A DNA stretch of 64,000 bases from Marinobacter salsuginis (GTDB lineage Bacteria > Pseudomonadota > Gammaproteobacteria > Pseudomonadales > Oleiphilaceae). A program made the position numbers and the translations under genes. Below, piece after piece: positions 1-64,000 of the stretch; positions within the stretch are counted from its first letter, which is position 1; the number at the start of each line of letters is the position of its first letter. Under the pieces are notes generated by a model. The model was given only the letters and a program-made list of their open reading frames with translations. It was not told the origin of the DNA and did no database searches. The stretch spans positions 868,001 through 932,000 of the forward strand of contig NZ_BGZH01000001.1 of NCBI RefSeq assembly GCF_009617755.1. The letters are read 5' to 3'.

Positions 1-1
1 T

Positions 2-526
2 TTACTTTGCTCGGCCCTGGCGTCGCCCTACTTCGTGGTGCTTGCACAGAAGGAGTCCGACATTGGCTGGATGCTGGGTATCTTCCTATTGGCCAGCAGT
101 CTGGCCAGTTCCCTCAGTGCCAGCTTCTGGGGCTGGGCCGCGGACACCTCAAGCCGTAGAGTCATGATACGTGGTGCTGCCATGGCCAGCGGAGTGTGTC
201 TGCTCGTCGGTTTTACCGCGCTGTTTATCGGGACGGAAATCGGCAGTGTATGGTTTTACCCGGTCGCCTTTTTCGTTCTGAGCATAGCCCACGCCGGCGT
301 CAGGCTGGGGCGCAAAACCTACTTGGTGGATATGGCAGGCGGCAACAAACGCACCGATTACACAGCGGTGAGCAACACGGTCATTGGTGTTCTTCTGCTG
401 GTTACCGGCGGCCTGACCGCCCTCGTATCGATGATCTCAGAGGTAGCAGTGATTATTGTTCTGGGTCTGATGGGGCTGGCAGGGATGTTCAGCGCAATCC
501 GCCTGAAGGAAGTCACCGAGGACTGA
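2..526 (+). CDS. MFS-type transporter, C-terminal part (cut by window edge)
   Basis: The reading frame is open at the left edge, so the true start lies outside the window. The visible 174 residues form about five hydrophobic segments (around GWMLGIFLLASSLASSL, GVCLLVGFTALFIG, FYPVAFFVLSIAHAG, VIGVLLLVTGGLTAL and VIIVLGLMGLAGMF) with a short positively charged loop, ADTSSRRVMIRG, between the first two. This loop resembles the inter-helix loops of major facilitator transporters. It is therefore probably the C-terminal half of an MFS permease in the inner membrane. The substrate cannot be told. It ends just before a hairpin and converges on a DUF4870-type gene. Confidence 0.7.
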   Translation, partial: LLCSALASPYFVVLAQKESDIGWMLGIFLLASSLASSLSASFWGWAADTSSRRVMIRGAAMASGVCLLVGFTALFIGTEIGSVWFYPVAFFVLSIAHAGVRLGRKTYLVDMAGGNKRTDYTAVSNTVIGVLLLVTGGLTALVSMISEVAVIIVLGLMGLAGMFSAIRLKEVTED

Positions 527-531
527 TCAGG

Positions 532-554
532 GGCACCCTCCTCAGGAGGGTGCC
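532..554. terminator. Hairpin between convergent genes
   Basis: Perfect 10-bp stem (GGCACCCTCC at 532-541, GGAGGGTGCC at 545-554) with a TCA loop. The loop is also the stop codon of the minus-strand gene. It lies between two convergent genes and is probably a shared terminator, but no clear T-run follows on either strand. Confidence 0.55.
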
Positions 555-907
555 TTGCCATCGTTCAGAGCCAGAGCGCCTTTGACGATCCGGTAGATGA
601 TCCAGATAGAAATACCAAGGAGGATGAACCAGCCGATAATAATCGGCGTGGTCACAATGCCAATCACCGTCCAGAGCAGGCCAATCCAGAAGGTGCGGAT
701 CTGCCAGCGGAAGTGCTGCTCCACCCAGGTATTACGAACATCGTCCAGCTTCACGTAATTGATAATTACACCCACCAGACCGGTAATGCCTCCTACGAAA
801 AAAGACAGTGCCTGAAGGATATAGACCACCACCGCCAGGTTACGCGCCGGGTCACTGCGGCGGGAAGCGGGATCCGTGTCGGCAGGTATAAACTCCGGTT
901 CAGCCAA
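542..907 (-). CDS. DUF4870-type small membrane protein
   Basis: 121 residues from a TTG start at 907. The start is preceded at good spacing by AGGAGA; the ATG 13 codons upstream has no such site. A polar N-terminus (AEPEFIPADTDPASRRSDPA) is followed by hydrophobic stretches near LAVVVYILQALSFFVGGITG, FWIGLLWTVIGIVTTPIII and WFILLGISIWIIYRIVKG, giving three to four membrane helices. The pattern, with a central VEQHFRWQIRTFWIG segment, matches the DUF4870 family of inner-membrane proteins of unknown role. It converges with the MFS gene and is tandem with the chemoreceptor gene upstream (70 bp gap). Confidence 0.75.
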   Translation of the reverse strand: MAEPEFIPADTDPASRRSDPARNLAVVVYILQALSFFVGGITGLVGVIINYVKLDDVRNTWVEQHFRWQIRTFWIGLLWTVIGIVTTPIIIGWFILLGISIWIIYRIVKGALALNDGKAPS

Positions 908-975
908 GACAACTCTCCTATTGATTGGACAATTGGAGTCTAGCACAGCCTCTAGAGTCGATAATCCCGACCCGG

Positions 976-2616
976 TCAGTGATTATCCGGACGGTAGCCC
1001 AGGCGGAAACCGCCCCAATGCTTGCCATTCACATAGATCGGCACCGAGAGATCATGCATGATTTCGCCGGTATCCCGTCGATAGGTCTGCAAAAGCATGT
1101 TCTCGGTGTGCTGACCACAGCGGATACCCGTGCGATCGTTGAACAGCCGCTTGCTTCGGCTTTTAACCAGATCCACCTTCGGATCTCCGGTTGGTGCGTG
1201 TGCAAAATCCCGGTTGTGGGTCGGTACATACCCGTCGGGCGCAGCCGCTATGGCAAAGACAATGGCCTCATGGGCGTTCTTCACCTGTTCCTGAATGGCC
1301 GGCAGGTACTGATCAGTAAACTTGTCAAAGCTGCTGGAGTATTTCGGCGGATGCGTGTTCGGGATGGGAGTCCGCGTCTTGTCGAACAGAGCGCTTTCCG
1401 AAAGCTTGCCATCCCGTATGGCCTGCTCGAACATCTGGCCAATCTGGTCAGCGCCGGCTTTTGCCTGATCGAAAAAGGGCCGGTGATAACTTGCTTCGCT
1501 GTTCAAGGCGAATGAAGCATTGGCTTTTTCTGCCAGTTCCATCAGCGTCGCAGCCTGCTCTGCCAGTGAAGAAACGCTGGTATCACTCTCCGAGATCTGG
1601 TCACGCACCGTTTCAATGGCGGAGAACACCTGGGCCAGACTCTGCTCGTTGTTCTGGTCGATCTCGGCAATTCGGGCTACTTGCTGCTGAACCCGGTCCG
1701 ACTGGGAACTGATCTGGTCCAATCGCTCGCCCACGCTCTCAACTGAGGCGAGTCCTTCCTCGATGCTGCGGGCAAGGTCTTCAATGCGAGACACGATCAA
1801 CGTGGTATCGGACCGTATTTCTTCCAGCGTTTCAGCCACTTCCCCCGTCGCCTGGGCTGTTCGGCCCGCCAGTTGGCGCACTTCGTCGGCAACCACTGCG
1901 AAACCGCGCCCCTGATCACCTGCCCTGGCGGCCTCGATGGCCGCATTGAGAGCAAGCAGGTTGGTCTGTTCAGCGATTCCCTGGATTGTGGTGGTTACAC
2001 CCTGGATCTTGTTGGATTTCTCGTTCAGCTCCTGGATCAGCCGCAGATTTTCCCCGGACTGCTGATGCACTGCCCTGACGCTGTCGATGGCGGAGACAAG
2101 GGCCTCACGTCCCTCGGTGCTGACCTGTTTGTTCTGCAAAGCCATGGTGGCCGCATCCGTGGCCTGTTCCGAGGACTCCCGGACAGTCTCGGTAATCTGG
2201 CCTGCGTAGTCGGCCATTTGAGCGGTTTCTTCAACCTGACGATCGAGCCGGAGCTTCAGTTGATCAGCGGCAAAAGACACCTGGGCCGCCGATATTGCGT
2301 TCCTGTCGGCGCTTCCAGACAGGGTTTCTACCAACGCGCGTCCGGCCCTGGCATCGGCAAGCAATTGGTGACACTGGGCATGCAGCGGATGATTGTCAGA
2401 CAGGGTGCCGTCATTCAGAGCCTTGAGGCCCCGTTCAGTTGGCTCCAACACCCGGACAATGAGGAAACCGCCAGCGGCCGCGAGGCCGACGACGAGCCCG
2501 ATCAAAGTGGACGCAGGTTCCAGACCTAACAAAGGCGCCACCACTGCGCAGACGACCGCAAGAACAACGGCAACCGCCAACCCCCATAGAATTGAAGCCC
2601 GATCCAGTAAGCCCAT
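976..2616 (-). CDS. Methyl-accepting chemotaxis protein with C-terminal sensor-like tail
   Basis: 546 residues, start supported by AGAGG six bases upstream. Two hydrophobic helices open the protein (about 10-29 and 34-55) with almost no periplasmic loop between them. A long coiled-coil signalling domain follows, with the family hairpin tip [20 protein letters not shown] and then [18 protein letters not shown], the region that contacts CheA and CheW. The last ~150 residues lie after the signalling domain and include [13 protein letters not shown] and WGGFRLGY, which resembles the end of a Cache/PAS-like ligand-binding fold. Sensing is therefore probably cytoplasmic and C-terminal, reversed from classical receptors. 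The ligand is unknown. Confidence 0.9.
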
Positions 2617-2762
2617 AGAAACCTCTTCTTTTTCGTTGCTTCTGCAAACATTTTGTTATTAAAGGCCATTGTGGAGACTAAAGAATTGACATGAGTTTAT
2701 AACTCATACTTTAGTGTATTTAATATACATATCGGCGGGGAATAGCATTTCTGAAACAAAAA

Positions 2763-2809
2763 ACCGCAAACCCGACTCACTCTGTTACCGAGCAGGCCGG
2801 GTTTGCGGT
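2763..2809 (-). terminator. Intrinsic terminator of phoX
   Basis: A 12-bp perfect stem (ACCGCAAACCCG at 2763-2774 with CGGGTTTGCGGT at 2798-2809) lies just after the phoX stop codon. On the minus strand it is followed by a run of six T residues (2758-2763). This is a textbook rho-independent terminator. Confidence 0.9.
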
Positions 2810-2835
2810 GTTCAGATTATTACTTCAATGTTGGC

Positions 2836-4839
2836 TCAGGCGCCAATCACGCCTCCATCGTCCTTGGTGACGATGACGGTTGCGTCACGCGGGCGCGGAT
2901 CACTGGAATCTGGCCAGTTGCCATCGGGGTGCTGGATGTTGACGAACATGGTCTTCACATCAGGAGTGGAGACAACGCCGGTAACCTCACAACCTTCGGG
3001 ACCGACGAAGAAGCGCTTGATTTCGCGGGTCTCGGGGTTGGCAGCCAGCATCATGTTGTTCTGGTAGGGCGCTGCATCGGAGCCATCGGTCTGGATCCAG
3101 AGGCGACCGTTATAGTCGAACCACAGGCCATCCGGGCTGTTGAAGATGTTGTCGTCAGTCAGGGATACGATCACCTCGTCATCCACCACGGTTTCCGTAC
3201 CCTGCTCACCGGCAAAGACGAAGATGTCCCAATCGAAGCTGGTGGCAGTATGGTCATTGCCTTCTTCACTCCAGCGGATGATATGACCGGTGCGGTTGTT
3301 GGCGTTCGGGTTAGCCGCGTTAACCTGCTCTTCCGTCCGGCGGGAGTTGTTGGTCAGCGTGAAATATACCTGGCCCGAATTCGGGTCGACAGCCCCCCAC
3401 TCCGGGCGGTCCATCGGGGTTGCACCGGCGATATCGGCGGCCAGACGGGTGTTCAGAAGAACGTCTGCCTGGTTTTCGAAACCGTCAAACTGGACATCAC
3501 CCACCTGAGTGCCCTCGGCTGCAGCAACCTTGGCTGCAAAGTCCGCGTCGTCGAGATCCAGTGGCAACCAGTCGCCGGAGCCGTCGTCATTGAACCGGGC
3601 TACGTACAGAGTACCTTCATCCAACAGATATCCACCGGCGGTGGCGGCGTAGTAGGGCTTCGACGATACGAACTTGTAGATGTACTCAAAACGGGAGTCA
3701 TCGCCGGAATAGCAAACCACCGGCTCGCCTTCCTTGGCCGGTGCGAAGATGACGCCCTCGTGACCGAAACGGCCCAACGCAGTGCGTTTTTGCGGCTTGC
3801 TTTCAGGGCTAAACGGATCGATCTCGACCATATAGCCGTACGTGTTGGCCTCGTTGCGATAGTCATCCGCAGCGGTTGCGCCGATCGTGCTCACGTTGAA
3901 TCGAACGTACTGGTCCGCGGCGCTATCCGCCAGTTCCCAATCATATCGGCTGGAACTGCCTACACCATGGCGGGTCTGCTCACGTGGCTGCGTGGCATCG
4001 CCATTGGCGAAGTAGCCGTGCCAGTTTTCTTCTGCAGCGAGGTAAGTTCCCCAGGGCGTCGGACCCATCGCACAGTTGTTGAGAGTGCCGCGGGTCTCGG
4101 TGGCATCCGGGCTGTACTTGGTGATCAGCTTGCTGTAGCCACGAACCGGGCCACGGATATCCATTTCGGTGTTACCCGTAATACGACGGTTGAACGGGCT
4201 GCCAAACACGATGTCCCACTTGCCATTGGTGTCGCGTTTAATGTGAACGACAGAAACACCGTGTGCTGCGATTTCCTTGCGCACTTCGTCCGCAGGGCGC
4301 ATATCGTTTACATAGGTTGCGCCGTTGGCATGCAGAGCGCCCTGGTTGATGTACTCGTGGTTCATCACGAGCAGACCTTCACTGGAGCTGTTGCCGCCCG
4401 CTTTCAGATCGATGGGGAAGAAATGCACACCGTCATGGTGCATACCCATCTGCTGTTCCTGCTCGGCGCCGGTATTGGTGCCATCCGGCTTGTAGGCAGG
4501 GTAAGACCCTGTGATGGGCGTGCCCCACGGCAGGAACGCCTCAGTAGAGTATCCTTCGGGAACAACTACCTCGTTGGCTGTAGATGTCGGTACCGCCTTG
4601 AAGCCGATATCGGTACTTGAAACATTGCTACTGGTGGTGCCGTCGTTGCTGTCGCTGCCACAACCTGCCAGGCCCAGGCCCATCACACTGGCAAGGGCAG
4701 CTCCAACGCTGCCTTTCATCAGGGTGCGGCGCTGCATGCGCGCGGACAGGACCTGGTGGAAGGGGGTGTTTTCAGTGTGGTTGACTACCGGCTCGTAGTT
4801 GGGATCCAGGTAATTGGGATCAAGGTCGTGCTTAGCCAT
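2836..4839 (-). CDS. phoX: PhoX-family alkaline phosphatase (DUF839), Tat-exported
   Basis: 667 residues, start after GAGAGG. The N-terminus carries a twin-arginine signal (QRRTLMKG, arginines 37-38), a hydrophobic stretch and LAGC at 57-60, so it is exported folded and may be lipid-anchored. Family features are NHEYINQG, NNCAMGPTPWGTYLAAEEN, GRFGHEG, CYSGDDSRFEYIYKF, PEWGAVDPNSGQVYFTLTNN and DGLWFDYNGRLWIQTDG, typical of the calcium- and iron-dependent PhoX beta-propeller phosphatases that release phosphate from organic esters in the periplasm. It is a single gene with its own terminator. A CTGTCAT half-site upstream hints at PhoB control. Confidence 0.93.
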   Translation of the reverse strand: MAKHDLDPNYLDPNYEPVVNHTENTPFHQVLSARMQRRTLMKGSVGAALASVMGLGLAGCGSDSNDGTTSSNVSSTDIGFKAVPTSTANEVVVPEGYSTEAFLPWGTPITGSYPAYKPDGTNTGAEQEQQMGMHHDGVHFFPIDLKAGGNSSSEGLLVMNHEYINQGALHANGATYVNDMRPADEVRKEIAAHGVSVVHIKRDTNGKWDIVFGSPFNRRITGNTEMDIRGPVRGYSKLITKYSPDATETRGTLNNCAMGPTPWGTYLAAEENWHGYFANGDATQPREQTRHGVGSSSRYDWELADSAADQYVRFNVSTIGATAADDYRNEANTYGYMVEIDPFSPESKPQKRTALGRFGHEGVIFAPAKEGEPVVCYSGDDSRFEYIYKFVSSKPYYAATAGGYLLDEGTLYVARFNDDGSGDWLPLDLDDADFAAKVAAAEGTQVGDVQFDGFENQADVLLNTRLAADIAGATPMDRPEWGAVDPNSGQVYFTLTNNSRRTEEQVNAANPNANNRTGHIIRWSEEGNDHTATSFDWDIFVFAGEQGTETVVDDEVIVSLTDDNIFNSPDGLWFDYNGRLWIQTDGSDAAPYQNNMMLAANPETREIKRFFVGPEGCEVTGVVSTPDVKTMFVNIQHPDGNWPDSSDPRPRDATVIVTKDDGGVIGA

Positions 4840-4902
4840 GTTATTGCCTCTCTCAAAGAACAGCGGGTCAATGTTGTTGAGAGGCCAGTTTCGGCGGGAA
4901 AT

Positions 4903-4931
4903 ATGACAGTAAGCGGAAGTTAAAAAGACAA
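4903..4931 (-). promoter_or_regulatory. Possible Pho-box half sites upstream of phoX
   Basis: On the minus strand a perfect CTGTCAT (4909-4903) lies about 64 bp before the phoX start. A looser TTGTCTT (4931-4925) lies 22 bp further upstream, two helical turns away. A standard Pho box has such repeats 11 bp apart, and the intervening unit (ACTTCCG) is poor, so this is only suggestive. Confidence 0.3.
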
Positions 4932-4972
4932 ATTCGTTAACATTAGTTTACAAGCGCTCGAACCGGGGGACC

Positions 4973-5007
4973 GACCGCTCCGTGCAATCTGTTGCGGCGG
5001 AGCGGTC
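4973..5007 (-). terminator. Hairpin after the small acidic lipoprotein gene
   Basis: GACCGCTCCG (4973-4982) pairs perfectly with CGGAGCGGTC (4998-5007), 11 bases past the stop codon of the minus-strand gene. No T-run follows, so it may be a weak terminator or an mRNA 3'-end stabiliser. Confidence 0.5.
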
Positions 5008-5018
5008 AGTCTGTTCAG

Positions 5019-5315
5019 TTACTGCTGGGTAGCTTCTTCATAGCCTTCTTCCATAGCGTCGCCAGCTTCTTCGGCTGCGTCGCCCATGGCTTCGCCGGCT
5101 TCCTCTGCACCTTCCTGCAACTCGCCCATGGCACTTTCATCCTGGCCGGTGGCTTCTTCCAGGGTTTCCTCTGTGGAATCCGCAGCGTCTTCCATCATTT
5201 CTCCGGCGTTATCTGCTGCCTGCTCGACATCCACGCCTTCGTTGTCATCCGAGCTGCAGGCAGCCAGGCCAAGTGTCAGCACCATCAAAAGCGCACTCAG
5301 TGTGAGCTTGTTCAT
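5019..5315 (-). CDS. Small, very acidic alanine/glutamate-rich lipoprotein
   Basis: 98 residues from the ATG at 5315, which follows AGAGGGA. A longer frame upstream lacks a signal peptide at its start. Residues 1-18 are a lipoprotein signal (MNKLTLSALLMVLTLGLAAC) with lipobox LAAC and Ser-Ser after the cysteine, suggesting outer-membrane sorting. The mature part is almost entirely low-complexity Glu/Ala/Gly/Met helix with repeated GEAMGDAAEEAGDAMEE-like units and probably forms an acidic amphipathic helix. No enzyme motif is visible. I do not recognise a named family, and the role is unknown. Confidence 0.8.
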   Translation of the reverse strand: MNKLTLSALLMVLTLGLAACSSDDNEGVDVEQAADNAGEMMEDAADSTEETLEEATGQDESAMGELQEGAEEAGEAMGDAAEEAGDAMEEGYEEATQQ

Positions 5316-5406
5316 ACCATATCCCTCTGTTGGTAAGTATTTACAACGGAGCACAGGGTACGGCGTGAACTCTGACAAACACAATTACCGGCCGATTACC
5401 CTTTCG

Positions 5407-5658
5407 TTAACCGGCGCTATCGGAGAGCACCTGGCCATTAATGGTAATCACATGATCAAACGGCAGCATGATTCCCCGCCCGAGCATAAGAAAATCCTGC
5501 CCGGCACGATTGAAAAGATCGCGAATGACATCGTGGACAAGACATACCTGGCCGGCACTATCACGGTAGACCACTTCGGTAAGCCTGCCGGTAGACAGGT
5601 ATTCGCGAAGCATCCCCTGGACAGAGTATGAAGCAGTGGCAGACGAAGAGTTTGGCAT
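5407..5658 (-). CDS. Small conserved-looking protein of unknown function
   Basis: 83 residues with a good AAGGAAG ribosome site. The central part reads as short strands (LTEVVYRDSAGQVCLVHDVI, DFLMLGRGIMLPFDHVITIN), consistent with a small beta-barrel such as an Sm-like or Rof-like fold. That is only a guess from hydrophobicity pattern. It is transcribed away from alkB and shares the 183-bp region that holds the alkB promoter. No catalytic motif is seen. Confidence 0.65.
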   Translation of the reverse strand: MPNSSSATASYSVQGMLREYLSTGRLTEVVYRDSAGQVCLVHDVIRDLFNRAGQDFLMLGRGIMLPFDHVITINGQVLSDSAG

Positions 5659-5782
5659 GGCTGATTCTTCCTTGTGATCCAGCTCTTGTTGTCTATGTCA
5701 GTCTGGCCCAGAAACGGGGTTTGTGCCAAAGAAAAGCCATTTGTCATTTCGAGCCAAGGTTTGGTCTGGATCTGGACGCCCG

Positions 5783-5811
5783 TTGCATTGTTAGATTGTC
5801 CGACATAAATT
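5783..5811 (+). promoter_or_regulatory. Predicted alkB promoter with FadR/GntR-like operator
   Basis: TTGCAT (5783-5788), a 17-bp spacer and TAAATT (5806-5811) make a plausible sigma-70 promoter 31 bp before alkB. The spacer contains TTGTCCGACAT (5796-5806), close to the TNGTNNNACNA pattern bound by FadR-subfamily GntR regulators. Binding would block RNA polymerase. No GntR gene lies in this window. Confidence 0.45.
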
Positions 5812-5841
5812 GCAGGTACGCGCAACGAACGGGAGAAAACA

Positions 5842-7110
5842 ATGAACGCCAAAACCCCAGACAATCTGCAATCACATCAGGTCTCATCGCCTGTCGAAAA
5901 GGATGCCTCTGGCAACTGGAAAGACCCGAAACGCTACATGTGGCTGCTCGGCCCTGCCCTGCCGGGAATCGGACTGGCCGCCCTGACCGGCTATGCTCTG
6001 GCTCCGAAAAAGCTGAAAGCCCTTGCCTGGACCGGCCCGGCGCTGGTGCACGGAATCATTCCCGCCCTCGACCGCGCTATTGGTGAAGATCAGAGCAACC
6101 CTCCGGAATCGGCGGTGAAGACACTGGAGCAGGACAAGTACTACGACCGGATTGTGAAGGCGTTTATTCCCACCCAGTACGCCATGACCTTCATGGGCGC
6201 CTGGCTTGCCAGCCGCAAAAGCACACCCCTGGATGACAAGATAGGACTGACGCTGACGGTCGGTGCCATCAATGGTGTAGGCATCAACACCGCCCATGAA
6301 CTTGGCCACAAATCCAACAAACTGAACAAGTTGCTGGCGATGGCGGCGCTGGCCCCCACCGGCTACACCCACTTTGTTGTCGAACACAATTTCGGTCATC
6401 ACAAACGGGTGGCAACGCCAGAGGACCCCGCCAGCAGCCGCATGGGCGAGAGTTTCTGGAAATTCCTGCCGCGCACTGTGCTGGGAGGCATCAAATCCTC
6501 CATCAAGATCGAGAAGGCGAGACTTGCCCGCAAGGGTAAAACCTTTTGGAGCCTGGATAACGAGCTACTGCAGGGCTGGGCCATGAGCGCTGGCTTCTTT
6601 GGCGCGACAACGCTGGTTTGCGGACCAAGAGCAGTGCCTTTCCTGGCGGCCCAGGCGGTGTACGGGGCCAGCCTGCTGGAAAGCGTAAACTACATTGAGC
6701 ACTACGGCTTGCTGCGCCAGAAGGACAAGAACGGGAAGTACGAGCGGACCCAACCGGAGCACAGCTGGAACAGCAATCACATCGTGACCAACCTGTTCCT
6801 GTATCAGTTGCAGCGGCATTCAGACCATCACGCCCACCCCCAGCGCAGCTTCCAGGCCCTGAGGCATTTTGAGAAAGCGCCCCAGTTGCCCGGGGGTTAT
6901 GCTTCAATGCTTTTGCCGGCCTACCTGCCTCAGTGGTGGTATGAAACCATGGATAAGCGGGTAATTGATCACTACGAGGGGGATCTGAGCAAAATCAACT
7001 GGGATCCGGATCGGAAAGAGGAACTGATGGCCAAGTATGCGGACTACGCTGCGGAGGTAGCGGCGGAAGCCAAGGCCCGTCGCGAATCCAGGAAATCCGA
7101 GGCCGCCTGA
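5842..7110 (+). CDS. alkB: Alkane 1-monooxygenase AlkB
   Basis: 422 residues, start after GGGAGA. This integral membrane non-haem di-iron enzyme oxidises the terminal carbon of medium-chain n-alkanes to 1-alkanols, using electrons from rubredoxin. All histidine boxes of the family are present: HELGHK (152-157), EHNFGHHK (181-188), NYIEHYG (283-289) and LQRHSDHHAHP (323-333). Hydrophobic helices lie near 33-55, 60-78, 107-125, 135-150, 162-176 and 245-285. Length fits the family (about 400). No rubredoxin or rubredoxin reductase gene is adjacent, so these must be encoded elsewhere. A palindromic repeat element follows the gene. Confidence 0.97.
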   Translation: MNAKTPDNLQSHQVSSPVEKDASGNWKDPKRYMWLLGPALPGIGLAALTGYALAPKKLKALAWTGPALVHGIIPALDRAIGEDQSNPPESAVKTLEQDKYYDRIVKAFIPTQYAMTFMGAWLASRKSTPLDDKIGLTLTVGAINGVGINTAHELGHKSNKLNKLLAMAALAPTGYTHFVVEHNFGHHKRVATPEDPASSRMGESFWKFLPRTVLGGIKSSIKIEKARLARKGKTFWSLDNELLQGWAMSAGFFGATTLVCGPRAVPFLAAQAVYGASLLESVNYIEHYGLLRQKDKNGKYERTQPEHSWNSNHIVTNLFLYQLQRHSDHHAHPQRSFQALRHFEKAPQLPGGYASMLLPAYLPQWWYETMDKRVIDHYEGDLSKINWDPDRKEELMAKYADYAAEVAAEAKARRESRKSEAA

Positions 7111-7129
7111 ATTCTTCTTGCGCTTTAGG

Positions 7130-7154
7130 CCAGGCCCCAGCCTTCGGGGTCTGG
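7130..7154 (+). terminator. Hairpin just after alkB
   Basis: CCAGGCCCC (7130-7138) pairs with GGGGTCTGG (7146-7154), with one G-T wobble and a 7-base loop, 20 bases after the alkB stop codon. No T-run follows. It sits directly before the large palindromic repeat, and the two may act together as a 3' end. Confidence 0.4.
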
Positions 7155-7159
7155 TGCAT

Positions 7160-7269
7160 GCAGCCAACCGGGGGATTCCTTCCGGGAGACGCCGTGAACC
7201 CATCCATGGGGGCTTGATCGCAGCATCCCTGCTGCTCACACTCCCGGGAGGAATCCCCCGGTCGGCTGC
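7160..7269. repeat. Long palindromic repeat element, copy 1
   Basis: The 29-base outer arms (7160-7188 and 7241-7269) are reverse complements except at two positions. They enclose a core with two small hairpins, CCCATCCATGGG (7198-7209) and GCAGCATCCCTGCTGC (7220-7235), joined by GGCTTGAT. The same core plan (ACGCNGTGAA, hairpin, CGCTTG, hairpin, CACA) recurs in four other elements of this window with different arms. It lies between the convergent alkB and crotonase genes and could stop transcription from both sides. Confidence 0.85.
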
Positions 7270-7340
7270 CCAGATTTCTGATGAATTCGCCAGCTTCTTT
7301 TAGTTCCCGAGAGCAGGTGTTTCCCGAAGAAATTTAGAAT

Positions 7341-8120
7341 TTACTTGCCTTTAAAAACAGCTTCGCGCCGTTCCAGGAAAGACTGGATTCCCTCTTTGAC
7401 GTCCTCACTGGCCATCACCGGCTGCAGATCCGGGAACAAACGCTGCTTCGCAGCCTCCTGCCCTTCGCTGACGGCAATTTTTGACGATTTCAGACTGCCC
7501 TGAACACCGAGAGGGGCGGCCTTGGCAATCTTTTCAGCGATTTCCAACGCAACGTCGAACTGCTCGCCCGGTTCCACCAATTCCTGGATCAACCCCCATT
7601 GATAGGCCTGATCGGCAGTCCACTCGTCGCCAGTCAGCAGGTATCGCTGGGCATTCCCCCAGCCGATTTCCCGCTGCAGGCGGATGGTGGCGCCGCCGCA
7701 GGCGAAGATGCCGCGTTTTACTTCCAGCTGGGCAAAGCGGGTGCCTTTAGCGGCAACGCGCACGTCCGTGTTCAACATCATCTCAACGCCGCAAGTAAAG
7801 CAAATACCCTGGGCAGCAAAGACGACAGGTTTGCTGAGTGCCTCACCGGTGATGTGGAACGGATCAAGTTCACCTTCGCCCGGCTCAATACCTTTGCCGT
7901 TGGCAAAGACACCGGCCCAGTCGTCCAGTTGCAAGCCGCTGGTGAAGTGGTCTCCCTCCGCATACATCAGACCTACCCTTAACTCCGGGTCGTGTTCCAG
8001 CTGGTAATAGGCCGCCGCGATCTGGTGGTACATCTCGCGGTTCATGGCGTTCATTTTTTCAGGGCGATTCAGCCCGATCAGCAAGATGTGATTCTTCTTT
8101 TCAACGTTTACCAAAGCCAT
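7341..8120 (-). CDS. Crotonase-family (enoyl-CoA hydratase/isomerase) protein
   Basis: 259 residues from the ATG at 8120, which shares one base with the stop codon of the upstream acyl-CoA dehydrogenase gene (TGATG), implying translational coupling. Crotonase fold signatures are LNRPEKMNAMNREMY, the oxyanion-hole region FTSGLQLDDWAGVF and GICFTCGVEMMLNTDVRVAA. Family members hydrate or isomerise enoyl-CoA in beta-oxidation. The second catalytic loop has KRGIFACGGATIRLQREIG, where classical hydratases carry catalytic glutamates, so it may be an isomerase or side-chain-specific enzyme. The exact substrate is unknown. The pairing with the dehydrogenase indicates one acyl-CoA oxidation pathway. 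Confidence 0.88.
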   Translation of the reverse strand: MALVNVEKKNHILLIGLNRPEKMNAMNREMYHQIAAAYYQLEHDPELRVGLMYAEGDHFTSGLQLDDWAGVFANGKGIEPGEGELDPFHITGEALSKPVVFAAQGICFTCGVEMMLNTDVRVAAKGTRFAQLEVKRGIFACGGATIRLQREIGWGNAQRYLLTGDEWTADQAYQWGLIQELVEPGEQFDVALEIAEKIAKAAPLGVQGSLKSSKIAVSEGQEAAKQRLFPDLQPVMASEDVKEGIQSFLERREAVFKGK

Positions 8121-9922
8121 CAGAACCACTCCGGCTTCATATTAAGACAGGTGTCGTCCTGATTGCGAAGCAAGACCAGATCCTGAGCCACGGTTGGCAA
8201 CTCCCAGTGGAAGAAATACTGGGCCGCCTGCAGCTTGCCCTGGTAGAAGTTGCGCTCGTCATCTGTGTTGGCGGAGCCCAGGGCGTGGGCTGCTGCGTTG
8301 GCCTGACGTAGCCACATCCAGGCAACGATAATATGCCCGAACAGGTGCAGGTAGCAGGACGCGTTGGCCAGAGTTTTATCGGGGTCGCCTTCCATCAGTG
8401 ACTTACCCAGGCTTTGGGTAACCTTCACCGCCTGCTGCAGGGTTTCACTCAGGGACAAGGCCCACTGCTGGCACCGATCGGTGGTAGCCGCCTGCAGGTC
8501 CACCTGCATTTCCTGCATCAGTAATTGCAGACCATGACTCTGATCCTGCCAGATCTTCCGGCCCAGCAGATCCAGGGCCTGGATGCCGTTGGTGCCCTCA
8601 TGAATCGGGTTCAGTCGGTTATCGCGCCAGCATTGCTCCACCGGATATTCGCGGGTATAGCCCGCACCACCGTAGACCTGGATGGCCAGATCGTTGGCCT
8701 TGGGGCCGTATTCAGACGGCCAGGCTTTGATCACCGGGGTGAGCAGGTCCAGCAGCTTACCGGCTTCGTGGCGTTTCTGTTCGTCCGGGTGGGTGTGCTG
8801 GTCATCCATCAACCGGGCGCCATAGAGACACAGGGCCAGACCACCCTCACTGTAGGCTTTCTGGGCAAGCAGCATGCGCCTTACATCGGCGTGATCAATG
8901 ATCGGAACCTGCGGGCTTTCCGGATTCTTTTCACTGGCCTTGCGGCCCTGAAGACGATCTTTGGCGTATTCCAGGCTGTGCATGTAACCGCGATAACCGA
9001 TTACGGCAGCACCAAAACCAACACCAACCCGCGCTTCGTTCATCATCTGGAACATGTATTTCAGACCCTGATGGGGTTCGCCAACCAGGTAACCGTGACA
9101 CGGGGCGTCGTCACCGAAGCTCAGTGCCGTTGAGGTGGTACCGCGGTAGCCCAGTTTGTGGATCAAACCGGCCAGGCTTACACCGTTGCGCTCGGTGGGG
9201 TTACCTTCGTCATCCACCAGGAACTTGGGCACGATGAACAGGGAGATGCCCTTCACGCCCGCAGGCGCACCTTTGATTTTGGCCAGCACCATGTGAACGA
9301 TGTTGTCGGTGATGGACTGCTCTCCCCCTGAGATGTAGATCTTGGCACCCTTGATCAGATAGTGCCCTTCGTCGGTGGGCGACGCGGATGTCCGGATATC
9401 TGCCAGGGAAGAGCCGGCGTGGGGCTCGGTCAGGGCCATGGTTCCGCTGAACCGGCCACTGAGCATGTTCGGCAAGAAGGTATTTTTCTGCTTTTCGTTG
9501 CCGAAAACTCGGATGAGGTTGGCGGCAGCCGTGGTCAGGAATGGATAGCCAGCGGTGCCGGGGTTGGCGGCGGTGAAGAAGCCGTTGCAGGCGGCCATGA
9601 CGGATTCAGGCAGCTGCATGCCGCCCAGTTCATAATCGTAACGTCCGGCGATGAAGCCAGCCTGAGCGTAGGCGTCGAAGGCTTCTTTTACCTGCGGAAG
9701 CATCTCGACCTGGCCGTTGACGAATTTCGGCTCGTCTTTGTCTGCGGCGCTGTTGTGGGTGGCGAATTTCTCCCGGGCCATTTTGTCGGCGGTTTCGATG
9801 ACGGCATCGAAGGTGTCGCGGTTGTGTTCGCTGAAGCGCTCGCGGGTGGTGAGGTTTTCGGTATCGAGTACTTCGTATAGCTGGAACGCCAGGTCGCGGC
9901 GGTCGATCAGGGTGTCGGTCAT
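8120..9922 (-). CDS. Acyl-CoA dehydrogenase, long (DmdC/AidB-like) type
   Basis: 600 residues, longer than the ~380 of short acyl-CoA dehydrogenases and matching the family with an extra C-terminal domain. The FAD-dependent first step of acyl-CoA beta-oxidation is expected, with electrons passed to ETF. Visible motifs are MALTEPHAGSSLADI (FAD and substrate binding), KIYISGGEQ, LGYRGTTSTALSFGD, ARVGVGFGAAVIGYRGY, QVYGGAGYTREYPVEQ and NPIHEGTNGIQALDL, whose glutamate is the probable catalytic base. It is followed by a coupled crotonase gene. Divergent from it, 337 bp away, is a GlxA-type AraC regulator. Chain-length preference cannot be read. Confidence 0.93.
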   Translation of the reverse strand: MTDTLIDRRDLAFQLYEVLDTENLTTRERFSEHNRDTFDAVIETADKMAREKFATHNSAADKDEPKFVNGQVEMLPQVKEAFDAYAQAGFIAGRYDYELGGMQLPESVMAACNGFFTAANPGTAGYPFLTTAAANLIRVFGNEKQKNTFLPNMLSGRFSGTMALTEPHAGSSLADIRTSASPTDEGHYLIKGAKIYISGGEQSITDNIVHMVLAKIKGAPAGVKGISLFIVPKFLVDDEGNPTERNGVSLAGLIHKLGYRGTTSTALSFGDDAPCHGYLVGEPHQGLKYMFQMMNEARVGVGFGAAVIGYRGYMHSLEYAKDRLQGRKASEKNPESPQVPIIDHADVRRMLLAQKAYSEGGLALCLYGARLMDDQHTHPDEQKRHEAGKLLDLLTPVIKAWPSEYGPKANDLAIQVYGGAGYTREYPVEQCWRDNRLNPIHEGTNGIQALDLLGRKIWQDQSHGLQLLMQEMQVDLQAATTDRCQQWALSLSETLQQAVKVTQSLGKSLMEGDPDKTLANASCYLHLFGHIIVAWMWLRQANAAAHALGSANTDDERNFYQGKLQAAQYFFHWELPTVAQDLVLLRNQDDTCLNMKPEWF

Positions 9923-9986
9923 GCTTGGTCTCCTGTTTGTTGTCGACAGCCTCTCACAACTGGTTTTTTCTGGGAACCGGCGTTTA

Positions 9987-10003
9987 TGACATAATTATGG
10001 TCA
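9987..10003. promoter_or_regulatory. Palindrome in the acyl-CoA dehydrogenase / AraC divergent region
   Basis: A perfect 10-base palindrome CATAATTATG (9990-9999), flanked by TGA on one side and (G)TCA on the other, lies 65 bp upstream of the acyl-CoA dehydrogenase start. It is AT-rich in a GC-rich background and is a candidate operator or core-promoter element. The regulator is not known. Confidence 0.35.
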
Positions 10004-10054
10004 ATATTGCCATCCCATTGCCTCGCAACATTTAACAGACGTTTGGCGACCGGC

Positions 10055-10241
10055 CGCCAACGGGGTATTGCCTCCCGGGACACGCTGTGAATACCCCTGC
10101 GGGGTCCAGCCTGCAATCACAGATTGCAGTCGTTCGGCTGTGGCATGAAACTTCGCTTCATAAACGCTCGGCCTCACCCCTGTACGCTTGACTGCAGCAT
10201 CCATGCTGCAGACAGTCCCGGGAGGCAATACCCCGCTGGCG
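10055..10241. repeat. Long palindromic repeat element, copy 2 (enlarged)
   Basis: 27-base outer arms (10055-10081 and 10215-10241) match as reverse complements at 26 positions. The core starts ACGCTGTGAATACC and ends with TACGCTTGA, CTGCAGCATCCATGCTGCAG and ACAG, as in the other copies. In place of the first small hairpin there is an extra ~75 bases containing further hairpins (TGCAATC-ACA-GATTGCA; ATGAA-ACTTCGC-TTCAT). It fills most of the 337-bp region between the divergent acyl-CoA dehydrogenase and AraC genes and ends 18 bp before the AraC start. I see no gene in this region. Confidence 0.8.
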
Positions 10242-10259
10242 CCCTACTTTGGAGTTTGT

Positions 10260-11255
10260 ATGCGGACCGTTTCTGTCATTGGTTTTGACGGGGCACTTGC
10301 CAGTGCCATTACCGGGATTATTGATCTTTTCCGACTTGCGGGCGTTACCTGGGCGCGGATCAACGATGAAACGCCAGCACCCCAATTCACAACTCGGCTT
10401 CTTACTAAAGATGGCACGCCTTGCCGTTGCATTAACGGGCTGACCATTCAGCCAGACGGAGCCTGGAATGATCTGCTGCCAGGGGGCGACGACAGTGATC
10501 TGGTGGTAATCCCGACAATTGGTGGTCCGATCGATGTTGTGCTGACAGGGAATTCGGAGCTCATAGAGTGGCTTGGCGCCTTTCGGTCGTCAGACGCCGG
10601 GCAGGTCCGGGTGGCCAGTAACTGTACCGGGGCGTTCATGCTGGCCGAGGCGGGGCTGTTGGATGGTCGGCAAGCGACGACACACTGGGGGTTCAGCCAT
10701 CAGTTTCGGCAGCGTTTCCCGGCGGTGAACATGCAGCCGGACAAGCTCGTTACGGTGGACGGCGACGTTGCCTGTGCCGGGGGCGGGATGGCCTGGTGGG
10801 ATCTGGGGATCTATCTGGTGGAAAGGTACGCGGGGGCACAAGTCGCAAGGGAGCTGGCGAAGGCGTTTGTGATTGATGCAGGGCGGACCAGTCAGGCGCC
10901 CTACAGTGCACTACAGGCCCGGCGCTACCATTCCGATGCTGCCATTCTGAAGCTTCAGGACTGGCTGGATAGCCATTACAGTGAACCCGTCACCCTCCAC
11001 CGCATGGCTTCTTTGGGCGGACTCACCGAGCGTTCCCTGATTCGCCGGTTCAAGGCAGCCACCGGCGATACACCCACAGGGTACCTGCAGCTTCTACGGA
11101 TCGAGGTTGCACGTCAGCATTTGGAGAAATCGCGGTCACCGATTGATGAAATCACGCAATTGGTAGGCTATGAGGACGTGAGCTCGTTCACTCGTCTGTT
11201 CCGCAAACACACCGGGCTATCCCCGGGTGCTTACCGGTCCCGCTTTGTCAGGTAA
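10260..11255 (+). CDS. GlxA-family AraC-type transcriptional regulator (DJ-1/PfpI domain)
   Basis: 331 residues from the ATG at 10260 (GGAG seven bases upstream; a longer frame would run into the repeat element). The N-terminal ~200 residues are a DJ-1/PfpI-like amidotransferase fold, with VASNCTGAFMLAEAGLLDG and ATTHWGF as in GlxA proteins. The C-terminal ~100 residues form the AraC double helix-turn-helix, with LHRMASLGGLTERSLIRRF and ITQLVGYEDVSSFTRLFRKH, and end TGLSPGAYRSRF. It probably senses a small metabolite and activates a nearby operon. The divergent acyl-CoA dehydrogenase/crotonase pair is the natural candidate, by position only. Confidence 0.92.
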   Translation: MRTVSVIGFDGALASAITGIIDLFRLAGVTWARINDETPAPQFTTRLLTKDGTPCRCINGLTIQPDGAWNDLLPGGDDSDLVVIPTIGGPIDVVLTGNSELIEWLGAFRSSDAGQVRVASNCTGAFMLAEAGLLDGRQATTHWGFSHQFRQRFPAVNMQPDKLVTVDGDVACAGGGMAWWDLGIYLVERYAGAQVARELAKAFVIDAGRTSQAPYSALQARRYHSDAAILKLQDWLDSHYSEPVTLHRMASLGGLTERSLIRRFKAATGDTPTGYLQLLRIEVARQHLEKSRSPIDEITQLVGYEDVSSFTRLFRKHTGLSPGAYRSRFVR

Positions 11256-11364
11256 TGTTGCCACCCCCCGACTGGCCCGGGTTATGCATCGGTTTTCAGC
11301 GAAGGCCAACATCCGGTCTTGAACGTAAAGAATACCGACAGGTGTCACTTTGGGGAGGCCCGCC

Positions 11365-11529
11365 ATGAACGCACCGATCAGACAAAGCCAGGCAGATATC
11401 TTGAGCAAGCTGTACGACATGAAACGAAAGCAAATCGAGCAGGCGATGCAGCAGGGAAACAGCCTTCGGTGTCAGGTACTTGAAGCAGAAGCCGAAGCAA
11501 TTTCCAATGCACTGAAAGCCGCCCGTTAA
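11365..11529 (+). CDS. 54-residue small protein of unknown function
   Basis: ATG at 11365 is preceded by a strong GGGGAGG site six bases away and ends with TAA at 11529. The protein (starting MNAPIRQSQADILSKLYDMK, ending ISNALKAAR) is almost wholly predicted alpha-helix, rich in Gln, Ala, Lys and Glu, with no membrane segment and one Cys. Codon use resembles neighbouring genes. It lies between the AraC regulator (same strand, 109 bp upstream) and a convergent CorC-like gene 15 bp downstream. A helical-hairpin or regulator-like small protein is possible. No family was recognised. Confidence 0.7.
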   Translation: MNAPIRQSQADILSKLYDMKRKQIEQAMQQGNSLRCQVLEAEAEAISNALKAAR

Positions 11530-11544
11530 ACCTCACATCCCTGT

Positions 11545-14627
<3,083 letters not shown>

Positions 14628-14653
14628 TCATAAAATATTTATCGGGAGTATAC

Positions 14654-14671
14654 ACTTGATCAATGGCAAGT
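14654..14671. promoter_or_regulatory. ACTTG-N8-CAAGT dyad at the fadH promoter
   Basis: Perfect 5-base arms, ACTTG (14654-14658) and CAAGT (14667-14671), lie 36 bp before the fadH start and next to a minus-strand TATACT. The spacing fits a TetR-type operator covering the core promoter. The regulator is unknown. Confidence 0.35.
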
Positions 14672-14706
14672 TGACTTGACCTTCCAGACGGGCCACGTAT
14701 CATCGG

Positions 14707-14718
14707 CAAACAAGTTTG
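14707..14718. promoter_or_regulatory. PsrA-type palindrome upstream of fadH
   Basis: CAAAC-AA-GTTTG is a perfect inverted repeat matching the known PsrA pattern (C/G)AAAC-N2-4-GTTT(G/C). PsrA is a TetR-family fatty-acid sensor that controls beta-oxidation genes in pseudomonads. The site is 88 bp upstream of fadH. Function here is inferred. Confidence 0.5.
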
Positions 14719-14971
14719 ACTGACGGAGCAACCATGACCGCAAGGTCCTTCGGCTGCACAAGAGTTACCCGCCCACCTGTTACCGCTGACATCGCGCGGC
14801 ACCGGGGACGTCTACCGTACTTCCCGGATCCGCCTCGTCTCAGCTGATCCACGCCATCCCCTGTGCCGTAATGGCATCTTTGCCCAATGTGCAGGGTGGC
14901 CGGCCTGAGACTAGACTCTGGCAAACATGCCTTCAATACTCACGTAAAAGAAAACCAATAACGAGGTTGCG

Positions 14972-17773
14972 ATGTCGCTACCGCTGGTTGTTTTACTGCC
15001 TTTTCTGGGTGCCATAGCCGCACCCCTGTTCGCCCAGGGCGGCAGAACGGCGATAGCCGTTGCATCTTCAGTACCCGCACTGATCGCTCTGGCAGCCCTA
15101 TTCCCTCATTGGGAAACCCTTGCTGACGGCGGCGTGGTTCTGCACAGCTACGAATGGCTCCCTGCCCTGGGCCTCTCATTCAGTTTCCGGCTGGATGGAT
15201 TGTCGCTGCTGTTCGCCCTGCTGATCCTGATTATCGGGCTGCTGATCATTCTTTACTCTCGTTATTACCTGAAAGCTCACGAGAACGTCGGCAAGTTCTA
15301 CGCCCTTCTGCTCTGTTTCAAGGGCTCGATGTTGGGCATCGTGCTTTCCAGCAACCTGTTGCTGATGATGATCTTCTGGGAACTGACCAGTCTGACCTCG
15401 TTCCTGTTGATCAGTTTCTGGACACACAAGCAGGACGCCCGTCGCGGCGCCCGGATGGCCCTTGCGGTCACTGGTGGCGGTGGCCTAGCGCTACTGGCCG
15501 GCATACTGATCATTGGCAATATCGTCGGCAGCTTCGAACTCGATGACGTGCTGGCAGCCGGTGACCAGATCAAGGCCCATTCCATGTACCCGGTCGCCCT
15601 GACACTGGTTCTGCTGGGCGCGTTCACCAAATCGGCCCAATTTCCGTTCCATTTCTGGTTACCCCATGCCATGCAGGCGCCTACCCCGGTATCGGCCTAC
15701 CTGCACTCTGCCACAATGGTGAAAGCCGGCATCTTCCTGATGGCCCGGCTCTATCCGGCTCTGGCAGGCACCGAGCAATGGTTCTACATGGTCAGCTTTA
15801 CCGGCATGGCCACCCTGCTCATTGGCGCCTATGTCGCCATGTTCAAGCATGACCTCAAAGGCCTGCTGGCCCATTCAACGGTCAGCCACCTGGGCTTGAT
15901 CACGCTGCTGTTCGGGATGGGTACGCAGCTGGCTGCAGTGGCGGCGGTTTTCCATGTCATCAACCACGCCACCTTTAAAGCCTCCCTGTTTATGGCTGCC
16001 GGTATCATCGACCATGAAACCGGTACCCGGGATATGCGCCGCATCAACGGGCTGTGGCGTTACATGCCACACACCGCCACCCTGGCCATGGTCGCGGCGT
16101 CATCCATGGCCGGTGTACCACTGCTGAACGGCTTCCTGAGCAAGGAAATGTTCTTTGCCGAATCCCTGGAGCTGAATCTCCCGGGACTTATAGCCTGGCT
16201 ACCCCCGATTGTTGCGACCCTGGCCGGGATTTTCGCAGTGGCGTATTCAGCGCGTTTTGTCCACGATGTGTTCTTCAATGGCAAACCGGTGGATCTTCCG
16301 ATCTACCCACCCCATGAACCACCGCGCTATATGAAATTCCCGGTGGAGATCCTGGTGTTTGCGTGCATCATGGTAGGCGTGTTCCCGGCGGTGTCTGTCG
16401 GTCCGCTACTCTATATTGCCGCCTCGGCCACGCTTGGCGGTGATGTGCCGGATTACACCCTGTCTGTCTACCATGGATTCAACCTTCCATTGCTCATGAG
16501 TTTCGTCGCCTTCTTTGGTGGCCTGCTCATGTACAGTCAGCGTCAGCGTTTCTTCGATTTCCACGCCCGATTCAAGGAAATTGACGAAAAAGCTGTCTTC
16601 GAAGCGGTGGTCCTGAGGGTCGTCGACCTGGCCAACAGGTTTACCACGCGTATCGAGAACGGTTCGCTTCAACGATACGCATTGCTGCTTTTCGTCAGTG
16701 TTATTGCCGTTGCCGCAGCGCCACTTCTTGATTTGGGGATTTTCGTCGGGCAGAACGGATTGAGTCCGATTGATGCACCTACGACGATTGCGGCTGGCAT
16801 CCTTATTCTTTGCGCCCTGGCAACCGCTACTCTGCACCGGCAGCGTTTTTATGCACTGGTTCTGCTTAGCGTGGTGGGCCTGATTGTGGCCCTGGCCTTC
16901 GCCCGATTCTCGGCGCCGGATCTTGCCATGACCCAGCTGTCTGTAGAGGTTGTGACTATCGTTCTTCTGATGCTCGCACTTTTCTACATGCCGTCCTGGA
17001 CTCCAATAGAAACCCCAATGAAACGGCGTTTGCGGGACATGGTTATCGCAGGAGCTGCAGGTATCGGTATGACGCTGGTCACGCTCGCCATGCTGACCCA
17101 GCCATTCAGTTCAATTTCTGAGTTTTTCCTGGAGAACAGCAAAATCGGCGGCGGTGGCACCAACGTGGTCAACGTAATTCTGGTGGACTTCCGTGGCTTC
17201 GATACCCTCGGGGAAATCGCCGTGTTGGCTATTGCCGCCCTCGGCATTTACGCCATGCTCAAAAACACGGCCCTGACACCACCCCCAAGTGATGGCGAGG
17301 GACACGCATGGACCCGGGATGCCTATCCGCTGATGCTTCGCCAGATTGCGCGCCCGATGTTACCACTGGCTCTGATGGTATCGGTGTTCATTTTCCTGCG
17401 AGGCCACAACCTGCCTGGCGGCGGGTTCATCGCCGGCCTGATCACCTCGGTGGCGCTCATTCTCCAGTACATTGCCAGTGGCATGATCTGGACCCAGGAC
17501 CGGATTCCATTCCGTTATCACAATGTAATTGGTCTGGGCCTTCTGTTCGCAACGATTGCTGGCGTCGGAAGTTTTGCCTTCGGTTACCCATTCCTGACGT
17601 CCACGTTCGGCTACATAACCTGGCCGGTAGTAGGAAAATTCGAAGTTGCTTCCGCCCTGGTTTTTGACCTCGGCGTCTATCTGACGGTTATCGGAGCCAC
17701 TCTGCTTGCGCTGGTGAGTATTGGACGGCTGTCGCCCCACTCGGCTATCAAGAGTAAAAAGGAGGGTGCGTAA
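14972..17773 (+). CDS. mrpA: Mrp-type Na+/H+ antiporter subunit A fused to subunit B
   Basis: 933 residues, start after GAGG. The N-terminal ~500 residues are the NuoL/MrpA proton-channel fold, with the conserved segments LLMMIFWELTSLTSFLLISFW, KSAQFPFHFWLPHAMQAPTPVSAYLHSATMVKAG and AHSTVSHLG in separate helices. The C-terminal region (about 800-933) is the MrpB/MnhB domain (LMVSVFIFLRGHNLPGGGFIAGLI), so A and B are one polypeptide as in group 2 (Pha-type) Mrp systems. The complex exchanges cytoplasmic Na+ (or K+) for external protons and matters for salt and alkali tolerance. It is the first gene of a six-gene operon and its stop overlaps the mrpC start. Confidence 0.95.
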   Translation: MSLPLVVLLPFLGAIAAPLFAQGGRTAIAVASSVPALIALAALFPHWETLADGGVVLHSYEWLPALGLSFSFRLDGLSLLFALLILIIGLLIILYSRYYLKAHENVGKFYALLLCFKGSMLGIVLSSNLLLMMIFWELTSLTSFLLISFWTHKQDARRGARMALAVTGGGGLALLAGILIIGNIVGSFELDDVLAAGDQIKAHSMYPVALTLVLLGAFTKSAQFPFHFWLPHAMQAPTPVSAYLHSATMVKAGIFLMARLYPALAGTEQWFYMVSFTGMATLLIGAYVAMFKHDLKGLLAHSTVSHLGLITLLFGMGTQLAAVAAVFHVINHATFKASLFMAAGIIDHETGTRDMRRINGLWRYMPHTATLAMVAASSMAGVPLLNGFLSKEMFFAESLELNLPGLIAWLPPIVATLAGIFAVAYSARFVHDVFFNGKPVDLPIYPPHEPPRYMKFPVEILVFACIMVGVFPAVSVGPLLYIAASATLGGDVPDYTLSVYHGFNLPLLMSFVAFFGGLLMYSQRQRFFDFHARFKEIDEKAVFEAVVLRVVDLANRFTTRIENGSLQRYALLLFVSVIAVAAAPLLDLGIFVGQNGLSPIDAPTTIAAGILILCALATATLHRQRFYALVLLSVVGLIVALAFARFSAPDLAMTQLSVEVVTIVLLMLALFYMPSWTPIETPMKRRLRDMVIAGAAGIGMTLVTLAMLTQPFSSISEFFLENSKIGGGGTNVVNVILVDFRGFDTLGEIAVLAIAALGIYAMLKNTALTPPPSDGEGHAWTRDAYPLMLRQIARPMLPLALMVSVFIFLRGHNLPGGGFIAGLITSVALILQYIASGMIWTQDRIPFRYHNVIGLGLLFATIAGVGSFAFGYPFLTSTFGYITWPVVGKFEVASALVFDLGVYLTVIGATLLALVSIGRLSPHSAIKSKKEGA

Positions 17774-18141
17774 TGGAGCTCGTTTTCGCACTGGTTATTG
17801 GCGCCCTGACGGCATCCGGCGTTTATCTGATTCTGCGGTCACGCACCTTCCCCGTGGTGGTCGGTCTGACCATGCTTTCCTACGGCGTGAACCTGTTCCT
17901 GTTTTCCAGCGGTCGCCTGGCGACGGGCCAGCAGCCAGTGCTCGGCACTGCAGCTACCCACTCAGACCCACTGCCACAGGCGCTGGTACTGACGGCTATC
18001 GTGATTGGCTTCGCCATGACGGCATTCGTTGTGGTGTTGTCGCTGCGAAACCTGGCAGACAACGATGACGATCATGTTGATGGCAAGCAGCCCTACAAAT
18101 CGCCTGCTCCGGAAGAAGAAGAGGAGGTAACCGGTAAATGA
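17773..18141 (+). CDS. mrpC: Mrp antiporter subunit C (NuoK-like)
   Basis: 122 residues. The ATG overlaps the mrpA stop by one base (TAATG) and follows GGAGGG. Three membrane helices (VFALVIGALTASGVYLILRS, FPVVVGLTMLSYGVNLFLF, ALVLTAIVIGFAMTAFVVVL) match the NuoK/MrpC family. The motif DPLPQALVLTAIVIGFA is characteristic of MrpC. The tail is hydrophilic and ends with a Glu-rich stretch. It is part of the hydrophobic membrane core of the Mrp cation/proton antiporter. Its stop overlaps the mrpD start by four bases (ATGA), so translation is coupled through the operon. Confidence 0.94.
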   Translation: MELVFALVIGALTASGVYLILRSRTFPVVVGLTMLSYGVNLFLFSSGRLATGQQPVLGTAATHSDPLPQALVLTAIVIGFAMTAFVVVLSLRNLADNDDDHVDGKQPYKSPAPEEEEEVTGK

Positions 18142-19655
18142 ACCATTGGCTTACCGCTCCTGTTCTTATTCCGCTGCTTGGTGGCATTCTTCAGGCTTTC
18201 ATGGGTTATGCGCCTATCAGTCTGCGCCGCACCCTGGCGCTGGCGACAACTGTGTTGATCCTGGTCTCAGCGATCGTGCTTTTGGTTTTGGCAGACGATG
18301 GCAGCTATCGGATCTATGCGTTTGGCAACTGGCAGCCGCCCTTCGGGATTGTTCTGGTACTGGATCGCCTCGCTGCGCTGATGCTGGTGATGACAGCCGT
18401 GCTGGCCCTGTTTTGCCATATCTATGCCATTGGCGGGGCCGATGAAGGAAACCGCCAGTTCCACGCCTTGTTCCTGTTCCAGATCATGGGCCTGAACATT
18501 GCCTTCCTCACCGGTGACCTATTTAACCTTTTCGTTGCCTTCGAGGTGTTACTCATTGCCTCTTACGGCTTGCTGATGCACGGCGGGGGAACCGTCAGAA
18601 CCGTCCCCGGCCTGCACTACGTGGTACTGAATCTCGCCGGTTCCGCCATTTTCCTCATCAGTGTCGGGATGATCTACAGTGTCACCGGCACCCTGAACAT
18701 GGCCGATCTGGCAGTAAAAATTCCCCAGGTCTCGGGCGAGGACGTGAATATCGTCAAGGCTGGAGGGATGATGCTTCTCGTCGTCTTCGGCCTGAAAGCA
18801 GCCATTCTGCCCCTGTGCTTCTGGCTACCCAGGGCCTACTCAAAAGCCACGGCTCCGGTCGCCGCATTGTTTGCAGTCATGACCAAGGTTGGAATTTATG
18901 CGATTTTGCGCGTGTATTTGCTGATTTTCGGCGACGATGCTGGCGAATTGGCAAACCTTGGTATGGACTGGCTGTTCCCGATTGCCCTGGCCACCCTAGC
19001 CATGGGCGTTGTTGGAGCACTGGGTTCTGGCAGCCTGAAAACCCTGATCGCATGGCAGGTCATCATTTCCGTGGGCACATTACTGGCTCCGATATCGCTC
19101 GGCTCCGAAGCCGGGCTGTCCGCTGCCCTCTTCTATCTGCTGAGCACAACCTGGACGGTTGGTGGCCTGTTCCTCGTCTCGGAACTGGTGGCCAACCAAC
19201 GAGGCTCTGCTCAGGATCGCATCGTTACGGCCCCCAAAATGCAGAATCGTACCTTCCTGAGCGTGCTGTTCCTGGTCGGAGCCGTTGCCGCAGCAGGGCT
19301 ACCACCACTGAGTGGATTCTTTGGCAAGTTGCTGATTCTGCAATCCGTTCAGTCGGGAACTGAAATGGCCTGGCTATGGTCTGTACTGCTTATTGGCAGC
19401 TTCCTGACCGTTATCGCGTACAGTCGTGCGGGCAGTATTGTTTTCTGGCGGACTGTGGATGGCCATCTGGAAAAGCCTGACCCCCTCAACGGCCGGATTT
19501 CCGTCGCAGCCGGCGCCCTGACTGCCCTGGCGGTTGCGATAGTGGTCCTGGCAGGGCCAATAACACGCTACACCGATGAGACGGCGGCCCAACTCTTTAA
19601 CAACGATGCCTATATCAACATCTTGCAGACCCCCGTGGTCGGGGAGGATGACTGA
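18138..19655 (+). CDS. mrpD: Mrp antiporter subunit D (NuoN/NuoM-like)
   Basis: 505 residues with about 14 hydrophobic helices, the usual size for MrpD. The conserved proton-channel segments are present, including LTGDLFNLFVAFEVLLIASYG, with the helix-5 glutamate, and FGLKAAILPLCFWLPRAYSKA, with the helix lysine. MrpD is one of the two large subunits homologous to the proton-pumping subunits of complex I and is essential for cation/proton exchange. It overlaps mrpC by four bases and abuts mrpE, whose ATG shares one base with its stop codon (TGATG). Confidence 0.95.
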   Translation: MNHWLTAPVLIPLLGGILQAFMGYAPISLRRTLALATTVLILVSAIVLLVLADDGSYRIYAFGNWQPPFGIVLVLDRLAALMLVMTAVLALFCHIYAIGGADEGNRQFHALFLFQIMGLNIAFLTGDLFNLFVAFEVLLIASYGLLMHGGGTVRTVPGLHYVVLNLAGSAIFLISVGMIYSVTGTLNMADLAVKIPQVSGEDVNIVKAGGMMLLVVFGLKAAILPLCFWLPRAYSKATAPVAALFAVMTKVGIYAILRVYLLIFGDDAGELANLGMDWLFPIALATLAMGVVGALGSGSLKTLIAWQVIISVGTLLAPISLGSEAGLSAALFYLLSTTWTVGGLFLVSELVANQRGSAQDRIVTAPKMQNRTFLSVLFLVGAVAAAGLPPLSGFFGKLLILQSVQSGTEMAWLWSVLLIGSFLTVIAYSRAGSIVFWRTVDGHLEKPDPLNGRISVAAGALTALAVAIVVLAGPITRYTDETAAQLFNNDAYINILQTPVVGEDD

Positions 19656-20143
19656 TGCTTGATCGATTGAGTTTTCCGCAACCGTGGTTGAGCCTGATCC
19701 TTTTTACGACCTGGCAGTTGCTGAGTGATGGCGTGTCCGGAGCCAGCGTTGTGATGGGGATCATTCTCGCCTGGCTGATCCCCCAAATCACCCAGGGATT
19801 CTGGCCTGAGCGACCGGCATTTATTAAATCCTGGAAGATGCCTGCCTATCTGGCCATCGTGTTGAAAGACATTGTGGTGGCCAGTTTCTCTGTGGCACGT
19901 CTGATTCTGAGCCCGCGCCAGCCAAGGCCAATCTTCGTCTGTTACCCGCTTCAGCTTGAGCATCCGCTGGCCATTTCAATTCTCGCCAGCACGATTTCCC
20001 TGACGCCGGGCACCGTATCTGCCGATGTCAGTGATGACCAGAAAACATTGCTGATCCATACTCTGGATGCTGGCAGCGATCAGGAGGTCATTGACGCCAT
20101 TCACAAGCGCTATGAGAAGCCACTGATGGAGATGTTCCAATGA
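19655..20143 (+). CDS. mrpE: Mrp antiporter subunit E
   Basis: 162 residues. Two hydrophobic segments near the start (LSLILFTTWQLLSDGV, VVMGIILAWLIPQIT) are followed by a helix AYLAIVLKDIVVASFSVARLIL and a soluble tail. The segment SILASTISLTPGTVSADVSDD is the signature of MrpE/PhaE proteins. Its exact role in the complex is less clear than for A and D, but it is needed for assembly or full activity in known systems. Start and stop overlap the neighbours by one and four bases. Confidence 0.94.
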   Translation: MLDRLSFPQPWLSLILFTTWQLLSDGVSGASVVMGIILAWLIPQITQGFWPERPAFIKSWKMPAYLAIVLKDIVVASFSVARLILSPRQPRPIFVCYPLQLEHPLAISILASTISLTPGTVSADVSDDQKTLLIHTLDAGSDQEVIDAIHKRYEKPLMEMFQ

Positions 20144-20409
20144 TGACAGCCGCTCTCTACATCACGATCGCCATGGTGACTCTGGCCGCATTGCTCAACG
20201 TCTACCGGCTGATCAAGGGACCCGATGCTCCAGATCGTGTTCTGGCACTGGACACGCTTTACATCAACGCCATCGCTCTGATCATCCTCCTCGGCATCAC
20301 CCTGGGTACCCGCATGTACCTGGAAGCAGCTCTGCTGATCGCGGTAATGGGCTTTGTCGGGACCGTTGCCATGGCCAAGTATCTCAAGCGAGGCAGTGTC
20401 ATTGAATAG
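20140..20409 (+). CDS. mrpF: Mrp antiporter subunit F
   Basis: 89 residues in three membrane helices (LYITIAMVTLAALLNVYRLI, LYINAIALIILLGITLG, ALLIAVMGFVGTVAMAKYL). The motif GPDAPDRVLALDTLY between the first two is typical of MrpF/MnhF/PhaF. It overlaps mrpE by four bases (ATGA) and is separated from mrpG by 39 bases with an AGGAGA site. It is a small structural subunit of the Na+/H+ antiporter complex. Confidence 0.94.
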   Translation: MMTAALYITIAMVTLAALLNVYRLIKGPDAPDRVLALDTLYINAIALIILLGITLGTRMYLEAALLIAVMGFVGTVAMAKYLKRGSVIE

Positions 20410-20448
20410 TCCCGTTTTCTATCCTTCACCTGCAGGAGAAATGTCACG

Positions 20449-20781
20449 ATGAGCCTGGTTGCGGAATACCTCATATCAGCGCTGCTGCTACTGGGTGGCG
20501 CTTTTACGCTGATAGGCGCCATAGGTCTTGCCAGACTTCCGGATTTCTTCACCCGCCTGCATGGCCCAACAAAAGCCACAACAGTGGGCGTTGGCGCGAT
20601 CATGCTGAGCTCCGTGTTTTATTTCAGTGCCAATGGCGCAGGAATCGGTATCTCAGAAATCCTTATCACTGTGTTTCTGCTGATGACCGCCCCGGTAAGT
20701 GCAAACATTCTGGCCAAGGCAGCGATGCATATCGGCGTCAAAACCATGGAAAATACCGAGGGTAACCCCTGGGACCAGTGA
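20449..20781 (+). CDS. mrpG: Mrp antiporter subunit G
   Basis: 110 residues, last gene of the mrp operon, start after GCAGGAGAAA. Three helices are visible (YLISALLLLGGAFTLIGAIG, VGVGAIMLSSVFYFSAN, EILITVFLLMTAPVSANILA). The segment LARLPDFFTRLHGPTKATT, with the conserved DFFTRLHGPTKA, marks MrpG/PhaG. The set A(B)-C-D-E-F-G is thus complete and all genes look intact. No strong terminator follows before the ppnP promoter. Confidence 0.94.
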   Translation: MSLVAEYLISALLLLGGAFTLIGAIGLARLPDFFTRLHGPTKATTVGVGAIMLSSVFYFSANGAGIGISEILITVFLLMTAPVSANILAKAAMHIGVKTMENTEGNPWDQ

Positions 20782-20817
20782 AAACCCTGATCGAGCATCC
20801 TGATCAGCATTTTGTCA

Positions 20818-20845
20818 TTGGAGTTCAAGAAAATTGCCGTATAGT
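20818..20845 (+). promoter_or_regulatory. Predicted ppnP promoter
   Basis: TTGGAG (20818-20823), a 16-bp spacer and TATAGT (20840-20845) lie 32 bp before the ppnP start. The -10 matches five of six consensus bases. This suggests ppnP is expressed separately from the mrp operon. Confidence 0.45.
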
Positions 20846-20877
20846 AGGCTCCCAAACTTATTCGAGGAGCCCAGCAC

Positions 20878-21159
20878 ATGCTGAAAGTAAATGAATATTT
20901 CGATGGCAAGGCAAAATCCATCGCCTTCCAGACCTCTACCCTACCTGCCACGGTCGGCGTCATCAGCCCCGGCGAGTATGAGTTCGGCACCAGCAAGAAA
21001 GAAACCATGACCGTCATCAGTGGCGCTCTGACCGTCTTGCTGCCGGGCATGGACGAGTGGATGACCTATGGTGCGGGCGAAAGTTTCGATGTCGCGGGCC
21101 AGGCCAGTTTCAAGGCCAAGACCGATATCGATACCGCCTATCTTTGCACCTACGAGTAA
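20878..21159 (+). CDS. ppnP: Pyrimidine/purine nucleoside phosphorylase PpnP (YaiE)
   Basis: 93 residues, the normal size for this small cupin-fold enzyme. It uses phosphate to split nucleosides into base and ribose-1-phosphate. Family segments are [49 protein letters not shown] and [19 protein letters not shown], with the ending DTAYLCTYE. It stands alone with its own promoter and terminator. The start follows CGAGGAGC. Confidence 0.94.
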
Positions 21160-21220
21160 GTGCGCACCTGCGCGTGATTCGACACCTCTGATTATCACGC
21201 CAACGCTGACAGACGTGTCC

Positions 21221-21271
21221 GCAGAGCGAAACGGGATTTGCATCTAAGCCACCGTTCGCTCTGCATTTTTT
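21221..21271 (+). terminator. Intrinsic terminator of ppnP
   Basis: GCAGAGCGAA-A-CGG (21221-21234) pairs with CCGTTCGCTCTGC (21252-21264) and is followed directly by ATTTTTTC. This is a strong rho-independent terminator shape, about 60 bases past the ppnP stop. Confidence 0.88.
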
Positions 21272-21363
21272 CACTGTTACCGGTTCCTGTTTCAGCCAAA
21301 CTGTGTCAGATTTATTCCTGTTTCTCGCGATAACACCAACAACTGGGAAAGAGGAAACAGGTA

Positions 21364-23007
21364 ATGGCACAGACCCGCATTCTGCCCCCGGCTGAAAACG
21401 CCTACGAGTACCCGCTGCTGATCAAACGACTCCTGCTGTCCGGCCCCAGGTATAACCCGGACCAGGAAATTGTCTACTCCAACCGCAGCAAGTACACCTA
21501 CACAGATCTGGTTGAGCGCATCCACCGCCTGGCCAACGCACTGACCGATGCCGGCGTGAAGCCGGGTGATACCGTTGCAGTGATGGACTGGGATACGCCC
21601 CGGTACCTCGAGTGTTTCTTTGCCATTCCGATGATTGGGGCGATTCTGCACACGGTCAACATCCGGCTGTCTCCGGATCAGATTGTCTACACCATGAACC
21701 ACGCCGAAGACGACGTGGTACTGGTACACGACGACTTCCTCCCGATCATTGACGCGGTCAAGGGCGAGATCAAAACGGTCAAGACCTGGATTCAGCTCAC
21801 CGACGACGATGCAGCGAAACAGGCACCGGTTGAAACCATCGGCGAGTATGAGAGTCTGCTGGCCAAGGCGGATAACAAATTCGACTTCCCCGATTTCGAC
21901 GAAAACAGTGTCGCAACCACCTTCTACACCACGGGCACTACCGGCAATCCCAAGGGTGTCTACTTCAGCCACCGACAGCTGGTACTACATACGCTCGCAA
22001 TGACAGGCACCGTAGCGTCGTTCGATGAGATGCCGCTGATGCGCTCCTCGTCGGTTTACATGCCGGTCACCCCGATGTTCCACGTGCACGCCTGGGGTGT
22101 TCCCTATGCCGCCACCATGATGGGCATCAAGCAGGTTTACCCCGGTCGCTACGAGCCGGAGTTGCTCGTCGACCTTATCAAAGAGCATAAAGTCACCTTC
22201 TCCCACTGCGTGCCCACCATCATGCAGATGATGATGGGCACAGAGTCCATCAAGACCGCCGATTTGAGTAACTGGCACGTGCTGATCGGCGGCAGCGCGC
22301 TGACTAAAGGTCTGTGCGATGCCGGGGCCAAGCTTGGCATCAAGATGTTCACCGCCTACGGCATGTCCGAGACCTGCCCGCTGCTGTGCGCTTCCCACCT
22401 GAAGCCGGAAGACCTGGAGTTGCCTCTTGAGGAGCAAACCGCAAAACGCGTGAAGACCGGTATTGCAACGCCCATGGTTGAACTGGAAATCGTGGATCCT
22501 GAGGGCAACCCGGTACACCACGACGGCGAGGCGAAGGGTGAAATCGTGGCACGCGCCCCCTGGTTGACCCAGGGCTACTTCAAAGAGCCCGAGAAAGGCG
22601 AACAGCTCTGGGAAGGCGGCTGGCTACACACCGGCGACGTTGCTTCCATGGAGCCCGACAACACCATCACCATCAAGGATCGCATCAAGGATGTGATCAA
22701 GACCGGTGGTGAGTGGCTGTCGTCACTGGACCTTGAAAACCTGATCAGCCAGCATCCGGCCGTCGCCGGCGCTGCCGTGGTGGGTGTGCCCGATGAAAAA
22801 TGGGGCGAGCGTCCTCACGCTCTGGTTACCCTCAAGCAAGGTGAACAAGCCAGTGTCGAGGATATCCAGAACCACCTGAAGCAGTTTGTGGAGAGTGGCG
22901 AGATCAATAAATGGGCAATCCCCGAGCATATTGATTTTGTCGAGGATATTCCGAAGACCAGTGTTGGCAAGATCAACAAGAAGCTGATTCGGGATCAGTT
23001 GCAGTAA
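21364..23007 (+). CDS. alkK: AlkK-like medium-chain fatty-acid-CoA ligase
   Basis: 547 residues, the same length as AlkK of the pseudomonad alkane operon. It activates fatty acids to acyl-CoA with ATP through an acyl-adenylate. The AMP-binding signature YTTGTTGNPKGVYFSHRQ, the A5 motif TAYGMSETCPL, the A7/A8 region WLHTGDVASMEPDNTITIKDR and the catalytic C-terminal lysine context KTSVGKINKKLIRDQL are all intact. The N-terminus (NAYEYPLLIKRLLLSGPRYN) fits the AlkK/FadK group rather than FadD. It likely serves the alkane pathway started by AlkB, though the genes are 14 kb apart. A terminator follows. Confidence 0.88.
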   Translation: MAQTRILPPAENAYEYPLLIKRLLLSGPRYNPDQEIVYSNRSKYTYTDLVERIHRLANALTDAGVKPGDTVAVMDWDTPRYLECFFAIPMIGAILHTVNIRLSPDQIVYTMNHAEDDVVLVHDDFLPIIDAVKGEIKTVKTWIQLTDDDAAKQAPVETIGEYESLLAKADNKFDFPDFDENSVATTFYTTGTTGNPKGVYFSHRQLVLHTLAMTGTVASFDEMPLMRSSSVYMPVTPMFHVHAWGVPYAATMMGIKQVYPGRYEPELLVDLIKEHKVTFSHCVPTIMQMMMGTESIKTADLSNWHVLIGGSALTKGLCDAGAKLGIKMFTAYGMSETCPLLCASHLKPEDLELPLEEQTAKRVKTGIATPMVELEIVDPEGNPVHHDGEAKGEIVARAPWLTQGYFKEPEKGEQLWEGGWLHTGDVASMEPDNTITIKDRIKDVIKTGGEWLSSLDLENLISQHPAVAGAAVVGVPDEKWGERPHALVTLKQGEQASVEDIQNHLKQFVESGEINKWAIPEHIDFVEDIPKTSVGKINKKLIRDQLQ

Positions 23008-23028
23008 ACCGGCCGAACGCTGAAGACT

Positions 23029-23063
23029 GGGGCCAGATGAAGGCTTTCATCTGGCCCCTTTTC
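23029..23063 (+). terminator. Intrinsic terminator of the alkK-like gene
   Basis: GGGGCCAGATGAA (23029-23041) pairs with TTCATCTGGCCCC (23046-23058), with a 4-base loop, and is followed by TTTTCATTTC. It lies between convergent genes, directly after the ligase gene. Confidence 0.88.
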
Positions 23064-23067
23064 ATTT

Positions 23068-24321
23068 CTATAGCCCGGAAAACGTAAAATCCACCTCAGG
23101 CTTACGGCCGTCAATAATGTCCGCAAGCGCGGCGGCGGAGCCACAGGAATGGGTCCACCCCAGGGTGCCGTGCCCGGTGTTCAGGTAGAGGTTGGCAAAG
23201 TGGCTCTTTCCGATGTAGGGCACATTGGAGGGAGTTGCCGGCCGCAGACCGGTCCAGAATTCGGCCTGGTCCCAGTAGCCCGCCTCTGGCATAACTTCCG
23301 CAGTGCGCCGGACGATGGCGCGACAACGGGTGTAATTCAGTTTCCGGCTGTAGCCACTGAGTTCTGCCGTGCCTGCCACACGCATGCGATCGCCCAGGCG
23401 TGAGAATACCAGCTTGTACTCATCGTCGGTCAGGCTGACCTGGAACGCCGCCTCTTCGTTTTTCACCGGCACGGTAATCGAATAACCCTTGGCCGGATAG
23501 ATGTTCAGGAAAATGCCCAGCTGCCGGGCGAGTGCCGCACTGAAACTCCCCATGCTCAGCACGTAGGCGTCTGCACGGAGCGTCTCATGGTGGCCGTCGT
23601 GAAGGGTCTGGACGCCAAGCACCCGTTCACCGGCACGCTCGAACGCAAGAATTTCAGTGCCGTACCGGAACTCTACTCCCGCCTCGGCGCAGCGTTTTGC
23701 CAGGTTCTGGGTAAACATCCGGGCATCACCGGACTCATCTTCAGAGGTGTAGGTTGCACCCGCGATCCGGTCCTGGATCGGTTTGAGTGCCGGCTCCAGT
23801 TCAACTGCGCGGTCAGCGTCGATGATCTGCCGGTCACAGCCAAGATCCTGCATGATTCGGGTAGGCTCGATGGCACCGTCAAATTCGGCCGGATTGGTGT
23901 AGAAATGCAGGATACCCTTCTCGAGGTGGTTGTACTCTATACCGGCCTCCTTGCGAAGAGCCTGCAACTGGCTACGGCTGTAGGTGCCAAGGTTCACCAT
24001 CTGGCGGATATTGTGAGCGGCCCTGGCCGACGTGCATTGCCCCAGGAAGGAAAGCGCCCAGCGCCACTGGCTGGGATCCAGCGTTGGCCGGAACAGCAGA
24101 GGCGCATCCGGCTTGGTGAGCCATTTCAACACCTTCAGGGGCGCTGATGGATTGGCCCAGGGTTCGGCATGGGAGACCGAGATCTGCCCCCCGTTGGCAT
24201 AACTGGTCTCCACGCCGGGCTGGTTCTGGCGATCAACCACGGTTACCTGGTGCCCCTGCTTCTGCAGATACCAGGCTGTGGTAATGCCCACAACGCCTGC
24301 GCCCAAAACCAGTATATGCAT
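23068..24321 (-). CDS. dadA: D-amino acid dehydrogenase (DadA-like)
   Basis: 417 residues from the ATG at 24321, which has GGAGG five bases upstream; a frame ten codons longer lacks support. The Rossmann FAD motif LVLGAGVVGITTAWYLQKQG opens the protein. Further DadA segments are VETSYANGGQISVSHAEPWANP, split around the substrate site, and NTGHGTLGWTHSCGSAAALAD at the C-terminus. The enzyme oxidises D-amino acids (typically D-alanine) to keto acids and feeds electrons to the respiratory chain at the inner membrane. No alanine racemase (dadX) is adjacent. Confidence 0.9.
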   Translation of the reverse strand: MHILVLGAGVVGITTAWYLQKQGHQVTVVDRQNQPGVETSYANGGQISVSHAEPWANPSAPLKVLKWLTKPDAPLLFRPTLDPSQWRWALSFLGQCTSARAAHNIRQMVNLGTYSRSQLQALRKEAGIEYNHLEKGILHFYTNPAEFDGAIEPTRIMQDLGCDRQIIDADRAVELEPALKPIQDRIAGATYTSEDESGDARMFTQNLAKRCAEAGVEFRYGTEILAFERAGERVLGVQTLHDGHHETLRADAYVLSMGSFSAALARQLGIFLNIYPAKGYSITVPVKNEEAAFQVSLTDDEYKLVFSRLGDRMRVAGTAELSGYSRKLNYTRCRAIVRRTAEVMPEAGYWDQAEFWTGLRPATPSNVPYIGKSHFANLYLNTGHGTLGWTHSCGSAAALADIIDGRKPEVDFTFSGL

Positions 24322-24465
24322 GCTCGCCTCCGGTCGAACGGAAACCGCCATCCCACAGGATATTCCCGGGGATTTTCGGCCAGATTCCGGTTGATGTGAA
24401 ACTCGGGATTCGTTCTTCGCAGGGTCTATTGTAACGTGAGCATAAGGGAATTGCGTGTTATACCA

Positions 24466-24822
24466 TCAGCCACCGGCGCGCTTGACGATCCACCCTTTCT
24501 GTTCGAGAAGTGGAACCAGGAGGTCCCGCTGGTCGCCCTGAATCTCGACTACGCCGTCTTTTACCGTACCACCGGTGCCGCATTTGGCTTTCAACACCTT
24601 GGCGTAAGCCTTCAGTTCCTTGTCATCCAGTGGAATGCCGGTAATCAGGGTGACACCCTTGCCTTTGCGGCCCTTGGTTTCCCGGCTCACCCGGACAATG
24701 CCGTCGCCGGCCGGCCGCGACGCTGCAGCGCAGGTGCACTCGTTCACCGGGTTACGGCAATCGGGGCACATGCGCCCCTGTTCTGTCGAGAAAACCAGGC
24801 CGCCCTCAGATCGCTTCTTCAT
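24466..24822 (-). CDS. yciH: SUI1/eIF1-like translation factor YciH
   Basis: 118 residues. The SUI1 domain is clear: VRVSRETKGRKGKGVTLITG, then LKAKCGTGGTVKDGVVEIQGD and the C-terminal LLEQKGWIVKRAGG. The N-terminal half has a short Cys cluster, CPDCRNPVNECTC, that could bind zinc. YciH is the bacterial relative of eukaryotic eIF1 and can influence initiation fidelity. It lies on the same strand as dadA and the DUF4136 gene, with short spacers. Confidence 0.93.
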   Translation of the reverse strand: MKKRSEGGLVFSTEQGRMCPDCRNPVNECTCAAASRPAGDGIVRVSRETKGRKGKGVTLITGIPLDDKELKAYAKVLKAKCGTGGTVKDGVVEIQGDQRDLLVPLLEQKGWIVKRAGG

Positions 24823-24857
24823 TCCGTCTCCGTGCCATTCCGGTCTTGCCCGGTCTT

Positions 24858-25388
24858 TTAATCAAGACCGGGGGGATACTTGGTAAACATTTCAGCCACG
24901 ACCTCGTCGATCAGCTCCCTGCGGGTCTCGGGTGACTGGTTTTCATTGAGGTAGCGGCGACTGGCTGCACGCCAGACAACTTCCTTCGACTTGCTGTCCG
25001 CCAGTTCGACCACCAGCTTGCCCTCTTCAATTTCACGCACCGGTGGCGGCGCGGACAAGGCCCAGCCGAAATTTCCGCTACCAAAGCCAAACCCGAGGCC
25101 CAGGCCAGTCTGTTCGAGCCTCTCTTCCGGCACAATCTGCCAGCTTACAAGCAAATCCGCTTCCGCCTCAGGCACCTGTCGCAACGCTTTGCGATTCAGC
25201 TCCCTCTCAACGGCACTGCGTACCCGTGTGCCGTCGAGTGAGGTGAATGACGACTCGTTCGTACCACTGGCAAACGCCCAGGATGAATAATTCCCAAAAA
25301 CCACAGACGAGTTGTAGTCGGTCACCACATTGCTGGCGCAACCGGTCATGGCCAGTGTGACAAGCGCCAACATCAGAAAACGCATCAT
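24858..25388 (-). CDS. DUF4136 lipoprotein
   Basis: 176 residues. The signal peptide MMRFLMLALVTLAMTGC ends in lipobox MTGC. The mature part has YNSSVVFGNYSSWAFASG near the start, VRSAVERELNRKALRQVPEAEADLLVSW in the middle and EVVWRAASRRYLNENQSPETR towards the end, all typical of DUF4136 outer-membrane lipoproteins. The role of the family is not known. The start follows an AGGGCAGAAATC region with a modest ribosome site. Confidence 0.9.
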   Translation of the reverse strand: MMRFLMLALVTLAMTGCASNVVTDYNSSVVFGNYSSWAFASGTNESSFTSLDGTRVRSAVERELNRKALRQVPEAEADLLVSWQIVPEERLEQTGLGLGFGFGSGNFGWALSAPPPVREIEEGKLVVELADSKSKEVVWRAASRRYLNENQSPETRRELIDEVVAEMFTKYPPGLD

Positions 25389-25466
25389 GATTTCTGCCCT
25401 CGGTTGAGAATTCGCTTTTTCAACAGTATACGCTTAGCGGACGCGGTACGATGCCCCCGGGATCCA

Positions 25467-26072
25467 TCACCTTTCAAAACTGTAATCCAGCTTCTGGGCA
25501 TCGCAGAAAGCCCCGAACGCTGCCAGTTGGTCCTCCGGAACCAGCACCCGGGCGCGAACGGACGCGCCATAATCAACAGACTCCACCGATGCACCGTTAA
25601 CGTCGCACCAGTGTCGCAGGGGCTGCTCATCGGCGAAGGACAGGGAAACCAGCGCGTCCGTCATGGGTGTTTGCACCACCCGGTCAACCGCTGACAGCAC
25701 GCTCTCTGCCGCCCCGGCATAGGCCCGCACCAGTCCGCCGGCACCCAGCTTGATCCCGCCGAAGTACCGGATAACCATCACCAGGACATCGCCCATATCC
25801 TTGTGCTGAATCACGTTGAGAATCGGCTTCCCGGCGGTTCCGGAGGGCTCGCCATCGTCGTTCATGGCGGCCTCAGCGGCAGAACCAGGGCGGCCGATCT
25901 GGTAGGCCCAGCAGATATGACGGGCGTCCGGGTGGTCCTGGTGTGCCTGTTCCAGCCAGTCTTTCACCTCCTCCCGGGAACTCACGGGCGCTACCCGGGC
26001 AATGAACCGGCTTTTCTTCACTTCCGTTTCACGCTCAAGGTATCCTGCTGGAACGGGGTAATCTTTTTTCAT
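25467..26072 (-). CDS. yigZ: YigZ/IMPACT-family protein
   Basis: 201 residues from the ATG at 26072 (a GTG two codons earlier is possible). The N-terminal UPF0029/IMPACT domain includes KKSRFIARVAPVSSREEV, HPDARHICWAYQIG, NDDGEPSGTAGKPIL and VLVMVIRYFGGIKLGAGGLVRAY. A DUF1949 ferredoxin-like domain follows. Members are conserved but poorly understood and are linked to translation regulation in eukaryotes. Its start lies 12 bp from the start of a possible divergent small gene. Confidence 0.92.
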   Translation of the reverse strand: MKKDYPVPAGYLERETEVKKSRFIARVAPVSSREEVKDWLEQAHQDHPDARHICWAYQIGRPGSAAEAAMNDDGEPSGTAGKPILNVIQHKDMGDVLVMVIRYFGGIKLGAGGLVRAYAGAAESVLSAVDRVVQTPMTDALVSLSFADEQPLRHWCDVNGASVESVDYGASVRARVLVPEDQLAAFGAFCDAQKLDYSFER

Positions 26073-26084
26073 GGACACCGACCA

Positions 26085-26285
26085 ATGGCCTCTGAAGACG
26101 AATACAACAACCCTGGCACTGCCAAACCCGCAAGAATACGCAAAGCAGCGTGCGGAATTCGCTTTGACGAGGACGAGTTGCAGGAGGGTATCGACTTTTC
26201 CGGCGCGGAGAAACTCAAGCCCTCCGATCCGGAGCCAGAATCAGCCACCGCCGAAAAACACAGGAAGGCGAAGCGTCACCCTTAA
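26085..26285 (+). CDS. Possible 66-residue acidic small protein
   Basis: The frame from ATG 26085 gives a polar protein (MASEDEYNNPGTAKPARIRK, then AACGIRFDEDELQEGIDFSG, ending in a Lys/His-rich tail). Amino acid make-up looks protein-like. However, there is no visible ribosome site, the start lies 12 bp from the divergent yigZ start, and the 3' end overlaps the histidine kinase gene by 45 bp. It could be a leaderless gene or chance. Confidence 0.42.
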   Translation: MASEDEYNNPGTAKPARIRKAACGIRFDEDELQEGIDFSGAEKLKPSDPEPESATAEKHRKAKRHP

Positions 26286-27563
26286 CCCTCCATGCTCGCC
26301 CGCCGCTGCCGCGATCACTCCATCGTGGGCAGCAACAATGTCTCTGGCGATGGCCAGGCCCAGGCCCCATCCCTTGCCGCCGCGGGACTTGTCCGCCCGG
26401 AAGAACGGCTCAAAAAGCTGACCAATCATCTCATCCGCAACGCCTGGCCCTTCATCATCAACCGTCAGACTCAACAAGTCATCGGCCACCGTGACGGCCA
26501 GGTGAACAGCTCTGCCTGGTGGTGTGTGATCCAGGGCGTTTTGAAGGATGTTGTCGATTGCTCGCTGCAGAAGCCCCTCATCACCCAATACCGATGCCCG
26601 CGAGCTTTCAGGCGACACCACGAGCTTGCAGTCCACCCCCTGGTGTTCGGCATAATCGGCCGCATCCGTGAGCACCTGATTGACTACATGTACCAGCCGG
26701 AGGGGCTCGCGCTCAATATTGCCGCCGGCCTCCGTAACCCGGTACAGCGTCAGTATCTGCCCGGTCATGGTTTCGAGCCGCTCGTTCTGGCGCAGAATAC
26801 TCGCCATAAGCTCTTCGTCTGCGCCGGCTTCGTTCGCCAGTTCAATGGCAATACGCTGGCGGGTGAGCGGCGTTCGCAGATCGTGGGAAATATCCCGAAG
26901 CAAGTGTTTCTGGCGATCCAGAAGACTGCAAAGCTGCTCTGTCATGGCATTGAAGGCTGTTGCCAGTTGCCCTACCTCATCCCTGCGTTGCGCGATCTTG
27001 TCGCTGACCCTGAGTGAATTGTCCCCTCCCGCAATCGCGCGGGCGGTGGTTTCCATATGCCGCAGCGGTCTTGATACCATGCGGGCAATCCACCAGCACG
27101 CCAGGGAAATCATCAATAGAGCCAGGCCCAGCTCGATAGCCCGGAAGAACCTGGGGTTGAGCCAGCCGGCGCCCTGCACCCGCGGCCAGGCCACCAGGCG
27201 GTAATCACCGCCCACATCCAGAACCGCCGGTTTCTGCGGGTACCAGCCGGATTTCATTCGGTCGCGAATGAACGAAGGCAGCTTGCCATCATTTTCATCC
27301 TGCTCCAGCAGCACCAGAAACAGTTCAAGACGCTCGCCCTCGTCCCTCAGAAAACGCCAGGCAGCGCTTCGATCACCAGCCTCACGGATAGCGATTGCCT
27401 CCTCGGCCAGATCCCTGAGCCCTGCCTGCCGCTCGATCGCTTCCCGTTCGCGATCCAGGAGCATTCTGGTTGCCAGGTTACTGGCCACCACGGTGACCGC
27501 CATGGCCAGCCAGATGGAGAGGAAGATCCGCCAGAACAGCGGGAACATGGGCCGCTGCTTCAT
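26241..27563 (-). CDS. CpxA-like sensor histidine kinase
   Basis: 440 residues. One N-terminal helix (10-30), a ~110-residue periplasmic part and a second helix (141-161) anchor it in the inner membrane. A HAMP domain (VSRPLRHMETTARAIAGGDN) follows. The phosphoacceptor is H227 in LLRDISHDLRTPLTR. The ATPase domain has an N box (LQRAIDNILQNALDHTP), VDDEGPGVADEMIGQLFEPF and GKGWGLGLAIARDIVAAHDG. It overlaps the response regulator gene by four bases, so they form one operon. CpxA-type kinases sense envelope stress. The signal here is not known. Confidence 0.93.
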   Translation of the reverse strand: MKQRPMFPLFWRIFLSIWLAMAVTVVASNLATRMLLDREREAIERQAGLRDLAEEAIAIREAGDRSAAWRFLRDEGERLELFLVLLEQDENDGKLPSFIRDRMKSGWYPQKPAVLDVGGDYRLVAWPRVQGAGWLNPRFFRAIELGLALLMISLACWWIARMVSRPLRHMETTARAIAGGDNSLRVSDKIAQRRDEVGQLATAFNAMTEQLCSLLDRQKHLLRDISHDLRTPLTRQRIAIELANEAGADEELMASILRQNERLETMTGQILTLYRVTEAGGNIEREPLRLVHVVNQVLTDAADYAEHQGVDCKLVVSPESSRASVLGDEGLLQRAIDNILQNALDHTPPGRAVHLAVTVADDLLSLTVDDEGPGVADEMIGQLFEPFFRADKSRGGKGWGLGLAIARDIVAAHDGVIAAAAGEHGGLRVTLRLPVFFGGG

Positions 27564-28246
27564 TCCGGCACCCGATAGCTGTAACCCAGCCCCCGAACGG
27601 TCTCAATCCGGGGCGGATCGTCGTTGCCCAGCTTTTTGCGAAGGTTACTGATGTGCATATCCAGGGTTCGGTCGTATGCCTCGAGCCGGCGTCCCAGGGC
27701 CCATTGCATCAGGTCCGTTTTGCGTACGACGCTGCCGGCATGGGCCAGCAGGACCTGGAGAACCTCGTATTCGGTGGCGGTCAGTTCCATGGCTACATCG
27801 TTCTGATAAATCCGGCGATGGCCGGGCTCGACTCTCAGATCGCCATAGGTCCGCGCCGCATTGACTTCGGTTTTCTGGTCCCAGGCAATCCGCCGCAACA
27901 GCGCCTGCAGCCGGGCCACCAGCTCGCGAGGGTTGCAGGGCTTGGGAATGTAATCATCAGCACCGACTTCAAAACCCACAATCCGATCGGTTTCATCGCC
28001 TCGGGCAGTCAGCAGCACAACCGGCAGATGCGTCTCTGCCCTCAATTCCCGCAGCACCTCAAGACCACTGATGTCGGGCAACATTATGTCGAGCACGACA
28101 ATATCGCAGTCCTGGCCAAGCGCCAGGGCCAGTCCGTCCCGCCCGTTTGCCGCCTCGCGAACGGTGAACCCCTGATTGGTCAGGTAACGTGCGAGCAGTT
28201 GCCGTAATTCATCATCGTCTTCGACCAGTAACACCCTGTTCTGCAT
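27560..28246 (-). CDS. CpxR-like OmpR-family response regulator
   Basis: 228 residues. The receiver domain has acidic residues VEDDDE at 9-13, phospho-acceptor D53 in VVLDIMLP, the conserved threonine in LLTARG and lysine in YIPKP. The winged-helix DNA-binding domain includes LTATEYEVLQVLLAHAGSVV and YDRTLDMHISNLRKKLG, with ETVRGLGYSYRV at the end. Overall similarity, including ALGRRLEAYDRTLDMHISN, is closest to CpxR. It overlaps its kinase gene by four bases and is transcribed first. Confidence 0.93.
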   Translation of the reverse strand: MQNRVLLVEDDDELRQLLARYLTNQGFTVREAANGRDGLALALGQDCDIVVLDIMLPDISGLEVLRELRAETHLPVVLLTARGDETDRIVGFEVGADDYIPKPCNPRELVARLQALLRRIAWDQKTEVNAARTYGDLRVEPGHRRIYQNDVAMELTATEYEVLQVLLAHAGSVVRKTDLMQWALGRRLEAYDRTLDMHISNLRKKLGNDDPPRIETVRGLGYSYRVPE

Positions 28247-28443
28247 CTTGCCTCTCCAACTGTCGTGCCGGCCACCATAGCTGGATGAAGTCTAACACGC
28301 TCGGGATCTGGTGCCGGACTGGCCCTGCCCGCTTTGCAGAACCTTTACACAGTCACAGACGACGTTCCGGAGGGCCGCCGAGGGTGATCAAAAGCCATGT
28401 TCTGACGTATGGTAACGGGTACACACAGGAGTTTTCCCGCACC

Positions 28444-29610
28444 ATGCCAGAATCCGGACAAGCGACTCTTACCCTGGAAACCTGCGCCAGCATCAACGAC
28501 ATTCCCGCACGAGAGTGGGAACGACTGGCGGGCTGCACCAACCCTTTTCTTCGCTACGAGTTTTTCCAGGCTCTCGAAGCCTCCGGCTGCACGTCCGAAG
28601 CCACCGGTTGGTCTCCCAGCCACCTTGTGTTCAAGTCGGACGACAAAATCGTGGGCCTGGCACCGGCTTTCCTGAAAAGCCACTCCATGGGGGAATATGT
28701 TTTCGATTGGGCCTGGGCCGATGCCTATCAGCGACATGGCCTTGCGTACTATCCGAAATTGCTGATCGCCATCCCGTTTACGCCTTCTGCCGGGCCCCGA
28801 CTGTTGCTGGCCCCGGACCTGCGGGAACAACTGACACCCGAGCAGATTCATGATCTGCTGGACACGCTGACCGACAAACTGGGCGCCCACTCCTGGCACC
28901 TTCTCTTTCCGGACAGCGAGGACCAGAAACTGCTCCAGCACGACCAGGAGCTACACCGCATTGGATGCCAGTTCCACTGGCACAACCACGGTTACGGGAA
29001 CTTCGAGGATTTCCTGGCAGCTCTGACGTCCCGCAAGCGAAAATCCATACGCAAGGAGCGTCGCCAGGTTGCTGAACAGGGCATTTCCTTTGCCCGTTTC
29101 CACGGCCGGGATATTCCCGAGCATGTGCTGTCTGCCTTCTATGTGTTTTACCAGGCTACCTACCTGAAACGGGGCCAGCGGCCGTACCTCAACAAGCGCT
29201 TCTTTGAGCTGCTTCGGGAACAGTTACCCGAACATGTGCACCTCGTGATCGCCCAGCGCGAAGGTGAAATGATTGCCGGAGCGCTGTTCCTGGCAGGCAA
29301 AACCACCCTGTACGGGCGTTACTGGGGGTGCCTGGACGAATACAACCAGCTGCACTTCGAAACCTGCTATTACCAGGGCATCGAGCTGGCCATGGAGCTG
29401 GGCCTCAGCCACATTGACGCCGGCGCCCAGGGCGAGCATAAACTGGTGCGCGGTTTTGAGCCGGTGATTACCCATTCCTGGCACGGAATCCTTCACCCCG
29501 GCTTCCGAGAGGCGATAGAAAACTTCACCCACGAAGAAACCGAACACGTCCTCGGGTACTTCAAAGAGGCACAATCTGTCCTACCCTTTCGACAGCAGAC
29601 GCAGGATTAA
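28444..29610 (+). CDS. FemAB/GNAT-like protein of the COG3146 (peptidogalycan synthesis) type
   Basis: 388 residues from ATG 28444; the AGGAG site is rather distant (12 bases), so a start further upstream is not excluded. Segments NPFLRYEFFQALEASGCTSEATGW, broken by variable loops, GEYVFDWAWADAYQRHG, RKRKSIRKERRQVAEQGI, FYQATYLKRGQRPYLNKRFF and ARGAQGEHK-like IDAGAQGEHKLVRGFEP fit the COG3146 family, a GNAT-fold group once annotated as peptidoglycan-related. The true substrate is unknown. It is divergent from the cpxR-like gene. Confidence 0.85.
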   Translation: MPESGQATLTLETCASINDIPAREWERLAGCTNPFLRYEFFQALEASGCTSEATGWSPSHLVFKSDDKIVGLAPAFLKSHSMGEYVFDWAWADAYQRHGLAYYPKLLIAIPFTPSAGPRLLLAPDLREQLTPEQIHDLLDTLTDKLGAHSWHLLFPDSEDQKLLQHDQELHRIGCQFHWHNHGYGNFEDFLAALTSRKRKSIRKERRQVAEQGISFARFHGRDIPEHVLSAFYVFYQATYLKRGQRPYLNKRFFELLREQLPEHVHLVIAQREGEMIAGALFLAGKTTLYGRYWGCLDEYNQLHFETCYYQGIELAMELGLSHIDAGAQGEHKLVRGFEPVITHSWHGILHPGFREAIENFTHEETEHVLGYFKEAQSVLPFRQQTQD

Positions 29611-29658
29611 CTTCTATACTGAAAGACCCAGACAGGATTTGTGCAGGGGTCAGATATT

Positions 29659-30324
29659 ATGGATGCAGACCCATTTTGGAGCACGGTATCGGCAGGTGGC
29701 CTGCCGCTCCTTCTTGCCGCCGGAGCGCTGGGCCTGGCGCTCATTGCCCTGTTTTTGGGCTCAGGGGCACGACGCCGATACCAGGAGCAACTGACAGCGC
29801 TGCGTGAGCGCTCGGACACCCTATGGCGGGAAGTGGACGATATAAGAGTCGCGCAGTTCAATCGTCCCGGGGAGGCCAGCAACGGAGCGTCAGGCTCGCC
29901 GGTTGAAGAAGCCCGTTATCACACAGAAGTGGAAGCCTACAGCAAGATATGGCCCCAGGTATGGCATCTTCATGAACGCCTAGGCATGTTCCTGAGGGCG
30001 GTTGAAGCGGGCGAGGCCGCCGGCGAACTCAGACTGGAAGCCCGCAATGCTGCCCTGGAGGCACGCAACCTGTTGAACCGGAACCGTCCGTTCTGCACCG
30101 AATCCGTTGATGAACTGGTTACCCGGCTGATCGATGCGGAAATAAAGGCCCACCTGGCTGCCTGCCAGTATCTGGATCTGCTCAAGGACGTCACCAGCGC
30201 CTCATCCAACCACGACCGCCGGGTATTGCAGGAAAAATGTCACAGCCTGCATGAGGGCGAAGCCCGGGAACTGATGAACCAGTTGGTTTCGTCTATCCGG
30301 CACCGGACCATTCGAAGCAGCTGA
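29659..30324 (+). CDS. Membrane-anchored helical protein of unknown function
   Basis: 221 residues from ATG 29659, 48 bases after the COG3146 gene and on the same strand. A single hydrophobic helix (about 11-33, GGLPLLLAAGALGLALIALFL) is followed by a charged coiled-coil-like part (RRRYQEQLTALRERSDTLWREVDDI, in two halves) and a helical domain with YSKIWPQVWHLHERLGMFLRAVEAG and NLLNRNRPFCTESVDELVTRL. No family name was recognised. It looks like an inner-membrane protein with a cytoplasmic helical domain. Confidence 0.8.
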   Translation: MDADPFWSTVSAGGLPLLLAAGALGLALIALFLGSGARRRYQEQLTALRERSDTLWREVDDIRVAQFNRPGEASNGASGSPVEEARYHTEVEAYSKIWPQVWHLHERLGMFLRAVEAGEAAGELRLEARNAALEARNLLNRNRPFCTESVDELVTRLIDAEIKAHLAACQYLDLLKDVTSASSNHDRRVLQEKCHSLHEGEARELMNQLVSSIRHRTIRSS

Positions 30325-30337
30325 GGACCCGCCAGCC

Positions 30338-30553
30338 TTAGCTGTCAGCGATACGAAACCCTACTTTCATAACCACCTGATAATGGCCGACCTTGCCATC
30401 CACGATATGGCCGCGGGTTTCGGTTACCTCAAACCACTCCATGTTGCGAACACTTTTGCCGCACTCCTCCAGTGCGTTCTCGATGGCGTCTTCAATGCTC
30501 TTCTTGGAAGACCCGACAATTTCCACTTTTTTGTAGACATGATGGTCAGACAT
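30338..30553 (-). CDS. Dodecin (flavin-storage protein)
   Basis: 71 residues, the normal dodecin length, with a GGAGGG-type site before the start. It reads HVYKKVEIVGSSKKSIEDAI, then NMEWFEVTETRGHI with the stacking tryptophan, then VGHYQVVMKVGFRI with the conserved glutamine. Dodecins assemble into hollow 12-mers that bind flavins or CoA and protect the cell from free flavin. It is divergent from the DUF3750 gene and converges on the helical protein gene with a 13-bp gap. Confidence 0.95.
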   Translation of the reverse strand: MSDHHVYKKVEIVGSSKKSIEDAIENALEECGKSVRNMEWFEVTETRGHIVDGKVGHYQVVMKVGFRIADS

Positions 30554-30746
30554 GGAACCCTCCTTAAAATTTCAGCTTGTAGTTTTCAGCCTAGAAGACA
30601 AGCCTGATGCCAGCAAACTACAGCCCGGCACAGTCCTCATCCGCAACAAGACGAAGGACGTATTTGTTCACTACAATGAATAACGCCATCCGGAACTTTC
30701 TGAGCCCCGACGAGTCCCGGATACCCTCACGTTCTGGATTGGATTC

Positions 30747-31517
30747 ATGAAACGATTTCTGAAATACACCAGCTGGTTTGTCGGTGCGGTGCTCCTGCTG
30801 CTTTCCGGCCCAATCCTGCTGGCCACCAGCGGCAGCTTGCAGGGAGCGGAGAGCTGGCAGACAGCCACCCGGGAAAGCGCCCGCATTGCGCCCCTGCCCG
30901 AACAGGCCGACGAGGCCATCGTCCAGGTCTACGGGGCTCGGGCCTGGAGCTGGCGAGGCTACTTTGCAGTCCATACCTGGATAGCCACCAAGGAAAAAGG
31001 CGCCAGCCACTACCGGGTTCATGAAGTTACAGGTTGGCGCAGCTACGTGGTCGATTCCCGGCCGGGTGAACCGGACAGGCACTGGTATGGTGCGAAACCG
31101 GAACTCTATGCTGATATCCGCGGAGAAGAGGCAGAAAAGCTTATTCCCGACATCTACCGGGCAGTGGAATCCTACCCCTACCCGACCGAATACGAAGCCT
31201 GGCCGGGCCCCAACAGCAATACCTTCGTGGCCTGGGTGATACGGGAGGTTCCTGGACTTGATGTCGCTTTGCCCAACCACGCTATTGGCAAGGACTACCT
31301 GGGCGATCGGGTGTTCGCAGAGGTTCCGGGTGGCGCTGGTTACCAGGTTTCGCTGGGCGGGTATTTTGGCGTGTTGGCAGGTGTCCGCGAAGGGCTGGAA
31401 CTGAACCTTTTGGGTCTTTCTTTCGGGATTAACCCGATGGCACTCGGAGTCAAGCTACCCGGCATTGGGGAACTAGCACTCAGAAATACCAACCCAATGC
31501 CAGAAGTCAGTCCCTAG
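30747..31517 (+). CDS. DUF3750 protein, secreted or membrane-anchored
   Basis: 256 residues with an N-terminal signal anchor (LKYTSWFVGAVLLLLSGPIL). Family segments are VQVYGARAWSWRGYFAVHTW, YRVHEVTGWRSY, YPTEYEAWPGPNSNTFVAWV and GKDYLGDRVF, with conserved His, Cys-free NSNTF and Trp residues characteristic of DUF3750. Its pattern (HTW, NSNTF) resembles papain-like or NlpC/P60-like folds, but this is uncertain. Location is probably periplasmic. A palindromic repeat element starts seven bases after the stop codon. Confidence 0.88.
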   Translation: MKRFLKYTSWFVGAVLLLLSGPILLATSGSLQGAESWQTATRESARIAPLPEQADEAIVQVYGARAWSWRGYFAVHTWIATKEKGASHYRVHEVTGWRSYVVDSRPGEPDRHWYGAKPELYADIRGEEAEKLIPDIYRAVESYPYPTEYEAWPGPNSNTFVAWVIREVPGLDVALPNHAIGKDYLGDRVFAEVPGGAGYQVSLGGYFGVLAGVREGLELNLLGLSFGINPMALGVKLPGIGELALRNTNPMPEVSP

Positions 31518-31523
31518 GCACGG

Positions 31524-31632
31524 GAAACAGGCGGGCAGGGGTTCCCAAAAATGTGCGGAGCCAGGGATGGCGGAGCCAAGCGTACAGGGAAGTATTTACA
31601 GCGTTTTTTGGGAACCCCTGCCCGCCTGTTTC
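31524..31632. repeat. Long palindromic repeat element, copy 3
   Basis: 28-base arms (31524-31551 and 31605-31632) are perfect reverse complements. The core, read on the minus strand, is ACGCTGTAAATAC, TTCCCTG, TACGCTTGG, then CTCCGCCATCCCTGGCTCCG and CACA. It lies between the convergent DUF3750 and EF-hand-like genes with only 6 and 18 bases to their stop codons. The T-run in the right arm (31604-31609) and the A-run in the left arm could make it a two-way terminator. Confidence 0.88.
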
Positions 31633-31650
31633 ATACTCCAGATCCGGAAG

Positions 31651-32964
31651 TCATAGGCTGGCAAACTCCAGATACCGACTCGCAGCCTGCTTCTTCTCAT
31701 CCTGGCTGTTCAGCATTTCCAGCCGCATTTTATCGATGAGCTTCAGGTAGTCATCAAGCGGTGATTCGGGCTTGCCCGCGTCTTTGGACTCTTCGATAAA
31801 CGCTTTTTGCTTTTCGCGGATTTCGTTCAGCTTCTCCAGTGCCGAGCGGATAGCCTCCACCCGAGCCTCAACCAGGCCGTTACCGCCGCGATCTGGTGAG
31901 CCGCGGTCAGAGCTCAGTACGGTCTCCGCGGCCGGCGCGTCGGCGGTATTCTGCTCTGCAAGATCGATTTCTTCCAGGGTGCGGACTTCGCCGTCGGTCG
32001 TCAGGTAAATACCGGAACCCTTGATCTGGCCCAGGGGCACGCCCTGACTGTTCGCCAGAGTGAATCGGTCGTCCACGCTATCCACGTAGAGGGCCTGAAC
32101 GCCTACCTCCTCCAGGGACCTCAGAGCCTCTGAACCATCGGCGGTCTGAACCCAAACGGACAGCGATTTGAAGATCTCATCATTGGCATCAATCCAGCGG
32201 TTGCCATCGTCATCGAATCGAGCCAGCTCACTGAAGCCGGAGCCGCTCTGGGGGCCAAACAATTCAGTGCCATCGTCCACCTTGCCGTTGCCGTTGCGAT
32301 CCAGCACCAGATAGCCGCTGCCACTGCCCAGGGTGGCGAACTGGCCGGTTTCTCCGTCGCCGTTCAGATCGAATTCGAACAGCGTGTCGGTCAGGCGCGC
32401 GGTGGCATTGCCAAAGTTAATCACCAGAGGATCGGTGAGCGGCCGTTCCTGGATCTGGACCAGCTCGGAATACTCGTAAGTGCGAGACTGCGACTGCCGC
32501 AGGGAGAGCGTGAAATCAATGGTTTCGCCATTCTCCAGGCTGATGGTGCCGGTAGAGGCAAAGCTTCTGGATTCGCTCTCCGAGTAGAACATGTAGCGCC
32601 CGGCGGAAACCGAAAGGCTGCCACGACCCTCGACGCCAGCATCACCGCCCAGAGCCGCACGGCTTACGCTCAGCGCCTGCTGGCCCATCAGGAACAGCTC
32701 TGAGGTTTTCTCGGCCAGCTTTGCACTGGTGAAAACGCTCTGCTGACCGTCACCCGTCACGGTGCTGCTTCCACTGAACGCGAGCTGCTCCTGGCTGCTG
32801 TAACGGTAGGCAGCCTGGCGCATGAGCGTCAGTTCAGAGCCCACCGCATTTTCATTAGCCCGGGGCGCTGGCGCTTGCCGGTTGATGCGCAGCTGGGTGC
32901 TGTCGAAAGCCGATACCTGGCGGGAACTGTCCTGGAAAAGCGAAATCTGACTGGAGGAAATCAT
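31651..32964 (-). CDS. Large protein with EF-hand-like calcium-binding loops, unknown function
   Basis: 437 residues without a signal peptide. The N-terminal half is Ser/Gln-rich with beta character (FTLSLRQSQSRTYEYSELVQ). The middle contains three DxDxDG-type loops: FDLNGDGETGQFA, LDRNGNGKVDDGTELFG and FDDDGNRWIDANDEIF, the last two spaced like dockerin or EF-hand repeats. The C-terminus is a charged helix (LEKLNEIREKQKAFIEESKD). Similar proteins occur in pseudomonads and marinobacters as uncharacterised proteins; this recall is not checked. Possible calcium-dependent or secreted role, unproven. Confidence 0.8.
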   Translation of the reverse strand: MISSSQISLFQDSSRQVSAFDSTQLRINRQAPAPRANENAVGSELTLMRQAAYRYSSQEQLAFSGSSTVTGDGQQSVFTSAKLAEKTSELFLMGQQALSVSRAALGGDAGVEGRGSLSVSAGRYMFYSESESRSFASTGTISLENGETIDFTLSLRQSQSRTYEYSELVQIQERPLTDPLVINFGNATARLTDTLFEFDLNGDGETGQFATLGSGSGYLVLDRNGNGKVDDGTELFGPQSGSGFSELARFDDDGNRWIDANDEIFKSLSVWVQTADGSEALRSLEEVGVQALYVDSVDDRFTLANSQGVPLGQIKGSGIYLTTDGEVRTLEEIDLAEQNTADAPAAETVLSSDRGSPDRGGNGLVEARVEAIRSALEKLNEIREKQKAFIEESKDAGKPESPLDDYLKLIDKMRLEMLNSQDEKKQAASRYLEFASL

Positions 32965-33052
32965 GGCTTCGGGTACCTGTATTCACTACACAGGTGTATC
33001 GGCCGCGAGCGTCGATACTTGAGCAGTTTTTAATCACTTCAGATTCGGGAAG

Positions 33053-33364
33053 TTACGCCAGATAGCGGACGAGTCCAGCAGCCGCAATCCCCGCTGCAAT
33101 GGCTGGCAGGGGTTTGCGAAGAGCCAGCATGATCACCGCTGTGACCACCAGAGCAGCGACTGCCCCGAGGTCACCACTGAACGCCATGGGAACGATAATG
33201 GCGATCAGCACGGAGCTGGCCATGGTGTTGATGAAGCTCTCGATGCGAGGGTTGATCTTTACAAAGGACATGATAAATACGCCGCCGAAACGGGTCGCCA
33301 GCGTGACCACTGTCATGATCGCGATCAGCAGGAGTATACCGGCCGTGGTGGTTTCAATGGCCAT
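33053..33364 (-). CDS. azlD: AzlD-family branched-chain amino acid exporter subunit
   Basis: 103 residues from ATG 33364, 11 bases inside the end of azlC, so the two are translationally coupled. Four hydrophobic helices (ILLLIAIMTVVTLATRFGGV, FINTMASSVLIAIIVPMAF, AVAALVVTAVIMLALR, LPAIAAGIAAAGLVRYL) match AzlD. AzlC and AzlD together form an exporter of branched-chain amino acids or their analogues. Confidence 0.9.
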   Translation of the reverse strand: MAIETTTAGILLLIAIMTVVTLATRFGGVFIMSFVKINPRIESFINTMASSVLIAIIVPMAFSGDLGAVAALVVTAVIMLALRKPLPAIAAGIAAAGLVRYLA

Positions 33365-34109
33365 CACTCGCCTCCTCAATATCCGGCTGTCGCTGGGTGT
33401 CTGCAGGTTTTTGCTCCAACCAGAAAAACCCGATCGCGCCCCCTGCAAGCGCACCCACCACCACATGGGTATTGGGCGGCAGCCACTTCCAGGCAGCCAG
33501 TGATGCCAGCGCGGCCACTGTCCAGGCCACGAGCACCCTGGGTGATTTCTTGCCGCCCAGGGCCATGGCCAGCAGGAAGCAGCCCAGCACCATATCCAGC
33601 CCAAGGGATTTGGGATTCTGCAACAGGCCGCCGAAATAAACGCCAAGGCCCGTTCCGATGATCCAGGCCAGCCACAAAGCCAGGCCGCCTCCCAGAATGA
33701 CTTCCAGATTACGCCGACCGCTCTGATACTCCTGGGCAGAAACCGCCCAGTTGGCGTCTGTCAGCAGCAGCAAAAGGCCGTAGCGCTTGCCAGGCGATAC
33801 ATCTCGGAGCATCGGGTACAGGGAAGCGCCCATCAGCAGGTGGCGGGAGTTAATGGCGAAGACCACGGCAATCATTGGGAGGACAGAGACTTCAGCGCCC
33901 CACATATCGACGGCGGCAAACTGGGAGGCCCCGGCAAAGACCGTGGCACTCATCAGCACGGCCTGGAGTGGTTCAAGACCTTTCTGGGTAGCGGCCAACC
34001 CAAAGGCAGCGCCGAACGCCACCACAAACAAGGAGATGGGAAGTAGCCGGAAAAACTCCACCCGTACCCGGGCCGGCTGAAGCTGATAAGAATAGGAAGC
34101 GACAGACAT
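33354..34109 (-). CDS. azlC: AzlC-family branched-chain amino acid permease
   Basis: 251 residues. AzlC signatures are GLEPLQAVLMSATVFAGASQ, FAAVDMW, VVFAINSRHLLMGASLYP and LLLTDANWAVSAQEY. It is the larger half of the AzlCD exporter and lies in the inner membrane. No Shine-Dalgarno site precedes the ATG; instead a perfect 9-bp hairpin ends two bases before it. It is divergent from the leucine dehydrogenase gene, which supports a branched-chain amino acid role. Confidence 0.93.
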   Translation of the reverse strand: MSVASYSYQLQPARVRVEFFRLLPISLFVVAFGAAFGLAATQKGLEPLQAVLMSATVFAGASQFAAVDMWGAEVSVLPMIAVVFAINSRHLLMGASLYPMLRDVSPGKRYGLLLLLTDANWAVSAQEYQSGRRNLEVILGGGLALWLAWIIGTGLGVYFGGLLQNPKSLGLDMVLGCFLLAMALGGKKSPRVLVAWTVAALASLAAWKWLPPNTHVVVGALAGGAIGFFWLEQKPADTQRQPDIEEASDGH

Positions 34110-34111
34110 CA

Positions 34112-34134
34112 GGGGAAACTAGGCCAGTTTCCCC
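34112..34134 (-). promoter_or_regulatory. Hairpin abutting the azlC start codon
   Basis: GGGGAAACT (34112-34120) and AGTTTCCCC (34126-34134) form a perfect 9-bp stem with a 5-base loop. On the azlC mRNA it ends two bases before the ATG, where a ribosome site would be. It could hide the initiation region or act as an operator dyad. Confidence 0.5.
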
Positions 34135-34299
34135 GAAACGCGTATAGGTAGTTCCCGCAGAAACCACCAGATCTGCGACTAATGGACCAGATCCGAGCAG
34201 AAAGCACGAATAGATAAACCCGTGATTACGCCGAAACTTTCCAGGAAAGCCTGTAAACCGAAGAACAACCACCGCACCGAATAGTTCACTTTTGCATGT

Positions 34300-34315
34300 T
34301 GACGTTAACGTTAAA
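34300..34315. promoter_or_regulatory. LiuR-like palindrome at the leucine dehydrogenase promoter
   Basis: TTGACGTTAACGTTAA has a perfect 10-base palindromic centre ACGTTAACGT (34303-34312). It resembles sites of LiuR, a MerR-family regulator of branched-chain amino acid degradation (recalled pattern, TTNACGTNNACGTNAA). Its left part can serve as a -35 TTGACG with TAGTTT 17 bp further on. Confidence 0.45.
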
Positions 34316-34477
34316 TGCGGCTAGTTTGTTTTTCGTCCAGCCCCAAAAGGGCAGTTTCAATGGGTACCCCCCAAGCGAAAAGCGGACACCTGAAATCGAA
34401 ACGCCGGCCACAAGCCGGTCGACAAGAACAAGATACCCGCTCATGCCGAGATCCGGCCGGTGGGAGAGGATTTCACA

Positions 34478-35575
34478 ATGCTATTCAGCCATCCCGAGTT
34501 CGATAACCACGAACATCTGTCCTTTTTCTGCGATCCCGAAAGCGGCCTGAAGGCCATCGTTGCTATCCATAACACTTCCCGCGGCCCCGCACTGGGTGGC
34601 TGCCGAATGTTTCCCTATGCCTCCGATGAAGAGGCGGTGCGCGACGTATTGCGGCTTTCACGGGGCATGACCTACAAATCGGCGCTCGCCAACCTGGATC
34701 TGGGTGGCGGCAAGTCGGTGATTATTGGTGACCCGCGCAAACAGAAAACCGAAGCGCTGATGGAGGCCATGGGCCGTCATCTGGAAAGTCTGGGCGGGCA
34801 GTACATTGCGGCAGAGGATTCCGGCACCAGCGTACCGGACCTCAAGATCATGGGCCGACACACCGGCCACATTGCCGGCATCGCCTCGCGGACCGGCTTC
34901 GACGGCAATCCCAGTAACGGCGACCCATCACCGGCAACTGCTTACGGGACGTTTATTGGCCTGAAGGCAGCGGTGAAACACAAACTCGGACGGGATAATC
35001 TCAACGGCTTGAAGGTGGCCATTCAGGGCATCGGCAATGTTGGTTTCCGGCTGGCCAGACACCTCAAGGACGCTGGCGCTGATCTCTGGGTGTATGACAT
35101 CCACGAGGACAACATGCAGCGGGCAGTGGATCAGCTGGGAGCCAGACCGGCCGCCGCCCAGGACATTCTCTCCCTGCCGGTAGACGTGGTTGCGCCCTGC
35201 GCCATGGGCGCGGTACTGAACGATCACAGCATTCCCCAGCTGCAGGCCCGCATTGTCGCCGGCGCCGCCAATAACCTGCTGGAACACCCGGAGCATGATG
35301 CCATGCTGCGGGACCGGGGCATCCTCTATGCGCCGGATTTTGCCATCAACGCCGGTGGCATCATCGATGTGTTCTACGAGCGCACTGGCGCCACTCCGGA
35401 AACCGTTCGGGCCCACGTCGAGACCATCGGCGACACCCTGACCGAAATCTTCAACCGTTCCGACCGCTCAGGGCGCCCCACCGGGGAGATCGCCAACGAA
35501 CTGGCGGAGGAACGGTTCAAAAAGCACACCGCCGGAGCCAGCCTGGCACCCGAGCGGTTGGCTCGCACCGGCTGA
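34478..35575 (+). CDS. Leucine dehydrogenase-type (Glu/Leu/Phe/Val) dehydrogenase
   Basis: 365 residues from ATG 34478 (GAGAGGA upstream; a GTG six codons earlier is weaker). It deaminates leucine, valine or isoleucine to 2-oxo acids with NAD+. Catalytic segments are [22 protein letters not shown] with the lysine, and [11 protein letters not shown] with the aspartate. The Rossmann motif is [27 protein letters not shown] and [15 protein letters not shown] are typical of leucine dehydrogenase. It is flanked by azlCD and an NSS transporter, forming a branched-chain amino acid locus. Confidence 0.93.
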
Positions 35576-35597
35576 GCTGACACCGGCGCACCCCTCA

Positions 35598-35628
35598 GGA
35601 AGCTGCAGGCAGCTGCAGCTTCCCTCTT
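35598..35628 (+). terminator. Terminator after leucine dehydrogenase
   Basis: GGAAGCTGCA (35598-35607) pairs perfectly with TGCAGCTTCC (35614-35623), with loop GGCAGC, and is followed by CTCTT. The T-run is short, so its strength is uncertain. Confidence 0.65.
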
Positions 35629-35666
35629 AAACCCTGATACAAAAACAAATACTCCGGGAGATAGTT

Positions 35667-37079
35667 ATGTCCGTCACTTCTTCAGATTCCGCCGCCTATT
35701 CGGGGGCGCTTGAAGGTTCAAACGCCCAACGCGGGCTCTGGTCATCACGTCTGGCCTTTATTCTTGCCGCTACCGGCTCCGCCGTGGGCCTGGGCAATAT
35801 CTGGAAATTTCCCTACGTGACCGGCGAAAACGGGGGCGGCGCCTTCGTGCTGGTTTACCTACTGTGCATCGCAGTTGTGGGTATTCCCATCATGATGGCG
35901 GAAGTCATGATCGGTCGTCACGGCGGTCGAAGCCCCGTCAAGAGCCTGAGCCTGATTGCCGAACGGGACGGCCTCAACCCGGCCTGGAAGCTGGTCGGTG
36001 CCATCGGTATTCTGGCGGGTTTCCTTATTCTCTCATTCTATTCGGTGATTGGCGGCTGGGCCATTTCCTACGTGGGCACAACCGCCAGCGGCCAGCTTAC
36101 CGGCCAGACTGCTGACGCCGTCGGCGCTATCTTCTCGGGTCTGCTGAGTGATCCCACCACCCTGCTCGCCTGGCATACATTGTTCATGGCTCTGGTCATG
36201 GTTGTGGTTGTGAGGGGCGTTCGCTCGGGTCTTGAGCGGGCGGTCAGCATCCTGATGCCAGCCCTGTTCGTGCTCCTGCTCATTGTGGTGGGGTATGCAA
36301 TGACCACCGGGCACTTTGGCCAGGCCGCGGCGTTTCTGTTTCAGCCGGATTTCTCCAAGCTCACAACGTCCGGGATCCTGGTAGCTCTGGGCCATGCGTT
36401 CTTCACCCTGAGCCTGGGTATGGCAGTAATGATGGCCTACGGCTCCTACCTGCCCAAGAATATTTCCATCGCCAAGACCTCCATGACCGTGTCGGTCATC
36501 GACACCGGTGTGGCACTGTTGGCCGGTCTGGCCATCTTCCCGATCGTGTTTGCCAACGGCCTTGAGCCGGGTGCCGGCCCGGGCCTGATCTTCCAGACCC
36601 TGCCGCTGGCTTTCGGCCAGATGCCCATGGGCTCCCTGTTCGGCACCCTGTTCTTTGTCCTGCTGATCTTCGCCGCCTGGACATCCGGGATCTCGCTGCT
36701 GTAGCCTATCGTGGAGTGGCTGGAGGAGCGTAAAGGCATGAACCGCACCGTCAGCACGCTGGGCGCCGGTTTTGTCTGCTGGGGACTGGGCATTGCCTCG
36801 ATTCTGTCCCTGAACCTCTGGTCTGACTTCGCTCCGCTTGGCTTTGTGCCCATGCTGGAAGGCAAGACCATTTTCGACCTGCTGGACTTCTTCACCGCCA
36901 ACATCATGCTGCCGCTGGGTGGTTTGCTTGTGGCCCTGTTCGCAGGCTGGGTGATGTCGCGCCAGGCCATGGAGAAGGAACTGGCACTGTCTCCAGGCAT
37001 GTTCAATCTCTGGCTGATCACCGTACGCTTTGTGACGCCGGTAGCGGTGGCCGTGGTATTTATCTACAACCTGATGTAA
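35667..37079 (+). pseudogene. NSS-family sodium-dependent transporter interrupted by in-frame TAG
   Basis: The frame codes for a normal ~470-residue SNF/NSS symporter, but codon 346 (36702-36704) is TAG. Before it the protein has the TM1 signature AVGLGNIWKFPYVTGENGGG and ends SGISLL. After it the same frame resumes PIVEWLEERKGMNRTVSTLG and runs through the last three helices to 37079. Relatives have Glu at this place (LLEP), so a single GAG-to-TAG change explains it. No other defect is seen, so the loss is recent, or it is a sequencing error, or the codon is read through. The first 345 residues alone would lack the C-terminal helices. Confidence 0.85.
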
Positions 37080-37085
37080 TAACCG

Positions 37086-37988
37086 CTACAACTGATCGAG
37101 GGAGGCCTTCAGGGTCTCCCCGATCCTTGCATTCAACTTCAGATGCACCAGATCCTCGGCCCGTGTCCGCCCAAGATTCAGTGTGGCAATGGGCTTGTTC
37201 CACTCATTGGCGTACCGGCAGAAACGGAAGCCGGAATACACCATCAACGACGAACCGATCACCAGAAGGCCATCACTGGCTTTCAGCGTATCCAGGGCCG
37301 AGTACACCCGGTCTTTCGGAACGAAGTCACCGAAGAACACCACATCCGGCTTAAGAATCCCCTCGCATTTCGGACAGTCCGCCAGCCGGAAATCCTCGAA
37401 ATCGACATCCAGATCGGCATCACCGTCCGGCGCTGTCTCGGCCGTGTATTTCTGGAAGCCCGGGTTCAGATCGGCGCAGCGATCGTGCACCTCATCCCGC
37501 GGGCAACGGTAGCCGCAACTCATGCACACAACCTCATCGGCCCGCCCGTGCAAATCCGTTACCGCCCGGGTACCCGCCTTCTGGTGAAGCCGGTCGACAT
37601 TCTGGGTAACCACCAGGCTGCTGTGGTTCAGCAGTTCGAGATCGGAGATGTAATGATGAGAGGGATTGGGCCTGGCGTTGCGCATCACCGGCCAGCCAAT
37701 CAGACTTCGGCCCCAGTAGCGCTGGCGCGTGTAAAAGTCTTCCATGAACGCCTTGTGCTGAACCGGCTGCTTGCGCTTCCAGGCGCCATCGCCATCCCGG
37801 TAATCCGGGATGCCCGAATCGGTACTGACCCCGGCACCGGTCAGAATCAGCAAGCGGGGGTAGCGATGGATAAACTCCGCCAGCAATGCCCCGGCCTCCT
37901 CCGGCTTATGCAAAACCGGCGGCTGCTCCGGCTCGGGCAGACGCTGGCTGGAACTGAAAGGTCGGCTACGGTGCGTGGTCAAAGACAT
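37086..37988 (-). CDS. SIR2-family NAD-dependent protein deacylase
   Basis: 300 residues. Sirtuin motifs are complete: LTGAGVSTDSGIPDYR (NAD pocket), VTQNVDRLHQKAG (catalytic QNVD), the active histidine in DLHGR, the zinc cysteines C-x2-C (VCMSCGYRC) and C-x2-C (DCPKCEG), VVFFGDFVP, and VIGSSLMVYSGF. The long Zn-module insert and the SIPDYR type suggest the class II/SIRT4-like group rather than CobB. It removes acyl groups from protein lysines using NAD+. It overlaps nothing and converges on the broken NSS gene with a 6-bp gap. Confidence 0.93.
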   Translation of the reverse strand: MSLTTHRSRPFSSSQRLPEPEQPPVLHKPEEAGALLAEFIHRYPRLLILTGAGVSTDSGIPDYRDGDGAWKRKQPVQHKAFMEDFYTRQRYWGRSLIGWPVMRNARPNPSHHYISDLELLNHSSLVVTQNVDRLHQKAGTRAVTDLHGRADEVVCMSCGYRCPRDEVHDRCADLNPGFQKYTAETAPDGDADLDVDFEDFRLADCPKCEGILKPDVVFFGDFVPKDRVYSALDTLKASDGLLVIGSSLMVYSGFRFCRYANEWNKPIATLNLGRTRAEDLVHLKLNARIGETLKASLDQL

Positions 37989-38002
37989 ACAGACTCCGGT
38001 TT

Positions 38003-38734
38003 TCAGCCCGGCTTGCGAGCCACATACACGGTGTTAAACGATTCCCTGTTCTGAAATGGATTGAAAAAGGATACGACATGGCAAGCCACATCGGTGAACA
38101 CTTCGTTGAGAACGGCCATGAACTCGTCATCCTCACCCTCGTTCGACCACATGGCAAACACGCCCCGGGGCTTCAGTTGCCGGGCCATCAGGCGCAAATT
38201 GTTGGCGGTGTAAAAGCTGGCGCTTGAATCGTGAAGCAGCGCCCGGGGTGAATGGTCGATGTCCAGGAGGATGGCATCAAATTGTTTGCCGGGGTTCTCA
38301 GGATCGAAACCACCAACCTCTGGATCGGTAACCGCAAGGTCGAAGAAGCTGCCATGAACGTAGCGGTTCCTCGGATCGGCATTCAGGTTTTTACCCAGGG
38401 GGACCAGTTCCTGCTGATGCCAGCCGATGACTGGCTCCAGGTACTCAACTACGAGCAACTCGGCAACCCGCTCATGCCTGAGCGCGGCCACGGCGGTGTA
38501 ACCCAGGCCCAGGCCACCGACCACCACATTCAGGTCGTCACCCTCGGTTTCGCCAAGTCCGATATCCGAGAGGGCTACTTCAGCATCCACGAACATGCTG
38601 GACATCAGGAATTCCTCGCCCAGCTTCACCTCGTAGATATCCCGGTCACCAATAGCAGGAATCCGGCGCCGGCGAAGCGTGATCTCACCGATCACCGAAG
38701 GCTGGCTGTCAATTTGCTCGAAAAGCAGTCCCAT
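38003..38734 (-). CDS. Spermidine synthase-like SAM-dependent protein
   Basis: 243 residues. It has the Rossmann core of spermidine synthases and methyltransferases: VVVGGLGLGYTAVAALRH, VVEYLEPVIGWHQ and DAILLDIDHSPRALLH. Full aminopropyltransferase active-site motifs (such as the conserved GGGDG and the second catalytic Asp-rich loop) are altered, so it may be a methyltransferase or an inactive relative. It is 15 bp from the sirtuin start on the same strand, and both may share a transcript. The substrate is unknown. Confidence 0.82.
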   Translation of the reverse strand: MGLLFEQIDSQPSVIGEITLRRRRIPAIGDRDIYEVKLGEEFLMSSMFVDAEVALSDIGLGETEGDDLNVVVGGLGLGYTAVAALRHERVAELLVVEYLEPVIGWHQQELVPLGKNLNADPRNRYVHGSFFDLAVTDPEVGGFDPENPGKQFDAILLDIDHSPRALLHDSSASFYTANNLRLMARQLKPRGVFAMWSNEGEDDEFMAVLNEVFTDVACHVVSFFNPFQNRESFNTVYVARKPG

Positions 38735-38820
38735 TTGCTCTGACTCTTCTGGTTGATCTGGTTTGCAACTATGCCGTTATATCCGAGTTAACCGCCCGGG
38801 CCTTAGGATCCGTGCATTCG

Positions 38821-38926
38821 CCGGTGGGCAGGGCTTTCCAAAACACGCTCCTTGCGGCACATCCATGTGACGCTTGGGCTCCGCCATCCATGGCTCCGCA
38901 CAGTTTTGGAAAGCCCTGCCCACCGG
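38821..38926. repeat. Long palindromic repeat element, copy 4
   Basis: 24-base arms (38821-38844 and 38903-38926) are perfect reverse complements. The core reads CACGCTCCTTGCGGC, hairpin ACATCCATGT, GACGCTTGG, hairpin GGCTCCGCCATCCATGGCTC and CGCACAG. It starts 87 bp upstream of the spermidine-synthase-like gene and ends nine bases past the DUF1415 stop codon. Copy 5, with nearly the same core in reverse orientation, lies on the other side of the DUF1415 gene. Confidence 0.88.
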
Positions 38927-38935
38927 CTCCTGATC

Positions 38936-39499
38936 CTACTCCCCTGTTTCCGGCGAGTTCTCCACGCAGCTAACGAGGATTTTCCGCATCCTCTCCGCTC
39001 CCAGTTTCTCCATCAACTCGATGTTTCTTTGGGGTATAGCATCCACATCAGGATAACTATTAATCGCCGCTTCCAGGCTGGCTTCCCTTAGCAGATGCAA
39101 CATCGGAAACGGTGAACGATTGGTGTAGTTCTCCGCCGCATCGGGCTCTGTGCCCTCAAACTGGTAGTCTGGATGGAAACTGGCAATCTGGTACACGCCT
39201 TCCATATCCAGGTACGACAACAAACCATCGGCGGCATCGAGAAACTCATTGTAGGGCCCGAAGTCCTGCAATACACCCGGGTGAATCAACAGTGTGGTTT
39301 CAATCTCAGGCTCCTCTTCCAAGCGCTGAAGCTCCGAGTGCAGGGCCTGTAACAGCTCGTCTTCCGTTTCGGCTTCCGACACTACAAACCGAACCCGGTT
39401 CCGGACCAGTTCCCGCTTGGCGAACGGGCACAGGTTGTAGCCGACGACAACGTCTTCGACCCATTTACGGCTTGAAGCGATAATTTCGGTCTCGCCCAT
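38936..39499 (-). CDS. DUF1415 protein
   Basis: 187 residues. DUF1415 features are WVEDVVVGYNLCPFAKRELV, TTLLIHPGVLQDFGPYNEFLD, DMEGVYQIASFHPDYQFEGT and NYTNRSPFPMLHLLREASLE. The CPFA and HPDYQF motifs are strongly conserved in the family, whose function is unknown. It is bracketed by two inverted palindromic repeats (38821-38926 and 39544-39634), each within about 45 bp of the gene. Confidence 0.93.
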   Translation of the reverse strand: MGETEIIASSRKWVEDVVVGYNLCPFAKRELVRNRVRFVVSEAETEDELLQALHSELQRLEEEPEIETTLLIHPGVLQDFGPYNEFLDAADGLLSYLDMEGVYQIASFHPDYQFEGTEPDAAENYTNRSPFPMLHLLREASLEAAINSYPDVDAIPQRNIELMEKLGAERMRKILVSCVENSPETGE

Positions 39500-39543
39500 A
39501 TTTTTTCCTTTGTTAGTGAAGGCCGCTCAGAGGCACGCGCGGG

Positions 39544-39634
39544 CGGGTGGGTAGGCCTTTCCAAAACTGTGCGGAGCCCAAGCGCCCCAGGGATGGGCCG
39601 CAAGGAGCGTGTTTTGGAAAGGCCTACCCACCCG
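39544..39634. repeat. Long palindromic repeat element, copy 5 (shortest)
   Basis: 24-base arms (39544-39567 and 39611-39634) are perfect reverse complements. Read on the minus strand the core is CACGCTCCTTGCGGC, hairpin CCATCCCTGG, GGCGCTTGGG, CTCCGCACAG. It equals copy 4 except that the second hairpin is missing and the first hairpin has a compensated sequence. It lies between ybiT (stop 33 bp away) and the DUF1415 start. Confidence 0.88.
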
Positions 39635-39666
39635 TACGCAAACTCCCAAAGCCCGAATCAATAAGC

Positions 39667-41253
39667 TTAGAGGTACCCCTGGCTCCGAAGATAATCATCA
39701 TAAGAGCCACTGAAGTCAGTCACCCCATCAGCCTTGAGCTCAATAATCCGGGTCGCAAGGGAAGACACAAACTCCCGATCATGGCTAACGAAAATCAGTG
39801 TACCCGGATAGTTCTCCAGCGCCAGGTTCAGCGCCTCAATGGACTCCATATCCAGGTGGTTCGTGGGCTCATCCATCAGCATCACATTCGGTTTCTGCAG
39901 AATCAGCTTGCCGAACAGCATCCGCCCCTGCTCGCCGCCCGAGATCACCCGCACCGATTTGCCGATATCGTCCCCGGAAAACAGCATGCGCCCCAGGGTG
40001 CCGCGCACCAGCTGTTCGCCACCCTTGGTCCATTGGGCCATCCAGTCGGTCAGGGTTTCATCCTCGGCAAAGTCTGCAGTGTGGTCCTGGGCGAAGTAGC
40101 CCACTTCCGCACTGTCCGTCCATTTCACCTCGCCGCTGTCCGGGGTATAGGCGCCTGCCAGACATTGCAGCAATGTGGTTTTTCCGATGCCGTTGGGACC
40201 GATGATAGCGATGCGTTCGCCGGCCTCCACCTGCAGGTTCAGGTTCTTGAACAACGGCTTGTCGTCGAAGCCTTTGGTCATGTTTTTCAAAGTCACAGCC
40301 TGGCGGTGCAGCTTCTTGCCCTGCTCGAACCGGATAAACGGGCTCACCCGGCTTGAGGGCTTCACCTCTTCCAGCTGGATCTTGTCGATCTGGCGAGCGC
40401 GGGAGGTGGCCTGTTTGGCCTTGGAGGCGTTGGCGGAGAAGCGGCTGACGAACTGCTGCAGCTCGGCAATCTGGGCCTTCTTCTTGGCGTTGTCCGCCAG
40501 CATGCGCTCGCGGGCCTGGGTGGCGGCGGTCATGTACTCGTCGTAGTTGCCCGGGAACAGGCGCAGCTCGCCATAGTCCAGGTCCGCCATGTGGGTGCAC
40601 ACGCTATTCAGGAAGTGGCGGTCGTGGGAAATGATGATCATGGTGCTGTTACGGGCCACCAGGATGTTTTCCAGCCAGCGGATGGTGTTGATGTCCAGGT
40701 GGTTGGTGGGCTCGTCCAGCAGCAGCACGTCCGGATCGGAAAACAGGGCCTGAGCCAGCAGTACACGTAACTTCCAGCCCGGCGCGAGGGCACTCATGGG
40801 GCCGTCGTGCTGCTCCAGCGGGATATCCAGACCCAGCAGCAGTTCCCCGGCCCGGGCATCGGCGGTATAGCCGTCCATTTCGGCGAACTGCACTTCCAGG
40901 TCCGCCACGGCCATGCCGTCTTCCTCGCTCATTTCCGCCAGGGAATAGATGCGGTCCCGTTCCTTCTTGACGTTCCAGAGTTCCTCGTGCCCCATGATCA
41001 CGGTATCAATGACCGAGCAATCCTCGTAGGCAAACTGGTCCTGTCGCAGTTTACCAAGACGGGTGTTGGGCTCCAGCATGACCTGCCCGGCGGATGGCTC
41101 CAGGTCGCCACCCAGGATTTTCATCAGTGTGGACTTGCCACAGCCGTTGGCCCCGATCAGGCCATAGCGGTTGCCGTTACCGAATTTGGCGGAGACGTTT
41201 TCAAACAGGGGCTTAGCCCCGAATTGCATGGTGATATTGGCAGTGGAGATCAA
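39667..41253 (-). CDS. ybiT: ABC-F ATPase YbiT
   Basis: 528 residues from a TTG at 41253, chosen because [20 protein letters not shown] aligns with the E. coli YbiT N-terminus and the length matches (530); the longer frame upstream is unlike the family. Two ATPase halves have Walker [10 protein letters not shown] and GPNGIGKTT, signature motifs, and Walker B/D-loop [11 protein letters not shown] and [10 protein letters not shown]. The linker carries [16 protein letters not shown] and [18 protein letters not shown] proteins bind the ribosomal E site and tune translation; YbiT is a non-resistance type. The ribosome site is weak. Confidence 0.94.
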
Positions 41254-41435
41254 GAAAAAAACCTGTCGATGTGGGGCCGGGCGAACGCCGGCGAAAAGAA
41301 AGCCGGCATTGTACAGGTTTGCCCGTTGGACTGTGAGGCCGCAGAAACACGGATAAAAAGGCTTGCCTCCGGCGAGCTGTGCGGGCAGCATTCCCGTTCT
41401 GATGTACCCATTCATCCGACACAAGGACATTGATC

Positions 41436-41714
41436 ATGGCACAGGCAACAGCGCGCCACATTCTGGTAGAAAGCGAAGCAAAATGTGAAGAACTGAAGAA
41501 GGCGATTGAAGGCGGTCAGGACTTTGCCGAAGTGGCAAAGCAGCACTCCTCATGCCCCTCCGGCCGCAATGGCGGCGACCTGGGCTCCTTCGGCCCGGGC
41601 CAGATGGTGCCGGAGTTCGACAAGGCGGTGTTCAACAGCGAACTGAACACGGTTATCGGTCCGGTCAAGACCCAGTTTGGCTATCACCTGCTGGAAGTAA
41701 CCAGCCGTAGCTGA
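41436..41714 (+). CDS. ppiC: PpiC-type parvulin peptidyl-prolyl isomerase
   Basis: 92 residues from ATG 41436 (AGGACA upstream). The single parvulin domain is complete: ARHILVESEAKCEELKKAI, SSCPSGRNGGDLGSFGPGQM, VPEFDKAVFN and VIGPVKTQFGYHLLEV. It has no signal peptide, so it acts in the cytoplasm as a folding helper that isomerises prolyl bonds. It is divergent from ybiT and its stop overlaps the start of the VanZ-like gene by one base (TGATG). Confidence 0.95.
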   Translation: MAQATARHILVESEAKCEELKKAIEGGQDFAEVAKQHSSCPSGRNGGDLGSFGPGQMVPEFDKAVFNSELNTVIGPVKTQFGYHLLEVTSRS

Positions 41715-42664
41715 TGATTCCTGGTTTCATACCGGGAATACCAACCATCGGCCGGCAACTGCCGTTGCTGGCCGGTGCTGCTTCTCTGCTGATAGCACCT
41801 TTCCTTTTTGTTGGCGGGCCTGACTGGGCTTCGGGGCCACTTCTAAAATCGGTCTGGAACCTGGGCCACATCCTTCTGTTTGCTCTTCTCACTCTGGCGG
41901 TCCGACCCTGGCAATGGCTGGGCGGTTGGCGTCTGTGGCTGGTTGTGACTACCGTATTGCTGGCTGTCGGAACTGGAATCGAGCTGATACAGGGCGAGTA
42001 TAACCGCGACCTGGACGGGCGGGATCTGCTGCGCAACCTCATTGGCGGTTGGTTGATTATCGCCTGGCGTCCAGTGTTTCTGCCGGGAACACGGGCTTCT
42101 GCCCGCCAGTGTCTACTCGCGGCAACAGCCACCCTGCTATTGTGTTTTGAATTGGTAGGCACCGGCATCGTGGCTGCCAGACAATGGCAGATCCATCATC
42201 AGCTTCCCCAGCTTTACGACTTCAGTCATCAGAACCCGGAGCCCTTCTGGTCTGGCAATCCGGCAGTCTCTGGCAGCCATTCGGTCAATCACCCTCACAG
42301 CCTGAAGCTTTCTCTGGGCACGGAAACCTACTCGGGTATCTCGCTCGATAACCTGCCGTCCGACTGGCGGGGTTTCGAGAGGCTGGTCGTAACGATGTTC
42401 AACCCCTCGACGGAACCACTAGCACTGACGCTCCGAATCAATGACGTCGCCCACGACCGTAGTGAACATGCCTACAATGACCGCTACAACACTCGCCTGA
42501 TCCTTGAGCCTGGCTTCAACACGTTTACCCGGAATCTGGCTGATATTGAAAACGCACCAGCCGACCGAACCATGGATATGTCGCAGATCAGGCGTATGGG
42601 ACTCTTTGCCGTTCGCCTGCCCGAGCCGCGCACTGTTTATCTGTCAGACCTGCGGCTGGATTAA
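41714..42664 (+). CDS. VanZ-like membrane protein with C-terminal domain
   Basis: 316 residues. The N-terminal ~130 residues are VanZ-like, with four helices and the segments VWNLGHILLFALLTLAVRPW and GTGIELIQGEYNRDLDGRDLLRNLIGG, split at the charged turn. A fifth helix (LLAATATLLLCFELVGTG) leads to a ~140-residue exported domain with beta character (LSLGTETYSGISLDNLPSDW, GFERLVVTMFNPS) resembling a carbohydrate-binding sandwich. Function unknown. It is coupled to ppiC and converges on the M24 gene with a 4-bp overlap. Confidence 0.83.
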   Translation: MIPGFIPGIPTIGRQLPLLAGAASLLIAPFLFVGGPDWASGPLLKSVWNLGHILLFALLTLAVRPWQWLGGWRLWLVVTTVLLAVGTGIELIQGEYNRDLDGRDLLRNLIGGWLIIAWRPVFLPGTRASARQCLLAATATLLLCFELVGTGIVAARQWQIHHQLPQLYDFSHQNPEPFWSGNPAVSGSHSVNHPHSLKLSLGTETYSGISLDNLPSDWRGFERLVVTMFNPSTEPLALTLRINDVAHDRSEHAYNDRYNTRLILEPGFNTFTRNLADIENAPADRTMDMSQIRRMGLFAVRLPEPRTVYLSDLRLD

Positions 42665-43842
42665 CCAAGCGTCCAGGGGTTATCCGTGATCGGTTCCGCA
42701 CCATCTTCGGTAACCAGAATGGTTTCACTACACCCAATGCCCCACTGCCCCGGGATGCGCAAGCAGATGGGAAGATGGAAGACCATGCCGGGTCGGAACT
42801 CCATGTTGCCGCCCCTGGCTATAAAGCCCGAGCCCTCTACCCAGGAGGGTGGGAATTGTGCACCCACCGTGTAGCCGAAGACTCCGGAGAAGAACACCTT
42901 GCCGGCCAGTGGCTGGAGTGCTCTCTCTGCGTCCTGGGCGGCCTGATCGAAGGTGACCCCCGGGCGAACCGACGCCAGCAGGGTGTCGACAACCCGCCGA
43001 CAGCCGTCATGTACCTTTCTCATTTCAGAAGAGGGTTCTGCCCCGGCCACGACAGTCTGCATCATCGGGGCGGTGTAGCGGTGCCAGGCTGATCCGAATT
43101 CCAGAAACACCGGATCGCCTTCCTGCACCACCGTACGCTTGTGATTGCAGTGGATTACGCTGCTTCGACGCCCGGTCACGACAATCGGCTGCATACTCAT
43201 AAACTCACTGCCAGCCTCCAACAATGCCCGGGCACCTTCGGCGGCGATGTCATTGTCAGTGACACCCGGCTGGACCGCGGCCACGGCCGCCCTGAGACCT
43301 TCGGCGGTGATCCGCGCGCTTTCCCGCAAAGAACGGATTTCGGCATCCGACTTCACGATCCGGATCTGTTTCAACAGACCGCCGTTGTTCAGAAATCGAA
43401 CGCTTGCCATTCGTGCCTTCAGGCTTTCCAGCACGCCATGGCGCAGGGACCCGTGCCAGGCATCAATGCCCACCGTTTCCACGCCGTCGTTAAGAGCCTG
43501 GACCAGCGGTTCGAGCACTTCACCGATGCCTTCCCAGCGGTAGCCGCTGACCCGGGCAACCCGGGTGGTCACCATGGCTGGCCCCATTTCAATGGAAGGC
43601 ACCTGCAACAGAAGGTCCTCCTGGGTAACCACCAGGGCCACATGCACAGACACCTCAAAGGTGCTGTAACCGGTCAGGTAAAAAATGTCGGAAGGATCAG
43701 TCAGCAGCAGCGCACCAAAATCCTCCCGGGCCATCCTGTCCCGGACACGGGCCAGACGCTCCGCAAGTTCCTGCTCTGGAAACGGACATTCCACCCCCCT
43801 CAATTGTGAGGACAAGGCTTTCTGATAGGCGTTGAAATCCAT
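42661..43842 (-). CDS. M24-family hydrolase, creatinase/ectoine hydrolase-like
   Basis: 393 residues from ATG 43842 (AGGAG upstream). The N-terminal creatinase domain (DFGALLLTDPSDIFYLTGYS) and C-terminal pita-bread fold are both present. The usual metal ligands are not: where aminopeptidases have DxG...SD it reads LEFGSAWHRYTAPMMQT, and the later region reads GYTVGAQFPPSW and GMVFHLPICL, with only SETILV resembling a normal ligand motif. This pattern fits metal-free creatinase or DoeA-type amidohydrolases rather than proline peptidase. Substrate unknown; ectoine is plausible in a marine bacterium. Confidence 0.8.
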   Translation of the reverse strand: MDFNAYQKALSSQLRGVECPFPEQELAERLARVRDRMAREDFGALLLTDPSDIFYLTGYSTFEVSVHVALVVTQEDLLLQVPSIEMGPAMVTTRVARVSGYRWEGIGEVLEPLVQALNDGVETVGIDAWHGSLRHGVLESLKARMASVRFLNNGGLLKQIRIVKSDAEIRSLRESARITAEGLRAAVAAVQPGVTDNDIAAEGARALLEAGSEFMSMQPIVVTGRRSSVIHCNHKRTVVQEGDPVFLEFGSAWHRYTAPMMQTVVAGAEPSSEMRKVHDGCRRVVDTLLASVRPGVTFDQAAQDAERALQPLAGKVFFSGVFGYTVGAQFPPSWVEGSGFIARGGNMEFRPGMVFHLPICLRIPGQWGIGCSETILVTEDGAEPITDNPWTLG

Positions 43843-43939
43843 AACGGCACTCCTCACTGGCATATACTAGGGAGATTGGACCCTATTCCAGCTTTGCACA
43901 AATCCCACTCACCGAATAATTCATCAATCGGGAGACCCC

Positions 43940-45019
43940 ATGGGCCGCAAGCAACAGAGCGATGGTGCTGTCCAGGTCAGCGTCGAGTTGGGCGCCCTGA
44001 CCAGCGTTACCAGCGATCCGCAAGTGGCAGTGCGTGCAGGGCCCGTAGTCGCGTCCCTCGTGAACGGTGTTTGCGGTGACCCTTTGTTGCAGCTCAGGCT
44101 TCTGCATCAAGCCCGCAGTCTTCTGTTTGATCTGGGCGATACCGGGCGCATGCCACTCCGGTCTGCGCACCAGGTGAGTGACGTTTTCATCAGTCATTGC
44201 CACGCCGACCATATCGGGGGGTTCATGTGGTTTCTTCGCAGCCGGATCGGTCACTTCCCGCCCTGCCGGCTGTTCGGACCACCAGGGTTGGTGCGGCACA
44301 TCACCGGATTGATCAGCGGTATTCTGTGGGATCGCGTGGAGGATCGGGGCCCGAGATTCGTGGTTCACGAATGGCACGGCGACCACCTGAAGCGCTGGAG
44401 AATAACCGCCGGCGACAGCACGCCCACGGTGCTGGAAGACCAGCCCACCTCTGGCGATGTGCTGCTCCGGGAACCGGAATTCCAGGTTCGTGCTGCCATG
44501 CTGGACCACGGCACGCCTGTTCTGGCTTTCGCCCTGGAACCCTTCGGCAAACTGCAGGTGCGCAATGACCGGTTGCGGGCTGAAGGCCTGAAACCCGGCC
44601 CCTGGCTACACGACCTGAAAATGGCCGTGCTGCGCCAGCGGCCGGATAAACTGATCTCACCCGACGCCAGATGCACCTATCGCGCTGAGGATCTGGCCCG
44701 CAACCTCCTGATTCAGGCGCCGGGGGAAAAAATCGCCTACGGCACGGATTTCGCCGACACCCCTGATAACATCGGGAAAATGACGAATCTGGCCCAGGGG
44801 GCCCACACGCTGTTCTGTGAGGCCTCCTTCATGGCGGTGGACGAGGATCAGGCCCGGCGAACGCATCACCTTACCACCAGGGCGTGTGCCGACATCGCCA
44901 ACGCGGCGAACGTTCGGCAACTGATTGCATTCCACTTTTCCCATCGCTATGAGCGCAAACGGGACGACGTCTACAGGGAGCTTGCAGGATTCACTGACTG
45001 CCTGGTGATTCCGGACTGA
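43940..45019 (+). CDS. Metallo-beta-lactamase-fold hydrolase (RNase Z-like)
   Basis: 359 residues, start after GGGAGA. The zinc motif HCHADHIGG (in DVFISHCHADHIGGFMWF) marks the MBL fold. LLFDLGDTG and the late IAYGTDFADTPDNI, LFCEASFM and IAFHFSHRYE fit the RNase Z/ElaC-like subgroup, in which the last histidines bind the second zinc. It is longer than the ~305-residue RNase Z and has an altered N-terminus, so tRNA 3' processing is not assured. It is divergent from the M24 gene. Its 3' end overlaps the convergent DUF2059 gene by 29 bp. Confidence 0.85.
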   Translation: MGRKQQSDGAVQVSVELGALTSVTSDPQVAVRAGPVVASLVNGVCGDPLLQLRLLHQARSLLFDLGDTGRMPLRSAHQVSDVFISHCHADHIGGFMWFLRSRIGHFPPCRLFGPPGLVRHITGLISGILWDRVEDRGPRFVVHEWHGDHLKRWRITAGDSTPTVLEDQPTSGDVLLREPEFQVRAAMLDHGTPVLAFALEPFGKLQVRNDRLRAEGLKPGPWLHDLKMAVLRQRPDKLISPDARCTYRAEDLARNLLIQAPGEKIAYGTDFADTPDNIGKMTNLAQGAHTLFCEASFMAVDEDQARRTHHLTTRACADIANAANVRQLIAFHFSHRYERKRDDVYRELAGFTDCLVIPD

Positions 45020-45821
45020 GAAACCGCGACATCTGCTTGCCGATACTCTCCACCGGTTCGGTAATTGCCTGCTGAATGCTGTTGGTCACAACCTTCGAGA
45101 AGGCTGAACCGGCCGGGCTCTCCAGAAACTCCAGGTACAGGCCCATCTCCTGTGCACCGATGTTCTGGTAGGTGTACAGATAGCTGTCGTAAACCTGCTG
45201 ACCAACAACGCCCCTGAGCATGCTGCGCTGGCTTTCAATGCGCTGGCGTAGCTGTTCATAATTGGCCGAGTCACTGCTGAACGCCGCCATCGCAGTTGCC
45301 AGACCGAGCTGGACTGCGATGGTGGTATCTACCGCGCTCTCTGTTGCCCGGGCCGCCCGATCAAACCGATCGAACATGTCCGCTCTGCGGGTGCCTTTGT
45401 ACTGGCTGTTCAGTTCCGCTGCGCTGGCCTGGATTTCCTGCCAGGCAGAGGGCTCGGAAGCCGCAATCTCGGCGGCGGAGATCTTTTTGGCCACGGGGGT
45501 TTCGTACCAGTCATGAACGGCCTGAAGCTGCGAGTCGGTGAGGCTGGTTTGCAGATCGTTAACGATCTGCTTCTCGATGTCCACCGAGTTGAAGCCGCTG
45601 CTGACAATGTTGCCGATGGTATTGGCCATCATCGGAGGGAGCTGACCATTCTGCTTCAGCCCCTCACGGATGCCCTGGCTCATCATCGCCGGGTAGCGGG
45701 CCACAATGTCGTCAACAGGCGATACTGCCAGCACCTCCCGGGCATCCGGCGCCGCCTGGGCAGTGCCGGTCATCAGCAGGGCTGTGACTAAAAGAGGTTT
45801 AATTAGGGGAAATCGCATCAT
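44991..45821 (-). CDS. DUF2059 exported protein
   Basis: 276 residues with a signal peptide (MRFPLIKPLLVTALLMTGTAQA, cleaved near AQA-AP). The segment SLTDSQLQAVHDWYETPVAKKI is the DUF2059 hallmark (helical, with WYxTP), and a related helix AQEMGLYLEFLESPAGSAFS recurs near the C-terminus. It is probably periplasmic; function unknown. Its start region faces the transglycosylase-like gene. Confidence 0.85.
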   Translation of the reverse strand: MMRFPLIKPLLVTALLMTGTAQAAPDAREVLAVSPVDDIVARYPAMMSQGIREGLKQNGQLPPMMANTIGNIVSSGFNSVDIEKQIVNDLQTSLTDSQLQAVHDWYETPVAKKISAAEIAASEPSAWQEIQASAAELNSQYKGTRRADMFDRFDRAARATESAVDTTIAVQLGLATAMAAFSSDSANYEQLRQRIESQRSMLRGVVGQQVYDSYLYTYQNIGAQEMGLYLEFLESPAGSAFSKVVTNSIQQAITEPVESIGKQMSRFLSPESPGSQ

Positions 45822-45911
45822 TTACCTATCATCCAGAACGTGTCGTTGATTCCCTTATGCCATGGGTGTGATGCGTGCGGCAAGCAATCCCGGGGGGCCG
45901 GAGATGACGGT

Positions 45912-46628
45912 TTGGTAGGAATACGGAAAACACCTCGCCGGCGAAACAGAGGCCGGCGCACAACTCTGGAGATCTGGAAAAGCCGGGCCAGATGGTATGG
46001 GCTCCCGATACTCGGTCTGTTGATGGGCACCTGGGCAACCCTTCGCTTCAGCCTTCTGGCACCGGATCCCCCGGCAAACCCCGAAGATGTCTGCGAAATT
46101 TTCCGGGAGCACCCCGTCTGGTACGACTACGCCAGCGAATCCGAGCAACGCTGGGGCACCCCCATCGCCACCCAGATGGCGTTCGTCTACTACGAATCCT
46201 CATTCCGCAGTCATGCCCGGCCGCCACGAACCCTGCTGTGGGGATTTATCCCCTGGACCAGGCCGACAACAGCCTACGGGTATGCCCAGGCACTGGACCC
46301 TGCCTGGCAGGAATATCTCGTAGCCAACGGCGAGGGCTGGTTTACCGTGCGAACCGACATGGAATATGCGCTGGATTTCGTAGGCTGGTACAACCAGCTG
46401 AGCCACCAACAGCTGGGTATTCCCTATTCAGCACCCAGGAAGCTGTATCTTGCCTACCATGAGGGCCGTGGAGGGTACGCTCGCAGGAGTTTTGAGCAAA
46501 AGCCGGCCGTCATGAACCTGGCGGGACGGGTGCAGAACCGGGCCTTACGATATGACAATCAGCTCAAAACCTGCGAACAGGAGTTCCAGTGCTGGCGCTG
46601 GTACCAGTTCTGGCCGTTTTGCGGCTGA
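45912..46628 (+). CDS. Lytic transglycosylase-like (SLT-fold) lipoprotein/anchor
   Basis: About 238 residues from a TTG at 45912 (GGAG eight bases upstream); a GTG at 45840 is an alternative and the start is uncertain. A basic N-terminus and one hydrophobic segment (YGLPILGLLMGTWATLRF) anchor it. The catalytic domain has ATQMAFVYYESSFRSHARPP, where the ESSF glutamate matches the SLT general acid, then TAYGYAQALDPAWQEY and LYLAYHEGRGGYARRSF. It would cleave peptidoglycan glycan strands. Similar proteins are annotated as EmtA-like or as transglycosylase SLT domain proteins. Confidence 0.82.
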   Translation: MVGIRKTPRRRNRGRRTTLEIWKSRARWYGLPILGLLMGTWATLRFSLLAPDPPANPEDVCEIFREHPVWYDYASESEQRWGTPIATQMAFVYYESSFRSHARPPRTLLWGFIPWTRPTTAYGYAQALDPAWQEYLVANGEGWFTVRTDMEYALDFVGWYNQLSHQQLGIPYSAPRKLYLAYHEGRGGYARRSFEQKPAVMNLAGRVQNRALRYDNQLKTCEQEFQCWRWYQFWPFCG

Positions 46629-46634
46629 TGCGCG

Positions 46635-47534
46635 CTAAAAAGTCGAAGAAATCTCCAGTTGGGACTCCAGAGCCTGAAGTCGTTCAACCAGGTATTCCAT
46701 GACAATGCGAACCCGGGCCATTTGCTGGGTGTCCTGATTGACATGCAGCCACAGATCAACACTTTCACCTTCCAGCGGGTCCGACAAGCGGCGCAGTTCG
46801 CGGGTGCTCTCCCCCAGATAGCAGGGCAAAACCGCCAGCCCGGCACCAGCTTTCGCCAGAGCATGCATGGATTGCAAGCTGTTGCAGCGAATGAAAGAAG
46901 TGACATTCTTCAGGTGCTTCCTGTACCACCGGCCAGTGGCCAGATGGCTGAAGGTTTCATCCGGCAGGATCCAGAGGCAACCTTCCGGGTGATTCTCGAT
47001 GTCCATATTGCGGTGACGCCGGCAATAACGCGCAGCCCCGTAAACGGCAGACTCGATGGCGGCAATCCGCTCGCCTTCGAGCGTTGCCTGGGGCTTGTTT
47101 TCAGATCGCAGGGTGAGATCGGCTTCGCGATGACTCAGATTGGCCACATCGTTGTCGGTCAGGGTTTCCAGTTCTATGTCCGGAAACTCGCGCACCAGCT
47201 CGGCGAGGATTGGGCTGAGCAATGCATTCATCATTGGGTCTTCGGCCGCCAGCCTCACTTTGCCGACCGGCGCTGAATCCTGCCCAACCAGTTTTCGCTC
47301 GAGATTTTCCATCTCGATGGCCAGCCGCTCGGCCTCCCGAAACGCGGTTTCGCCCACCGGCGTCAGATGCAATCCATCCCGGCTACGTTCAAAAAACTGC
47401 ACCCCCATCGACTCTTCCATCTGATCGAGTCGACGCAAAACTGTGGTTTGGTGCACACCCAGCAATTCTCCGGCTTTGGCAAGTGTTCCACCTATTGCCA
47501 GAGCCCTTATGTATCGAAGATAATCCCAGTCCAT
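46635..47534 (-). CDS. LysR-family transcriptional regulator
   Basis: 299 residues. The N-terminal winged helix-turn-helix reads YLRYIRALAIGGTLAKAGEL, LGVHQTTVLRRLDQME and FFERSRDGLHLTPVGE. The rest is a periplasmic-binding-like effector domain. It is divergent from a 64-residue small protein gene, and the 129-bp gap contains the 8-base inverted repeat TATTTGCA/TGCAAATA. The effector is unknown. Confidence 0.92.
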   Translation of the reverse strand: MDWDYLRYIRALAIGGTLAKAGELLGVHQTTVLRRLDQMEESMGVQFFERSRDGLHLTPVGETAFREAERLAIEMENLERKLVGQDSAPVGKVRLAAEDPMMNALLSPILAELVREFPDIELETLTDNDVANLSHREADLTLRSENKPQATLEGERIAAIESAVYGAARYCRRHRNMDIENHPEGCLWILPDETFSHLATGRWYRKHLKNVTSFIRCNSLQSMHALAKAGAGLAVLPCYLGESTRELRRLSDPLEGESVDLWLHVNQDTQQMARVRIVMEYLVERLQALESQLEISSTF

Positions 47535-47544
47535 AGCTACTGCA

Positions 47545-47590
47545 TATTTGCAACGTGAGTAGGGATTTTAACGTATTTGAGCTGCAAATA
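47545..47590. promoter_or_regulatory. TATTTGCA inverted repeat between LysR and small gene
   Basis: TATTTGCA (47545-47552) and TGCAAATA (47583-47590) are perfect reverse complements, 30 bases apart, just upstream of the LysR start. LysR proteins often bind two spaced sites near their own promoter, so autoregulation is plausible. Confidence 0.45.
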
Positions 47591-47663
47591 AGAACCCTTA
47601 GAATCGTCTGTAAATTAAAGGTAGATCGCTAATCAATTCACCAGAAATAAGGAGGAAGGCGCT

Positions 47664-47858
47664 ATGACTCAGAACCATATCGCAACCGTAAACCCGCTGC
47701 CGTCCAGTATCCTCCACAACAGTGCTGAGGTCAGGCGCCAGTATACCCGTGCTGCAGCAAAGCAGGCGGTACAGTTTGTCAGTCGTAAGATGCGGAACTT
47801 CAACCGGAAAGCAGCAAACGTTGCTCCGGACATGAGCCAGATGCAGGGCGGCCACTAA
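47664..47858 (+). CDS. 64-residue small basic protein of unknown function
   Basis: ATG 47664 follows a very strong site (AAGGAGGAAG, eight bases before). The protein (MTQNHIATVNPLPSSILHNS, then AEVRRQYTRAAAKQAVQFVS, then basic KMRNFNRKA) is basic and helical and ends MSQMQGGH. A strong two-way terminator follows 70 bp downstream. The good initiation site, terminator and divergent LysR gene indicate a real, well-expressed gene, possibly regulated by LysR. Family not recognised. Confidence 0.75.
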   Translation: MTQNHIATVNPLPSSILHNSAEVRRQYTRAAAKQAVQFVSRKMRNFNRKAANVAPDMSQMQGGH

Positions 47859-47926
47859 ACGGCAGTCGGGTCTGGCATGAGCGGGGAGATCGCTCAGGCT
47901 GAGAACAGAAAGAACATAAGGATTTG

Positions 47927-47963
47927 AAAACGCCGGTGGTACCCTTGGGGCCACCGGCGTTTT
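47927..47963. terminator. Strong bidirectional terminator
   Basis: AAAACGCCGGTGG (47927-47939) pairs perfectly with CCACCGGCGTTTT (47951-47963). A-run and T-run flank the stem, so it works for both the small gene (+) and the acyl-CoA synthetase (-). Confidence 0.92.
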
Positions 47964-47974
47964 GCGTTAGCGGA

Positions 47975-49657
47975 TCAGAATTCCCAGACGACTTTCCTCT
48001 TCTGGCTGAACCAGTCGTCCATCTTCTGGTTGTAGAAGTCTTCAATCACGTTCCGCTTGATCTTCATGGTCGGCGTTAGCATGCCATTTTCCATGGTCCA
48101 GGGCTCCCGGACCACAACCACAAAGGCGACCTTCTCGTGGGACTCGCACTCCGCGTTCACCGCGTCCAGCTCGGCCGCGAGTTCCTGCTCCAGCTCACCG
48201 CGATCAGCGCCGGTTTCCAGTTCATCCCGGGCTTCCTCGGAAAGCAGGACCATCAGGCAAGGCTGAGGCTGGTTCGCGCCAGCGACACAGACCACCTCGG
48301 CCTTGGGATGATTGAAGCGGTTCTCGATGGGCACCGGAACCACGTACTTGCCCTTGGACGTTTTGAACAGATCCTTTACCCGGCCAGTGATCCGGAGGGT
48401 ACCGTCCCGGTCAATTTCGCCCATATCGCCGGTTTTCAGGAAGCCGTCATCAGTAAGGTCCTCTTTGGTTTTCTCTTCATTCTTGTAATATCCCAGCATC
48501 TGCCCCGGGCTTTTCACCTGCACCTCGCCACCCTCGCCGATACGGTGTTCCACTCCAGGGTTAGCCATCCCCACAGAGCCAGCACGGGCCTGCCCGGGCC
48601 GGTTGGCATGGGAATACCCGAAGTTTTCCGACATTCCGTACACTTCCAACAGCTCCAGCCCGAGATTGCGATACCAGTTGACGATATCCGCTGACAGCGG
48701 CGCCGCGCCGGTAAGGGCTGCCCGGCAATAGTCCAGTCCCAGCTGTTTCAGAACCTTCTTTTTGACCAGACCGCTGATAATGGGCAGGTTGAAGAGCAGC
48801 TTCTGCTTCTTCGGTGGCAATTTGGCGTTAACACCCAGATAGAACTTCATCCACAGGCGAGGTACGGAGAAAAACAGCGTCGGCCTTGCCCGCTGCAGGT
48901 CTTCCTGGAAGGTATCCAGGGAATTCGCAAAGTAGAGATGGAATCCGTAATAGAGGGACTGCGTTTCAACCGCTGCGCGCTCAGCCACATGAGCCAGGGG
49001 CAGATAGGACAGCATGCGTTCTTCAGAGGAAACCGGGAACAGCTGCTGCAGGCCATCGGCCACCGAAATCATGGTGCGGAAACTGTGCATGACGCCTTTC
49101 GGACGGCCGGTGCTGCCCGAGGTATACACAATGGTGGCCAGGTTGTCCGGATCCGGCAATTTGGGCTCTGCCGGTTGCTGGTCGGCGATGATATCCAGCC
49201 ATTTCGGGGTGTCGTCCCGTGGCGACATGGGCAGCGAAATGATCGGTAGGTCGTCCGGAATGTGGTTCTTGATGTCGTTCCAGCCGTCCGCAGTGCCATC
49301 CAGTTTGCCGAGGAACAATAACTTTGCCTCACTGTGCTCAAGCACGTAAGCGGCCGTGTCACCGTTGAGCGTGGGATAGAGCGGCACGGAAACGTGGCCC
49401 GCCGCCCAGATCGCCAGGTCGGCCAGGATCCAGTGCGCACTGTTCTTGCCGAGGATACTGATATTGCTGGGCTCGGGCAGTTCCAGGCTGTTCAGGTAAG
49501 CGGCCATCCTGGACACCTGGTCGGCAGCCTGTTTCCAGGTAATATCCTCGACACGGCCATCCGGGTACGGCTGGGTAAGATAAACGTTATCGGGGGTTTC
49601 CTCTGCCCAGTAGTACAGGCAATGGAGTGAGGTCTGCTTCCAGGGATCTACCGCCAT
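47975..49657 (-). CDS. Long-chain acyl-CoA synthetase (AMP-binding)
   Basis: 560 residues. The AMP-binding motif TIVYTSGSTGRPKGVMHSFR is intact, followed by the A5 region LEVYGMSENFGYSH, FLKTGDMGEIDRDGTLRITGR and the C-terminal lysine context MLTPTMKIKRNVIEDFY. It resembles FadD15/ACSL-type enzymes (YLPLAHVAERAAVETQSLYYG, KGKYVVPVPIENRF) rather than AlkK. It activates long-chain fatty acids to acyl-CoA and is likely part of fatty-acid or alkane use. It is monocistronic, with a strong terminator. Confidence 0.92.
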   Translation of the reverse strand: MAVDPWKQTSLHCLYYWAEETPDNVYLTQPYPDGRVEDITWKQAADQVSRMAAYLNSLELPEPSNISILGKNSAHWILADLAIWAAGHVSVPLYPTLNGDTAAYVLEHSEAKLLFLGKLDGTADGWNDIKNHIPDDLPIISLPMSPRDDTPKWLDIIADQQPAEPKLPDPDNLATIVYTSGSTGRPKGVMHSFRTMISVADGLQQLFPVSSEERMLSYLPLAHVAERAAVETQSLYYGFHLYFANSLDTFQEDLQRARPTLFFSVPRLWMKFYLGVNAKLPPKKQKLLFNLPIISGLVKKKVLKQLGLDYCRAALTGAAPLSADIVNWYRNLGLELLEVYGMSENFGYSHANRPGQARAGSVGMANPGVEHRIGEGGEVQVKSPGQMLGYYKNEEKTKEDLTDDGFLKTGDMGEIDRDGTLRITGRVKDLFKTSKGKYVVPVPIENRFNHPKAEVVCVAGANQPQPCLMVLLSEEARDELETGADRGELEQELAAELDAVNAECESHEKVAFVVVVREPWTMENGMLTPTMKIKRNVIEDFYNQKMDDWFSQKRKVVWEF

Positions 49658-49867
49658 AAACGGCTCCTTTTTGTTATTTTACTTTATGTTTTGGTTTGCA
49701 ATTCCTGTTCATACTAGCGTCATTTCAGACCCGCTCAATAGCATTTAGTGCCCGCACGATTGGCAAATTAATCCTCGTCTGAGAGCTGTTCCTCAAAATT
49801 TTTCGTAACATTTGTCAAGTTTGAGCTACTGTGAATAGTGTGACTCCACTTTCCGAGCAAATTGGAT

Positions 49868-49981
49868 ATGGCCATGAGCAAAGCAAAACGTTCGTTTTTG
49901 ATCTTTCCCGCCTGGGGCATCATTCTTCTGGGTTCGGGTGCCTTCTTCTACAGTGCCTACGCCGGAATGCTGGGGTCCTGA
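49868..49981 (+). CDS. 37-residue single-helix membrane protein (candidate)
   Basis: ATG 49868 (or 49874) to TGA 49979-49981. A basic start (MAMSKAKRS) is followed by one hydrophobic helix, FLIFPAWGIILLGSGAFFYS, and the protein ends AYAGMLGS. This is the classic small membrane protein layout (positive-inside, one TM). The ribosome site is weak. It lies in a 339-bp gap between the acyl-CoA synthetase and Lrp genes that otherwise seems empty except for AT-rich promoter-like sequence. Confidence 0.55.
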   Translation: MAMSKAKRSFLIFPAWGIILLGSGAFFYSAYAGMLGS

Positions 49982-49996
49982 TCGGAGCAGGATTTT

Positions 49997-50425
49997 CTAG
50001 CGTCGGAACCGGGTTTCGAGGACCACGGCAGAGTTGGTCCTCTCAACTCCTTCCAGATTGCCGATGTCATCCAGCACAGCGCTCAGCTCCTCCAGGGACT
50101 GGGCCTGCACGATGGCAATCAGGTCGTACTCTCCGCTCACCGAGAACAGCTGCGAAACCTGGCTGATCCCCTCCAGTGCGGCATTGGTCCGGCTGGTCAG
50201 TTTCTGGAAAACCTTGATCGATACGTGCGCCTCCACCTGGCTGGCAGAAAACTCCCCACCCAACTGCACCGAGTAGCCGCGGATCACCCCGCTGGCCTCC
50301 AACCGCGCGATGCGATTCTGTACCGTTGACCGTGACACATGCATGGCCTTCGCCAGCTCGGTAATACTGGCCCGGGCATTCTGCCTCAGCAGCATCAATA
50401 GCTTCTGATCCTGCGAACTGATCAT
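49997..50425 (-). CDS. Lrp/AsnC-family transcriptional regulator
   Basis: 142 residues from ATG 50425 (AGGAG upstream). The helix-turn-helix reads DQKLLMLLRQNARASITELA, KAMHVSRSTVQNRIARLEASG; the C-terminal RAM domain includes VSGEYDLIAIVQAQSLEELS and VERTNSAVVLETRF. Such regulators sense amino acids. It is divergent (117 bp) from the astA-like/DUF1338 pair, an obvious target by position. Confidence 0.92.
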   Translation of the reverse strand: MISSQDQKLLMLLRQNARASITELAKAMHVSRSTVQNRIARLEASGVIRGYSVQLGGEFSASQVEAHVSIKVFQKLTSRTNAALEGISQVSQLFSVSGEYDLIAIVQAQSLEELSAVLDDIGNLEGVERTNSAVVLETRFRR

Positions 50426-50542
50426 TCTGCCAAAACTCCTTATCAATTTGCCGTTATTGTAGACCATTTCGACCGTTATGCAGCTGCAATCAGGCAGCCT
50501 CGCCTTTCATACTGAGCCGAAACAATGCTCAGGATCCTCGCC

Positions 50543-51658
50543 ATGATAATTCGACCAATCGCCCCCAGGGATCTCGATGCCCTGGAACAGATCGCCACTG
50601 AATCCGGCCCTGGCTTCACCTCCCTGATGCCGGATCGCGATGCCCTGAGTCGAAAGATCGATCACTCGGGGGAAAGCTTCGCCCGAACGGTAACGAAGCC
50701 AGGCGATGAACATTATCTTTTCGTGCTGGAGGACAGCACGACCGGCGATATTATGGGCACCACCGGAATTGAAGCCGCCGCTGGCGTCAACCGCCCTCTC
50801 GTCCATTTCCGTCGCAATGCCGTTATTCATCACGCAGAAGATCGACAGAAACGTCAGATTGAGGAAAGCCTGACCCGTTGCCAGCACTACACCGGTTGCA
50901 CCGAGGTCTGTTCGCTGTACCTTCGGCCTGAATTTCGACGGGCCAATGCCGGCAAACTGCTCTCCAGGGTGCGTTTTCTCTTCATGGCCCTGCACCCGGA
51001 GCGGTTCGCAGACACCGTGATCGCAGAAATGCGAGGTGTTTCAGATGCTTCTGGCCAATCCCCATTCTGGGACTGGCTCAGGCACCAGGTGGCTGATCTG
51101 GATTTCATGTCTGCAACACAGCTGGCCTGCTGCGGCCAGAGCGGCTTCATTGACCGCTTCATCCCCGCCACACCCTTGTATCTCCGGCAAATGACCAGTG
51201 AAGCCATCGCGGCTATCGGCCAGGTGCACGAGGATACCCGTGCGGCGCGGCATATGCTGGAACGCGAAGGCTTTCGCCACCGGGGGTTCGTGGATCTTCT
51301 GGACGGTGGACCGACCCTGGAGTGCCGCAGGTCAGACATTGCCAGCGTCCGGGAAACCTACATGGCAAACACCGTGACCGGGCAACAGGATCCGGCGGAC
51401 AATTCGGGAGGAACCGGTAAATCCGCTATAGTTGCCAATGCCAGTTGTTCAGAATTCAGGGCTACGGTGACCGATCAGGTCTGGCCGACCGCATACAGCA
51501 ATGACCTTGTGGTGGAACCGCAAATCGCAAATCAACTGGACCTTGGCGACGGCAGTCTGGTGTGCTGCCTGCCCCTGGGCCAGACCAGCAAGCAGTCACA
51601 GAAGCGCCAACCGCCCCGTCACAAACAGGCTAATGAGGAGATTCGCTATGCATACTGA
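50543..51658 (+). CDS. astA: Arginine N-succinyltransferase (AstA/AruF-like)
   Basis: 371 residues, somewhat longer than the usual ~340. It has the AstA layout: IIRPIAPRDLDALEQIATES, DEHYLFVLEDSTTGDIMGTT, EVCSLYLRPEFRRANAGKLL, FADTVIAEMRGVSDASGQSP and IGQVHEDTRAARHMLEREGF. AstA transfers succinate from succinyl-CoA to arginine as the first step of the AST pathway. No astB, astC, astD or astE is adjacent, and the C-terminal ~60 residues are unusual, so a different amine substrate is possible. It overlaps the DUF1338 gene by 11 bp. Confidence 0.85.
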   Translation: MIIRPIAPRDLDALEQIATESGPGFTSLMPDRDALSRKIDHSGESFARTVTKPGDEHYLFVLEDSTTGDIMGTTGIEAAAGVNRPLVHFRRNAVIHHAEDRQKRQIEESLTRCQHYTGCTEVCSLYLRPEFRRANAGKLLSRVRFLFMALHPERFADTVIAEMRGVSDASGQSPFWDWLRHQVADLDFMSATQLACCGQSGFIDRFIPATPLYLRQMTSEAIAAIGQVHEDTRAARHMLEREGFRHRGFVDLLDGGPTLECRRSDIASVRETYMANTVTGQQDPADNSGGTGKSAIVANASCSEFRATVTDQVWPTAYSNDLVVEPQIANQLDLGDGSLVCCLPLGQTSKQSQKRQPPRHKQANEEIRYAY

Positions 51659-52454
51659 TCCGGACACCCTGTTCGAGAGGCTATGGGAGTCCTATCGGCA
51701 GGTGACCCCCTCTGCCGAACGTATACATAAAATCCTGGGCGCCGAAGAGGGGCAGGCCATCGTCAACGATCATATTGCGCTTCGCACCTTCAATCTGGAT
51801 CCGGTGCGCCTGGACGCCCTGGCCGAGCACTTTCTCAGCCTCGGCTACCGTCAGGGCGGTGAATACCATTTCGAGGCTAAGAAACTCTATGCCAGGCATT
51901 ATGAGCACCCCTCCCTGGAGCTTCCCAAGGTTTTCATCTCCGAGCTGCTGGTGGAGCAATGTTCGCCGGAGTTACAGTCTGTGGTGAAGCGGCTTGTTGA
52001 ACAGGTAAGGCCGGAAGCGGTTGCCGCCGATGATTTCCTGTATTCGGGGCGCCACTGGCAAGTCGATTACGGCACCTACCGCGAGTTGATGAAGGAAAGC
52101 GAATACGCGGCCTGGATGGCCGCCTGGGGCTATCGCGCCAACCATTTCACGGTCAGCATCAACCATCTGGACCAGTTCCGCTCGGTGCCGGAAATCAACC
52201 AGTTGCTGAAAGCTCATGGCTACAAGGTAAATGCATCTGGCGGGGAGGTGAAGGGCTCGCCGGAAGACCTGCTGGAGCAATCATCAACCATGGCTGACCG
52301 TGTACCTGTGGCGTTTGCCGACCAGACAGTGACCATACCCAGCTGTTTCTACGAGTTTGCCCTGCGTTATCCGAAACCCGATGGCCAGCTCTACTCGGGT
52401 TTCGTGGCGGCATCCGCCGACAAGATCTTCGAAAGCACAAACGCTGGCAGCTGA
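51648..52454 (+). CDS. DUF1338 protein (HglS-like 2-oxoadipate dioxygenase/decarboxylase family)
   Basis: 268 residues from ATG 51648 (GAGGAG seven bases upstream), overlapping the astA stop by 11 bp. DUF1338 features are AIVNDHIALRTFN (first metal histidine), YHFEAKKLYARHYEHP, KVFISELLVEQ (glutamate), WGYRANHFTVSINHL and the final YEFALRYP. Members such as HglS convert 2-oxoadipate to 2-hydroxyglutarate in lysine breakdown. Pairing with AstA and an Lrp regulator points to amino acid catabolism. The substrate in this organism is inferred. Confidence 0.88.
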   Translation: MHTDPDTLFERLWESYRQVTPSAERIHKILGAEEGQAIVNDHIALRTFNLDPVRLDALAEHFLSLGYRQGGEYHFEAKKLYARHYEHPSLELPKVFISELLVEQCSPELQSVVKRLVEQVRPEAVAADDFLYSGRHWQVDYGTYRELMKESEYAAWMAAWGYRANHFTVSINHLDQFRSVPEINQLLKAHGYKVNASGGEVKGSPEDLLEQSSTMADRVPVAFADQTVTIPSCFYEFALRYPKPDGQLYSGFVAASADKIFESTNAGS

Positions 52455-52476
52455 TCCAGCGCGTCAGATCTGACCG

Positions 52477-53133
52477 TCAAGACCACCCCTGCTCGCCGAG
52501 CAGGGGGACAAACCGCACCGCGCCCAGGTTATCGGTCCGGAATCCATCCTCTGCCAGGCGGGTAACGCGCATTAGTGTCTGCACGGAATGCTCCGAGCCC
52601 ACCGGAATGACCAGGTGCCCGCCAACTGCAAGCTGATGCGTTAACGAATCGGGCACAGCTGGCGCGCCCGCAGCCACGACGATACCGTCGTAAGGCTGGT
52701 GCTCCGGCCACCCCATGGTGCCGTCGCCGCAGCAAACCTCGACATTGTCAAACCCCTCGGCGGCAAGCGTACGGGCAGCGCGATCGGCCAGTTCCTCTAC
52801 CCGTTCAATACTGAACACCTCACCGGCAATGCACCCGAGAACCGCGGCGGCATACCCGGAGCCGGTACCTATGTCGAGAACCCTTTCCCCGCCCTCCAGG
52901 TCCAGGGCTTCTGTCATTAACGCCACGATATAAGGCTGAGAAATTGTCTGCCCGGCCCCTATAGGCAGGGGGCTGTCATCGTAGGCGCAGTCCCGCATGC
53001 GCTCGGGAACGAAGCGTTCACGCGCCACCCGGCCCATGGCCTCGAGCACCAGCGGCGATTCGATTCCCCGGGCACGAAGCTGATATTCCACCATGGAAGC
53101 TCTGCGCGATTCGAAGCCATTATCCCGATTCAT
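52477..53133 (-). CDS. pcm: Protein-L-isoaspartate O-methyltransferase
   Basis: 218 residues. The SAM motif VLDIGTGSGYAAAVLG and the family segments ESPLVLEAMGRVARERFVP, YDDSPLPIGAGQTISQPYIV and PYDGIVVAAGAPAVPD are intact. The enzyme methylates abnormal isoaspartyl residues to start repair of aged proteins in the cytoplasm. Length is standard. It is convergent with the DUF1338 gene and divergent from the AbiTii-domain gene. No surE or nlpD is adjacent in this window. Confidence 0.95.
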   Translation of the reverse strand: MNRDNGFESRRASMVEYQLRARGIESPLVLEAMGRVARERFVPERMRDCAYDDSPLPIGAGQTISQPYIVALMTEALDLEGGERVLDIGTGSGYAAAVLGCIAGEVFSIERVEELADRAARTLAAEGFDNVEVCCGDGTMGWPEHQPYDGIVVAAGAPAVPDSLTHQLAVGGHLVIPVGSEHSVQTLMRVTRLAEDGFRTDNLGAVRFVPLLGEQGWS

Positions 53134-53324
53134 TGTCTTGATCCCTTCCCGTGGTCTGGCTGATTACCGGAAGTTACAAAGCAGTAACTTTTTTACAACG
53201 GCGCACCCAACATTATCTGACTACTTTTTAGTCACCGGCAATGACAGATACAACTACCGAACGCCAAAAACAACAAACGTGCAACGGGAAGGAACACCGG
53301 GAACCCCGTTGTCGAGGAGGAGAA

Positions 53325-53990
53325 ATGTCAACATCCGTGAACCATCTTGACGAGCGCACGCGGGATTCCTCCGATTTGCTCGAAGAGATCATGCCCTCAG
53401 CCATCACCCTTGCCATGATGCTTCGCCACCGGAAAATGGCTGCCTGGCTGCGTACCGAATTTGATGGCTACCAGGATGTTGCAGCCGCACCGCCCTACCG
53501 GCGTGGTTTGCATGGACACATCGTTGCCAAATCTCCCCAATACGGCTGGATTCCTGCACCGGTAGATGATCAGCAAAAAGAGGAATTCGGTTACATGGAC
53601 CTGCCCGAGGGGGTAAAAGCCCTCGAGAAAATCTGTGTGAACTGCAAAAAGGGCAACGGCAACCGGGTGCTGCTGGAAAAAGACGAGATGGCGGTGCTGC
53701 AGAAGCAGATCAATCTGACGGCCGAACTGGCCATCAATCTGAGCCGCGACGCCTATTGCCGGCTGCTGAGAACCGTTCGCGCCGCGATCTACCTCTGGAC
53801 CCAGGACCTTATGGCCGAGGGTATTGCCGGAGAACACAATCACTACAGCCCGGATGAGCGGGCTAAAGTGGCCCACCTGGATGAACCCGAGAAGTTCTGG
53901 CGACGGGCCATGGAAGAAGTCGACAACCTCCCGATACCGGACGTGCGAGAGGTTGGGTTCTTCGAGAGGGTGTTCGGACGCGCGGGCTGA
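53325..53990 (+). CDS. AbiTii-domain protein
   Basis: 221 residues with a strong GAGGAGGAGAA site. The N-terminal ~90 residues read LLEEIMPSAITLAMMLRHRK, MAAWLRTEFDGYQD and then APPYRRG, which fits the AbiTii domain known from phage-abortive-infection and other defence-related proteins. The middle and C-terminal part is helical (LTAELAINLSRDAYCRLLRT, AAIYLWTQDLMAEGI) and ends with a variable tail. No toxin, nuclease or partner gene is next to it. A phage-defence role is possible but unproven. The neighbours (pcm, tauE) are ordinary. Confidence 0.72.
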   Translation: MSTSVNHLDERTRDSSDLLEEIMPSAITLAMMLRHRKMAAWLRTEFDGYQDVAAAPPYRRGLHGHIVAKSPQYGWIPAPVDDQQKEEFGYMDLPEGVKALEKICVNCKKGNGNRVLLEKDEMAVLQKQINLTAELAINLSRDAYCRLLRTVRAAIYLWTQDLMAEGIAGEHNHYSPDERAKVAHLDEPEKFWRRAMEEVDNLPIPDVREVGFFERVFGRAG

Positions 53991-54005
53991 AGCCCGCCAC
54001 TCCGC

Positions 54006-54782
54006 TTACCACAAGACGCTGACAATCCCGATGCTGCTCACCAGCAGCAGCACCGTACCCAACAACCGGAAGAAGACCGGAGTCTCTGCCCGGAGAATCC
54101 GGTCGTGAGCGTAAAGCCCGATGACATGGCCCACCGCGGCACAGGGCAATAGCCAGAGGTGGTGGATAATCTGAAGATCGACGCCGGCCCACACGAAAGC
54201 GGCCATTTTGATCAGCACCAGAATAAACCACAGGGCAAACAAGGTATCCCTGAGTTTCTCTTTCGGCAAATGCTGGGCTGCCACGGCTATGATCAGGGGG
54301 GCGCCGATCAGGGATGTACCGCTGATGTAGCCCCCCACCATCAGGAAGATCGCATCCACCGTTTTGCTGCCACTGCGGAACGGCCGGTTAACGATGTAGG
54401 AGATCGAATAAAGCGCCACGATCACGAATATGATGGCGCTGAGAATGTCGGACGGCATAGTAATCAGGCCAAACACGCCAATCAGCTTGGGCACGATCAT
54501 GATGCCGAGAATTCGCCAGAGGTATTGCCAGTCGACGGTTCCCGTTCCCGCCTGACGTTGCTCACCCGACCCTCTGCGGTTGTTCATCCAGATGGTCAGG
54601 GAAGAAAACACAAGGAGATGAACCGCAATGATCGGCAAGAAGACCAATGGTTGATCCAGAACCAGCAGCAAGAATGGCAGGGACAGAACGGCACCACCAA
54701 ATCCCAGCCCAGAACGGACAAAACCACTCCAGACGAAAATCAGTGCAATCAGCAGATATTGGTAAATTGCGAGATCAGACAT
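54006..54782 (-). CDS. TauE/SafE-family (TSUP) membrane transporter
   Basis: 258 residues with about eight helices. TSUP signatures are FVWSGFVRSGLGFGGAVLSLPFLLL, split by a turn, and the second-half repeat GGYISGTSLIGAPLIIAV. Family members export sulfite, sulfoacetate or related organosulfur anions; the substrate here cannot be told. The start is supported only weakly. It converges on the AbiTii gene with a 15-bp gap and is divergent from the chemoreceptor. Confidence 0.9.
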   Translation of the reverse strand: MSDLAIYQYLLIALIFVWSGFVRSGLGFGGAVLSLPFLLLVLDQPLVFLPIIAVHLLVFSSLTIWMNNRRGSGEQRQAGTGTVDWQYLWRILGIMIVPKLIGVFGLITMPSDILSAIIFVIVALYSISYIVNRPFRSGSKTVDAIFLMVGGYISGTSLIGAPLIIAVAAQHLPKEKLRDTLFALWFILVLIKMAAFVWAGVDLQIIHHLWLLPCAAVGHVIGLYAHDRILRAETPVFFRLLGTVLLLVSSIGIVSVLW

Positions 54783-54878
54783 GGATTCCCGGTTGTCGTC
54801 AAAAGGGCCGTCATTTGTCCGGAACTGGTCTAAACTCAGCTATTTGCGAAGAAAAATAACATTGTCCGGAGGATGAGA

Positions 54879-56756
54879 ATGGCCCTGTCATGGAAACAGA
54901 AGTTCCTGTTGTTGATTGTTGCCACACTGATTGGCCTGGCCATTGCCACACTGGCATCACTGAGCGGGCTTGGCAGGGTATCGGACGCGTACGAGGCCCA
55001 AAGCGAAGCGAGAGCCTACGAATCAGCATCCCTCACCCTGCTGAACGACTGGCTGGGTCTCGAGAGAATGAGCGAAAGCCTGGAGCCAAACCAGGTTGAA
55101 ACCTATCAGGAGCGGCTGGCGTCACTGGCCACCCAGTCATCGGCACTCAATGAATCAGCGCAAACCCTCCCGGGCGACGCCGTAAAGACCACGGCACAAC
55201 AAATCCACAAACAGGTTGCGGAGTATACCCGACTTCGCACGCAATGGCTGGCCCTGAGCCAACAACTCGGGCTCACCCCGTCGGATGGCCTGAGAGCAAC
55301 GATGTCCAATGCGATTGATGAGAGGCTCCGGCAAATCAGCATCTCGATCTTCAACGACGACATCAACACCATCGCCTCTACCTACCGCGATTACCTGGCA
55401 ACCTTCGACGCGACCTACGCCCAGACCACACGGGAAGCATTGGAGCGGATGCAGGCCACGGTCACAGAAATGGATTGGCAGGAAATCGACATTGGCAAGG
55501 CGGTACAGGCCTTCGACGATGCTTTTTCCGACGCCGAGACGCTGATCGCGGATCTGTCCGCGATCGAGAACCAGCTCGCGGGCGCCGGCACTCAAATCAG
55601 GGATCTGATCTCGGAACAGAACACCCTGCTCCGCCGGGAGATCATTGTGGCAACGAGCGAACAGGCTGACACAGCCAGGACAGCTTCAACATGGCTCATC
55701 GTTGCAACCGCCGCAGCGGTCGTCATCATCCTCGTACTCACACTCACGACGGCCTCCAGCACCCTGGTCAGGCGGCTCAATGAAACCGTAAACCTGCTGA
55801 CCCGGGTTGCTGGCGGGGACCTCAGCCAACGCCTCGAGCCGGGCCGCAATCCGAATGATGAATTCAACCGCCTTGGCCAGGCGGCGAACAAAATGCTGGA
55901 CGATGTCTCGGATGTTATCGGCCAGGTCGTCGAGGGTAATCGGACGCTGTCAGTGCTTCAGACCGAACTGAACGCACTGATCGATCAGATGGGAAAAAAC
56001 GGCGAACAGGTCGAAGATGAAACCGAGCAAACGGCGACGGCGGTTCAGGAGATTTCCCACACCGCAGTGGATATTGCCCAGTACACCCAATCCGTCAATG
56101 ACGCCGTTCAGAGCGCCAACGGGGCCGCCCATTCCGGTGCCGAGGTGGTCAGGCGCAGCGCCAAAACCATGACCGAACTTGCCGAGCGGATTCAGAAAAC
56201 CCACGATCAGGTAAGCCAGCTGAGCAAAACCGGAGAGAAGGTCAACTCTATCGTCGGCGTCATTAACGGTCTCGCTGAGCAGACCAACCTGCTGGCTCTC
56301 AATGCCGCTATCGAGGCCGCAAGAGCCGGCGAGGCCGGGCGAGGCTTTTCTGTTGTGGCAGACGAAGTTCGATCCCTGGCAGAAAAAACCGTATCTGCCA
56401 CTAATGGCATCGCCGACATCGTGGAGTCACTGAACTGTGAAACCCAGGCGATATCCGGACTAATGAAAGAGGGCCTCAAGTCCGCCGGCGAGGGTGAGGA
56501 AAGTTCAAAAGAGGCGGCTCACTCGATCGAGCAGATCACCAGCTCCATCCAACAACTGGCGGGGGATATGAACCAGGTGGTGTCGTCGGTTGAGGGGATA
56601 TCAACCACCACCGAGGAAATCGCCCAGAAGGTTGAGCAGATTCACGGCCACACGCGAGAAACCGCGGATATCCGCCAAAAGCTCAACGCCCACATCGAGC
56701 GACTGTCGTCCCAGGTAACAGCCTTGACCCAGGCCTCCCAGGGCTTTCGGCTCTGA
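54879..56756 (+). CDS. Methyl-accepting chemotaxis protein (transmembrane type)
   Basis: 625 residues from ATG 54879 (GGAGG five bases before; another ATG two codons upstream overlaps the ribosome site). TM1 (about 9-31) and TM2 (about 272-294) enclose a ~240-residue helical periplasmic sensor, likely an extended four-helix or HBM type. A HAMP (about 295-350) and the signalling domain follow, with [20 protein letters not shown] and [18 protein letters not shown]. It controls swimming via CheA/CheW. The ligand is unknown, and no che gene lies nearby. Confidence 0.94.
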
Positions 56757-56784
56757 CTCGCTGAAACAGCGGTTGCGCGGGCGG

Positions 56785-56813
56785 TTTACAGAGGTTAGCA
56801 TACCCGATACTGT
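56785..56813 (+). promoter_or_regulatory. Predicted promoter of the PA0069-type gene
   Basis: TTTACA (56785-56790), a 17-bp spacer and TACTGT (56808-56813) form a sigma-70-like promoter. The -10 is the left half of the LexA box, so LexA binding would block it. Confidence 0.5.
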
Positions 56814-56837
56814 ACATTTAAACAGTATCGGGTATGC
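56798..56837. promoter_or_regulatory. LexA (SOS) box inside a 16-bp perfect inverted repeat
   Basis: TACTGT-N8-ACAGTA (56808-56827) is a perfect match to the proteobacterial LexA consensus, with an AT-rich spacer (acatttaa). It lies inside a longer perfect dyad with 16-base arms (56798-56813 and 56822-56837), much longer than LexA needs. The right arm contains the first possible ATG (56834) of the downstream gene. Confidence 0.88.
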
Positions 56838-57901
56838 CCATGAAAACTCGCGCCACCGCCCTGAATCCCCACAACCGTTTCCAGCCCATTGTTACTGACC
56901 GAGAGGTCGACCCCGACTGGTATAACGATCCCGAGGACGACCTCAATCCCGATACCCTGGCCACTGAAGTCATTGAGGAAACCGCAAGATCCATCATCAG
57001 CCGCAATACCTCTCCGGATGTGCCATTTGATCAGTCCATAAACCCCTATCGCGGCTGCGAGCACGCGTGTATTTACTGCTTTGCCCGCCCTACCCATGCG
57101 TACTGGGACATGTCACCAGGGCTGGATTTCGAGACCCGGCTGATCGCCAAGCCGAACGCTGCAGCGCAGCTGCGAGAAGAATTGGACAAGCCCGGCTACC
57201 GGGTTTCGCCGATTGCCTTGGGTGTCAATACCGATGCCTACCAGCCCCTTGAACGGGATCAGAAAATCACCCGCCAGGTGCTGGAGGTTCTTGCCGAGTA
57301 CCGCCACCCGGTATCGATCATTACCAAGGGTGCTCTCATTCTCAGGGACCTTGATCTCCTCGCCGAGATGGCCTCCGAGGGGCTCTGTTCTGTGCGTATC
57401 AGCCTCACCAGTCTCAGCAACGATCTGAAACGACGCATGGAGCCAAGGACAGCCGCTCCGGCCACTCGCCTGAAGATGATCAGGCAGCTCTCGGCGGCCG
57501 GCATTCCAACCGGGATTATCCTTGGACCGGTGATCCCCTTCATCAACGATCACGAAATCGAGTCCATTCTCGAAGCCTCTGCGGACGCGGGCGCTACCCG
57601 CGCCAGCTGGATTATGCTCCGATTGCCCCACGAACTGGACGAACTGTTCCAGGACTGGCTGCACCGGCATTTTCCGCAAAGGGCAGAGCATGTGATGAAC
57701 CGGATGCGCGACCTGCGAGGCGGCAAGAGTTACGACGCCACCTTTGGCCGCAGGATGACCGGCACGGGCCCCTACTCGGATCTGATTCGCCAACGCTTCA
57801 CCAAAAAGGCACGACGGCTTGGGCTCAACCTCCATGAAGAGGAACCGCTGCGGAAGGATCTTTTCCGGCGACCAGGTGGGGAACAAATGCCACTGTGGTA
57901 G
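56834..57901 (+). CDS. PA0069-family radical SAM protein (SplB-like), SOS-controlled
   Basis: 355 residues from ATG 56834 (ATG 56840 also possible; neither has a clear ribosome site). The radical SAM cluster motif is CEHACIYC, inside PYRGCEHACIYCFARPTHAY. Further family features are GLDFETRLIAKPNAA, LGVNTDAYQPLERDQKITRQ and GPVIPFINDHEIESIL. The family is related to spore photoproduct lyase. The strong LexA box directly at its promoter suggests a DNA-damage role. I recall that the P. aeruginosa PA0069 gene is also in the LexA regulon; this should be verified. The reaction is unknown. Confidence 0.92.
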   Translation: MPMKTRATALNPHNRFQPIVTDREVDPDWYNDPEDDLNPDTLATEVIEETARSIISRNTSPDVPFDQSINPYRGCEHACIYCFARPTHAYWDMSPGLDFETRLIAKPNAAAQLREELDKPGYRVSPIALGVNTDAYQPLERDQKITRQVLEVLAEYRHPVSIITKGALILRDLDLLAEMASEGLCSVRISLTSLSNDLKRRMEPRTAAPATRLKMIRQLSAAGIPTGIILGPVIPFINDHEIESILEASADAGATRASWIMLRLPHELDELFQDWLHRHFPQRAEHVMNRMRDLRGGKSYDATFGRRMTGTGPYSDLIRQRFTKKARRLGLNLHEEEPLRKDLFRRPGGEQMPLW

Positions 57902-57967
57902 CATCAAAGTATCGTCCCTCCGACCACCGCAATTTAATGCCTCTCAAGGATGAGGTGGAGAACATCC

Positions 57968-59656
57968 ATGCATGGAATCAGACGTTGTTACCTCGCCCCG
58001 ACCTTGTTTGCCCTGTTTGCCACCCTCTGGCAACCCAGCTGCCTGGCCGCAGACGAAGCCATTGTCTCCAGGATTGAAGCCATGGAGGCCGGTTTCCCGG
58101 TGCAGGTGCTCGGAAACAGGTTAATGGCCCATCAGGCACTGTCTGCCTTTTATGGCGCCAACGGATACCAGCGAGTATGGCAATCAGCCGAGCTTCGCCG
58201 GCAATTGATTGATTCGGTTGAACAAGCCAGCGATGACGGCCTGAACCCGGCTGACTATCACGCGGATATTCTTTCCGGGCTGACGCTCAGACCCATGAGC
58301 GATTTCTCTGAGGACCTGAGGGCCGATCTGGATCTGCTTTTCTCTGACGCCTTTCTGATGCTCAGCTCACATATGCTGGTCGGCAAGGTCAACCCACAAA
58401 CGGTCCACGCCGAGTGGACGGCCAATCGGCGCCAACGCCAGATGGAATCCGTTCTGCGGGATGCGTTGGAGCGCTCGGACATCACCGGCACACTGTATTC
58501 GTTGCGGCCATCCGATCCCGCCTACCGAAAGTTGATGACTGCACGACAGGAACTGACCAGATTGCTGGGCCAGCCCTGGTTACCTCTGGCCTCTCGCCCG
58601 ACCATTCGCCCCGGCGACAGCGATGAGCGGCTGAGTGAAATTCGCCGCAGACTCTCTCTGTTGGGAGAGCTTGCGCAGGGAACTGAAACCGGTACGGATC
58701 CGCTTGTCTACGATGCGGAACTTGAAGCCGCAATGATGGGTTTCCAGGCCCGACATGGTCTTGAATCCGATGGTCTTATCGGGCGCGACACCGTAGCGGC
58801 CCTTAACCTGATGCCGGTGGAACGACTGCGCCAGATTGACGCCACGCTCGAACGTTGGCGCTGGCTGCCGGAAACCCTGGGCGACACTTATGTACTGGTC
58901 AATATCGCCGGATTTGAGATGAAGATGGTCGAAAACGGGGAAGAAGTGCTGCGCAAACGGGTCATCGTGGGCCAGCCCTTCCGTCAAACCCCGGTGTTCA
59001 GCGACCGCATCCGGTATCTGGTATTCAATCCCACCTGGACCGTACCGCGCACAGTGATGATTCAGGATCAGCTGCCACAGATAGTCCGGGATCCGGACTA
59101 TCTCCCCCGACTCAATATCAGCGTTTACCGTGGCTGGGGCGCTGACCGGCAAAAGCTGGATCCGCTGGACGTTGACTGGTCATCACTGAACCGGAATAAC
59201 TTCCCCTACCAATTGGTGCAGGAACCCGGCCCCCAGAATGCCCTGGGGCAGGTTAAGTTCATGTTTCCGAACCAGTACGATGTTTACCTTCACGATACGC
59301 CGGGTCGCGGGCTGTTTTCCCGGGCCGAGCGATCGTTCAGTTCTGGCTGTATCCGGGTGGAGCAACCGTTCGATCTGGCAGAGCGGCTTCTGGCATCGAC
59401 GCCCGGCTGGTCCAGGGAAAAGATTGACCGGGTGGTTTCCGGGGCAGAACCGGAGACGGTCGTGCTTCCGAAACCCGTGCCTGTGCATATCCAGTACTGG
59501 ACGTCGTGGGTGGACAACGGGGGACAACTGCAGTTCCGCAATGATTTGTACAACCGCGACGCCCGCCTGATCGACCAGCTCCGGAAAACCGCCGAGGGGG
59601 ATACGCGCTACACTACTCCGGTATCCGTCGCGAATCCGGAACGGGCGAAGCTCTGA
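57968..59656 (+). CDS. ldtD: L,D-transpeptidase, YcbB/LdtD type
   Basis: 562 residues from ATG 57968 (GGAG eight bases upstream). A signal peptide (RRCYLAPTLFALFATLWQPS, ending CLAA) exports it to the periplasm. A scaffold region, a peptidoglycan-binding helix (AMMGFQARHGLESDGLIGRD) and the YkuD catalytic domain follow. The active site is HDTPGRGLF ... RSFSSGCIRVEQP, with the catalytic cysteine. It forms 3-3 cross-links in peptidoglycan and matches YcbB in layout and size. It lies 66 bp after the SOS-controlled gene, without a clear link. Confidence 0.94.
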   Translation: MHGIRRCYLAPTLFALFATLWQPSCLAADEAIVSRIEAMEAGFPVQVLGNRLMAHQALSAFYGANGYQRVWQSAELRRQLIDSVEQASDDGLNPADYHADILSGLTLRPMSDFSEDLRADLDLLFSDAFLMLSSHMLVGKVNPQTVHAEWTANRRQRQMESVLRDALERSDITGTLYSLRPSDPAYRKLMTARQELTRLLGQPWLPLASRPTIRPGDSDERLSEIRRRLSLLGELAQGTETGTDPLVYDAELEAAMMGFQARHGLESDGLIGRDTVAALNLMPVERLRQIDATLERWRWLPETLGDTYVLVNIAGFEMKMVENGEEVLRKRVIVGQPFRQTPVFSDRIRYLVFNPTWTVPRTVMIQDQLPQIVRDPDYLPRLNISVYRGWGADRQKLDPLDVDWSSLNRNNFPYQLVQEPGPQNALGQVKFMFPNQYDVYLHDTPGRGLFSRAERSFSSGCIRVEQPFDLAERLLASTPGWSREKIDRVVSGAEPETVVLPKPVPVHIQYWTSWVDNGGQLQFRNDLYNRDARLIDQLRKTAEGDTRYTTPVSVANPERAKL

Positions 59657-59688
59657 AACAGGATACACCCATCAGTTGAGGAGAAATC

Positions 59689-60141
59689 ATGAAACAGATT
59701 CTGCTCGTGGTTTTCGGGATACTGATACTCCAGGGCTGTCTGTCGCTGCCCGCCGGCCAGGACGGGATTGAGGCCGACACTGTCTTCGTCAGCGCCAGTC
59801 ATTGTCTCAACGAATACCTGGATGATCTCGAGAAGGTGCATTACGGCCCCTGTCTCAAGATCATTGCTATCAATGGCGAAGAGCCGGATGTAAGAGAGGA
59901 TGGCTTTGTTGAACTACCGGTAGCCACAGCGCTGACCATCGGCGTGAGCTGTGTATATCGCCACGCCGACGGCTCGCCAATTCCGGCAACCATGGAAAAT
60001 TCGGACTTCTCCGTGAGCGAAACCACATTCGCAGAACCCGGCCAGCGTTGGTATCTTCACGCCCACAAACAGGCCCGAGGCGTCGTCGGCTGTGCCCCTA
60101 CCCTGTCGCGTTCGGTCTATCCAACCCATGACACGGATTGA
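59689..60141 (+). CDS. Putative lipoprotein of unknown function
   Basis: 150 residues, start after GAGGAG. The lipoprotein signal (MKQILLVVFGILILQGC) has lipobox LQGC. The mature part has four further Cys (HCLNEYLDD, GPCLKIIAI, VSCVYRHAD, VGCAPTL), which could form two disulfides, and a beta-rich pattern. It follows the L,D-transpeptidase gene at 32 bp and precedes the SelT/W/H-like gene by six bases, so the three may share a transcript. Family not recognised. Confidence 0.8.
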   Translation: MKQILLVVFGILILQGCLSLPAGQDGIEADTVFVSASHCLNEYLDDLEKVHYGPCLKIIAINGEEPDVREDGFVELPVATALTIGVSCVYRHADGSPIPATMENSDFSVSETTFAEPGQRWYLHAHKQARGVVGCAPTLSRSVYPTHDTD

Positions 60142-60147
60142 TTCCTG

Positions 60148-60426
60148 ATGACCAACAAAATTGATATCCATTACTGCACGGGTTGCCGCTGGCTTTTGCG
60201 CTCGGCCTGGATGGCACAGGAACTGCTGACGACTTTCGAAGGCGAAATCAGTGAACTGAGCCTACACCCGGGTACCGGCGGAATTTTTGAGGTATGGGTG
60301 AACGACCATCGCATCTGGTCCCGCAAAGACGACGGCGGCTTTCCGGAAATCACAAAGCTCAAGCAGCTGGTTCGGGACCAGATCGCACCGGGACGCTCGC
60401 TTGGGCACTCCGACTCAAAAACCTGA
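60148..60426 (+). CDS. SelT/SelW/SelH-family thioredoxin-like protein
   Basis: 92 residues. The redox motif is CTGC (IDIHYCTGCRWLLRSAWMAQ), with an ordinary Cys codon where animal relatives use selenocysteine. GGIFEVWVNDHRIWSRKDDG and FPEITKLKQLVRDQI complete the Rdx fold. The role in bacteria is unclear; a cytoplasmic thiol redox function is usual. No UGA recoding is needed. It lies close behind the lipoprotein gene. Confidence 0.93.
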   Translation: MTNKIDIHYCTGCRWLLRSAWMAQELLTTFEGEISELSLHPGTGGIFEVWVNDHRIWSRKDDGGFPEITKLKQLVRDQIAPGRSLGHSDSKT

Positions 60427-60543
60427 GCTACAGAACAATCATTCAAAAATATTGACAGGCTGCGTCGATATTCTTCGCTTTAAGAGTCCGAGGCGCGGCC
60501 CGATAGTAGTTGCCCATCAATTCACTTATATGTGAGGGTATCT

Positions 60544-61644
60544 ATGAGCGACGTGATGCAATCCATAAAGTTCAACACCATTGAGGTACCTAACCGATTC
60601 GCCCTGGCACCGATGACGCGGACCAGCGCAGAGCCAGACGGCACTCCGAATGCCCTGATGGCCGATCACTACGAAGGCTATGCAAAAGGCGGCTTCGGGC
60701 TGGTGATCACTGAAGGCACCTACACCGACGACAAGGCAAGTCAGGGCTATGCCAACCAACCCGGCATCATAAACCAGGAACAGATCGATGGCTGGAAAGC
60801 CATTGTCGATCGGGTTCACGCCGCAGGCAGCAAAATGCTTGTTCAGCTTATGCACGCCGGCGCGCAGTTCCAGGCAAACCGTTTCACGGAACAGCCCCAG
60901 GGCCCCAGTGAAGTCACACCCAAAGGCGCACCGCTTGGGTTTTACGGTGACCAGACTGAATGGCAAACCCCTGCGGCCATGACCAAGGCCGACATTCAGG
61001 CGGCTGTTGATGGTTTCGCAAAATCCGCCGCCAATGCGAAGGCCGCCGGGTTTGACGGCATCGAGATTCACGGTGCCAATGGCTACCTGTTGAATCAGTT
61101 CCTGAGCACGTATTTCAATCGCCGCGAGGATGAGTACGGCGGAGCACTGGAAAACCGGCTTCGCCTGGTGGTGGAAGTCGTCCGCGCAGTAAGGGAGGCT
61201 GTTGGCGAGAACTTTACCGTCGGCATTCGACTGTCCCAAGGCACCGTAACCGACCCCGACTACCAGTTGCCCGAAGGTGCAGCAGGGTTCCGCCAAATTG
61301 TGGAGGCCGTGCGTGATGCCGGTGCCGACTTCGTTCACACCACCGACGGTGACGTGAACCGGAAGCACTTTGTGGAAGGAGATGAAAGTCTGGCTAGCGT
61401 GGCGGCCAGCGTTGAAGGCATCAACCTGATCCTCAATGGCAGCATTGATGAAACCAATTGCCAGGACGTTGCCAACCAGTTCCCCCACACCCTGCTTGCG
61501 GTCGGCAAGAAAGCGCTCGCAAACCCCGACTTCGTGCAGCGACTCAAAGACGGCAAAGAGATAGCAGACATCGATTTCGCGATGCTGCAACCGAAGGCCA
61601 CGATTACCAACGAACTGGCCTGGCGCAAGCAAAACGCCGCCTGA
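60544..61644 (+). CDS. Old yellow enzyme-family NADH:flavin oxidoreductase
   Basis: 366 residues from ATG 60544 (GTGAGGG upstream; a GTG four codons earlier is weaker). FMN TIM-barrel features are NRFALAPMTRTSAEPDGTPN, LVQLMHAGAQ, GFDGIEIHGANGYLLNQFLS with the His/Asn substrate pair, and YGGALENRLRL. It reduces activated C=C bonds of enones or similar electrophiles using NAD(P)H. It has a possible -35 TTGACA upstream (near 60453) but no clear -10. A hairpin follows the stop. Confidence 0.92.
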   Translation: MSDVMQSIKFNTIEVPNRFALAPMTRTSAEPDGTPNALMADHYEGYAKGGFGLVITEGTYTDDKASQGYANQPGIINQEQIDGWKAIVDRVHAAGSKMLVQLMHAGAQFQANRFTEQPQGPSEVTPKGAPLGFYGDQTEWQTPAAMTKADIQAAVDGFAKSAANAKAAGFDGIEIHGANGYLLNQFLSTYFNRREDEYGGALENRLRLVVEVVRAVREAVGENFTVGIRLSQGTVTDPDYQLPEGAAGFRQIVEAVRDAGADFVHTTDGDVNRKHFVEGDESLASVAASVEGINLILNGSIDETNCQDVANQFPHTLLAVGKKALANPDFVQRLKDGKEIADIDFAMLQPKATITNELAWRKQNAA

Positions 61645-61669
61645 TCGTCTCTCCCTCCCTATCGATGTT

Positions 61670-61699
61670 GCAGGAGGAACCCAGCTGGGTTTCTCCTGC
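61670..61699 (+). terminator. Hairpin after the OYE gene
   Basis: GCAGGAG and CTCCTGC, with inner AACCCAGCTGGGTT, form a nearly perfect 14-bp dyad (61670-61699). No T-run follows. It is a probable transcript end between the reductase and ZIP genes, of uncertain efficiency. Confidence 0.55.
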
Positions 61700-61749
61700 G
61701 TAGCTACTTCGAACTGCTATGCTGACATCACAAGCGAAAGGGAGACTGA

Positions 61750-62535
61750 ATGACCTCTGACATCAGTATTGTCTGGCTGGGAACCATGGCCAGTCTGTTG
61801 GCAGGCCTCGCCAGCGGCGTCGGCGCTCTGGGCGTGTTCCTTGTTCGCACCCTGACCCATAAACTGCAGGACGGAATGCTCGCGTCGGCCGCGGGTGTCA
61901 TGCTCGCAGCTTCATTTTTTTCATTGTTGTTGCCGGGACTGGAGTATGGGGAGCAGATTACCGGCGAAACCTGGACTTCCGCCCTGATCGTCATTTTCGG
62001 TCTGCTATCTGGAGCTGCCGCGCTCTATTTCGTTCACCAGAGACTGCCACACCAGCACTTCGAGCTGGGCCGGGAAGGACCGGATGCCTCCTATATTCGC
62101 GGCATCTGGCTTTTCATTGTCGCCATCACCCTTCACAACTTTCCCGAGGGTATGGCCGTGGGTGTCGGTTTTGCTGGCGGCGACGTCAATAACGGGTACG
62201 TGCTGGCCACCGGCATCGGGCTTCAAAACATCCCGGAAGGGCTGGCAGTGGCATTTTCCCTGCTTGCCATCGATTATTCCCGCATCAAGGCATTCGCCAT
62301 CGCCCTCATGACCGGCCTTGCCGAACCCCTGGGTGGCCTGTTCGGTGCTACCCTCGTGTGGCTGGCCGAGCCCCTGATGCCCTGGACCCTGGGCTTCGCA
62401 GCGGGCGCCATGCTGTTCATCATCAGCAATGAGATCATCCCGGAAACTCACCATCGCCAGTGGAAGATCATGTCCACCTTCTGCCTGATGGGCGGGTTCG
62501 CCGTGATGATGTTCCTGGATGCTACGCTGGGCTAA
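61750..62535 (+). CDS. ZIP-family metal transporter
   Basis: 261 residues with eight hydrophobic helices. ZIP metal-site motifs are HNFPEGMAVGVGF in helix 4 and GLQNIPEGLAVAF in helix 5, where the usual HEIPHE-type histidines are partly replaced by Gln and Asn. Zinc uptake, or transport of another divalent metal across the inner membrane, is expected. A short His/Glu-rich loop (HQRLPHQHFELG) lies between helices 3 and 4. It is convergent with the LysR gene and overlaps it by 14 bp. Confidence 0.92.
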   Translation: MTSDISIVWLGTMASLLAGLASGVGALGVFLVRTLTHKLQDGMLASAAGVMLAASFFSLLLPGLEYGEQITGETWTSALIVIFGLLSGAAALYFVHQRLPHQHFELGREGPDASYIRGIWLFIVAITLHNFPEGMAVGVGFAGGDVNNGYVLATGIGLQNIPEGLAVAFSLLAIDYSRIKAFAIALMTGLAEPLGGLFGATLVWLAEPLMPWTLGFAAGAMLFIISNEIIPETHHRQWKIMSTFCLMGGFAVMMFLDATLG

Positions 62536-63430
62536 CAGCCCAGACGCCCGCAAGGGCTTCCAGCGCCTCGGCTATCAGCGGCTCGTCCTGCCGGTCCCGG
62601 TGCCATATAAAACTGAGTGCGCAAGGCAACTGTACCCCATCGACAATTTCCAGACCGGTTTCCTGGCGCTCAGCCATGGCCAGCGCATCCCTGGCGAGGC
62701 TGAGGCCCACTCCGGCCCGAACCAGGTCCAGCATGCAGGCCTCCTGATCGACCTGAGCCACGCCACGGGGCATTAAGCCCATGGGATCCAGAGTGCCTTT
62801 GAGTAGCCGGTGATGAACGGAGTCCTCGGGCGTCACAATCCAGGGCATGGTGGCCAGATCAGACCATTGCACAGACCGAATTCTCGGCCCCCAGCCCGCG
62901 GGGGCAACAACATAATAGTTGAACCGGGTCAGCTCACGATGAGTCACATCGGGTGCCAGTGACCCCGGCCCAACACCCGGCGGAGCCAGAAAAAAGCCGA
63001 CGTCGAGCCGGCCATCCCGTACCTGCTCCAATACGCTGCCGCTCATGCCCTGCCTTAGTTCGGTCTCCAGTTGAGGCGCCCGTTCGACCAACCGGCGCAG
63101 AAACGCACCGAGACGGATGAATTCTGGATCCACAATGGTACCGATGCGCAATCGCCCTCGCAGCGTGCTGTGCATTGCCCGGGCGCTCTGCTCAAAGGCG
63201 GCCACGGCTGCCAGCGCTTTCTCCGCCGGCGGGAGCAGAGCCTGGCCATCCGGTGTCAGGACCAGCCCCTGGGGTTTGCGTAGAAACAGTTTCAGCCCTA
63301 ACTCATCCTGCAATTGCTTAAGCTTCAGGCTAACGGCGGGCTGGGTCAGGTGAAGGCGAATTGCTGCACGGGAAACGCTACCCTCCCGCGCCACGGTAAC
63401 GAATGCCCGAAGGCTCTGAAGGGGATGCAT
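62522..63430 (-). CDS. LysR-family regulator, divergent from mmsA
   Basis: 302 residues. The HTH reads LRAFVTVAREGSVSRAAIRL, HLTQPAVSLKLKQLQDELGL; the effector domain begins LRIGTIVDPEFIRLG. It faces the mmsA gene across 186 bp that contain an ATATAA/TTATAT dyad, the usual arrangement for a LysR regulator controlling the divergent catabolic gene. Valine or propionate-linked metabolites are possible effectors. Confidence 0.92.
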   Translation of the reverse strand: MHPLQSLRAFVTVAREGSVSRAAIRLHLTQPAVSLKLKQLQDELGLKLFLRKPQGLVLTPDGQALLPPAEKALAAVAAFEQSARAMHSTLRGRLRIGTIVDPEFIRLGAFLRRLVERAPQLETELRQGMSGSVLEQVRDGRLDVGFFLAPPGVGPGSLAPDVTHRELTRFNYYVVAPAGWGPRIRSVQWSDLATMPWIVTPEDSVHHRLLKGTLDPMGLMPRGVAQVDQEACMLDLVRAGVGLSLARDALAMAERQETGLEIVDGVQLPCALSFIWHRDRQDEPLIAEALEALAGVWAVSPA

Positions 63431-63454
63431 AGAAGACCTCGCTTACAGGACACG

Positions 63455-63473
63455 ATATAAGATTAATTTATAT
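63455..63473. promoter_or_regulatory. Candidate LysR operator between LysR and mmsA
   Basis: ATATAA (63455-63460) and TTATAT (63468-63473) are perfect arms around a 7-base centre, giving T-N11-A spacing. It is 25 bp upstream of the LysR start and probably covers its promoter. Confidence 0.45.
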
Positions 63474-63616
63474 TGTGCTTTTAAAAATCTCAATTGCTTT
63501 ACCCAATAGCCACCCCTAACCTATATGGTCAGATATTAATCAACGCTCATTTTAGCCCGCAGAATCAAACATTCTGTCCCATTTTAGAGGCTGAGCACGA
63601 ACAGACAGAGGCATCC

Positions 63617-64000
63617 ATGACTGAAGCAACCATCCAGCATTATATTAATGGCCAAATATCTCCCGGCACATCCAGCCACTCCCAGGAGGTATTCAACCCG
63701 GCTACCGGCCAGGTAACCGGACGGGTGGCCCTGGCCAACCGCGAGGATGTGAACGCTGCTGTTGCTGCCGCCGATGCAGCCTTCCCCGCCTGGGCCGACA
63801 CACCGCCCATCCGCCGGGCACGGGTCATGTTCAAGTTTCTGGAGCTGTTGAACACACACAAGGATGATCTGGCCCGCGCCATCACCGCAGAACACGGCAA
63901 GGTGTTCACAGACGCCCAGGGCGAAGTGGCCCGGGGCATCGACATTGTCGAGTTTGCCTGTGGTATTCCCCAGCTTCTGAAAGGCGATTACACCGAGCAG
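63617..64000 (+). CDS. mmsA: Methylmalonate-semialdehyde dehydrogenase MmsA, N-terminal part
   Basis: The first 128 codons are visible and the gene runs off the right edge. Start ATG 63617 follows AGAGG. Family features are [40 protein letters not shown] and [20 protein letters not shown], then [20 protein letters not shown], typical of CoA-acylating MmsA. The enzyme turns methylmalonate semialdehyde into propionyl-CoA in valine breakdown. It is divergent from a LysR gene. The catalytic cysteine lies outside the window. Confidence 0.92.

What the first reader, a model, noticed from the sequence alone, without database searches (positions are those of the whole stretch)
7160..39634. A family of five long palindromic intergenic elements with conserved core and self-complementary but diverging arms
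Five intergenic stretches (7160-7269, 10055-10241, 31524-31632, 38821-38926, 39544-39634) share one plan. Outer arms of 24-29 bp pair within a copy (perfectly in three) but differ between copies. The core, read in one direction, is ACGCT, a first small hairpin of NNCATCC(A/C)TGNN type, CGCTTG, a second such hairpin and CACAG. Hairpin bases change in compensated fashion (ACATCCATGT versus CCATCCCTGG). This points to selection on structure, as a cruciform DNA or a multi-branched RNA. It is larger and more ordered than common REP units. Such repeats may be known from related marine genomes; I cannot check.
Basis: partly seen in the sequence, partly recalled or inferred. Interest (0 to 1): 0.8.

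Follow-up and report, generated by a model that had tools for sequence, protein, structure and literature searches.

The report
Scattered palindromic repeats with lopsided surroundings
A hairpin-shaped piece of DNA is scattered many times between the genes of this bacterium and its relatives; its arms change together and its middle can lie either way round, and in some genomes the DNA around it carries a one-sided mark that suggests one strand there is often left bare.

Summary
The five elements are real and belong to a large family. A covariance model built here finds 89 copies in fetched stretches of this genome, copies in all 24 sampled congeners (3 to at least 103) and in 69 of 194 genomes of the order, own included. 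The closest described motif is Rfam TwoAYGGAY (RF01731), typed as cis-regulatory RNA. Copies of this genome stay below its cut-off (41.8 against 43 bits), but 3 of 12 loci elsewhere in the class that pass it also match our model. A dispersed DNA palindrome fits better than a cis RNA: copies are intergenic, ignore gene direction and often form outward-facing pairs. At orthologous sites both arms change together (437 positions against 39 one-sided) and the core can be inverted, as template switching predicts. No Y1 (RAYT-type) transposase is found in this genome. Unexpectedly, many unpaired copies sit in a 1.5-2 kb domain whose third codon positions are C- and A-rich on one strand (39 of 73 at z<-3). 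This recurs in G165, weakly in G010, not in G201 or G202. Its cause is unproven.

The parts
7160..7269 (-). Copy 1 (R1 match 7163-7266, minus; the strand given is the one with GGA in the loops), between the convergent genes 5842-7110 (+, fatty acid desaturase) and 7341-8129 (-, enoyl-CoA hydratase)
10052..10244 (-). Copy 2, long variant, about 85 extra bases with further small hairpins in one core hairpin; between divergent genes, ends just upstream of the AraC-type regulator at 10260; locus without a copy in G009 and G023
   Evidence: not listed by R1
31524..31632 (+). Copy 3 (R1 match 31526-31630), between convergent genes 30747-31517 (DUF3750) and 31651-32964 (no Pfam match); the copy at this locus lies the other way round in G009 and G018
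38819..38928 (-). Copy 4, the copy that matches Rfam TwoAYGGAY at 37 bits; absent in G009 and G023
39539..39639 (+). Copy 5, one core hairpin lost; orthologs in other congeners have different but paired arms; in G023 and G016 only part of one arm seems left (my reading of the sequences)
9020..9920 (.). Left flank of copy 2: third codon positions G-rich on the + strand (GC skew 0.37, 0.30 above a rough expectation), the direction expected from the family's strand asymmetry; similar in G009 and G023, which lack the copy
10260..11160 (.). Right flank of copy 2, same direction (GC skew 0.14, 0.22 above the rough expectation)

Best explanation
The five stretches are copies of a dispersed, non-coding palindromic DNA repeat family, a GC-rich branch next to the Rfam TwoAYGGAY motif. 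Shown: high copy number, very uneven between species; intergenic placement without regard to gene direction; frequent outward-facing pairs; concerted difference of the two arms at orthologous sites; copies that lie either way round or are missing at one locus. Inferred: when one strand is single, the element folds; DNA synthesis across it switches template between the arms, which keeps the arms perfect copies of each other while they drift and now and then inverts the core. Inferred and weaker: a strand-specific process at the element (a nick or gap in the strand carrying GGA) leaves the opposite strand bare for about 1 kb on either side in some genomes, which would explain the lopsided third codon positions. 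The spreading enzyme is unknown; it need not be a RAYT, since this genome has no Y1-type transposase hit.
For: 89 copies at E<=1e-7 in 60 fetched regions of this genome; 28 of 38 genomes at E<=1e-5, own included, congeners 3 to >=103; 69 of 194 genomes of the order. Placement of 93 of 94 hits: 0 inside genes; relative to the GGA strand convergent 27, divergent 19, tandem sense 21, tandem antisense 26 (without the weak hits 23, 19, 20, 25). Gaps >=80 bp without a copy in the same regions: convergent 11, divergent 50, tandem 86, so copies favour 3' ends. Close pairs face outward: 10 of 10 in G000, 14 of 14 in the loci, 6 of 6 in G010. Arms. Either way round: copy 3 locus in G009 and G018, copy 1 locus in G019. 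PMC8604942 (abstract) describes arm homogenization and spacer inversion as results of template switching; PMC8794818 (abstract and start of the introduction) its role in making and keeping hairpins. Asymmetry.
Against: No transposition event with a target duplication was seen; at copy 2 the copy-free loci (G009, G023) are more likely losses, since G018, G019 and G001 carry a copy there. The opposite orientations could also come from separate insertions. Pairing arms have lasted across species at some loci, which selection could also explain. In G165 only 3 of 5 close pairs seen face outward, in G201 2 of 3. Asymmetry not seen in G201 (16 copies) or G202 (5), weak in G010 (21), absent at paired copies, still present at the copy 2 locus in two genomes that lack the copy, and absent at the copy 3 locus whichever way the copy lies. 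No replichore bias in the 4 genomes tested. The z-scores are over-dispersed: windows far from copies have mean -1.05 and sd 2.0. RNA folding energies of the two strands are nearly equal for three copies, so they do not single out the GGA strand.
Confidence: 0.5

Rival explanations
1. A CsrA/RsmA-binding RNA: each copy, when transcribed on the GGA strand, presents two ANGGA loops and titrates CsrA or tags the transcript.
For: Two CANGGANG loops in 86 of 89 own copies, ACANGGANGT in 82 of 89, which resembles the CsrA SELEX consensus (recalled). CsrA family hit in 38 of 38 genomes. PMC4333381 (passage) predicted CsrA binding for TwoAYGGAY. G-U exceeds A-C in the arms, 68 against 5 and 52 against 8; G-A and A-G cells in hairpin 1.
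Against: 26 of 93 copies are antisense to both neighbours and cores lie either way round at one locus. CsrA is present in genomes without the element too. It does not explain the asymmetry in flanking genes.
Confidence: 0.17
2. A bidirectional terminator or 3'-end mRNA stabiliser kept by selection at gene ends.
For: Enriched between convergent genes and scarce between divergent ones relative to gaps without copies; very stable folds on both strands. TTTT within 14 bases of the arm on one strand in 8 of 89 copies, and in 59 of 89 the right arm itself opens with a T-run.
Against: No clear T-run after the arm: 0 of 89 with >=6 T in the next 10 bases on either strand. 19 of 93 copies lie between divergent genes. 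Copy number 3 to >=103 within a genus.
Confidence: 0.13
3. A REP/REPIN-type element moved by a RAYT transposase.
For: Intergenic, many copies, inverted outward pairs like REP dimers.
Against: PF01797 has 0 hits in G000 and in several high-copy congeners (G005, G008, G009, G019, G021 to G024). Units are 90-190 bp, not the 20-40 bp given for REPs in PMC3733652 (abstract in the listing, passages).
Confidence: 0.05
4. The strand asymmetry is not caused by the element: copies settle, or are kept, in an orientation that matches pre-existing lopsided DNA. (This rival concerns the asymmetry only and can be true beside the others.)
For: Asymmetry is also seen at the copy 2 locus in G009 and G023, which lack the copy; no raised substitution rate on the G018 branch near two sites (76 of 376 against 165 of 674).
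Against: Lopsided windows (|z|>5) are 34% of 73 near unpaired copies but 4% of 68 far from copies, and the profile has a dip locked to the 150-200 bp 5' of the element.
Confidence: 0.3

Closest known systems
TwoAYGGAY RNA (Rfam RF01731, clan CL00106)
   Same: Outer stem enclosing two hairpins with CAUGGAUG-type loops; G-A pairs in one stem. Genomes of the class with matches over its cut-off also hold many (5 with 9 matches, the scoring cap), and the 3 close pairs among the listed over-cut-off rows face outward. 3 of 12 such loci match our model.
   Different: 0 of 27 hits in this genome and none of the 20 loci scanned reach the cut-off (best 41.8 and 42.0 against 43). Strict AYGGAY in both loops in only 32 of 89 copies. 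Rfam types it Cis-reg; the placement here does not support that for these copies.
REP / REPIN / BIME elements
   Same: Many intergenic palindromes, inverted dimers, uneven numbers between species.
   Different: Several times longer, two-hairpin core, copy-specific arms, no Y1 transposase hit in this genome.
CsrB/RsmZ-type CsrA-sequestering RNAs
   Same: Repeated ANGGA hairpin loops.
   Different: Not a discrete sRNA gene; about 90 dispersed copies in either orientation. RF00166 gives no hit over its cut-off in 38 genomes, nor in 14 controls, so that search says little.
Quasipalindrome template switching (PMC8604942 abstract; PMC8794818 abstract and start of introduction)
   Same: Arm homogenization and spacer inversion.
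   Different: Described there as a mutation mechanism, not as an element family; no flanking strand asymmetry is mentioned in the parts I read.

Membership tests
TwoAYGGAY (RF01731) | Covariance score at or above the gathering cut-off (43 bits) | tested here: not met
   Own genome best 41.8 bits, 0 of 27 over the cut-off; window copy 37 bits; best of 20 loci of relatives 42.0
TwoAYGGAY (RF01731) | Two hairpins with AYGGAY loops inside an outer stem | tested here: inconclusive
   Two CANGGANG loops in 86 of 89 copies, strict AYGGAY in both in 32 of 89; outer stem 98.2% paired in 35 copies
TwoAYGGAY (RF01731) | Tandem G-A pairs in one stem (stated in PMC4333381) | tested here: met
   57 G-A and 50 A-G cells in hairpin 1 of 89 copies; the tandem arrangement is read from the alignment and holds for some subfamilies only
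TwoAYGGAY (RF01731) | Reciprocal match of our model to accepted members | tested here: inconclusive
   3 of 12 loci over the RF01731 cut-off match R1 at E<=1e-10 (L326, L329, L330); one more at E 0.07; the rest are not listed at E<=0.1
TwoAYGGAY (RF01731) | Acts as RNA | not testable with these tools
   No expression data held
REP/REPIN | Associated RAYT (Y1) transposase | tested here: not met
   PF01797: 0 matches in G000
REP/REPIN | Inverted dimers | tested here: met
   10 of 10 close pairs outward in G000; most copies are single
REP/REPIN | 20-40 bp units | tested here: not met
   Units 90-190 bp
REP/REPIN | GTAG or CGTC tag beside the stem | not tested
   Not examined systematically
CsrA-sequestering RNA | ANGGA loops | tested here: met
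   86 of 89 copies with two
CsrA-sequestering RNA | CsrA binding in the cell | not testable with these tools
   Needs CsrA co-purification
Intrinsic terminator | T-run directly after the stem | tested here: not met
   0 of 89 with >=6 T in 10 bases on either strand; TTTT within 14 bases in 0 and 8 of 89

The most novel reading that the evidence does not exclude
TwoAYGGAY-like elements are not RNAs but strand-specific DNA elements. A host or mobile enzyme recognises the folded GGA strand and opens a gap of roughly 1-2 kb around it again and again, so that the opposite strand is exposed. This leaves a lasting strand-asymmetric footprint in neighbouring genes, rewrites the arms by template switching and flips the core. 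It would be a class of ssDNA-processing repeat without the known Y1 transposase.
Probability: 0.25. Interest if true: 0.85.

Novelty: new variant of a known kind. Interest (0 to 1): 0.62.

Why it matters
TwoAYGGAY has stood since 2010 as a likely structured RNA of unknown function. Its relatives here behave as dispersed DNA palindromes, which changes what should be tested. Coordinated arm changes, usually read as proof of RNA structure, may here be the product of template switching. And an element-centred strand asymmetry of synonymous sites, if confirmed, is a mark of recurrent single-strandedness that could be used to find other such sites in genomes.

Tried and rejected
Replication-strand orientation: a correlation of element strand with regional GC skew (p about 1e-4 for unpaired copies) suggested replichore bias; tests against dnaA-anchored halves of G165, G201, G202 and contig C1 of G000 were all negative (the listed hits only, 105 of 142, 29 of 33 and 16 of 23, with the terminus assumed opposite or varied), and the signal turned out to be local. 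Gene direction as its cause: regression slope 0.014. RAYT phyletic link: none. Canonical RsmZ as replaced sponge: uninformative. A check of Rfam clan CL00106 through an E. coli csrB stretch gave no match, so I say nothing about what else is in that clan. The miRNA families I take for chance matches of long palindromes. Substitution types: on the G018 branch near two sites C>T 26 against G>A 11 and A>G 13 against T>C 4 on the CATCC strand (far genes 36:39 and 20:10), but the other five branches lean to G>A there and source-base composition was not corrected; one gene (10259-11255) was entered one base out of frame and gave 0 columns. Near/far base frequencies (mainly C up, G down) do not fit a pure deamination spectrum. 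Loci with copies either way round gave no clear sign test.

Rows dropped: of 102 matches, eight opposite-strand repeats of the same places were left out, giving 94; seven of the 94 had weak scores there (E 6e-4 to 0.4), two of which score 70-91 bits when rescored (L099, L102). One of the 94 (C2:383422) had no fetched region and is missing. In one search four of 39 copies were left out of the model (w10055, L044, w39544, w7160). In one search only ortholog pairs whose core starts alike were compared, and copies without a clear arm were skipped. Copy counts from the genome search are lower bounds (at most 150, 103, 20 or 9 candidates scored per genome). A first loop count of 88 of 89 included a match outside the loops; 86 of 89 replaces it.

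Full report
OBSERVATION. The five palindromes exist at the given coordinates and are the best long inverted repeats of the window. Read on the opposite strand, the loops are CATGGATG-like; I call that strand the GGA strand and the other the CATCC strand.

FAMILY. An exact core pattern gave 21 places in the genome and 0 for the reversed control. An Rfam search gave one family for the window at E<=1, TwoAYGGAY, 37 bits at 38813-38934, and 27 places in the genome, none over the cut-off of 43. I aligned 35 copies. The 26-pair outer stem pairs in 98.2% of cells and 25 of its 26 pairs show changes on both sides; the whole structure far exceeds shuffles and slid controls. The model R1 made from it finds 87 places at E<1e-9 in the genome and 89 at E<=1e-7 in 60 fetched regions. 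It does not list the long copy at 10055.

DISTRIBUTION. 28 of 38 genomes, own included, have copies at E<=1e-5: all 24 congeners, from 3 (G012, G020) to at least 103 (G024), plus G027, G029 and G034 of other families. In the order 69 of 194 genomes and 39 of 96 genera have them, own included. The copies of other families that I looked at keep the same core, with CGAGCG-, CGAGCT- or CAAGCG-like letters between the hairpins.

LINK TO TwoAYGGAY. In 274 genomes of the class, 13 have RF01731 matches over the cut-off; five genomes show nine matches, the most that were scored. Of 12 loci over the cut-off, three match R1 at E<=1e-10 and show the same plan. So the two intergrade, but our copies fail the formal cut-off and I do not file them as members. 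Literature seen: Weinberg 2010 lists TwoAYGGAY as probably RNA and probably not cis-regulatory (PMC2864571, one passage); PMC4333381 (one passage) proposes CsrA binding; PMC12199142 (passages) calls it relatively unexplored; PMC11701678 (one passage) reports an updated structure. PMC5864184 (passages) describes CsrA-sequestering sRNAs in Alteromonas, not this element.

PLACEMENT. Of 93 placed hits none lies inside a gene by my simple gene caller. Relative to the GGA strand: convergent 27, divergent 19, tandem sense 21, tandem antisense 26. Gaps of at least 80 bp without a copy in the same regions: convergent 11, divergent 50, tandem 86. So copies favour 3' ends but ignore direction. No clear T-run follows the arms.

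PAIRS. Close pairs (<260 bp) in this genome are 10 of 10 with GGA strands pointing outward. The same holds for 14 of 14 close pairs in the loci and 6 of 6 in G010. In G201 it is 2 of 3 and in G202 3 of 3; one pair of each is also among the 14. In G165 it is 3 of 5. Among the over-cut-off TwoAYGGAY rows three close pairs are listed, all outward; of two among weaker rows one is outward and one head-to-tail.

ARMS AND ORIENTATION. At five orthologous sites copies in different species have different but paired arms. Over 62 ortholog pairs and 22 inner arm positions each, 437 positions differ in both arms, 39 in one, 888 in none (the pairs are not independent, and pairs with unlike core starts were left out). 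G000 and G023 differ at the copy 1 locus by 9 two-sided and 1 one-sided positions, with flanking genes 90% and 87% identical. The copy at the copy 3 locus lies the other way round in G009 and G018, that at the copy 1 locus in G019. G009 and G023 lack copies 2 and 4; in G023 and G016 the site of copy 5 seems to keep part of one arm. A long hairpin module recurs at different loci in G000, G001, G002 and G013. Arm homogenization and spacer inversion are what PMC8604942 (abstract) ascribes to template switching. In the arms G-U exceeds A-C on the GGA strand, 68 against 5 of 2314 cells here and 52 against 8 of 2235 in 86 distinct copies of other genomes, mostly at the outer end (inner 20 pairs: 21 against 5 and 18 against 6).

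STRAND ASYMMETRY. Around 73 unpaired copies oriented by the GGA strand, GC skew falls to -0.107 (z -5.7) close to the element on both sides and AT skew rises, fading by about -1.5 kb and +1 kb. In genes the effect lies in third codon positions and appears for both gene directions. On average A+C at third positions is 0.586 near unpaired copies against 0.533 far away; at the strongest loci it reaches 70-80%, with a dip to baseline in the 150-200 bp directly 5'. 39 of 73 unpaired copies have z<-3 and 2 of 73 z>+3; 20 paired copies average -0.2. These z are over-dispersed: 68 windows far from copies have mean -1.05, sd 2.0; |z|>5 occurs in 34% of near and 4% of far windows. Mean z is negative in all core subfamilies and gene contexts. 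The effect recurs in G165 of another family (26 copies; 0-300 bp: GC -0.289, z -4.0; AT +0.357, z 4.1), partly in five congeners (18 copies), weakly in G010 (21), and not in G201 (16) or G202 (5). Among the window's own copies, copy 2 shows it clearly, and there it is also seen in G009 and G023, which lack the copy; copy 3 shows none. The effect was found after the fact, while testing another idea; the distance profile, the codon-position split and G165 are the checks.

MECHANISM. Best reading: a dispersed palindromic DNA repeat, kept palindromic by template switching. The asymmetry suggests that the CATCC strand is often single in the neighbourhood, for instance through a strand-specific nick or gap in the GGA strand; exposure of the same strand on both sides is unlike resection from a double-strand break (general knowledge). 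This last step is inference. The CsrA sponge idea remains open for transcripts that happen to carry the GGA strand.

NOVELTY. My searches (most papers seen as listings) showed no description of such a flanking asymmetry or of TwoAYGGAY as a dispersed DNA repeat. The library holds open-licence papers only and supplements could not be read, so this is weak evidence of absence.

Noticed in passing
L083 (G000:C1:585507-585671), L088 (G000:C1:761213-761380), G000:C1:436935-437143, L136 (G000:C4:52643-53219): A second repeated hairpin, about GTCGGATTACG...CTAATCCGACCTACG, lies between neighbouring copies of several outward pairs.
   Followed up: no
window 10095-10180; also the copy 4 site of G001 and G013 and the copy 5 site of G002 and G013: A module of about 85-100 bp with small hairpins sits in the loop of one core hairpin at unrelated loci in several species, as if passed between copies.
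   Followed up: partly
site of copy 5 in G003, G007, G017, G024: In four congeners the site is about 1 kb long and looks like an open frame resembling an alpha/beta hydrolase (my reading, no family search), with no element that I could see.
   Followed up: no
flanks of own-genome copies: Beyond the arms many copies share a C-rich stretch with CCCCAA or CACCCAA and, at +16 to +20, AGGCT; before the 5' arm TCTGA or TTTGA at about -8. The conserved unit may be longer than the palindrome.
   Followed up: partly
G018, loci L222-L223 (sites of copies 1 and 2): Third codon positions there are extremely lopsided (GC skew up to 0.55) compared with five congeners at the same genes.
   Followed up: partly
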